From Terriglobia bacterium (GTDB lineage Bacteria; Acidobacteriota; Terriglobia; Bryobacterales; Bryobacteraceae): a DNA stretch of 32,732 nt. Under the pieces are notes generated by a model that worked only from the letters and a program-made list of their open reading frames with translations, was not told the origin of the DNA and searched no databases. Every line of letters begins with the position of its first letter. Position 1 is the stretch's first letter. Shown piece after piece: positions 1 to 32,732 of this stretch. The DNA is taken from assembly GCA_025358575.1 (NCBI GenBank), contig JANYJA010000071.1, positions 1-32,732 of the forward strand, in the 5' to 3' direction. Position numbers and translations under genes: made by a program.

Positions 1-885
1 ACGGAAACGCCTGGCCAGCGATGCTGCCAACACAGTATCCTGCCCGAGCGGCCACAGATCGGTCTCGGGCGACCTCCATCCGGTGCGCGCGCCTACGGCC
101 TCGCGCCACGCGCTTTGTACATCGACCGACGGGTCTTGCAATAACTGGAGCTCTTGCTTCTGAATTTCCGCCGCACCAGCCATTCCCGGTCTTTGATACA
201 GGCGGAACAGCGCGTCGATTTCGCGCCCGACACAGAAGGTCTCGTCGCCCTCAAAGCGCTCGACGGCGGCGCGCAATTTGCCGGGCAGCGCCGATTCGGC
301 AGCCAGCAACAACTGCGCATCAAGCCAGACGCCAGCCGCGCCCGCGACGAAACACGCCGCCGCGGAATGCATTCCAATGCCGCCGCGCACCCAAACCGGC
401 AGGGTGCTTTCCTGAAGCAACCGCTGTAACAAAACAAAACTGGTTTCTTCGCCGACGAAGCCGCCGGCTTCCTGACCCTTGGCGATAAAGCCATCGACGC
501 CCAATTCGGCACCGATCCGCGCTTCTTCGCCGGAAGTCACTTCGAGATAAATGGTGCGTGCGTCTTTCTTTGAACCGCGCGCGGCTTTGACCAGCTTGGC
601 GAGACGCGGGCTCCGGGCACCGGTGAAAATCACGGTGCGAATGGACGCGCTCAGGCCGGCAATTAATTCGGGCGTAATTGCGGCGAAAGCGTCGAGCGCC
701 ACCGCCTGGTTGCCGCTGCTTCGGGTAAATTTTTCAAGCCGCGCAAGAGCTGCCCGGGCTTGGTCGAGCGAGCCGGCCGCTTCAAGGTTCAATACTCCCG
801 ACGCGCCAAAACGGCACGCCGCGATCGCGATGGCGGGGTCGGGCAAGCCAGAAATATTAGACGCAAAAATCCCGAATGTTTTCAT
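1..885 (-). CDS. Nitronate monooxygenase/FabK-like domain, probable N-terminus of a polyketide synthase (partial)
   Basis: This frame is open from an ATG at 885 to the left window edge (295 codons), so the gene is cut. The translation starts MKTFGIFASN and reads as an FMN-binding TIM barrel of the nitronate monooxygenase/enoyl-reductase family. Signature stretches are DGFIAKGQEAGGFVGEE and WVRGGIGMHSAAACFVAGA, the latter being the usual phosphate/flavin-binding glycine region. The last visible residues (LWPLGQDTVLAASLARRF) go past the barrel, which suggests a longer multidomain protein, as in PUFA-synthase-like or glycolipid-type polyketide synthases that carry such an ER domain. A good GGAGG ribosome site lies just upstream of the ATG. 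The gene follows the ACP gene by 50 bp on the same strand, next to a ketosynthase gene. The PKS assignment is inferred from context; a stand-alone nitronate monooxygenase is the alternative. Confidence 0.75.
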   Translation of the reverse strand, partial: MKTFGIFASNISGLPDPAIAIAACRFGASGVLNLEAAGSLDQARAALARLEKFTRSSGNQAVALDAFAAITPELIAGLSASIRTVIFTGARSPRLAKLVKAARGSKKDARTIYLEVTSGEEARIGAELGVDGFIAKGQEAGGFVGEETSFVLLQRLLQESTLPVWVRGGIGMHSAAACFVAGAAGVWLDAQLLLAAESALPGKLRAAVERFEGDETFCVGREIDALFRLYQRPGMAGAAEIQKQELQLLQDPSVDVQSAWREAVGARTGWRSPETDLWPLGQDTVLAASLARRFR

Positions 886-935
886 CGGATCCTCCGGTGC
901 AAACGCATTCTCTGTGGAATCGAAATCGAGGCAGT

Positions 936-1559
936 CTACGCGGTGACGCCGACCGATTCAGTCCCTACCGGCGAAGCCACGCGGGCCGCGGCCAAATGGG
1001 AATATGGACCTTTGTACATCGCTTGAGCCCACTCGCGGTTGATCTCATCGCCAGACCGCAGAGTCACTTCGGCTCCGCAGGCCGAGCACTTCATCCGAAA
1101 TCCGAGCGATGCCGTCATGGGCCCGCCGCAAGTGGCGCACTCCCGCGGAGTAAATTGCAATAGGCCGTGAATCATGCTTATCCAGGTGGAAACCTTCAGA
1201 AAATAACGGTTCACGTCCTTGATGGAAACAGTATGGCCCGAGACGAACAAGGCTGCATCCTCGGGAGGCATGCGCCGCGCCAGCAATTCCTTGCCGGTCT
1301 CGGTCAGCATGTGGTCCTTTTCGAGAACACCGGTGCCAAAGACGTCGGAAGCCGTCTGAAGAAGAGTCTTCTCCGGAAGCCAGATATTGAACTGCGACTC
1401 CACTTCCATCGCGATCTCGATCATGTCGAGCGATTCCGCGCCAATATCATGCAGAAATACTTGCGGTTTGACAGTTTGAGGATCCAGATGCAGGCTGTCG
1501 CCAACGATCTGGGCAAATTTATCGGAAATTTCGGACTCGCTAATAACCCCTAAAGACAT
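936..1559 (-). CDS. Acyl carrier protein fused to a C-terminal zinc ribbon
   Basis: This 207-residue protein has an N-terminal acyl carrier domain (about residues 5-80). The motif GAESLDMIEI places the phosphopantetheine-carrying serine at residue 43. A linker region follows, then a zinc-ribbon-like pair of CxxC knuckles, C141-x2-C144 and C158-x2-C161, and a short tail. Ordinary ACPs are about 80 residues, so the extension of more than 120 residues is unusual. The ATG at 1559 is preceded by GGAGGA at a good distance. The ketosynthase gene ends 96 bp upstream and the flavin reductase/PKS gene starts 50 bp downstream, so the carrier probably holds the acyl chain that these enzymes extend and reduce. 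The zinc-ribbon function is unknown; protein-protein docking is a guess. Confidence 0.85.
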   Translation of the reverse strand: MSLGVISESEISDKFAQIVGDSLHLDPQTVKPQVFLHDIGAESLDMIEIAMEVESQFNIWLPEKTLLQTASDVFGTGVLEKDHMLTETGKELLARRMPPEDAALFVSGHTVSIKDVNRYFLKVSTWISMIHGLLQFTPRECATCGGPMTASLGFRMKCSACGAEVTLRSGDEINREWAQAMYKGPYSHLAAARVASPVGTESVGVTA

Positions 1560-1655
1560 AAATCAGTTCCTCCAAATAAACAAAATTTTGATGCTTCGTG
1601 CCTGGCTCTAAAAAACGTGCTGTTATGAAACTGCTGTAAAACTTGAAATCGACGA

Positions 1656-2957
1656 TCATGCTTCGCTCCAACGACGCACCGCCAGAGAAGCGTTCTGGCC
1701 CCCAAACGCGAAAGCGTTCACCAACGCAGCTCGCACTTGCGCGGAGCGGCTCTGGTTGGGAACATAATCCAAATCGCACTCGGGGTCCGCGTGATGCAGG
1801 TGCATGGTGGGCGGGACGCAATCATGCTTCATCGATTGCACGGCGAATATTAGATTGCAAACACCCGCCGCTGAAATGGTATGGCCAATCTGCCCTTTGT
1901 TCGAGGAAACCATCAGGCGCCGAGCGTGGCCGCCGAAGACCCGCTTGATGGCGGCTGTCTCGCCGGGATCGTTTTTCGGGGTGGAAGTGCCATGGGCCGC
2001 AATGTAATCGATTTCGTCCATCGCCGTCCCGCCATCGGCCAAAGCCAATTGCATGGCGCGGGCTTCGGGAACGCCGTCAGGCGAGGGGTCGGTGAGCGTG
2101 CCGGCATTCAGCGTGGAACCGAAACCGGTCAACTCGGCGTGGATGCGGGCGCCACGAGAGAGCGCGCTCTCGAGCGATTCCAGAATCACGGCGCCCGCGC
2201 CTTCGCCCATCACAAAGCCATCGCGCATTCGGTCAAAAGGGCGCGAAGCTTCATCCGGATTGTCGCTGCGGCTGAGCGCGCCAAGAAGCGCAAAAGCCAA
2301 AATGCTGATCGGACTGACTAACGCGGTGCTGCCGCCGGCGAGCATGGCGGTGGCCTCTCCGCGGCGAATCGTTCGGAACGCTTCGCCGATCGCGTGGGCG
2401 CTGGCGGCGCACGCGGTATCGTTGACGCTAGCGGGCCCGCCCAAGCCAAACAGGCGCGCGGTAGTGCTGGCGATGGTGTCGCCCAGACGGCGCACAAAAC
2501 CGTTTTGCGGTTGCAGGCCTTCGCGGGCGAAGCGCGCCATATCCAGACGTTTATGGTCGGGCGTGCGCATCCGAAAATATTCTTTGAGCAGGTTCACGTC
2601 GAGGTAATTGACAGATGTCCCGATGGACACGCCAATCCGCGCGGCATCGATGGGAGCGCGATGAAGTCCTGCGTCACGGACGGCTTCCGCGGCGGGAGGC
2701 AAAAACAAACGCACCGTGCGGCGGCACCAGTTGCCGGGAAAGCCGCTCAACCCAGACTCGCGCGGTATGTGCCGGGCTTCGGCTGCGACTTTGGTCGAAT
2801 ACTCGGCCGGGTCCCAAAAGCTAATGGGAGCGATCCCGTTCTCTCCCGCAATCAAACGCCGCCAGCAAGCGGGCAAGTCGGGCCCCAGAGACGTGCTGAG
2901 GCCCATCCCCGTAATCACCACCCGATTTCGTCCACTTCTGGCCACGTTCGTTTGCAT
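1656..2957 (-). CDS. Beta-ketoacyl-ACP synthase (KAS II/FabF-like)
   Basis: This 433-residue protein belongs to the thiolase-fold ketosynthases, which condense malonyl-ACP with an acyl chain in fatty-acid or polyketide synthesis. The catalytic triad is visible: Cys183 in NDTACAAS, His322 in AAHGTSTPKND, and His359 in KGQIGHTISAAG. The C-terminal NAFAFGGQNASL motif is also present. Length matches the family (about 410-430). Neighbours are an ACP fusion downstream and an APS kinase upstream that ends 5 bp before this start. The ATG at 2957 is almost fused to an AGGGAG sequence, so a GTG four codons further in is a possible alternative start. It could be a housekeeping FabF, but the dedicated ACP and the PKS-like reductase suggest a secondary pathway. 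Confidence 0.9.
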   Translation of the reverse strand: MQTNVARSGRNRVVITGMGLSTSLGPDLPACWRRLIAGENGIAPISFWDPAEYSTKVAAEARHIPRESGLSGFPGNWCRRTVRLFLPPAAEAVRDAGLHRAPIDAARIGVSIGTSVNYLDVNLLKEYFRMRTPDHKRLDMARFAREGLQPQNGFVRRLGDTIASTTARLFGLGGPASVNDTACAASAHAIGEAFRTIRRGEATAMLAGGSTALVSPISILAFALLGALSRSDNPDEASRPFDRMRDGFVMGEGAGAVILESLESALSRGARIHAELTGFGSTLNAGTLTDPSPDGVPEARAMQLALADGGTAMDEIDYIAAHGTSTPKNDPGETAAIKRVFGGHARRLMVSSNKGQIGHTISAAGVCNLIFAVQSMKHDCVPPTMHLHHADPECDLDYVPNQSRSAQVRAALVNAFAFGGQNASLAVRRWSEA

Positions 2958-2962
2958 CTCCC

Positions 2963-4549
2963 TTAATTCGCGCTCAACGCTTCAATGAAACCCTGGTTCG
3001 CCAAATAACGCAGAATCTCCAGCGCGTTCTCTTCCGGGGTCCGCATGGCCGTTGGCAGCGTGATCTCGGGCGAAGCCGGCGGTTCGTAGGGATCATCTAC
3101 TCCAGTGAATCCGCGGATCTCCCCGTTTCGCGCCTTGGCGTAAAAACCTTTCACGTCGCGCCGTTCACAGATGCTGGCGGGCGTATCGACGAAGACCTCG
3201 ATGAAATGGCCTTCGGGCAGCATGGACCGGACCTGCTTTCGTGTCGCGGCGTAAGGGCTGACGGCGGCACAAATCACAGCACCGCCGTGTTTTGAAATCT
3301 CGGAGGCCACAAAACCGATGCGCAGAATATTGGTGTCGCGATCGTCCCGCGAAAAGCTGAGACCTTTGGAAAGGTGCGTGCGCACGGCATCGCCGTCGAG
3401 GACCGTCAATTGGCGGCCGCTCCCGTTGAGCATCACGGTCAAGGCGTCGGCGATACTGCTCTTGCCAGCGCTGGGAAGCCCGGTGAACCAGATTACGAAC
3501 CCTTGCCGCGCGCGCGGGGGATAAGCGGAATCAAGTATAGCCGCTACTTCGGGGCGCGCCAGCGATTCGGGCAGGGCGCGGCCAGCTTCGAGATAATCGC
3601 GTCTAATGTCGTGCGGCGCGGGAGTGCTTACCGGGGCGACCCGAGTCACTATTTCAACTCCGATGGCGGCGGAGTGCATCCGGGCTAAATCGGCATGTTC
3701 CGCAGCCACAACAACATGGGTGGCTCCGCAATTGCGCAGCATCAAAGCTTGCAGCAGCGCGCCGCGGCCCCCGGCCGAATCCGAGCTAAGCGGCAGCAGA
3801 TTCAGCAGAGTGGAGGCGCGTTCGAAATGTCGCTCGACCAGCGCACGGCAGGCGCGAATCCGCGCATACTGTTCCATGTCGCCCGCGCGGTCGGCGCTCT
3901 CAAGAACGTGAATGAGCAACGCGGAATCTTCGGCCGCGGACTTCAAGATTTCTTCGTCGGAACGATAGAGGGGCCCTTGCGTCGCAAAGCCAACCCTGCG
4001 AGTGAATCCAGCCTGCTTGAACCATGCGCGGATTTCCTCCGGGCTGCGGCGAAGTTCAGGAAAATCCAGATGCCGGGGCAATTCCAGAAGATGCAGCGCC
4101 CCGCTAATACAAAACGGCGACGAATCGGCGATCTCCGAACTAGCAAAGGCTTCCGCTTCCGCTTCAAAGTCACGCTCGAAGACCTCAGCGACGTCCATAA
4201 CCGCTAGAAGGTTATTCTTGGAACTTCGGAACGCCAGCGACTGGCCCGATTGGATACCTTTGGGGTCCGAAACCTTCAGGATCACGGGCAACGGGAAAAA
4301 ACTACCGTCCACCAGGCGCAGTGCACGAAGAGTGGTGCGATAGTCAGCTTCGCCGACAAAAGAATTCAGAGGCGCCAGGATTCCGCTGGCCAGAAGTTCC
4401 AGATTTGCAAGCGCGTGCCCGGAGATCTGGATCGAGGGCAAATCAATCGCCTGGCGCGCCAGCGCGTCGCGCTCGCCAGTCCCGGCGATCATGCCAAACG
4501 GGCGATTTTGACTAGAAAATGAAGACGATGCCACCATATCGGGGGCCAT
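2963..4549 (-). CDS. cysC: APS kinase with a degenerate N-terminal ATP-sulfurylase-like domain
   Basis: The 528-residue protein has two parts. Residues about 20-340 align with ATP sulfurylase, with the PUA-like N-terminus (LELLASGILAPLNSFVG) recognisable. Residues about 348-520 are an APS kinase with an intact P-loop GLPSAGKSS (357-365), the DGDAVR motif (385-390) and the GLSFSRDDRDTNILRIG stretch. In the sulfurylase part, the site where the family has QTRNPLHRAHE reads ATQGPLYRSDE at about 189-199, and the GRDHAG loop reads AAEHAD at about 282-287, so the catalytic Arg, Asn and both His are missing. The likely activity is therefore only ATP + APS to PAPS, with the dead domain binding, regulating or holding the structure. 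It lies between a TauE/SafE permease and a ketosynthase. Confidence 0.88.
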   Translation of the reverse strand: MAPDMVASSSFSSQNRPFGMIAGTGERDALARQAIDLPSIQISGHALANLELLASGILAPLNSFVGEADYRTTLRALRLVDGSFFPLPVILKVSDPKGIQSGQSLAFRSSKNNLLAVMDVAEVFERDFEAEAEAFASSEIADSSPFCISGALHLLELPRHLDFPELRRSPEEIRAWFKQAGFTRRVGFATQGPLYRSDEEILKSAAEDSALLIHVLESADRAGDMEQYARIRACRALVERHFERASTLLNLLPLSSDSAGGRGALLQALMLRNCGATHVVVAAEHADLARMHSAAIGVEIVTRVAPVSTPAPHDIRRDYLEAGRALPESLARPEVAAILDSAYPPRARQGFVIWFTGLPSAGKSSIADALTVMLNGSGRQLTVLDGDAVRTHLSKGLSFSRDDRDTNILRIGFVASEISKHGGAVICAAVSPYAATRKQVRSMLPEGHFIEVFVDTPASICERRDVKGFYAKARNGEIRGFTGVDDPYEPPASPEITLPTAMRTPEENALEILRYLANQGFIEALSAN

Positions 4550-4598
4550 AGGAAGTTCCCGGTTGAAAGAATTGTAAATATTTGTATTGTATTGCTAA

Positions 4599-5369
4599 TT
4601 ACACTAGCTTAACGCCAGTTGCAAATAACAGCAAGCCCAATCCCATGCGCAAGGGGCGCGCGGGGAGCCGAGGAGCTAAGTAAGATCCCAGTAGAACTCC
4701 CGGCACCGAGCCTGCCAGCAGAATTGGAACCAGGGACCACTCGACATTGCCCGCTTTCGCTTGCAGCATACCGGTGGCGGTCACCAGGATTGCGGCGTGG
4801 AAAACATCGGTGCCAACTACGCGCGAGGGCGAATTTGGATACAACATGATCAGGAAAGGCGCGATCAGCGACCCGCTGCCCACCGAGGTCACCCCAACGG
4901 CCACACCGATCACCGCCCCCCAAATGACGGTGGCGGCGACGGCATGTTTCTTAACGAAATTGGATTTTGTTTCCAGAATTGGCCCGCGGATCGCTCGATA
5001 AATCATCATCACCGCCCCGATGACTAGCACGACGCCAATAGCGCGGCGGACGTATTCCTCGGGATTGATGCCGTGATGGCGGCAGTAGCCGATCGTCAGG
5101 AAGCCAATGATTCCGCCTGGGACGCTTCCGCAGGCGAGTTGCAAGGCGACTCGCAAATCCACCGTGCCCTGTTTCCAGTGCATCCAGGCGCCGACAATTT
5201 TCGTTACCGCGCCGTATGCAAGGTCCGTTCCAACGGCCAGCAGCGGGCGCATACCCGCCACTAACACCAGGAAAGGTGTCATTAACGCGGCGCCGCCCAT
5301 GCTGGTCAATCCGACCAGAATTCCGACGACAAAACTCATTGCTAAAAGGGCTATATGATTGTTAGACAT
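4599..5369 (-). CDS. TauE/SafE family membrane transporter
   Basis: The 256-residue protein is almost entirely hydrophobic and fits a multi-span inner-membrane permease of the TauE/SafE (DUF81) family, members of which export sulfite, sulfonates or other small anions. An internal two-fold repeat is visible: GLTSMGGAALMTPFL...VGTDLAYGA...GSVPGGIIG in the first half and GVTSVGSGSLIAPFL...VGTDVFHAA...GSVPGVLLG in the second. This is the expected inverted-repeat architecture. The gene lies 49 bp upstream of the APS-kinase fusion on the same strand, which favours a sulfur-linked substrate, although substrate cannot be read from sequence. The start at 5369 is the first ATG of the frame and gives the normal family N-terminus. 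Confidence 0.88.
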   Translation of the reverse strand: MSNNHIALLAMSFVVGILVGLTSMGGAALMTPFLVLVAGMRPLLAVGTDLAYGAVTKIVGAWMHWKQGTVDLRVALQLACGSVPGGIIGFLTIGYCRHHGINPEEYVRRAIGVVLVIGAVMMIYRAIRGPILETKSNFVKKHAVAATVIWGAVIGVAVGVTSVGSGSLIAPFLIMLYPNSPSRVVGTDVFHAAILVTATGMLQAKAGNVEWSLVPILLAGSVPGVLLGSYLAPRLPARPLRMGLGLLLFATGVKLV

Positions 5370-5617
5370 TGCTCTATACCTACCCCCGGTTTCCGCAGTC
5401 AGGGCGGTCAGGCCTCATTAAAAACTGCGCGTAACCGAATCCGGCAGAGGACGCAAAACAAGCCGGAAACGGCTGTAACTCGGCCCTCTTTCGCGTGGAA
5501 CGGAGGCCGCAGTACTCTATCTGATTGAGCTATGTTACGGGCAAAACGACAGTTAAGTCAAGAGAATTCTGCGCTACAACCCTTGGTACCAGAATCGGAT
5601 TGTTTCAATTACATTTC
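5370..5617. other. Intergenic region with a tRNA-like 5' half
   Basis: These 248 bases contain no convincing gene. On the minus strand, about 5542 to 5501 reads like the 5' half of a tRNA: TAGCTCAATCAGATAGAG resembles a D-arm and GGCCTCCG resembles the anticodon region of tRNA-Arg(CCG). The anticodon stem and the acceptor 3' strand do not pair properly and no standard T-arm follows. It is treated as a possible tRNA remnant, not as a gene. The region must also hold the promoter of the TauE gene, but no clear -35/-10 pair was found. Confidence 0.3.
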
Positions 5618-6886
5618 TTACTCGTAACGTAAACAAACGATCGGGTCGAGGCTGGCCGCACGCTTGGCGGGATAGTAACCAAAAAAAACTCCGGCTACCA
5701 CGGACATCGCAACTCCCAGAGCAATCCAAAAAACCGAAAGGGTAGCTGGCACGGAAGGCACGAAGTGGCGCACTAGCGCCGCCAGCGTCGCTCCCAGAGC
5801 AATTCCAATCACGCCGCCAATCAGAGTTAACATGACCGCCTCCATCAGGAACTGAACCTTGATATCGGAGCGGCGCGCCCCAAGCGCCTTGCGAACGCCA
5901 ATTTCCTTGGTGCGCTCGGTGACGGAAATCAACATAATATTCATAACGCCAATCCCGCCGACCACAAGACCCACGGAACTAATTAGAACGGTAAGAATAA
6001 ACAGCGCGCTAGTTAGATCGTCCCACAATTTCGCCAGGAAGTCGGGCGAATTAATTTCGAAATCATTATCGCTCCGGGTCACGCCCCTGCGGCGGCGCAT
6101 GGCTTCGGTCACCTCGTCGACAGCCCGGTCGAGGCGCACATTATCGGGAACGGCAAAGGCGATAATCAGTTCGCGCACCTCGGGATATTCCTTGCGGAAC
6201 GTTGTAAACGGGATACAGGCAAACTGGTCGACGCCAGGCCGCCCGAATAGTCCTGGGTCCTTTTCGAAAATTCCGATCACCTGATACATTTTGCCATTGA
6301 GGCGGACCGATTTGCCGATGGGGTCGGTATGCGAGAATAGCGATTCCGCGATGGCCGAGCCGAGAACCACCACGTAGGGCGAGTGTTCAAGATCGAAACG
6401 CGAAATGAACCGGCCCTGAGCGACCGAAAACAGGGGCATGGCCCGGTCGAAATCTGGCTCCACGCCGCGCACGATAACCCGCTGCACGTTCTCATTTTCA
6501 AAGCGGATATCGTTGGCCTCGCCCGCCTTAAACCCATCCGTAAAAGAAGGGCGGTTGCCGAAGACCGTCGCGAATTCAATTAGCGGGCAACTGGTCTGCA
6601 AGTATTGCGAATCGGTCGCCTGGATATACTTTCGGATGCGGATCTTTTGCGGCAGCCTCAGCACGTTGATGCCGAACGGGACACGCGTAATGAAAAAAGT
6701 CCGCGAGCCGATCAACTGGACGCGATTTTGTACCGTCTTGTTCAAGCCTTCAATAATGGCGGCCACGGCAATCACGGAAGTGACACCGATTACGATCCCC
6801 AGCATAGTGAGGCTCGACCGCATCTTATGCGACTTCAGCGCATCGATTGCGGACGACCAGTTTTCGCGCATTTCGACCAATGTCAT
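5618..6886 (-). CDS. MacB/FtsX-like ABC transporter permease (second of pair)
   Basis: A 422-residue permease of the MacB/FtsX family, type VII ABC transporters that work as mechanotransmission devices in efflux or lipoprotein handling. It has an N-terminal transmembrane helix after HKMRSSLTMLGIVIGV, a large periplasmic MacB-type domain, and a C-terminal FtsX domain with the hallmark ISVTERTKEIGVRKALGARR loop and three hydrophobic spans. The frame stays open upstream to 7093, but that part overlaps the previous permease and looks like shadow sequence. The ATG at 6886 gives the family N-terminus and lies 7 bp after the upstream stop, so the two are co-translated. No ATPase subunit (MacB nucleotide-binding domain or LolD-like) lies next to it. 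Confidence 0.9.
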   Translation of the reverse strand: MTLVEMRENWSSAIDALKSHKMRSSLTMLGIVIGVTSVIAVAAIIEGLNKTVQNRVQLIGSRTFFITRVPFGINVLRLPQKIRIRKYIQATDSQYLQTSCPLIEFATVFGNRPSFTDGFKAGEANDIRFENENVQRVIVRGVEPDFDRAMPLFSVAQGRFISRFDLEHSPYVVVLGSAIAESLFSHTDPIGKSVRLNGKMYQVIGIFEKDPGLFGRPGVDQFACIPFTTFRKEYPEVRELIIAFAVPDNVRLDRAVDEVTEAMRRRRGVTRSDNDFEINSPDFLAKLWDDLTSALFILTVLISSVGLVVGGIGVMNIMLISVTERTKEIGVRKALGARRSDIKVQFLMEAVMLTLIGGVIGIALGATLAALVRHFVPSVPATLSVFWIALGVAMSVVAGVFFGYYPAKRAASLDPIVCLRYE

Positions 6887-6893
6887 GAGGGTG

Positions 6894-8120
6894 TCACTCG
6901 GTCCGCAATGCCTCGATAGGGTCGAGATTGGCCGCGCGCAGGGCCGGATGAATCCCAAAGAAAAGCCCGATTCCGGAACTGAGGCCGATGCCGAGCAGCG
7001 CCACCCCAAGCTGAACCGACGCGGGAAAATCGGTAAACCGCTTGACCGCCAGCGCGGTAGCAAAGCCGAGACAGGTCCCGATGAACCCGCCAATCACGCA
7101 TTGCGTGACGCTCTCGCTCATAAACTGAAGCAAAATATCGCGCTTGGTGGCACCCAGGGCGCGACGGATTCCAATCTCCTTAGTCCGCTCGGTGACGCTC
7201 ACCAGCATCACATTCATGATCACGATGCCGCCCACGACCGCGGAAATCAGGCTGACCATGATAAACACTGAAAAGAAGGCGACGCTGATACTCTCCCAGA
7301 GCGAGATATACGTTTCAGCCGTCCCGAAATAGAAATCTTCGGGCTTATCGCTGGTAATGTGCCGGCGCGCCCGCAAAGCCAGCCGAGCCTCATCCATAGC
7401 CTGCTGGAATACGACCGCGCCGCCGCCCGATTTCACTTGAACCACCAAGCTGAGCACCGTGCCGCGCAGTCGCTGGTAAGTGGTCAGCGGAATCACCACA
7501 AAATTGTCTTGATCCTGCCCCAGAACGGAGCCTATTTTTTCATACGTGCCGATGATCTTAAACTCTTGCTGATCTACTGAAATAGCGCGGCCCAGTGGAT
7601 CGACACCAGCGAACAGTTGCTCCTGGAGTGCGCTTCCGATCAGGCACACATTGAGCGCCTTCTGTCCCTCGAATTCCGTTATGAAGCGACCCTGAAGGAT
7701 CGCGCGGGAATCGATATTGCCCATGGAGGCGGTTTGCCCGACCAGTTGGGTATCCTGCAACTCATGGTCGTGATACCGGCTGGTCACGGAAGTGACTACC
7801 TGGGCGCCTACGAAGTCGCAGTGCGGGCAGCGCTCCGCGACAGCGCGCACGTCGTCGTTATTTAAGTGCTTGTTACGCAGCGCGCGTATCATTTCGTGAA
7901 AGTTGCGGGCCACGAACGGCACATTGGCTATTTGAAAAACATCGGTCCCCAGATTAACGATCTTGTGCTCCACGTAGACGTTGGCACCCTGGATCAGGGT
8001 CATGACCGTGATCAGGGTGGCAACGCCCATGGTCAAGCCAAGCATCGTGAGGTTGGAACGCAGGCGATGATTCCTGATCGAGTCAAATGTAAAATGCACG
8101 CTGTCGCGCAACGAGAGCAT
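6894..8120 (-). CDS. MacB/FtsX-like ABC transporter permease (first of pair)
   Basis: This protein of about 408 residues is a paralogue of the next gene. It has an N-terminal span in SNLTMLGLTMGVATLITV, a MacB-type periplasmic domain with a GSALQEQLFAG segment, and a C-terminal FtsX domain with VSVTERTKEIGIRRALGAT followed by further spans. It ends DPIEALRTE, typical for the family. The ATG at 8120 was chosen because it yields the standard N-terminus MLSLRDSVHF. A GTG at 8189 would add 23 residues of atypical sequence; neither has a strong ribosome site. It is expected to form a heterodimer with its neighbour and to use an ATPase encoded elsewhere. Confidence 0.88.
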   Translation of the reverse strand: MLSLRDSVHFTFDSIRNHRLRSNLTMLGLTMGVATLITVMTLIQGANVYVEHKIVNLGTDVFQIANVPFVARNFHEMIRALRNKHLNNDDVRAVAERCPHCDFVGAQVVTSVTSRYHDHELQDTQLVGQTASMGNIDSRAILQGRFITEFEGQKALNVCLIGSALQEQLFAGVDPLGRAISVDQQEFKIIGTYEKIGSVLGQDQDNFVVIPLTTYQRLRGTVLSLVVQVKSGGGAVVFQQAMDEARLALRARRHITSDKPEDFYFGTAETYISLWESISVAFFSVFIMVSLISAVVGGIVIMNVMLVSVTERTKEIGIRRALGATKRDILLQFMSESVTQCVIGGFIGTCLGFATALAVKRFTDFPASVQLGVALLGIGLSSGIGLFFGIHPALRAANLDPIEALRTE

Positions 8121-8214
8121 GGAGTCTGAAGTGTCGGAACGATTTGTCGGTGCGGAGCCAGAATTCAAGGGAAACGGAGCGAAGCACACCGGTGCCCCGC
8201 CCCATCGACTGAAA

Positions 8215-10296
8215 TTAGCTCTTTATCTTAGATACAAAGATATCAGACGCGCCGGCGTTAGCGGGTTGCGCTACACCCGGGGTGGTGGGGAAGTTCGGGG
8301 AGTTTGTATTACCCGTAACTCGTGCATTTCCTTGAGATCCAACGGTAATTCCGTAGATAGTATCGGAACCGGAACCCCCTAAATAAGTTGCGTAAATAAC
8401 TGTAAGCCCGTTACTGCTGTATTTCACGACGAAACCATCGGTGCCGCCGGCGTTCGCCGCTTGAACGGGATTTATCACGCTCAGGTTCGTTGAAGTTGTG
8501 CTGCCGGCGAAAAAGGCATTCCCGGACGGATCGAGCGCGACCCCGTATGCCACGTCGTTGCCGCTCCCTCCAAAGTACGTGGAAAATACCACCACGCCAG
8601 CCGCGCTGTATTTAACAAGGAAAGCATCGGCGCCGCCGCCATTGGTCTTCTGAAGCGGGTTGACCGTAGGGAAGTCGATGGAATTGGTCACGCCAGTGAC
8701 GAAAGCATCACCCGTCAAATCGACCGCTATTCCCCTTCCCTGGTCTTGCGCTGTCCCGCCAAGGTAGGTCGAGAAGACCAAACCGGTTCCATCGGACTTA
8801 AATTTGGTGACGAAAGCGTCTTCACCGCCGCCGCCTATAGTGTTCTGTGCCGCCGCGAGCGTCGGCAAGTTTGACGACGAGGTAATCCCGGCGATGAAAA
8901 TATTGGAGGAACCATCCAATGCGACGGCAGTCGCCGCGTCCACGCCTGAACCGCCAAAATACGTCGAGTAGAGCAGCGTGGATCCATCTGAACTGATCTT
9001 CGCGACAAAAGCGTCCAAAGAACCGCTTAGCGCGAGCTGTAGAGGGTTCTTGGTCGGAAAGTTGGTCGATCCGGTGCTGCCGGCGATAATCGCATTCCCC
9101 GAACTATCGGCGACAATGCCGTTGGCCGCGTCACTGCCGGAACCTCCAAGATAAGTGGAATAAACGATTGCGTGGGTGAGAGCGTTAACTTTGGCGACCC
9201 AGATATCCTGACCGCCAGCGTTGGATGCCTGCAGTGGTAAAGTGGTCGGAAAGTTGGTGGAAGTGGTTACACCAGTCACATAAACGTATGGGTTGGCAGT
9301 AAAATTCGGGTCGACTGCTATGGCCGTGCCGCTATCCGATCCGCTGCCGCCGATGAATGTCGACACTACCGCGGCGGTAGCTTTGCTATTCAAAACCGTG
9401 ACAAAGGCGTCCGAAGTTCCCCCGCCGAAAGCGGATTGCAACGGCGAAACCTGCGGGTAATTGAGAGACGCTGTATATCCCGTTACGTAGGCGTTGCCCA
9501 GGGAATCGACGGCGATGGCCTTCGCCACTTCCGAGCTGGTTCCACCGTAGTAGGTGGAAAAATCCAGCGACGGGTCGATCACCAATTCCCGCGTGCGGTC
9601 ATAGCCGCCGATGTCGAAAGTAATCTGGTTGGCACCGCTCAGCCGATAACGGCCGTCCACGGGGTGACGAACACCAGCAATTTGCTGGTAGACCAACGGT
9701 TTGTGATGACGGATCGCGCCCGCGGAAGTGTCTAGAATCAAGTCTCCGGCCGGGCTGATGCTGACGCTCCGAGCTCCTTCGACCGAAAATTGAATCGCGT
9801 GCGAATCCGCGCCCGCCGCGAGCACGAAATCGTACTCCACCTGCTGCTGGCTGCCGTAATAAATTAGGTCGATGCCCGGATAGATCCCCTCATAGCGAAC
9901 ACGCGCATATGTGGGCATATCGTGCCGCCATTTGGTGGCGTCGTTTCCGATGAGGTAATTGACAGTTCCCGGAAGCCGATCGAGTCCCGATACTTTGGCA
10001 AGCGGGTTTGCACCCACGTGATGGATGTGCAGCACGGCCCCCAGCTGGTTGGGCCGCGGAAGCTCTAATACGGACTCGGTTGCGGTCAAAAACAGGCCGT
10101 AGCCGCTGCCCCGCGTATAGGCTTTGACGGCGGGATCGGTCTGCCCGTGGTTCAATTCAAAACTTAGAGGGAGACGTTGGTAGTCTGCACTGGTGTGCGC
10201 GGTCTGTGCGGTTGTCTGGGGGAATCTGTCAGCGGCTTGCGAAAAGCCCACCAAGAAAATGAAAGCGGAAAACGCCGGTATGAATCGTGCGAGCAT
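8215..10296 (-). CDS. Secreted SBBP-repeat beta-propeller protein
   Basis: This protein of about 693 residues starts with a signal peptide (MLARFIPAFSAFIFLVGFSQA, probable cleavage near residue 21). An N-terminal domain typical of SBBP proteins follows, with the LSFELNHGQTD motif and the GIDLIYYG...EYDFVLAAGAD segment. Seven SBBP repeats of about 55-60 residues then follow, each of the form 'STYLGGSG-D---GIAVD--GNAYVTG-T-S-NFPT-NPLQ---GG--DAFV-K', which should build a beta-propeller. The ATG at 10296 was preferred over one 36 bases upstream because GGAG lies six to seven bases before it and the signal peptide starts there. Such proteins are abundant in Acidobacteriota and Planctomycetota, with extracellular but mostly unknown roles. 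It is transcribed away from the PEP-CTERM gene. Confidence 0.9.
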   Translation of the reverse strand: MLARFIPAFSAFIFLVGFSQAADRFPQTTAQTAHTSADYQRLPLSFELNHGQTDPAVKAYTRGSGYGLFLTATESVLELPRPNQLGAVLHIHHVGANPLAKVSGLDRLPGTVNYLIGNDATKWRHDMPTYARVRYEGIYPGIDLIYYGSQQQVEYDFVLAAGADSHAIQFSVEGARSVSISPAGDLILDTSAGAIRHHKPLVYQQIAGVRHPVDGRYRLSGANQITFDIGGYDRTRELVIDPSLDFSTYYGGTSSEVAKAIAVDSLGNAYVTGYTASLNYPQVSPLQSAFGGGTSDAFVTVLNSKATAAVVSTFIGGSGSDSGTAIAVDPNFTANPYVYVTGVTTSTNFPTTLPLQASNAGGQDIWVAKVNALTHAIVYSTYLGGSGSDAANGIVADSSGNAIIAGSTGSTNFPTKNPLQLALSGSLDAFVAKISSDGSTLLYSTYFGGSGVDAATAVALDGSSNIFIAGITSSSNLPTLAAAQNTIGGGGEDAFVTKFKSDGTGLVFSTYLGGTAQDQGRGIAVDLTGDAFVTGVTNSIDFPTVNPLQKTNGGGADAFLVKYSAAGVVVFSTYFGGSGNDVAYGVALDPSGNAFFAGSTTSTNLSVINPVQAANAGGTDGFVVKYSSNGLTVIYATYLGGSGSDTIYGITVGSQGNARVTGNTNSPNFPTTPGVAQPANAGASDIFVSKIKS

Positions 10297-10548
10297 GATT
10301 TCTCCATGAAAGCTGCCCAAACCGACGAACAAAAGGCCTGGGCGGGTATTAGGGCAAAGCGTTATGACAAGGAATTATAACAAGGCCGCTCCCCACTGGC
10401 AATGAGAACGGGAAAACACTAGTATGGTACTTGTGATTACTTTGCTATACGGGGTTACCAAGAAATTGCTTGCAAGTGGCAGGGCAGTACGTTTAAAATT
10501 GGAAATCGATAGTTTTTGATCTTTTTCATACATTATTTTGGAGACCCA
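10297..10548. other. Divergent intergenic region, no gene
   Basis: These 252 bases separate two divergently transcribed genes for secreted proteins and must contain both start regions. No reading frame with coding character was found. A sigma-54-type TGGCAC-N5-TTGC site, common before PEP-CTERM genes in other bacteria, was looked for and not found. The segment before the PEP-CTERM gene is T-rich, but no -35/-10 pair can be named with confidence. Confidence 0.5.
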
Positions 10549-11208
10549 ATGGGCACACGTTTTCATCTTCTAACGGCAGGGGCAATTTTTGTGGCGGCGT
10601 TCGGGATCGCTCCGACGATGCAGGCCACGCTTATTACTTACACCACCAACGGCACTTTTGTGAACACAATTTCAGGGAGTAACGCGTTGCAGGGCCAGAG
10701 CTTTACGGCTTCGACGCAGGTAGATTCCGCAGCTAGCGGCACTATCGTGTCCAACCCTAACGGGCACCCTGGCACATCGGACACCTTCACTGTTCCTTCG
10801 AATTTGAGCCTCACACCGGGGCTTTTAGGGTTCACCAGTTTCAGCGACCCCGCCTCGATTCTTACGATTACGGACTACACCGACACGACCCAGGATACGG
10901 TTTCTCTTACTTTTCATCTGATTGTCGGAACCTCCAGTATCGGTACCGTAGTGTCCACCATCCCGCTGAATTTGACGTCGGCTTTCCCTTCAATTCTAAG
11001 CCTAACTTCATTCCCTGCTGCCACTACGATTACTCCTCCGAACGGCGGCTATGCCGTCCTCACAAGTCTCGTTTCTGGTACTTACGGAATTAGCGGCACC
11101 ATCCAGGGAACGGCTCCGTCGGGGGTTCCGGAACCTGGGACCATTTCGATGGTTCTCGGCGGATTGGCGATTGCCGGCTTCGGATTAAAACGCAAGAAGT
11201 CGGTCTAG
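10549..11208 (+). CDS. PEP-CTERM sorted secreted protein
   Basis: A protein of 219 residues and the only supported plus-strand gene. It has an N-terminal signal peptide (MGTRFHLLTAGAIFVAAFG...TMQA, about 26 residues), a Thr/Ser-rich beta-strand body without recognised catalytic motifs, and a classic C-terminal sorting tag: VPEPGT, a hydrophobic span (ISMVLGGLAIAGFGL) and the basic end KRKKSV. The tag is recognised by an exosortase (EpsH-type), which is not in this window. The start at ATG 10549 has GGAG five bases upstream; an earlier in-frame ATG at 10516 would disrupt the signal peptide. A strong terminator follows. Likely role: an extracellular matrix or surface protein, substrate unknown. 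Confidence 0.92.
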   Translation: MGTRFHLLTAGAIFVAAFGIAPTMQATLITYTTNGTFVNTISGSNALQGQSFTASTQVDSAASGTIVSNPNGHPGTSDTFTVPSNLSLTPGLLGFTSFSDPASILTITDYTDTTQDTVSLTFHLIVGTSSIGTVVSTIPLNLTSAFPSILSLTSFPAATTITPPNGGYAVLTSLVSGTYGISGTIQGTAPSGVPEPGTISMVLGGLAIAGFGLKRKKSV

Positions 11209-11234
11209 GCTCTAACGTTTTCTGCATCTCTCGA

Positions 11235-11273
11235 GGCCACCTCCCAATACCGGGCAGGTGGCCTTCTTTATTT
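11235..11273 (+). terminator. Rho-independent terminator after the PEP-CTERM gene
   Basis: A perfect 8-bp stem, GGCCACCT at 11235-11242 and AGGTGGCC at 11256-11263, encloses a 13-base loop and is followed by the T-rich run TTCTTTATTT. It starts 26 bases after the stop of the PEP-CTERM gene. It lies just before the convergent end of the minus-strand peptidase gene, so the stem may also serve that transcript, although no T-run is placed for the minus direction. Confidence 0.85.
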
Positions 11274-11281
11274 GTGCCAGC

Positions 11282-12451
11282 CTAAATTCGGACCAACTCC
11301 TTTTGGACGGCGCCGGTTACACGCGGACCTTCGCCGTCAATGAAGATATTCAATTCCAGGCGGACGCCGAAATCCGCCAGATAAATTCCAGGCTCGATGG
11401 AGAAGCAACTCCAGGGCATCAATTTTCGCTCGTCGTGAGTTTCGAGGTTGTCCATATTCGCCCCGTTGCCGTGGGTCTCGACACCAATGGAATGGCCGGT
11501 GCGGTGAACGAAGTTGGGGCCAAACCCGAGACGTTCAATGCAACCGCGCGCGGCGTCATCGACTTGGTATCCCTGTATGCCGCGCCCGTCCGCAAACGAC
11601 TTCTCGACGAAGGCAACCGCGGTGTCGCGCGCTTCGCGAACGGCTTCGAAGACAGTCTGGATGCGCCCGGGCACGGCGTCGCCGCAGAACCCGGTCCAGG
11701 TGATGTCGTAATAGATCGCGCCGGGCTGAGCGAGCTTGGCCCACATATCGATCAGCACGAAATCGCCGGCGGTAATTGGCTGGTTGGTCGCGAGTTCAGG
11801 GGAGTAATGCGGATTGCCGGAATGCGCGTTGACGCCGACGATGGGGCCGTGATCGGTGAACAGTCCCGATTCGGTGAAGCGCGACATGATGAATTCACGC
11901 ACCCCGATCTCGTCCACGCGAACGCCCGCGCGGATGCGATCGCCTATCAGGGCGAAGGCTTGGGCACGCACGCGGTCCACGCGCCGTCCGGCTTCAAGAT
12001 GCGATTCGAGCGCCGCTGCGTCGAGACGAGCTTCGAAGGCTTGGATGAGTTCAGCCGAGCTAACCACCTCGGCCCCGAGTCCGCGCACGAGTTCCACTGT
12101 GCCGGCGTCCACCATCGAGACGTAAGGGATGGCGCACTCGGGCGAATATTGCATGGCGACACGGGGCCGGCCGGCTAAGAGTTGTGCGAGACCGCTGCGC
12201 TGCTCCTGCCAGCTTGAGTACTGGATGCGATCGCCAGGAAGGACGGCGAGGTTTCCGGATTCGATCCGATGCACGAGACCGAGCGGTTCGCCATGCGCGG
12301 GGATCAGATAATACCAGCGGCGCGTTACGTGAAGATCTGGCGACAGGCCAAGCACGCGATAGGCAAGGGGATCGCGGTAGTGGTGATCGAAAAACAACCA
12401 GCCATCAAGCTGCTGGCGACGAAGCTCATCTTGAATTGCAGCGATGTTCAT
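11282..12451 (-). CDS. M24 family Xaa-Pro-type peptidase
   Basis: A 389-residue protein with the pita-bread fold of M24 metallopeptidases (Xaa-Pro aminopeptidase/prolidase). An N-terminal creatinase-like domain (about 1-150) is followed by the catalytic domain. All five metal ligands can be placed: Asp235 (FVLIDMW), Asp249 (AIYYDITWTG), His320 (HRTGHSIGVETHG), Glu353 (FSIEPGIY) and Glu366 (VRLELNIF). It should bind two Mn/Co/Zn ions and cleave peptides with proline at P1'. The gene begins 46 bp after the ABC-ATPase gene on the same strand and may be in its transcript. A plus-strand open frame opposite it is a GC-codon shadow. Confidence 0.9.
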   Translation of the reverse strand: MNIAAIQDELRRQQLDGWLFFDHHYRDPLAYRVLGLSPDLHVTRRWYYLIPAHGEPLGLVHRIESGNLAVLPGDRIQYSSWQEQRSGLAQLLAGRPRVAMQYSPECAIPYVSMVDAGTVELVRGLGAEVVSSAELIQAFEARLDAAALESHLEAGRRVDRVRAQAFALIGDRIRAGVRVDEIGVREFIMSRFTESGLFTDHGPIVGVNAHSGNPHYSPELATNQPITAGDFVLIDMWAKLAQPGAIYYDITWTGFCGDAVPGRIQTVFEAVREARDTAVAFVEKSFADGRGIQGYQVDDAARGCIERLGFGPNFVHRTGHSIGVETHGNGANMDNLETHDERKLMPWSCFSIEPGIYLADFGVRLELNIFIDGEGPRVTGAVQKELVRI

Positions 12452-12497
12452 ACGTTCGGACCTAACGCAAGCTCGACAGCGTGAGCGGGATGCAGAT

Positions 12498-13718
12498 TCA
12501 CGGCAATGCGGGCGTCTTGTTCCATGTCACGCGAGCTTGCAGATCGGCGACGCCCGAGGCCACTCGCGCGCCGACTACTTCAAACTGCAAGACGTCGTCT
12601 AGCCAATCGTGACTGGAGCCATCGGAATGCTGGGTGGCCACGGTCAGAGTGTAATTCTGCGGGGTCAGCCAGCAGTCGAAGTGGAATTCAATGAGCAGTT
12701 CGGTGCCCGGCTCCAAGATTCCCAACTTAGCATGTTCAATGAGCGTGTTAGTTCCGTACACTTCCATGCCAATGCGTGTCCGGATGAGGATTCCAACCAT
12801 GGGCTCGTCCTGCATTTGGTGGAAGATACTGCGCACTTGAATCACGACACACTGACCGCTTTCGACAATAGTGAGGCGGCGGCCTTTTTCATCGAGCATG
12901 CAAACATCGAGCACCTCGCTGGATCTATCGCCATGACGAAAGCTGGAGGGAAGCAGGTTCTCGCTCCGGCGCTCCTCATTTCGAAAGCTTTGCTGCTTTT
13001 CTAGGACCATGCCGATGTAGCGATCAATGACGTGCTTGGGATCTCCTTCCGCCTGAATCTTTCCATGCAGGAGAAAAATCGCCCGGTGCGAAAGCTGCTT
13101 TACGATGCCGAGGTCGTGAGAGACGAAGATGATGGTGGTCTGCTTTTCGCGCAGCTCCTCAAATTTGCGAACGCAGCGATTGGCGAAGACGGCATCGCCC
13201 ACGGCAAGCGCTTCGTCGACAATCAGGATATCCGGATCTACGTGAATGGCAGTTGCGAACGCCAGGCGGACGTACATGCCGCTGGAATATTCCTTGACGG
13301 GGCGATTTATGAATTCACCAATCTCAGCAAATTTTTCGATGGATGGCAGGGCGCGCTCCATGTGGACGCGGCTGAGGCCCATGATCTCGCCGTTCAGGAA
13401 GACGTTCTCGCGACCGGTGAATTCGGGAGTGAAGCCGGCACCGAGTTCGAGGAGAGCCGCAACACGGCCGCGCGTAACCACGCGACCGCGGGTCGGCTGC
13501 AGGATTCCGCTAATGATCTGAAGAAGAGTGCTTTTGCCGCACCCGTTTGGGCCGATAAGGCTGACAATCTCGCCGCGTTCCACGGAAAGCGAAACGTCTT
13601 GCAGCGCCCAGAAATCGGTATGGTGCGTGCGTCTGCCGAAGGGAACCGCATCGCGCAGACGGTCCAACGGAGTCTTATATAGGCGATACAGCTTGGAAAC
13701 GTTTTGGACCAGAAGCAC
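12498..13718 (-). CDS. Wzt-like ABC transporter ATPase of polysaccharide export with C-terminal carbohydrate-binding domain
   Basis: An ATPase of about 406 residues. Walker A GPNGCGKST, signature YSSGM and Walker B ILIVDEAL are intact, and the N-terminal NVSKLYRLYKTPLDRL is typical of the Wzt/TagH (ABC-2 polysaccharide) subfamily. The C-terminal 150 residues form a Wzt-C-like beta-sandwich (DEPMVGILIRTRIGMEVYGTN...), which in O-antigen exporters recognises the finished glycan end. The GTG at 13718 is preferred because GGAAGGG lies directly before it; a TTG at 13730 would extend the frame by four residues. The usual Wzm permease partner is not next to it. Its start lies 18 bp after the stop of the last phage-like tail gene, suggesting read-through from that cassette. 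Confidence 0.88.
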   Translation of the reverse strand: MLLVQNVSKLYRLYKTPLDRLRDAVPFGRRTHHTDFWALQDVSLSVERGEIVSLIGPNGCGKSTLLQIISGILQPTRGRVVTRGRVAALLELGAGFTPEFTGRENVFLNGEIMGLSRVHMERALPSIEKFAEIGEFINRPVKEYSSGMYVRLAFATAIHVDPDILIVDEALAVGDAVFANRCVRKFEELREKQTTIIFVSHDLGIVKQLSHRAIFLLHGKIQAEGDPKHVIDRYIGMVLEKQQSFRNEERRSENLLPSSFRHGDRSSEVLDVCMLDEKGRRLTIVESGQCVVIQVRSIFHQMQDEPMVGILIRTRIGMEVYGTNTLIEHAKLGILEPGTELLIEFHFDCWLTPQNYTLTVATQHSDGSSHDWLDDVLQFEVVGARVASGVADLQARVTWNKTPALP

Positions 13719-13736
13719 TGTCCCTTCCAAATTACA

Positions 13737-16493
13737 TCAAGAAAGAAAGAGACCGCGCCGCACGCCTGGGTTATAGGGGACCGAATATCCGATGAGGCAG
13801 AACTGATCGAGAGCAAAGAGGACAACCGATTCCACATTTTCGCCAAGGGACTGTCCGGCTTCTTTTTGCCACGGCGTAGTGTAGTCCGAGATCCCGACAA
13901 GGTGACTTGATTTCGATCGAGGAAATCCGAGCGTAATCGGAAGCAGGACCGAAATTTTCGACTGGTTGAGGTTGCGGGCTGCCGTATAGGAGAAATTTTC
14001 CGTCTTGAGGCAGTCTAGAGTGGCGGGCGACCATGCGCTCAGCGGCAGGTTGACTACGCTCGTGAAGGGATAGTTATTCACATCGGGCGGATATAGCACC
14101 TCAAACTTAGTTTGAGGATATGTCTGGCGAACGAAGGCCATGATCGTAGTAGTAAACTGACCAATCAAGGCAGGCAAGAACGCGGCTTCTTGTGGGTACG
14201 CGGCGGGAGAAGCATTCGCATTAGTGAAGACCGTCATCGGTCTTCCATATTGAGTCGCAAATTGCTGCTGCGTGTAGGCATCGTAAAACGGCATCCCGGA
14301 GCCATCATCGGGGAAGTACCACCACTGCACTTCTCCAAACTGAAGATAGGGAGTTTGGCCAGCGGCAACCAGCACGGTCGCCATGTCGAGATGGACTTGT
14401 TGCCAATAAGCCAGACTCGCGGGCGAAAAATTTGTTTGCAGGGCAGGCGTGTTGAGCAGCACCGGATTTCCGCTCGGATAGCGTTGCGCAATTCCAACTT
14501 GCACCGATGGATCGCCGTGCTGCAGTTCCGTGCTAAACGCCGAAGCGCCCGTTATACCGTAGGCATTGAGGGCGGTGAAAAACCCGCGGGTCCAATCCCG
14601 TGCGGCGCGGTTGATGCGCGGGGTCGCGGCCAAATCGGTTCGCCAGCCGATGTTAGCGATATCATTCAGAACCCCTCCACCTGTGCCATCCACCCCGCCT
14701 GCAAGAGTGGGCCCACTAGCTTGCGGATTGAAACTGGGCGAATTCATGGTGCTTGCCGCGAGTGTGATCGAGTTGCCCGCCGTGCCCATCGATCGGGAAT
14801 AAATAGTGACCGTGGTTCCGCTGGCATGCGCCCATACCGCGGTATAGCCGTTGTTCAGCATTAGCTCAAAGGCTTTGGAAATACTCACAGCGGTATCGCC
14901 AACTAAGTGCAGATGCTGTATCACAGTCGGAGAAACGCCGGAGCCCAGCACGCCGATGGATATTTGCGTAATGCCGCTGTAAGTCGGAGTGCCGTTGAAA
15001 GTAACTGTGCCGCTGGCGTACACATGACCAATTCTGACCAGCTCATAAAACCAAAGCGCGCCGGCGTAATGGTTGGCGCGTCCCTGAAATCCAAGCGTGT
15101 GAATCAGCCATGCGGTGCGTTCAGGGGGAAGTGCAATAGAGTGGTCGGTGTCCCAATCGGTTGCCAGAGTTGTTGTACTCTGGACTGGAAATGTGGGGAG
15201 GGTCACGGATGGGTAGACCACCTCGAGGAAGTCGAAATAGAGATACTCGCCGGAGTTTCCAGCATGAGTCACAACCACTGTATGCGGCGGCCCGCCACTG
15301 AATGTGCCCAACAAGACTCGGCTCAAAACATCTTCACCGGGAATCAGCAGTTGGATGGTCTTTGGGGTTGCTCCATCCACGGAGAAAGTCGCTAGGGAGG
15401 CATTATAAGAGCGCCGAGTGCCCAGATAGAGCTGGTGGCTCCCGCTGGAGGTGTACACGGTGGAGAGACGATCCCCGGGTGTCGTTGTGAAGCCAATCGA
15501 GCCGCCCGAAAAGTTTCCTTTTGAAAAAGACCATGCGCCTGTATAGGAAACCTCGCGCGCGCTGTCCTCTATGCGCCTCGATCCGGGCCCCGCCACCTGA
15601 TATCCGCGACCCGTTCCATTAACGGTCCAATTAGAAACTACTACTGAAAACTCGCTGCGGACATAACTGCCGGGCTGCAAATCGGCCGCGTAGGTCCATC
15701 GCATCTTTCGAATAGCGTTGGCAGGAATTTTTACACCGGTCACATCGGTAAGGGTGGAAAAATTCAAATTGACTTGCCAGGCAGACGGAGAAATTCCACC
15801 CGAAAGATTCTGCGAGACGGGGCTCCACGATTCGCTCCGTGAGCCGCTGACGTTGCCATACACCCCTAGCCGGTTGCCATTTGCGCCGAGGTTTCCGCGG
15901 TAGGTAAGCGTGATTTGGTTACTATTAACGGCTGCCGACATCGTTGTGGAGAACGTATTCACACTGTTTGCCACCGCTGCGACGGACGACGCGAGCGTAT
16001 CTGCCGCTGTAAGTTGGTAGGTGTAGTGCTCCGTCTCCCAAGCCAGTTCGATGTAATCGCCGGGGGTGGGCGTTCCGTTAATTCCGAATGTCGCTGAAGC
16101 CGCGATAGTCGCGCCCGCCACGGACGTTGCGTTAGAGCGCAGGGGAACTTTATAAATCACTTCGCCAGTGCCCGGGTCCGCCCAGATGCGCAACGAGGGC
16201 CAGTCGACGGTTGGGTAAAGGGTCGAGTCCATGGAAATGCAATTTGATCGAGTTTCCTGGTAACTAAGTTGGAGCCCGCTGAGATCTCCGTCTGGAAGGT
16301 TCCGCAAGAGCGGATGCTCAAACGTGTTATCGCGGTTCCATTCAATCACGGCCCAATCGAATTGCTGGCGCCAGGATCCCGAGACGGTAAAGCCGGAGGT
16401 GCTCGTCGAACTTAAGGCGGCAATTGCTGAAGGACGCTGGAAATAGCACAGCAGATCCCGATTCGGCTGCAATTTCGATAACGATTCTGGCAT
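13737..16493 (-). CDS. Large terminal tail protein with TIM-barrel-like C-terminal region
   Basis: 918 residues and the last gene of the phage-like run. The N-terminal half is beta-rich. A module of about 100 residues appears twice, once at about 120-235 and again at about 495-600: 'FNGTPT..G......AVS....LMLNNG....A..G..VTIY...G.AGNSITL', similar to repeats in phage structural proteins. The C-terminal third (LQFGEVQWWYFPDD, PYLQF, FTNANASPAAYP, FEVLYPPDVNNYPFT) looks like a glycoside-hydrolase-type TIM barrel with candidate acidic residues, without a family assignment. Possible roles are a tail fibre, a receptor-cleaving spike, or a decoration/sheath-like protein with a TIM-barrel domain. It starts 3 bp after the hub gene. 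No lytic motif is visible. Confidence 0.65.
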   Translation of the reverse strand: MPESLSKLQPNRDLLCYFQRPSAIAALSSTSTSGFTVSGSWRQQFDWAVIEWNRDNTFEHPLLRNLPDGDLSGLQLSYQETRSNCISMDSTLYPTVDWPSLRIWADPGTGEVIYKVPLRSNATSVAGATIAASATFGINGTPTPGDYIELAWETEHYTYQLTAADTLASSVAAVANSVNTFSTTMSAAVNSNQITLTYRGNLGANGNRLGVYGNVSGSRSESWSPVSQNLSGGISPSAWQVNLNFSTLTDVTGVKIPANAIRKMRWTYAADLQPGSYVRSEFSVVVSNWTVNGTGRGYQVAGPGSRRIEDSAREVSYTGAWSFSKGNFSGGSIGFTTTPGDRLSTVYTSSGSHQLYLGTRRSYNASLATFSVDGATPKTIQLLIPGEDVLSRVLLGTFSGGPPHTVVVTHAGNSGEYLYFDFLEVVYPSVTLPTFPVQSTTTLATDWDTDHSIALPPERTAWLIHTLGFQGRANHYAGALWFYELVRIGHVYASGTVTFNGTPTYSGITQISIGVLGSGVSPTVIQHLHLVGDTAVSISKAFELMLNNGYTAVWAHASGTTVTIYSRSMGTAGNSITLAASTMNSPSFNPQASGPTLAGGVDGTGGGVLNDIANIGWRTDLAATPRINRAARDWTRGFFTALNAYGITGASAFSTELQHGDPSVQVGIAQRYPSGNPVLLNTPALQTNFSPASLAYWQQVHLDMATVLVAAGQTPYLQFGEVQWWYFPDDGSGMPFYDAYTQQQFATQYGRPMTVFTNANASPAAYPQEAAFLPALIGQFTTTIMAFVRQTYPQTKFEVLYPPDVNNYPFTSVVNLPLSAWSPATLDCLKTENFSYTAARNLNQSKISVLLPITLGFPRSKSSHLVGISDYTTPWQKEAGQSLGENVESVVLFALDQFCLIGYSVPYNPGVRRGLFLS

Positions 16494-16496
16494 GGT

Positions 16497-19400
16497 TCAA
16501 ACCCGGATCAAGACCGTAAGGTCGCTTCCCGGACTTGTTACTCCGACGGCGCTAATGTCGAGGCTCAGGTGATCCCCGGCCTTGAATGCTGGAAGGCCCC
16601 GGCCCGGCACCGTTTGTGAAGACAGCCCGTTCGCGGGAATCGTAAGCGTGCAATAGAGCGTGCCGTTGAGGTTCACGTTGCAACTGAGAGGTGAACCCGT
16701 AGGCGCTTGCTTCACAACAGCTGAAATGTCATTAACGACATGGCCGGAATCAATCACGATATCCGGTGCGGCGCCAGTCTGAATCGCTTGGAAACTAGCA
16801 ATCTGGAAAGAGTATTGCCCGCCGGACAGCGTTCGGAGACCTAAATCCACGGTGCCGGTGAACGCCACGGTTGTGATCGCGCTATCTCCCTGGGAATTCG
16901 AAACAAACAAACTGGCGCTCACCACCCGCGCGTTCGGCAGCGAGAGAGAGTAACTCCAGCTTCCGCTTGCTGGACTACCGAAGAAGTTACGAACAAAAGG
17001 AACGACAAATATTCGCGTGGATAGTTGAAAGACCGGTGCCGCGATAGAGTGCGCCGTTGCTAAGGTAGTTTGCTGAGCCCTGGCCACATGATATTGGGTG
17101 CCATTGCCGGTCACCGCTGTTACGGCCAGAATCTCTCCGTCCAGTTGAATAAAGGAACCTGGCAGCGCCACGCCGGCGCTGGAAAGCTGCAGCGTGGTAT
17201 CACTGGCCCCAATGGCGGCGCTGAGCTGCGGATTGGTCGCTGCGTTCAACTCATCGTAATAGAGTAGCGTGAAGGTTCCCGCCGAAACCGTAGTTGTATT
17301 GGCTAAGTTTGGAAACGCAATCGCACCGAAGTTTAAGGTGCCCCCCGGCGTTGCGCCTACACTAACTCCGAACACTGGTGCTGGTGCCACGGCTGCATCG
17401 GTTGTTCGGATGCCAGCCCCGCCGACGATCCATCGCGTGAGGGGTGAAACCTCGTACGGGCATTCGCCATCATTGGCGTTAGCCGACCGCCCTGATATCT
17501 CAATGATGGCACCGGCGCGGTTCGGAATCGGAAACTGAATTCGGTTTCCTTTACCCGTCGCCCCAAACTGAAATCCCGTCTGCGCTACCAGGAAAAAGCT
17601 GGTGCCATCGGGCGTGATATCCCATGGCGGATTGACGTTAAGCACAGTCGGGCTGTTCGAAACGATCGTGCGCTCTTGCAGCGCTCCGGTGCCTCGGGTA
17701 ATTCTTAACGTCATGCTCTGATACTCGTTGGCGATCATCGCGAGTGTGCTATTGCCGACGGAAGTCGGTGACTCTAGATTCGCGACAGTCTCCGGCTGGA
17801 GTTCCAATCGCCAATAGAAGTTAGCATGATCGAAGTATGGATCAGGCGGCAGAATCGTTTGAGACAGCGGCGCTCCCGTGTCCGTAAACTGCGTCATGAG
17901 GGGGACATTAATGGCCACCCCGACCATCTGGCTGGGGGCGTTTCCGCGATATACGTTAAATGCGGAAGCGGTGCCGGGGAAACTAAGACCATTCAAAATC
18001 GTGCTGTTTGTTTGCGTGGTCGTTCCCGTCGTCGTGCGGATCACAAAAGAAAGCCCGCTCTCTTGCGTCGTCGCATCCACACAGCTGACGGCGTAGTAGA
18101 AAGTCCCTCCTCCGGGCAAAGTTCCTCCAGTTGCCATCGGTGTTGCCGCAAGGCTGACTAACGGAATGTTCGGCGCGGAATGCGACACAGCACCTGGCGA
18201 GATGAAGCCCACATTTACCAGAAGCGTGGTAGTTCCATCGAGTGCCTGGCTCGAGCTTTCCACAACGTCGAATTGGAGATTTCCGTTGATGTCTAATGTA
18301 GTGCCCGAAATCGGGCGCGGCGCCCCAATGCCGAATGTCGGCTGACGCCTTCCACCCGAATTTCCGGAAGTCTGCCCGTTGCTGTCCGCGTACCAAGCGT
18401 CGTCGTGAATCTGCGCCATGATTGTCGCCGTACGAAAATTTGCCGAAGGCGACAACTTTAGAATGCGGAATGTCTGGCGCGTGAGCCCTTCTTTCAAGTA
18501 AGTCACGGTGATAATATCGCCTGCCGAAAGACCGACGGCTTTAACGCTGGTCCGGAACTCGATGAAGGAGTTCCCTTTTATGCTCCGGTCCAAGTTAAAC
18601 TTGAGCAGCCTGGCCGCTTGGTCGTAGTTCGGCGTGCCCAACGCGCTGAGTGTAGACTGAATCTCTTGACTTGTACGGTTTACGTCGCTGGCATCGACCA
18701 CCGAATAACTGTCCTGCTGATATTCGTTGAGTGCATCCTGAAATTCCACACTGAATCGGTTGGGCGAGTCCGCGGCATTGCGTGAAAATAGTTTCACGCT
18801 GGATGAGCCGTCGTTCTCACGCAAAATTCCCGAGACACCGGTACTTCCATCGCCGAACTCGTAAGCTGGCCAGCCGCCGTTCAACTGACTCGTGGCATTG
18901 CTCCCCAGAGGCGCAATAGGCTGTTGTAAAGCCACGGTATTTTCGATTCTCAGCTGTAACAGACCGCCGGTGGTGTACGCAAAATACATTCGTGAAGAAT
19001 TCCGGATGCCGCGCAACAGCTCTCCGGCGGAACGGCGATTTTTTACTACCAGGTTGCACTGAAATCGCGCAATCATTATTGTATTTCCGTGCAGGTCCTG
19101 CGTCTGTATGGGTGTCGCGCAATAAGCCGCGGTGTTAGCAAAACTGGCCAGGTCCAGTTCCGCGGGCTGCCAACCGCTTCGTTGCAGAAGATCTAAAATC
19201 ACCCAGGCGGGGTTGTTAGTGAAGCTTTCTCCCAGCGCAGTGCCGTCAGCCGCGTATTCCGGCAGTTTCAGTCCATCTATTAGCACTTGCACCCGGGGAA
19301 GCCCGCGGCCATCGCTGATCCGGTTTGGCACCACTACGGAGAGATACGCCATGGATCCGTAAGGGTCGCCTAATGGGTTCGCTGGTCCATTACTGAAGTC

Positions 19401-20435
19401 GGGATTAAAACTGCCGTTTCGCGTACCGTAGCTGATCATGTTGAACCAGCCTGTCCCCGTCATGTTCAGACCGTTCACGCCGATAGGAATTTCGATGTCA
19501 TTGACCAGCACCTTGTACACGGTCTGGATGGTTCCCATTCCGACGAGAACTTCCATCCTCGTCAGGTTTCCGTCGTTACGCGCAAATACGATACTGGGCG
19601 CATGCCAAGCGGTGCCGTAAATCAATGGGACCAAGTCATTGTACCGAGCGTCGTTTTGGTTCACCGGCGACCAATGCGACCCCTTCTCCCCGGCGCTGCG
19701 GACCAGAATGGTGGATGGAACGAACTCAATTCCACCGAATCGGGCCGTCGGTTGGAGGAGCGGGCCTTGCTGAAACATCCCTCGCGACGTGCAATCCGCG
19801 CGCGTCTTGCTGCAATCGGTAAAAGCGGCTCCGGAATTGAGCGTGCCCGCGCCTCCCGTTACGTCTGCCGAATAACCACAGCGGTAATAGCGCGAATACT
19901 TTCCTCGCGTTCCGCCGCTTACCGCTTCCGACCTTTGACTTGGCGATGTGGGGAAGTCCCAGGGGCATCGCCTCTGCAACCGCGCCTCTGGGAGCATGAC
20001 CCGCTGCATGGAAAGACGGTTTATCGCTCCTAGGCGAAAAGTAGTTTCAGTAATTAGATCGGGTGAGTTCGCTAGGCCCTGAAAGAGCACTACCGTAGAG
20101 CTCGCGGCTATCTTATTCCGCAAGTCGTAGAACAGAAAACTAACGGTTATCTTCGCTCCCTTAAAACCAGTGTTACGCTCAATCTCAGAAAAGTGTGAGT
20201 CTGCGTTGGCAAGATCCAGCGAAAGCCGCGGAACTGAGTCGATTCCCTGCTCTGAGGCCGCTTGGATGTCGAGGAAGTTGTGCCGAATGACGCGAGCCGC
20301 GTATAATGTTGCTCCCACGCCCACCCCGCATGTACTCCAGTGTTCGGTGCTGCCGTCACTTAACTGGCAGTCAAACAAAAATAACGGAGCGTCCGTAACC
20401 GTCTGCTCTTTGACTTGGTAGATAGTGGGGGTCAT
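16497..20435 (-). CDS. Tail-tip hub protein with gpL-like four-cysteine domain and Ig/Fn3-like modules
   Basis: A 1312-residue fusion. Residues about 1-220 match the tail-tip family around lambda gpL/DUF2163: four conserved cysteines C157 (RRCPWDFP), C186 (RCGYS), C208 and C215 (DCSKTRADC), with CX21CX6C at the end. In gpL such cysteines bind a [4Fe-4S] cluster. Residues about 225-700 look like the gpJ/GTA hub (YNDLVPLIYGTAWHAP...FARNDGNLTRMEVLVGMG). From about 765 an Fn3/Ig-like module (PGGGTFYYAVSCVDATTQES) begins, followed by beta-rich repeats to the end. Two functions that are usually separate genes are thus joined. The protein would close the tail tip and carry the adsorption module. It follows the second distal-tail paralogue by 4 bp. 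Confidence 0.78.
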   Translation of the reverse strand: MTPTIYQVKEQTVTDAPLFLFDCQLSDGSTEHWSTCGVGVGATLYAARVIRHNFLDIQAASEQGIDSVPRLSLDLANADSHFSEIERNTGFKGAKITVSFLFYDLRNKIAASSTVVLFQGLANSPDLITETTFRLGAINRLSMQRVMLPEARLQRRCPWDFPTSPSQRSEAVSGGTRGKYSRYYRCGYSADVTGGAGTLNSGAAFTDCSKTRADCTSRGMFQQGPLLQPTARFGGIEFVPSTILVRSAGEKGSHWSPVNQNDARYNDLVPLIYGTAWHAPSIVFARNDGNLTRMEVLVGMGTIQTVYKVLVNDIEIPIGVNGLNMTGTGWFNMISYGTRNGSFNPDFSNGPANPLGDPYGSMAYLSVVVPNRISDGRGLPRVQVLIDGLKLPEYAADGTALGESFTNNPAWVILDLLQRSGWQPAELDLASFANTAAYCATPIQTQDLHGNTIMIARFQCNLVVKNRRSAGELLRGIRNSSRMYFAYTTGGLLQLRIENTVALQQPIAPLGSNATSQLNGGWPAYEFGDGSTGVSGILRENDGSSSVKLFSRNAADSPNRFSVEFQDALNEYQQDSYSVVDASDVNRTSQEIQSTLSALGTPNYDQAARLLKFNLDRSIKGNSFIEFRTSVKAVGLSAGDIITVTYLKEGLTRQTFRILKLSPSANFRTATIMAQIHDDAWYADSNGQTSGNSGGRRQPTFGIGAPRPISGTTLDINGNLQFDVVESSSQALDGTTTLLVNVGFISPGAVSHSAPNIPLVSLAATPMATGGTLPGGGTFYYAVSCVDATTQESGLSFVIRTTTGTTTQTNSTILNGLSFPGTASAFNVYRGNAPSQMVGVAINVPLMTQFTDTGAPLSQTILPPDPYFDHANFYWRLELQPETVANLESPTSVGNSTLAMIANEYQSMTLRITRGTGALQERTIVSNSPTVLNVNPPWDITPDGTSFFLVAQTGFQFGATGKGNRIQFPIPNRAGAIIEISGRSANANDGECPYEVSPLTRWIVGGAGIRTTDAAVAPAPVFGVSVGATPGGTLNFGAIAFPNLANTTTVSAGTFTLLYYDELNAATNPQLSAAIGASDTTLQLSSAGVALPGSFIQLDGEILAVTAVTGNGTQYHVARAQQTTLATAHSIAAPVFQLSTRIFVVPFVRNFFGSPASGSWSYSLSLPNARVVSASLFVSNSQGDSAITTVAFTGTVDLGLRTLSGGQYSFQIASFQAIQTGAAPDIVIDSGHVVNDISAVVKQAPTGSPLSCNVNLNGTLYCTLTIPANGLSSQTVPGRGLPAFKAGDHLSLDISAVGVTSPGSDLTVLIRV

Positions 20436-20439
20436 TGGA

Positions 20440-21237
20440 TTATCCGTTAGTCACAATAGACAGTGCGCAGGAATTGCGGTTCGGCCCGTCTGCCGTAATA
20501 GTCAAGACATCGGATTGAAACCGGGCGTTCGCGTAAACACCTGATTGAGCGTTTGTCTGCACGTACTGCGACGCGGCACTCTGGGCATCAACTTGCAATC
20601 CAAACACGTCGACCGAGAGACCGGCGGGAATCGCTACTGCAAACACGCATGAAGTCCCGCCATTTAATACAGTCCCTACAAGAAGCTTCCGCTGCCAGGC
20701 TGATGCAATCGCGACGGTTGAGGCAGCCGAGTTGCCGCCTGATGTCCGGCTTAAAGTTACGTTGGTCGCCTGACCGCTTCGCAGATACACGCTGAAGCAG
20801 CAAATCAAGGTGCTTGGGATTGACAGGGTCTGCGCCAGAGTCAGTGCTCCGGCACTGGTATTAACGATCCGGGTGGCTCTATTAGTTCCGAGGGGGTCGC
20901 TAATGTTACCCTGGGTGGTCAAGAGCGCATTCTCTTGCCAAACTGTCTGATTCAACGTCTCGCTTTGCGCAAGAAGATTACTAGTTGGGTCGACAAATAG
21001 GAAAGTTTGTAAACTGCCTTCAGTCGATTGAAAAAACTGGCTTAGGGATGCCGCCTCGGCATCGCTGAGACCAGAGTAGCGCAATCCCCACTCGATGGTC
21101 GATTGATTCATATCCGCCAGGACGATGCGGCTTCCATCTTCGGCTTGATTGAGGATAGTTCGCTTTAGACGTTTTGTTTGGATCGGAAACTGCGCTAGTG
21201 CGCCGCTGGATAATTGGGGGAATACAAGCGCCGTCAA
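20440..21237 (-). CDS. Distal-tail (DUF2460-like) paralogue with carbohydrate-binding-like extension
   Basis: The N-terminal 90 residues (TALVFPQLSSGALAQFPIQ...WGLRYSGLSDAEAASLSQFF...FLFVDPTSN) align by eye with the neighbouring 118-aa protein, so the two are tandem paralogues of a distal-tail family. The rest (about 95-265) is a jelly-roll-like region (LLAQSETLNQTVW, FSVYLRSGQATNVTLSR, DVFGLQVD), as often seen in phage proteins that bind sugars. The likely start is TTG at 21237, eight bases after AAGGAAG and overlapping the upstream TGA as TTGA. A longer frame from ATG 21276 overlaps more and matches the paralogue less well. Role: tail-tip ring component, possibly adding a host-contact domain. 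Confidence 0.68.
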   Translation of the reverse strand: MTALVFPQLSSGALAQFPIQTKRLKRTILNQAEDGSRIVLADMNQSTIEWGLRYSGLSDAEAASLSQFFQSTEGSLQTFLFVDPTSNLLAQSETLNQTVWQENALLTTQGNISDPLGTNRATRIVNTSAGALTLAQTLSIPSTLICCFSVYLRSGQATNVTLSRTSGGNSAASTVAIASAWQRKLLVGTVLNGGTSCVFAVAIPAGLSVDVFGLQVDAQSAASQYVQTNAQSGVYANARFQSDVLTITADGPNRNSCALSIVTNG

Positions 21238-21590
21238 GTCCGCACTTCCTTGACCACCAGAGATGTCCGCGCCCATAAATCATCCTGCCAGTCGACCTCA
21301 AAAACACCGTCGATACTACAGTTGGGGTACACCGTGCCGTCCAGAGGATCCGTGAATGAGAAGCTGCCGAACTCGCCCAATTGAGTCACAAAAAGTGTTT
21401 GCAGTACCCCTACCTCGCTTGGGTCGAGCTGATCGAGTTTTACCTCCCAGCGATGAAGGGGTGTTCCCGCCAGCCGGTAACGCTGTTCCGTCGCATCAAG
21501 AAACCGCAAGGCGAGATTGGAGAATTGCGCGGATCGGCGTGCCGGATATTGGGTAACGGCGCCGGTTTTTAGAGTGGGGAAGGCGATCAT
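21234..21590 (-). CDS. Distal tail protein (DUF2460-like)
   Basis: 118 residues. It starts MIAFPTLKTGAVTQYPARR, continues with RWEVKLDQLDPSEVGVLQTLF and GEFGSFSFTDPLDG, a pattern of the DUF2460/distal-tail type, which in gene transfer agents and siphophages forms the ring between tail tube and hub. It begins 2 bp after the tape-measure candidate and overlaps the next gene at TTGA, fitting translational coupling. Position directly between tape measure and hub supports the call. Family membership is by pattern and order only; a profile search would decide it. Confidence 0.7.
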   Translation of the reverse strand: MIAFPTLKTGAVTQYPARRSAQFSNLALRFLDATEQRYRLAGTPLHRWEVKLDQLDPSEVGVLQTLFVTQLGEFGSFSFTDPLDGTVYPNCSIDGVFEVDWQDDLWARTSLVVKEVRT

Positions 21591-21592
21591 GG

Positions 21593-22240
21593 CTAGAGGT
21601 CGTTCACCACGTCGTTGATCGAGTGCATATTGAGCATTGCCTCCCGAACCGCGTGGGCAATGTCATGACTATGGTCCATGAACGACTTACTGTCCATTGC
21701 ATTCACCTGAATCGTAATCGCCTGGTTGGATTGCTGCGCCGCTGGCCGCGAGCCTCCGCTTCCGCCAGCCGCGTCAAATCTGTCGGCAGTGGAGCTTTGA
21801 CTGTCGGTATTCACGGCGTCACGAAACTGAATTGGTGCTGGAGCAATATATCGCATTAACGGTTCGGGTTGAGACGGTCCACCGCCAAATAGTTTCGCGA
21901 TACCGGATATTAGCGGAAGCAGACTCAAAGTGTCGCCCAATAGGCCGGAGGCCGCGCCACTTAAGGCGCTCGCGATTCCTCCCGAGACGCCCGAGCTCGA
22001 CGACTTCGACACCGTGTTCTGCCCTAATGCCTGTGTATTAGAGAGAAGATATTCGGCCTGAACCTGCGTCGTAGCTGTTAGTTGCCCGATTTGTTTCGTT
22101 GCTTGCTGGAATACGGTTGATAGATCGCGCTGCCCATCTAGTGCTGCACCACGGATGGCTGCCGAAAGGCTCGCGCCGATATCCTCGCCAGTTTTTCCGC
22201 TCATTCCTTCGGCTAGCCGATTAATTGTCTTGTCTGTCAT
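21593..22240 (-). CDS. Short tape-measure protein candidate
   Basis: 215 residues in the tape-measure position, right after the chaperone pair and before the distal-tail gene. The N-terminal half is helical and Gln/Ala-rich (DLSTVFQQATKQIGQL), the centre (about 85-121) is a hydrophobic Gly/Ala/Leu segment (SALSGAASGLLGDTLSLLPL), and the C-terminus (TIQVNAMDSKSFMDHSHDI) resembles the conserved end of tape-measure proteins in short-tailed siphophages and GTAs. Typical siphophage tape measures have 600 to more than 1500 residues; since length sets tail length, this predicts a very short tail. The ATG overlaps the end of the frameshifted chaperone frame by 20 bases. Alternative: a different tail-tip factor, with the true tape measure missing. 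Confidence 0.65.
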   Translation of the reverse strand: MTDKTINRLAEGMSGKTGEDIGASLSAAIRGAALDGQRDLSTVFQQATKQIGQLTATTQVQAEYLLSNTQALGQNTVSKSSSSGVSGGIASALSGAASGLLGDTLSLLPLISGIAKLFGGGPSQPEPLMRYIAPAPIQFRDAVNTDSQSSTADRFDAAGGSGGSRPAAQQSNQAITIQVNAMDSKSFMDHSHDIAHAVREAMLNMHSINDVVNDL

Positions 22241-22589
22241 CCGATCGCTCTCTTTCGAGTTCCGCTCCTAGCACTAAGAATGCTTCTAGCTTCCGTGCCT
22301 CCATCTGTTCGTAGTTGCTGCTTCCAAACTTTCGCCAGATTTGAAACTCTTCGAACCATCCGGTGCTCTCCGCGGTGACGACCGATCTGGGACATGTGTT
22401 GAGCGCCACTCCATTGCGAACCCAAACCGGCCGGACCGGCGTTTTGCTTGCTTCCGGTATCCAGGAACAACGCCGCTTCATCTCCAGGCCGGCTTTCCGG
22501 CATGAGTCGCAGTCCCAGCCGGCCTGGGCGGAACGATAAAAGTGGAATGCGACCGCTAGTTTTTTCTTTCGTTCTCGTCTAGTCCGCAC
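22221..22589 (-). CDS. Tail assembly chaperone, -1 frameshift extension (T part of gpG-T)
   Basis: This frame has no good start of its own and overlaps the end of the preceding chaperone. It is read most plausibly by -1 frameshifting at A AAA AAC (22565-22559), entering as K K L A V A F and adding 112 residues up to 22221. The joined product would be about 235 residues. The extension contains WDCDSCRKAGLEMKRRC, a CxxC...C pattern that could bind zinc, and an FEEFQIWRKF helix. In lambda and many siphophages the analogous gpG/gpGT proteins bind the tape measure and recruit tail tube subunits. The tape-measure ATG overlaps its end. Listed here as the open frame; the functional extension runs 22559 to 22221. 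Confidence 0.75.
   Translation of the reverse strand: MRTRRERKKKLAVAFHFYRSAQAGWDCDSCRKAGLEMKRRCSWIPEASKTPVRPVWVRNGVALNTCPRSVVTAESTGWFEEFQIWRKFGSSNYEQMEARKLEAFLVLGAELERERSDDRQDN
22484..22527 (-). promoter_or_regulatory. Possible stimulatory hairpin for the frameshift
   Basis: A perfect 11-bp inverted repeat, CCAGGCCGGCT at 22484-22494 and AGCCGGCCTGG at 22517-22527, with a 22-base loop, lies in the chaperone extension. It begins 31 bases after the slippery site on the transcript. This is further than the usual 5-9 bases, so it may stimulate only as part of a larger fold, or simply be coding sequence. Not tested by energy calculation. Confidence 0.4.
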
Positions 22590-22927
22590 TGGGCTTTCAC
22601 TGCCTTCAGCGCCTCGTGGAACAGATCTTCCGGGCCCCTCTGAATCAGTGTTTCGGGCGTGGCCGGTGCTCCGTCGATCGTCAATCCATGGATCTCACGA
22701 AGCCCCCACTCCACATATACCTGGTCGATCTCCGCCGAGAGCACCGCGCCCTCCAACTTGTCGATATCCGATGTTCCGGCCCGCGTAAAATCTCGTCTTG
22801 CCGCAATTTCCCGGATCTTTCCGAGCAGATTCATCCGCCTTGCAAATGACATCCGCGCAATCGAGAAGCTTACGCCCTCTTGGCGCTCCGACATGACCAC
22901 GACGCAACTCTCGTAAATTGAATTCAC
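22556..22927 (-). CDS. Tail assembly chaperone (gpG-like), frameshift donor
   Basis: 123 residues from a GTG at 22927, which overlaps the stop of the tail-tube gene as GTGA; this was chosen over an ATG 63 bases upstream that lies inside the tube gene. The protein is mostly helical and charged (FARRMNLLGKIREIAARRDF, YVEWGLREIHGL) and ends at a TAG right after a slippery heptamer. Position between tail tube and tape measure, size and the frameshift are the standard marks of gpG-type chaperones, although sequence similarity in this family is low. The short form should be the main product and the extended form a minority. Confidence 0.78.
   Translation of the reverse strand: MNSIYESCVVVMSERQEGVSFSIARMSFARRMNLLGKIREIAARRDFTRAGTSDIDKLEGAVLSAEIDQVYVEWGLREIHGLTIDGAPATPETLIQRGPEDLFHEALKAVKAQCGLDENERKN
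22559..22565 (-). promoter_or_regulatory. Programmed -1 ribosomal frameshift slippery site (A AAA AAC)
   Basis: In the zero frame the codons read GAA AGA AAA AAC TAG. The heptamer A AAA AAC sits exactly in the X XXY YYZ register and is one of the most efficient bacterial slippery motifs. The zero-frame stop TAG follows directly. After a -1 slip both tRNAs re-pair on AAA AAA and reading continues with CTA GCG in the frame of the downstream chaperone extension. The placement at the end of the short tail-chaperone gene, just before the tape measure, matches the conserved arrangement in tailed phages. Confidence 0.85.
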
Positions 22928-24096
22928 CCGAACGCCACCACGATTTCGTCGTTCGCCGTTCCCTGTGATCGCGAATTCCGAAATTTCCATTGCAGTCTGC
23001 GATCGCCATCCTCAAACTCCGGAACCTCCGGCACCACGCTGTTCATCGAGACGCCGAAAAGTTGTCCCGCCGATTGGCCTAGCTGAAACGAAACCGAAAT
23101 TGGGGACTGCTGCCGCGCCGCTTGGTACAATTCCGGGGTCGCCGCGTCATCTTGTTCGAATAGATCTAAGTCCATGCTCACTGTTCGGCGTCCCGGAGAA
23201 ATCGCACGCGGCAATGTCGAACCAAACTCCCGAGCTCTTAAGTCAAGATTGTTGCTAAGCTGAACGGCCGCGCTGGTGATTGTGTAAAAACGGTTCGCCA
23301 CCGTGCCCATCCAGGCCTGGCCCAAATGTCCCGCAACAATCGTGTAGTCGAAGTTTCCCGCAGCCGGCTCTGGCGGAAACGCCGTAAGTTGCCCCGATCC
23401 CGAGCTGAAGCTAGTGCTGTCGATAAGGTCCTGCGCCACTCCACTGAATTGAAATTCGTGGTAGTCTCCATTGATATTCACCGAAAACTTGTCAATAGCC
23501 GCCCCGGAGAGGATACGATGGACCGCCGTCGCCGGTGACCAATAATCGAAGATGCTCACACTCGGAAGCACGCTTGCCAAACCATACGTCACGGTAGGCC
23601 CAATCGATGCTCCGGCCGTCGGTGCGATCGAAAACGGTGCGTTCAACAGCACTGTAGACGCATCGATAACCGCCGCCACAAAGCGGAGCTCGCCGTTGTA
23701 TTGCACGGCCTGCTGAACAGCCAGTCCGTGCGGCGCGGTAAATCCGATTGTCGTCAGCGAAGACGTCGCGCTCGACGTCGCTCCGTAAAAGATCTGGCCC
23801 GGGGCTCCCATAGCCGCCTGAAATAGCGGACCATATGCTGGGCTTGCTCCCGGCTGAGACAGAGTGGTCATGTACGTTTTTATGTCGAAGGTTGTTTTCC
23901 TTCGTCCGTTCGGCGGATTCCCGACAAAGGTGCGGCTGCCGTTTTTGTCGCGACGCTCGCCTAGTTCGAGTTGTTGACGCGCGGTCAGTTTTACCGCCGG
24001 AAACCGGTTCTGCGCGGCAATGCTCCCTACCTGTCCATACGCGGCCTCCAGTTGGCAGTACCAGCGGTTATCGTTCGATGAAATATAAGATGACAT
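22924..24096 (-). CDS. Major tail tube protein
   Basis: 390 residues. It opens MSSYISSNDNRWYCQLEAAYG, typical for the start of siphophage tube proteins of the larger type, followed by beta-rich sequence with FPAVKLTARQQLELGERRDKNG, FVGNPPNGRRKTTFDI, YHEFQFSGVAQDLID and a C-terminal strand-rich region ending in DRRLQWKFRNSRSQGTANDEIVVAFG. Order (after the completion protein and before the chaperone with its GTGA overlap) strongly supports this role. Subunits would stack as hexameric rings around the tape measure. It is longer than minimal tube proteins (about 150-250 residues), so an inserted Ig-like domain on the outside of the tail is possible. Confidence 0.75.
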   Translation of the reverse strand: MSSYISSNDNRWYCQLEAAYGQVGSIAAQNRFPAVKLTARQQLELGERRDKNGSRTFVGNPPNGRRKTTFDIKTYMTTLSQPGASPAYGPLFQAAMGAPGQIFYGATSSATSSLTTIGFTAPHGLAVQQAVQYNGELRFVAAVIDASTVLLNAPFSIAPTAGASIGPTVTYGLASVLPSVSIFDYWSPATAVHRILSGAAIDKFSVNINGDYHEFQFSGVAQDLIDSTSFSSGSGQLTAFPPEPAAGNFDYTIVAGHLGQAWMGTVANRFYTITSAAVQLSNNLDLRAREFGSTLPRAISPGRRTVSMDLDLFEQDDAATPELYQAARQQSPISVSFQLGQSAGQLFGVSMNSVVPEVPEFEDGDRRLQWKFRNSRSQGTANDEIVVAFG

Positions 24097-24110
24097 TGTC
24101 TGATCGCTTT

Positions 24111-24602
24111 CTATTTACTAACCTCGACTTCTAATCCTATCCGCCCCGTTTGCAGGAAATTGTGGCCGCCTTGGCGCACCGGCTCAAACACTACTTCGTA
24201 TCCGCCTGCGTAGAACGCGCCGTTTCCCCAATCTCCGCGTGCTTTGTCGAGCAGCTGGCAAACCGTCTCCGTATAAAGTTGTAACCGGTCGCCTATTCCT
24301 TCGAGCCGGTCCTGCGAAAATCGCACGTCGACGGTCACGTGGGCTTTGCCTGAAAATGGCCGGAACTTCTCTCGTAGTTGGTTGCTCAATTTGTCGCAGT
24401 AAATTAGGATCGCTGGATATTTGGCATGCAGACTCTTCTCCGCCAATTCCACGGATGTGTATTGCGTCGTGATAATCTTTACTTGCGGCGGTGGGGCGAT
24501 GCCTGTCGCTTGCGCCAGCGAGCTAACACCCGCGTCGATTCCGGGCGCAACTGTAAGAATCTGAATTACCTTCCCTGTCAGGGTGTTGCTTATGCTCGTC
24601 AT
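24111..24602 (-). CDS. Tail terminator/completion-like protein
   Basis: 163 residues, with the start ATG one base after the previous stop and AGAGGC upstream. Segments such as KYPAILIYCDKLSNQLREKF, AHVTVDVRFSQDRLEGIGDRL and GLEVEV give an alternating helix/strand pattern like gpU-type or HK97-gp10-type completion proteins that cap the tail where it meets the head. Position just before the tail tube gene supports this. No motif is diagnostic, so the function is inferred from order. Confidence 0.6.
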   Translation of the reverse strand: MTSISNTLTGKVIQILTVAPGIDAGVSSLAQATGIAPPPQVKIITTQYTSVELAEKSLHAKYPAILIYCDKLSNQLREKFRPFSGKAHVTVDVRFSQDRLEGIGDRLQLYTETVCQLLDKARGDWGNGAFYAGGYEVVFEPVRQGGHNFLQTGRIGLEVEVSK

Positions 24603-24603
24603 G

Positions 24604-25371
24604 TCAGCCTCTCTGAATACGAGTGGGCAGGAGCCGCGTCGAGTTGGGAATCTGTCCCGTGCCTGGCGCCCGTCCAGTTACCGCCGTAATAGCGGTGTAC
24701 TGCCAGTTCTGGCCGGCTGCGATCGGCGTAGAATTCTGCAGGCTCAAACCGCTCGGGTTTGTCCCCACATAGACGTTCCACACCGTGGAGTTCGGTGGCA
24801 TGTTCACGGCTCCTATCAACAAAACATTGCCGTCTGGAACAGTGACGGAAGTTACAATCGAAGGAGTGCTTTCCTCCCCAGCCACGTTGACGTAAGTCAC
24901 GCAGACATAAAAATTGCCACCCGGTTGGGAGGCTGGCTGAAACGTAAACCCGGGCTGACTAGCCATCAAAAGCGGGTCCGTCACCAGTCCGATGCCCGCA
25001 TCGACAAAGTTTTTCTTTGCCCACCTAGCCAAGCTTTGAAACTGGTTCCGCTTTGCGAGGTATCGATCGTTTATCTCGTTAAAATATGCGTCGCTGTAGA
25101 ACATCGCCAAGGATTCATATACGTGCCATAGCTTGAGTGCAGGTGTCACCGCAAGGTGGGCTGTGTCCAGAGGAGTCTGACCGTACAACGGAGAGTAGAT
25201 TGTCTGCTGCCCCTGAAAGATCGCAGCGAGGTCGGCACTAATATGATCTTGGGCGGCACTCAGCTTGTTAGTAACGTCGATACCTTCGCTGCCTGCAATT
25301 GCGATCAGGCTCGAATCTTGAAGCGTCAGATCGGCGATCGACGCCATCAGTCCATCTGTGAATAGCGCCAT
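24604..25371 (-). CDS. Head-tail connector-like protein with C-terminal Ig/Fn3-like domain
   Basis: 255 residues. A helical N-terminal part (about 1-135; MALFTDGLMASIADLT, LKLWHVYESLAMFYSDAYFNEINDRYLAKRNQF) resembles connector/adaptor proteins. A beta-sandwich follows (about 155-250; PGGNFYVCVTYVNVAGEESTP, NVYVGTNPSG) and looks like the Fn3/Ig module also seen in the 1312-aa hub protein. AAGGAGGA precedes the ATG. Position, between coat and tail completion genes, suits an adaptor at the portal. Surface Ig-like domains on phage particles often give weak binding to glycans. The adaptor role is inference; the two-domain layout is seen directly. Confidence 0.6.
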   Translation of the reverse strand: MALFTDGLMASIADLTLQDSSLIAIAGSEGIDVTNKLSAAQDHISADLAAIFQGQQTIYSPLYGQTPLDTAHLAVTPALKLWHVYESLAMFYSDAYFNEINDRYLAKRNQFQSLARWAKKNFVDAGIGLVTDPLLMASQPGFTFQPASQPGGNFYVCVTYVNVAGEESTPSIVTSVTVPDGNVLLIGAVNMPPNSTVWNVYVGTNPSGLSLQNSTPIAAGQNWQYTAITAVTGRAPGTGQIPNSTRLLPTRIQRG

Positions 25372-25386
25372 GCGTCTATCCTCCTT

Positions 25387-25710
25387 TTACGCTTTCTCTT
25401 TCGTTGCGGGGCGTGCAGCCCGCAACTCATTTGATGGAATCACCATCACCTGCATTCTGTTCGCGACAGCCAATTGTTCTGAAACTCTCTGCGCTTCCAA
25501 ATTTTGCTCGGCAAATGCGACCGTCTCTTCCTGAGTAGCCAGACGTGCGAAACCTTCCACGATCGTCCTTGCAGCGACGTGCTTCGCTACCTCTGTCCGA
25601 ACACCCTCTTTGCCTCCATCCGACGTTTCCAGGCTTACAATTACGATGAACCGCTCCGTAAGAGTAGCCTCCAGCGCACGAACTTTTCGGTAATATGCTC
25701 GTAAGTCCAC
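25387..25710 (-). CDS. Small conserved-position protein of the head module
   Basis: 107 residues from a GTG at 25710, chosen because AGGAG lies seven bases upstream; the frame stays open to 25764 but that part covers a strong hairpin. The protein is helical with alternating charge (DLRAYYRKVRALEATL, EGFARLATQEETVAFAEQNL). It lies between the coat and connector genes, where head-completion or decoration proteins occur. I do not recognise the family. Confidence 0.6.
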   Translation of the reverse strand: MDLRAYYRKVRALEATLTERFIVIVSLETSDGGKEGVRTEVAKHVAARTIVEGFARLATQEETVAFAEQNLEAQRVSEQLAVANRMQVMVIPSNELRAARPATKEKA

Positions 25711-25730
25711 GATGAGTCTCCTCTTAACTT

Positions 25731-25754
25731 TGGGGCGGGCTGTGGGCCCGCCCC
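25731..25754 (-). promoter_or_regulatory. GC-rich hairpin just after the coat gene
   Basis: A perfect 8-bp stem, GGGGCGGG at 25731-25738 and CCCGCCCC at 25747-25754, with an 8-base loop, lies in the gap after the coat gene stop. No T-run follows in the transcribed (minus) direction, where AAAGTTAAG comes next, so it is not a classical terminator. It may protect the 3' end of a coat-rich transcript or attenuate read-through; this is a common way to raise coat expression relative to downstream tail genes. Confidence 0.55.
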
Positions 25755-25764
25755 TTGATGACAC

Positions 25765-26676
25765 TTAGCAGGTAACTTGGACGCCGAAGTTATTGCGAAG
25801 CACCGCGCATCCGTAGAGAACGTCAACGGTGAACTGTTGCGCCAGCGTGTTCGGCTGGTAGCTCATAGTCACGCGCATTCCGAAGCTGCCAAGTTCCGCG
25901 TACTCTGCGATGGCACCTGTTCCCGGAAGTGGCTGGGGCAAACGCCGAACTACTAGCCCAATACCGTTGCGCGCGAATGCCAAGTTGTGCGTCGCCACCG
26001 GCGCACTGCCTGTTTTCGCAACGAACTGTGAACGAAAGACGTAGAAGTCTTTGATTTTGCCGATGGTTCCATCAATCAAGGTACGCAGTCCAGCCTCGCC
26101 CGCTGTCTGGAATTCGCTGAATCGCGAAATCTGGCGCATCTGCGAATAAGTGTTCGCGTCCACTACCAAAAATTTCGGTTCAGCCGCTGGAACCTTCGCT
26201 GAGAACAATGCGGTCTCCGCTAGGTCAAGAATCGACTCGTTAATCACGGTTCCGGCCGCACCGACCGGAGAGTTTGCGGTGAAACCCGCATAGAGATTTA
26301 GCAGGTCGCTCTCAATGCGTTCCGCGATTGCAACCACAGCCGGCTGCATATAGACTTTTAACAGATCCGGAACCGCCAAAACTTTCGTGATATCTGGAAT
26401 CTGAAACGTCGCTTCCGCATGGGTGTTTAGCACAATCTGCGCGTTGCCCAGGTTCGGGTTCTGCGTCTGAACTGTGCCGCCCTCCGCTATGTTGTTCGCC
26501 ACCAGGGTGGGTGGAATCGGCACATTCACCGTATCACCGGCCTGCGCCAGCGTCGGCTCATAGTCGCGGTTCACCAGGTTCCCCATCACCAAATTCCCAA
26601 CCAGTGCGGGCAAAGCGTCGGCCGCTACCAGTTTAACGATCGCGTTCGCTACGTTTGCTGAAGTAATTATTGGCAT
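25765..26676 (-). CDS. Major capsid protein (P22 coat-like, HK97 fold)
   Basis: 303 residues in the coat position after a scaffold gene. The N-terminus (VANAIVKLVAADALPALVGNL) and segments such as GDTVNVPIPPTL, PDLLKVYMQPAVVAIAERI, FLVVDANTYSQM and DFYVFRSQF follow the pattern of the P22-type coat family. There is no N-terminal propeptide or neighbouring protease gene, which fits a scaffold-dependent assembly rather than a proteolytic one. GGAG precedes the ATG. It ends NNFGVQVTC. Product: about 32 kDa icosahedral shell subunit. Confidence 0.82.
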   Translation of the reverse strand: MPIITSANVANAIVKLVAADALPALVGNLVMGNLVNRDYEPTLAQAGDTVNVPIPPTLVANNIAEGGTVQTQNPNLGNAQIVLNTHAEATFQIPDITKVLAVPDLLKVYMQPAVVAIAERIESDLLNLYAGFTANSPVGAAGTVINESILDLAETALFSAKVPAAEPKFLVVDANTYSQMRQISRFSEFQTAGEAGLRTLIDGTIGKIKDFYVFRSQFVAKTGSAPVATHNLAFARNGIGLVVRRLPQPLPGTGAIAEYAELGSFGMRVTMSYQPNTLAQQFTVDVLYGCAVLRNNFGVQVTC

Positions 26677-26731
26677 TTTTCTCCGTCTTTTTCCTTAGTC
26701 AATTGCAAGAAGTCTGGCCTCTCGCTCGTCG

Positions 26732-27292
26732 CTACACACTTCTCAACGTCTGAGAAGCAACCCGCAAAATCTCTTGCCGCACCCGTTCCAATTCGTCTCT
26801 GCTCATGGAAGGGCTAATTTTGTCTATGTCCACAGGCCCACCTCCGGATTGCGTTTTAGCTGGGGCCGTGAATCCAGAACCGCCAGCGATTCTTGCTGGA
26901 AGAAATTCCGGATTCTCATTCACGAAGCCCGTCAGGTATTCCTTGGCGCTGATTTCACCTTGGTCCCCCTTTGCGACGAGCCTTCCATCCTCACCCCGGT
27001 AGATTTCGTCCTGCACGGCTTTGAAAGCCAGATCTACCTTGGTCACTCCAAGTTGCTGTAGCTCTGAGCGAATGCTCGAGCCTCGCTCGGCTTCGGCCGC
27101 AATCTTCCGGTTGCGCTTGTTCTCCTCCGCCATCTCGTTCAAACGCTTTTCAAGCTGTTCACGCTTGCGCCGCTCTTCCACCAGCTCAGCCTTATACGCC
27201 GGCTCTTTCCTGGATATATCTTGCCGCGCGTATTCCTGTATCGCCTCTTTTACCAGCGCCTGCACATCCACTGTCCCGTCGTTCTGCGCCAT
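26732..27292 (-). CDS. Scaffolding protein
   Basis: 186 residues from ATG 27292, six codons inside the open frame, preferred because GGAGGAGAGC sits directly before it. The protein is highly charged and helical, with a long coiled-coil region rich in Glu, Lys and Arg (about residues 30-75) and a hydrophilic tail ending in a helix-rich C-terminus (MSRDELERVRQEILRVASQT). Such composition and its place between portal and coat are typical of phage scaffold proteins, which guide procapsid assembly and then leave. No cysteine or catalytic motif is visible. Confidence 0.75.
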   Translation of the reverse strand: MAQNDGTVDVQALVKEAIQEYARQDISRKEPAYKAELVEERRKREQLEKRLNEMAEENKRNRKIAAEAERGSSIRSELQQLGVTKVDLAFKAVQDEIYRGEDGRLVAKGDQGEISAKEYLTGFVNENPEFLPARIAGGSGFTAPAKTQSGGGPVDIDKISPSMSRDELERVRQEILRVASQTLRSV

Positions 27293-27310
27293 GCTCTCCT
27301 CCCCTGTCAC

Positions 27311-28783
27311 TTACTGCCCGCCTCCCACAAACGAGGCGTCAATCTCAGAGACAATTTTGTTCTTGACGTCTTGCCGCACGTCGCATAGATACTTGAGCGC
27401 AATCCGCTTAAATATCTGCTGCTTCAGCGTTTCCGAGCCGATCCCTAGCGCGAGGAGATTCTTCGCATCGCTCAGCTCCGAACTGAAATCCCCAATGTCG
27501 AATTCGTCCAGTCCAGACACGTCAATCTCGAGGCCGTCCTTGCGCGCCCATTCGACCGACTCCAACACCTGCCGCATCACATCCTTCACGGCGTCACCGT
27601 AAGCGCGCAGAATTTCTTGGGTGATGCTGAAATCCCGCTGCTTGCTGATACCCGATTGCTGTTGATTCGAAGACTGCGAGCTAGCTTGATTCAGCAAATA
27701 ACAGACCCGGTAAATCTCGTCCTTTAGTCTCGATAAGTTATCGGCCGCGATCTGGTGAACATGACCCTCAGGCTCAGCCCATCCGAATCGATCGTTGGGA
27801 CCCAGTTGTATGTAATAGGATTCTCCAGTGATCTGATTCCACTCCCGGTCGGAATAGATTACCGGCGTCGCGAAAAGCCCCATAGTCAATGCCCACGAAA
27901 GCGCGTTTGATTTGTTAAAGTGCTCCAGTTGGAGAAGCGCCGCCTTATTCATCAGCCACATGCCGTCGCTGACTCTAAGTTCGAACACTGGAACTCGGTG
28001 TTGATCCGCAAGCCCGTGCCGGCCGCTGTCGACTAACTCAATCGCCGGTCCAGACCCTGTTTCGCTCTCTTCTCGGCGATAAATCTGGTAGTTTTCGCGG
28101 TCATAAACCAGCCAGCGCGATTCTCGCTTCCATTCGCGGTCATTGATATTGTCTTGCCGCCGGTCTGCCGTCCGAATAACAATCCACTCCAAGTTGCCGC
28201 GCACGTCCCGCGCCCAATTGATCACTTGTTCTGGCGAATATTCCACCAGATAACCTCGAGAACGCCCCTTGGCATCCTCCTCAGCTCGGCTCGCGGCTGG
28301 CTCCGTCATCCGAGGAAACTCCACAGCCGTGTACGAGCTTCCGAAGATCAGCGTGTTGGTAAGTTGCCTCTTGAAGAACTCAGCCAACGTGGTCCCGCGA
28401 AGGTCACAGTCTTTGACGAAGGTAGCGAAGAACGTCTTCCCTGCTTCATTGTTCCCGTCAAACTGCAGCACTGCTTCCCGCCGCATCAGCGTCGCGCCGT
28501 ACCAGTCGATAATCGTCCCGATATAGTTTTCGTAGAAAACGTGAGTCAGCCGTTCGAAGTACACGTCCGGTGGCTCTTTACTCCTGCGGGTTAAGTAATC
28601 GGAAGCCCGCCGGCGCAGTTCTTCTCCCCCGGCATACAGGTGCTTGTACCGCCGCCACATCGCCTGGTTTTCCCGGTATTCAGGATGTTCTTGCTCAATA
28701 TGATGCATAGCTTGCTTCAGCTCTCCTAGAACAGCCGGTTCGATTGTGCCCCTATTTTTGCGAGTGGCTTGAACTGCTGCCAC
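27311..28783 (-). CDS. Portal protein
   Basis: 490 residues, right after the terminase and overlapping it by 58 bases. Recognisable segments are YIGTIIDWYGATLMRRE and FKRQLTNTLIFGSSYTAVEF (wing region), DREWNQITGESYYIQLGPND, and a helical C-terminal part including LKDEIYRVCYLLNQ, SGISKQRDFSITQEIL and the stretch with VMRQVLESVEWAR. This order matches portal proteins that form a dodecameric ring at one capsid vertex. The GTG at 28783 is used; ATG 28708 (residue 26) lies after an AGGAG that is placed too far, and could be an alternative start. No deletion or frameshift is visible. Confidence 0.82.
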   Translation of the reverse strand: MAAVQATRKNRGTIEPAVLGELKQAMHHIEQEHPEYRENQAMWRRYKHLYAGGEELRRRASDYLTRRSKEPPDVYFERLTHVFYENYIGTIIDWYGATLMRREAVLQFDGNNEAGKTFFATFVKDCDLRGTTLAEFFKRQLTNTLIFGSSYTAVEFPRMTEPAASRAEEDAKGRSRGYLVEYSPEQVINWARDVRGNLEWIVIRTADRRQDNINDREWKRESRWLVYDRENYQIYRREESETGSGPAIELVDSGRHGLADQHRVPVFELRVSDGMWLMNKAALLQLEHFNKSNALSWALTMGLFATPVIYSDREWNQITGESYYIQLGPNDRFGWAEPEGHVHQIAADNLSRLKDEIYRVCYLLNQASSQSSNQQQSGISKQRDFSITQEILRAYGDAVKDVMRQVLESVEWARKDGLEIDVSGLDEFDIGDFSSELSDAKNLLALGIGSETLKQQIFKRIALKYLCDVRQDVKNKIVSEIDASFVGGGQ

Positions 28784-30030
28784 ACTAAATATCCCAGTGC
28801 GTCCGATAGGTGAGTTCGCCGTCGGTCTCGATCTTTATCGACTTCCATGCTGTCCTGCTTGTAAGACACCTGCTCAAAGTCCTTAATCAATTCCACGCAG
28901 CTTGCATCCAACATCAGGTCTACTTCGCCAGCTTGATTTCTGAGCTTGGCATTCATTGCGTTCACCCGATCCCGAATCGGCGGGTTCGCTTTTCCCGTAT
29001 CGAACTGAACGCGCCCTCGGTAGTTCATCCTCAGGTAATCGCGGACCATTTCGTAGTCCGAAGCACCCGACGTCTTCATGCTGTGTCCCGAAGCGTCGCC
29101 GTACACGATCACCTCGCAGCCCAAACCTCCGAACCGGCTCACAAACTCATGACAGGCCTGTTCCGTCGTGGCCCGCCGGATGACAATTTCCCCTAGCACT
29201 CGGACCGATGCGGCCTTCGTTTGCACCACGACTGAACTCATCGGATCCACGTTAAAATCGAGCGCCCACCTCAGTGGCATGGACGCCTCCGTTTCAAGCC
29301 GTCCCACATGCAACTCGCGATCAAATGACGGGTACACCAATCCGCCACTCATATTCAGATAGGAACCCAAGACCTCCTGCGGATAGAAGCTTTCGTCGTA
29401 GCTATGCCTCAGTCGATCGTAGAAGTCGGGTACCTGCTCCAACAAGTGCTTGTTCTCAAACGCTTTGGCGATTACCGTCTCATAACCGGCCGCTCTCTCT
29501 GAAACAAATTTGCGATAGACCCAGTCGTAGCCCTTCGGTGTCCAAACAGCGAATCCGCACAACCGCGAAGCCTTTGGATCCCGAAGTCGCCCTTCTAGCC
29601 GCAACCAGGCCCCTTCGTGCGCGTAAGTCAGTTCGTCCAGGCCAAACCAAGCCAAGTTCGTTCCCCGCAGCCTTTCAAAATCATCAACTGGCCGGAACAG
29701 TATTCGGGACCCTGTGTCCGTCATCGTTAAAATGTTTTCTGACTTATTCATCGTGAACGGAATGGCGTTCCCGTAGAGCACTTCAAACAGCGAAGTCTGG
29801 GTTGCATCCCGCAACATCGGATATGTAGGAGCGCCAAGCAGCCCCATTCGGCCGGGGTTCAAATAGCTTAACTTGATTGCTTCCTGGCACAGGGCCTGAC
29901 TCTTTCCCGATCCGATGGGGCCCGAGAAACCTTTGAATCTTGCCGTACTTCGGTGAAAAGCGCGCTGCGATGAGAGCGCATTATACAGAATTACCCGTTT
30001 ACGAGTTCTACCTCGATCGTCTCCACCCAT
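28726..30030 (-). CDS. Terminase large subunit
   Basis: 434 residues, two-domain packaging motor. ATPase domain: Walker A GPIGSGKS (37-44), Walker B LAWFGLDE with Asp132 and Glu133. Nuclease domain: three acidic residues at the expected places, Asp258 in DFNVDP, Asp312 in YGDASG and Asp410 in HLSDALGY, so an RNase H-like active site looks intact. The family type (Terminase_6-like, headful packaging more than cos) is suggested by motif spacing and cannot be settled. The gene overlaps the preceding 71-aa gene by 40 bases. All active residues being kept argues against old decay. Confidence 0.92.
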   Translation of the reverse strand: MGGDDRGRTRKRVILYNALSSQRAFHRSTARFKGFSGPIGSGKSQALCQEAIKLSYLNPGRMGLLGAPTYPMLRDATQTSLFEVLYGNAIPFTMNKSENILTMTDTGSRILFRPVDDFERLRGTNLAWFGLDELTYAHEGAWLRLEGRLRDPKASRLCGFAVWTPKGYDWVYRKFVSERAAGYETVIAKAFENKHLLEQVPDFYDRLRHSYDESFYPQEVLGSYLNMSGGLVYPSFDRELHVGRLETEASMPLRWALDFNVDPMSSVVVQTKAASVRVLGEIVIRRATTEQACHEFVSRFGGLGCEVIVYGDASGHSMKTSGASDYEMVRDYLRMNYRGRVQFDTGKANPPIRDRVNAMNAKLRNQAGEVDLMLDASCVELIKDFEQVSYKQDSMEVDKDRDRRRTHLSDALGYLVWQQFKPLAKIGAQSNRLF

Positions 30031-30206
30031 TCAACCGTCACCCGGTCGGAATCGTCATCCGGCATTAACTCCCCAGACACTTGAATCAGCTTGACAAAAT
30101 CTGCCACGCTTGACTTAAGCTCTCCGGCGGTTATGTCCATGTAAACTTTGTCAAGCACCAATTGCACTTGGTGGGCTCGCGTCTTCGGACTCCCTGATTC
30201 CTCCAT
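29991..30206 (-). CDS. Small protein at the start of the phage-like cassette
   Basis: 71 residues, preceded by GGGAG at five bases. It contains a helical core (HQVQLVLDKVYMDITAGELKSSVADFVKLI) and an acidic end (DDDSDRVTVEWVETIEVE). Its location just before the large terminase is where a small terminase subunit is expected, but no clear helix-turn-helix motif can be seen and it is short for that family. It is the first gene of the run and overlaps the large terminase gene. Confidence 0.55.
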   Translation of the reverse strand: MEESGSPKTRAHQVQLVLDKVYMDITAGELKSSVADFVKLIQVSGELMPDDDSDRVTVEWVETIEVELVNG

Positions 30207-30258
30207 CTACGCTCCCACATTGAAAAGAAAGTGCCGAACACAATGTTCAGTTCTGTGG

Positions 30259-30277
30259 AGTGCTGTTCAACAGCTCT
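30259..30277. promoter_or_regulatory. Dyad upstream of the phage-like cassette
   Basis: GCTGTTCAACAGC at 30262-30274 is a perfect 13-base palindrome, extended by further pairs to an imperfect 19-base dyad, AGtGCTGTTcAACAGCtCT, with one mismatch on each arm. It lies about 55-70 bases upstream of the first gene, in the leader (30207-30466), a reasonable place for a repressor or activator. No -35/-10 pair could be fixed around it. Likely operator, factor unknown. Confidence 0.35.
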
Positions 30278-30466
30278 TCCCGACAACAAGCTACCACCAT
30301 TACGAAACCCAGTCCGAGCTAGATAAAACGTAAGTGATTAAGAACAAAAGACACTATAGTCGGACAGTGGTCTGTGACCGCAACAGTTTGTCGATGGTAA
30401 GCTGTGCGAAGAGGAACGTGATCGTAAATCCCGCGCGCATCCGTCAAGTACGGCCTAAAACTCGGT

Positions 30467-30781
30467 TTATCGTCGTAAGCCGGTTTGATAATCGAGCACG
30501 CTGCGCTGCAGTTGATAGTCATAGCGGGCGCTGGCGTCGGTGACCTGCGCGCTGGTTTGGTTAAGCTGCGCTTGGCTAAGTTCAACGATGGAACTGAGAC
30601 CCAGATCACAGCGCGTCCGCGCAAGATCGAGAGCCAAAGTAGCCTGAGCAAGCAATTCCGCGGTTAACGCAAGCCGCTGGTAGGCGTTGCTGGCATTGAG
30701 CCATCCCACCTGGACATCGCGCGTGATTTGATTTGCGGTGTTGCGCAGATTTTGATCCGCGGCTTGTGCGCGCAGCTCGGA
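30467..30781 (-). pseudogene. TolC-like outer membrane efflux protein fragment
   Basis: An open frame of about 104 codons without a start, reading SELRAQAADQNLRNTANQIT, DVQVGWLNASNAYQRL, ALDLARTRCDLGLSSIVEL, SQAQLNQTSAQ and YDYQLQRSVLDYQTGL. These are typical of the C-terminal third of TolC/OprM-type outer membrane factors. The rest of the gene is missing upstream, where a different pseudogene begins at once, so the fragment marks an old deletion or rearrangement. Positions follow codon phase and the stop at 30467. Confidence 0.7.
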
Positions 30782-31722
30782 TTAGCGGAACACGCGCGAA
30801 GTAGTATTGGTTCTGCACGCTGTGTTCATTTGTAGATCTTGCGTGACCACCCAATATCTTCCTGGCAGCACATTTTGGATTTCAAACGTATGCATTTCAC
30901 CCATGGTCGTCCCGGAGAGGTTGTGTCTAGTGCCGGATTGCCCAATCGGTTGAATCTGCACCGCAACGCTTTGAATATCGGCCAAATTCGTTACCTTGCC
31001 GCTGACTGTAACCGGTATTGCAGAGCAAATACTAAGTCAATCTCCAGGTTGTGGACCGGGATTACGTTCAACAGCGCTTTCGAGCCCGCGTCCGGAAGGC
31101 AAGTTTCGGCGTACACTTGCCGCGATTTTTGCCCAAATGTCGCATAGCCCACAGGTGGCGCGGATTCGCCGCCCTGCAGAGCCGACGCGCAAATGCCGTA
31201 GCGCCCGCGAGGCATCGAAGAGATGCGAACCCGACCCAAGTCGTCAGTAGCAGTGTTGCCTTCAATCTGGATGGCGGCCTTCCCGTTTCCCCACGAACGC
31301 CGCGCCGCGTCTACCCATGTTCGGCATTGGATTTCCGGCTGGATCTCGAACAGTGCCGAAGATTGAGCCGAAGCGCGCGATGCGAAACACGATGTCCTGG
31401 CGCGGAAACTTCTTATTGAGATTGAGCGAGCCACTCGCCCCTGCTGCGGCGTCTGACCCCAGAAGAAAAATCCAAGATCGTTGCGGTGCGCGGTCAGAAT
31501 GTACGCCCCGGCGGGCAGTCCGCTAAATGCGAAACGTCCCTGGGCGTTTGTGAGGACGGGGTCGGTACCATCATTCCATCCATTCAAGGTGACGCCAACT
31601 TCCGCATTGGCGACCGGCAGACCGTTGTCGAGCATGAGCTGCCCTGTGAACGAATAGCTACCCTGTTGCCCAAAAGCAGCGGCGGCAAGCAGCGGAAGTA
31701 GAAGCGGGCGCTCGAAATGCAT
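30782..31722 (-). pseudogene. Decayed carboxypeptidase-regulatory-like secreted protein (several frameshifts)
   Basis: The first part (MHFERPLLLPLLAAAAFGQQ, signal peptide) and SFTGQLMLDNGLPVANAEVG, FAFSGLPAGAYIL fit a CarboxypepD_reg-like/Ig-type module common in Acidobacteriota. From about 31440 the conserved reading continues in another frame (KKFPRQDIVFRIARFGSIFG, TVRDPAGNPMPNM) and returns to the first near 31310 (SWGNGKAAIQIEGNTATDD). A third shift near 31020 leads from NLEIDLVFA to PVTVSGKVTNLADIQSVAVQ and NVLPGRYWVVTQD. The C-terminus is lost at about 30782, where a TolC fragment starts. Three frameshifts and truncation mean no full product. Confidence 0.75.
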
Positions 31723-31763
31723 GTAAGTCAAGGACCCCGGCTGGTTGCCGATATTTCCTACGA

Positions 31764-32732
31764 TTAGTACAGCAATTTCCCGCCCGCCAGCGTATGCAGC
31801 ACTTTCGTTTTCGGAATATCGTCTGGGGCAATCTGAAAAATATCCTGCGAAAGGACCACGATGTCGGCAAGCTTTCCGGCTTCCAGCGTCCCCTTTTCGC
31901 GCTCGGCGAACTCTGCGTAGGCGCCCGTCGATGTGTAGGCGCGCACGGCTTCTTCCACGGTAATTTTCTGTTCCGGAATCCAGCCGTGCGGATTCTTGCC
32001 GTCGAGAGTCTCACGCGTGACGGCGGCGTAGATTCCCAGGAGCGGCGAGAGTGGCGCAACAGTCCAATCGCTGCCGAAGACAACCTTCGCGCCCGCATCC
32101 AGCAGTGAGCGAAAAGCATAAGTGGTGAGGGCGCGCTGGTGGCCGATGCGCCTTTCGGCCCAGCGCCCATCGTCGATGGCGTGGTACGGCTGCATCGACG
32201 CAATCACGCCGAGCTTCGCGAACCTGGGAATGTCCATCGGCGACAGATGCTGCGCGTGCTCGATGCGGAAGCGGCGATCGCGGGGCCCGTTCCTTTGCGC
32301 GATTTCTTCGAAATAATTCAGCACCGTGGAATTTGCACGGTCGCCTATGGCGTGGACGGAACATTGCATTCCGGCGCGGTCGGCTTCGAGCATCCGGTCG
32401 CGCAGCTTGCCTTCGGGCAGGTTGTCGCTGCCCATCAGGCCCGACGTGTTGCGCGCGTCGGCGAAGGGATCGAAGAAGAGCGCGGTTGTGGAACCGAGCG
32501 ACCCATCCAAGAAGGCTTTCAATCCGCCAAAACGAAGCCAATCGTCGCCTACCCCTTGCCGACCGATCATTTCCTCCTGGCGCTTCCAGTCGGATAACGG
32601 CGTGCGCGAATATATGTGCACGGTTAATTTTCCGGCATCGTGAAAGCGCTGGTAGACGGGATAATGAGGCCACAGCGTGATGTCGTCAATCGACGTGACG
32701 CCCACACGCGCGGCCTCGGCGAGAGCCGCATT
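31764..32732 (-). CDS. YtcJ-like amidohydrolase, C-terminal part (cut by the right edge)
   Basis: 323 codons open to the right window edge, continuing upstream of the ATG-like position at 32705 with AALAEAARVGVTSIDD, so the N-terminal part lies outside. Motifs of the amidohydrolase 3/YtcJ family are visible: FLDGSLGSTTALFFDPF, HAIGDRAN, RIEHAQHLSP, KVVFGSDWTVAPLSPLLG and ASTGAYAEFAE-like C-terminal region ending LHTLAGGKLLY. The His and Asp residues of HAIGD, EHAQH and GSDW probably hold metal ions and activate water. The substrate is unknown. It lies downstream of no other gene and ends 42 bp before the pseudogene. Confidence 0.85.
   Translation of the reverse strand, partial: NAALAEAARVGVTSIDDITLWPHYPVYQRFHDAGKLTVHIYSRTPLSDWKRQEEMIGRQGVGDDWLRFGGLKAFLDGSLGSTTALFFDPFADARNTSGLMGSDNLPEGKLRDRMLEADRAGMQCSVHAIGDRANSTVLNYFEEIAQRNGPRDRRFRIEHAQHLSPMDIPRFAKLGVIASMQPYHAIDDGRWAERRIGHQRALTTYAFRSLLDAGAKVVFGSDWTVAPLSPLLGIYAAVTRETLDGKNPHGWIPEQKITVEEAVRAYTSTGAYAEFAEREKGTLEAGKLADIVVLSQDIFQIAPDDIPKTKVLHTLAGGKLLY

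Follow-up and report, generated by a model that had tools for sequence, protein, structure and literature searches.

A head-and-tail gene cassette conserved across an acidobacterial family is probably a vertically inherited, gene transfer agent-like element

We find that a compact cassette of phage-type head and tail genes, present in most genomes of one acidobacterial family, is probably an independently domesticated, vertically inherited element resembling a gene transfer agent (GTA), with the packaging and transfer of host DNA as its putative function to judge from gene content. The window analyzed here, a stretch of 32,732 nucleotides that makes up the entire contig C156, contains 16 co-directional, tightly packed genes at positions 13737-30206 of the minus strand, running from terminase to tail tip with all frames open and with intergenic gaps that are mostly 0-15 bp or overlaps (maximum 55 bp; Table 1). 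An initial annotation had described just such a compact one-strand, terminase-to-tail cassette with open frames, in a presumed member of the Acidobacteriota and lacking integrase, repressor, replication and lysis genes as well as att repeats, and each of these points held up. Named relatives place the source genome in the family Bryobacteraceae/Solibacteraceae (order Bryobacterales), profile searches of both window flanks returned no integrase, repressor, replication or lysis gene, and exact direct repeats shared by the two flanks reach no more than 12 bp, which is not above chance given the 11-14 bp obtained in shuffles. Only ~2.5 kb of the source genome lie upstream of the cassette in this window, though the contigs of relatives extend further. 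Neither flank contains phage-like genes. On the downstream side, the Wzt-type ABC ATPase and M24 peptidase genes are accompanied by further genes of cellular type, and the farther upstream neighbor is an amidohydrolase gene. Nearer the cassette, at 30319-31731, short overlapping ORFs and a carboxypeptidase-regulatory-domain gene resemble degraded cellular genes.

Table 1. Features of the cassette and its downstream neighbors, in window coordinates
Feature	Position	Strand	Basis or remark
Small-terminase-like protein, 71 aa	29991..30206	-	Overlaps TerL; assignment inferred by position
Terminase large subunit TerL, 434 aa	28726..30030	-	phrog_2, E 1.7e-36
Portal protein	27311..28783	-	phrog_145, E 2.9e-49
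Probable scaffold protein, 192 aa	26732..27310	-	Between portal and coat; charged, helical-looking; conserved 45-70%
Major coat protein, P22/HK97-fold family, 303 aa	25765..26676	-	PF11651 P22_CoatProtein, E 2.4e-17; phrog_283, E 2.5e-39
Small head-completion-type protein	25387..25764	-	Position and conservation only
Head-tail connector candidate, 255 aa	24604..25371	-	Position and conservation only
Tail terminator/connector candidate, 163 aa	24111..24602	-	Position and conservation only
Major tail (tube) protein candidate	22924..24096	-	phrog_290 tail protein, E 2.7e-14
Tail assembly chaperone, first frame (G-like)	22556..22990	-	Position; slippery heptamer at end
Programmed -1 frameshift site, A AAA AAC	22559..22565	-	Directly before stop codon
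Tail assembly chaperone, second frame (T-like extension)	22221..22589	-	Overlapping frame via -1 shift; conserved in cassettes read
Short tape-measure protein, 215 aa	21593..22240	-	Between G/GT genes and DUF2460; related prophages have 999-1145 aa there
DUF2460 distal-tail-type protein a	21234..21590	-	PF09343, E 1e-5, under curated cut-off
DUF2460 distal-tail-type protein b	20440..21276	-	PF09343, E 4.6e-5, under curated cut-off
Tail hub/tip protein, 1312 aa	16497..20435	-	PF13550 Phage-tail_3, E 4e-8; central tail fiber J, phrog_31, E 8.6e-20
Tail-tip TIM-barrel protein, NCTSP-like, 918 aa	13737..16493	-	PF23845, E 1.1e-18
Wzt-type ABC ATPase, downstream neighbor, not part of the particle	12498..13730	-	PF14524/PF00005; marker of the ancestral site; adjoins cassette or scar in many genera
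M24 peptidase, downstream neighbor	11282..12451	-	PF00557; same synteny

The intact terminase motifs noted at the outset are kept well beyond this genome: the Walker A (GPIGSGKS) and Walker B (WFxxDELT) motifs of TerL are conserved among 21 homologues, as are three candidate nuclease aspartates, and the key acidic residues are invariant. The small-terminase-like protein has a helical hairpin and an [IV]x[VIA]xW tail, its conserved domain amounting to only ~50-60 residues behind a variable tail, and a counterpart ORF with the W signature was present in 95 of 104 cassettes. Searches of this protein detected no HTH or other DNA-binding domain and no Pfam match, and its AlphaFold model, two helices with a pLDDT of 75, had no significant match in the PDB. 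The coat protein is 74-85% identical across the family, and its profile matches the solved phage coats 8zdh and 8e16. No head protease was recognized between portal and coat, where a scaffold-like gene is found instead. The TerL proteins of two cassettes (L044 in genome G158 and L219 in G635) are unusually divergent and group toward the phage side, a possible case of TerL replacement.

Programmed -1 frameshifts of a similar kind are known in the tail chaperones of long-tailed phages, and the cassette has kept this signal. The heptamer A AAA AAC occurs in 119 of 127 distinct chaperone copies and other slippery heptamers in 4 more (total 123/127), compared with a background of 0.25% per in-frame position; in most copies the heptamer lies immediately 5' of the stop codon, and the -1 frame stays open over 43-132 codons. 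The conservation of the frameshift signal shows that tail assembly itself is under selection. At the distal end, solved-structure searches with the second DUF2460 protein and the hub returned nothing relevant, and the NCTSP gene is missing from the end of some cassettes, including L033, L038, L039 and L048. In the G635 cassette (L219, 5290-7833), a beta-helix, tail-spike-like gene and one other gene are inserted between the tape measure and DUF2460.

The cassette is widespread within the family and, in the samples searched, close to confined to it. The portal gene was found in 199 of 237 family genomes, nearly always as a single copy, and the coat gene, usually also in one copy, in 146 of the 170 genomes that are at least 90% complete, covering 62 of 64 genera in a sample that includes many MAGs. 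One carrier is an isolate, Acidobacteriaceae bacterium KBS 96, whose cassette (L214) lies on KB906767 near 2.94 Mb. Some near-complete family genomes truly lack the cassette, with both portal and hub missing, and as ~14% of near-complete genomes have no coat gene, the element is dispensable. Gene order, which the initial annotation had marked for comparison across the family, is identical in the ~35 cassettes read, and the large genes are open in 20 diverse genomes and likewise in the main copies of a second batch. Outside the family, an even sample of 396 genomes from the phylum gave only weak coat matches and no strong one; it included three family members, two of which have the cassette. 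In a sample of the order, the cassette occurs in one genome from a second family (G635) but not in that genome's sampled relatives, which leaves room for occasional transfer.

Within the family, the history of the cassette largely follows that of its hosts. For 33 genomes, we compared an rpoB tree, a thin single-gene basis for the host phylogeny, with a tree of five concatenated cassette proteins. With IQ-TREE, the two trees have 18 of 30 splits in common, and 16 of the 17 rpoB splits with bootstrap of at least 95 were recovered in the cassette tree, as were 13 of 14 in the reverse direction, with one contradiction. Congruence was weaker in the FastTree versions, which share 14 of 30 splits (label shuffles: mean 0.26, maximum 2) and in which the cassette tree contradicts three deep splits of the rpoB tree; patristic distances from these FastTree trees correlate at 0.67, a value reached by 0 of 999 permutations. 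Pairwise NG86 estimates of dN/dS (2-16 pairs per gene, and rough at high dS) indicate purifying selection on every gene, with the lowest medians for coat (0.04), portal (0.06), scaffold (0.08), NCTSP (0.08) and TerL (0.09) and values of 0.10-0.20 for the remaining cassette genes. Between two cassettes, L185 and L189, the hub is 99.6% identical, the portal 96% and the tail tube 88%, indicating recombination between close cassettes.

The chromosomal site is conserved as well. A Wzt ATPase gene, an M24 gene or both follow the cassette in ~9 genera, including the deep lineage of G046. Within genus g64, the same site holds a full cassette in G176, a cassette leading directly into M24 in G189 and a Wzt-M24 pair with no cassette in G187 and G191, and two species, G178 and G179, share an identical internal deletion in which the small terminase is kept and TerL codon ~57 is joined in frame to NCTSP residue ~150. 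What the site records is an element handed down in one location and lost in particular lineages, the reverse of repeated insertion. In four high-quality genomes, the cassette is flanked (+/-20 kb) by ordinary cellular genes, and no temperate-prophage genes for integration, replication or lysis are among the PHROG matches listed for these flanks. When the region preceding the small-terminase gene was aligned genus by genus in several genera, no defensible promoter or operator motif emerged. The initial annotation had favored a maintained GTA-like element over a rotting or strain-specific prophage, and synteny, dN/dS, tree congruence, site and flanks all support that view: descent has been mainly vertical, judging by the congruent trees and the conserved site, and the flanking phage life-cycle genes that would have spoken against it are absent from relatives. 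As a separate matter, the TerL(1-57)-NCTSP fusion left by the g64 deletion (L431 in G179 and L435 in G178) remains open at a dN/dS of 0.094 over a dS of 0.76, which suggests a function for the NCTSP part independent of the particle, beside the Wzt ATPase.

Kogay et al. 2022 (PMC9662315) set out three genomic criteria for GTAs, namely caudoviricete-derived particle proteins, full endogenization and mostly vertical inheritance with co-diversification, and three particle-based ones, namely packaging of mostly random host DNA, a head too small for the element's own genes and delivery to cells. The particle proteins of the cassette are caudoviricete-derived by their profile matches and TerL; it is chromosomal, with cellular flanks in high-quality genomes and a conserved site; and its vertical descent is seen in 16 of 17 supported rpoB splits, with one contradiction, and in the shared deletion scar. 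The cassette thus displays all three of the six properties that genomes can test, and the remaining three need particles. At 16.5 kb it would fit a normal phage head, which counts against its self-exclusion from the particle. In known GTAs, too, no DNA-binding domain is detectable in the small terminase (PMC11841831).

Among the closest known systems, RcGTA (Rhodogtaviriformidae) is likewise a one-strand head-tail cluster of ~15 genes without integrase or replication genes that co-diversifies vertically with its host, and the two share a very short tape measure, DUF2460 and Phage-tail_3 tip proteins and a small terminase without a DNA-binding domain. RcGTA has an HK97-type coat with a prohead protease encoded upstream, whereas the cassette has a P22-type coat with a scaffold candidate, shows no recognizable cell-wall peptidase and belongs to a different phylum. 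The resemblance to the Rhodobacter agent that was first suggested is therefore borne out for the tail module only (215 aa tape measure, two sub-threshold DUF2460 matches, then a PF13550 hub) and breaks down at the head, with its PF11651 coat, scaffold candidate and lack of a recognized protease. Since coat and head maturation differ, we reject membership of the RcGTA family. To our knowledge, a P22-type capsid is not known from any GTA, and of the systems compared here, we know of packaging shown by experiment only for RcGTA. Bartonella BaGTA, Brachyspira VSH-1, Desulfovibrio Dd1 and Methanococcus VTA are also independently domesticated tailed phages that persist as host-inherited particle producers; their gene sets are regarded as unrelated. 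The nearest TerL from an isolate, 33% identical over 93%, is that of the cyanophage KBS-S-2A group, but these are free phages of ~40 kb, and their coat is not among the matches listed. We found no earlier description of the cassette in the openly licensed papers searched, though one may exist elsewhere; Eichorst et al. 2018 (PMC5900883) report prophages from acidobacterial genomes, that of KBS 96 among them, but do not interpret them as GTAs.

We propose that the head-and-tail module of a tailed phage was captured by an ancestor of this family, beside the genes for the Wzt-type ATPase and M24 peptidase, and was then passed down mainly vertically. The cassette probably makes small, short-tailed, siphovirus-like particles, with a P22-type capsid that TerL would load with DNA. 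As the cassette lacks excision and replication genes and its small terminase shows no recognizable DNA-binding domain, that DNA would consist of unselected pieces of the host chromosome. Delivery to related cells would occur via a tail whose length is set by the ~200-residue tape measure, and random packaging of host DNA together with delivery to kin would make the element functionally a gene transfer agent. We identified no regulator or lysis system for the cassette, and regulation and lysis may be encoded elsewhere in the genome.

A few family genomes (G020, G208, G127, G118 and G017) also carry full prophages with related genes. Those at G020:C156, G208:C1, G127:C144 and G118:C157 share with the cassette related genes for coat, portal, tail tube, DUF2460 and hub, arranged in the same overall order, but differ from it in their extra head and tail genes, their long tape measures where measured, the replication genes in the surrounding loci and their patchy occurrence. 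The interval from tail tube to DUF2460 is 0.7-1.7 kb in ~100 cassettes versus 4.3 kb in prophages L227 and L230, whose tape measures of 1145 and 999 aa are about five times as long as that of the cassette; the one other long interval, in the G635 cassette, is due to its inserted genes, and the tape measure there is 225 aa. Prophage L232 encodes a 203 aa protein before TerL, where cassettes have only the short small-terminase domain, and a DNA polymerase, processivity factor and exonuclease were present among the prophage loci, which were scanned together.

The coats of these prophages tell a different story from their portals and tails. Of six related prophages, five have a coat nearest to the cassette coat of their own genome or genus (the G017 prophage and G017 cassette are 86% identical and pair with bootstrap 100; bootstrap is 91 for G127 and 97 for G208a with G201/G208), while the prophage portal and tail protein form a clade separate from the cassette genes. 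The coat gene has apparently been exchanged repeatedly between phages and the resident cassette, the prophages concerned being L230 (G020), L232 (G127), L226 (G208), L406 (G118) and L408 (G017). Phages were probably the recipients, because the coats of the cassettes track the lineages of their hosts, with those of the prophages nested inside. This affinity of coats, with portal and tail protein distant, is also what might be expected if the cassette were a domesticated capsid-forming element, satellite-like or defensive, that interferes with phages or supplies them with coat and for which gene transfer is secondary or absent. We consider this unlikely, as simple recombination between homologous genes would account for the coat exchange equally well, known satellites have integrase and hijacking genes of which the cassette has none, and capsid interference would not call for a full tail set with a tip protein.

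That all of the proteins are phage-derived, and that full prophages with related genes exist in the family (L227, L230, L232 and L406), might instead point to an ordinary prophage, repeatedly acquired or decaying, with its remaining genes lost or located elsewhere. We judge this to be very unlikely given the fixed gene order and usually single copy over 62 genera, the host-congruent tree, the conserved site, the lack of att repeats, the open frames and the low dN/dS, and given that the true prophages are patchy and differently organized. A tailocin, that is, headless phage tails that kill competitors, would suit the complete tail module with its hub, TIM-barrel tip protein and conserved chaperone frameshift as well as the long vertical persistence typical of tailocins, but is highly improbable, since terminase, portal, scaffold and coat, all needless for a tailocin, are present throughout and among the most constrained genes (dN/dS medians 0.04-0.09), with invariant TerL catalytic residues.

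Few lineages, most of them in the Alphaproteobacteria, have well-established GTAs. If the cassette is indeed a domesticated GTA-like element, it would represent an independent origin in a dominant soil phylum, would make the reasons for GTA retention testable by comparing unrelated cases and would offer a means of gene exchange for bacteria in which manipulation is difficult. We put at about even the chances of a broader proposal, that this is a still-active, independent GTA system throughout the family, with a capsid type new for GTAs and a coat repeatedly taken up by infecting phages, and thus a viriform that feeds genes back to viruses.

These results also bear on viromics, as at least 590 IMG/VR contigs classed as viral carry relatives of the cassette (at least 596 by coat and at least 593 by TerL), many of them trimmed to ~16-17 kb, the size of the cassette alone. 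No Wzt gene was found in eight long IMG/VR contigs. Of three longer contigs read into their flanks, two run into cellular genes that resemble, as named by eye, TypA, ribonuclease E/G, an RND pump and asparagine synthase. In the third (L440, IMG/VR 3300037101_000256), the coat gene at 7170-8687 is interrupted by an insertion with a recombinase-like gene.
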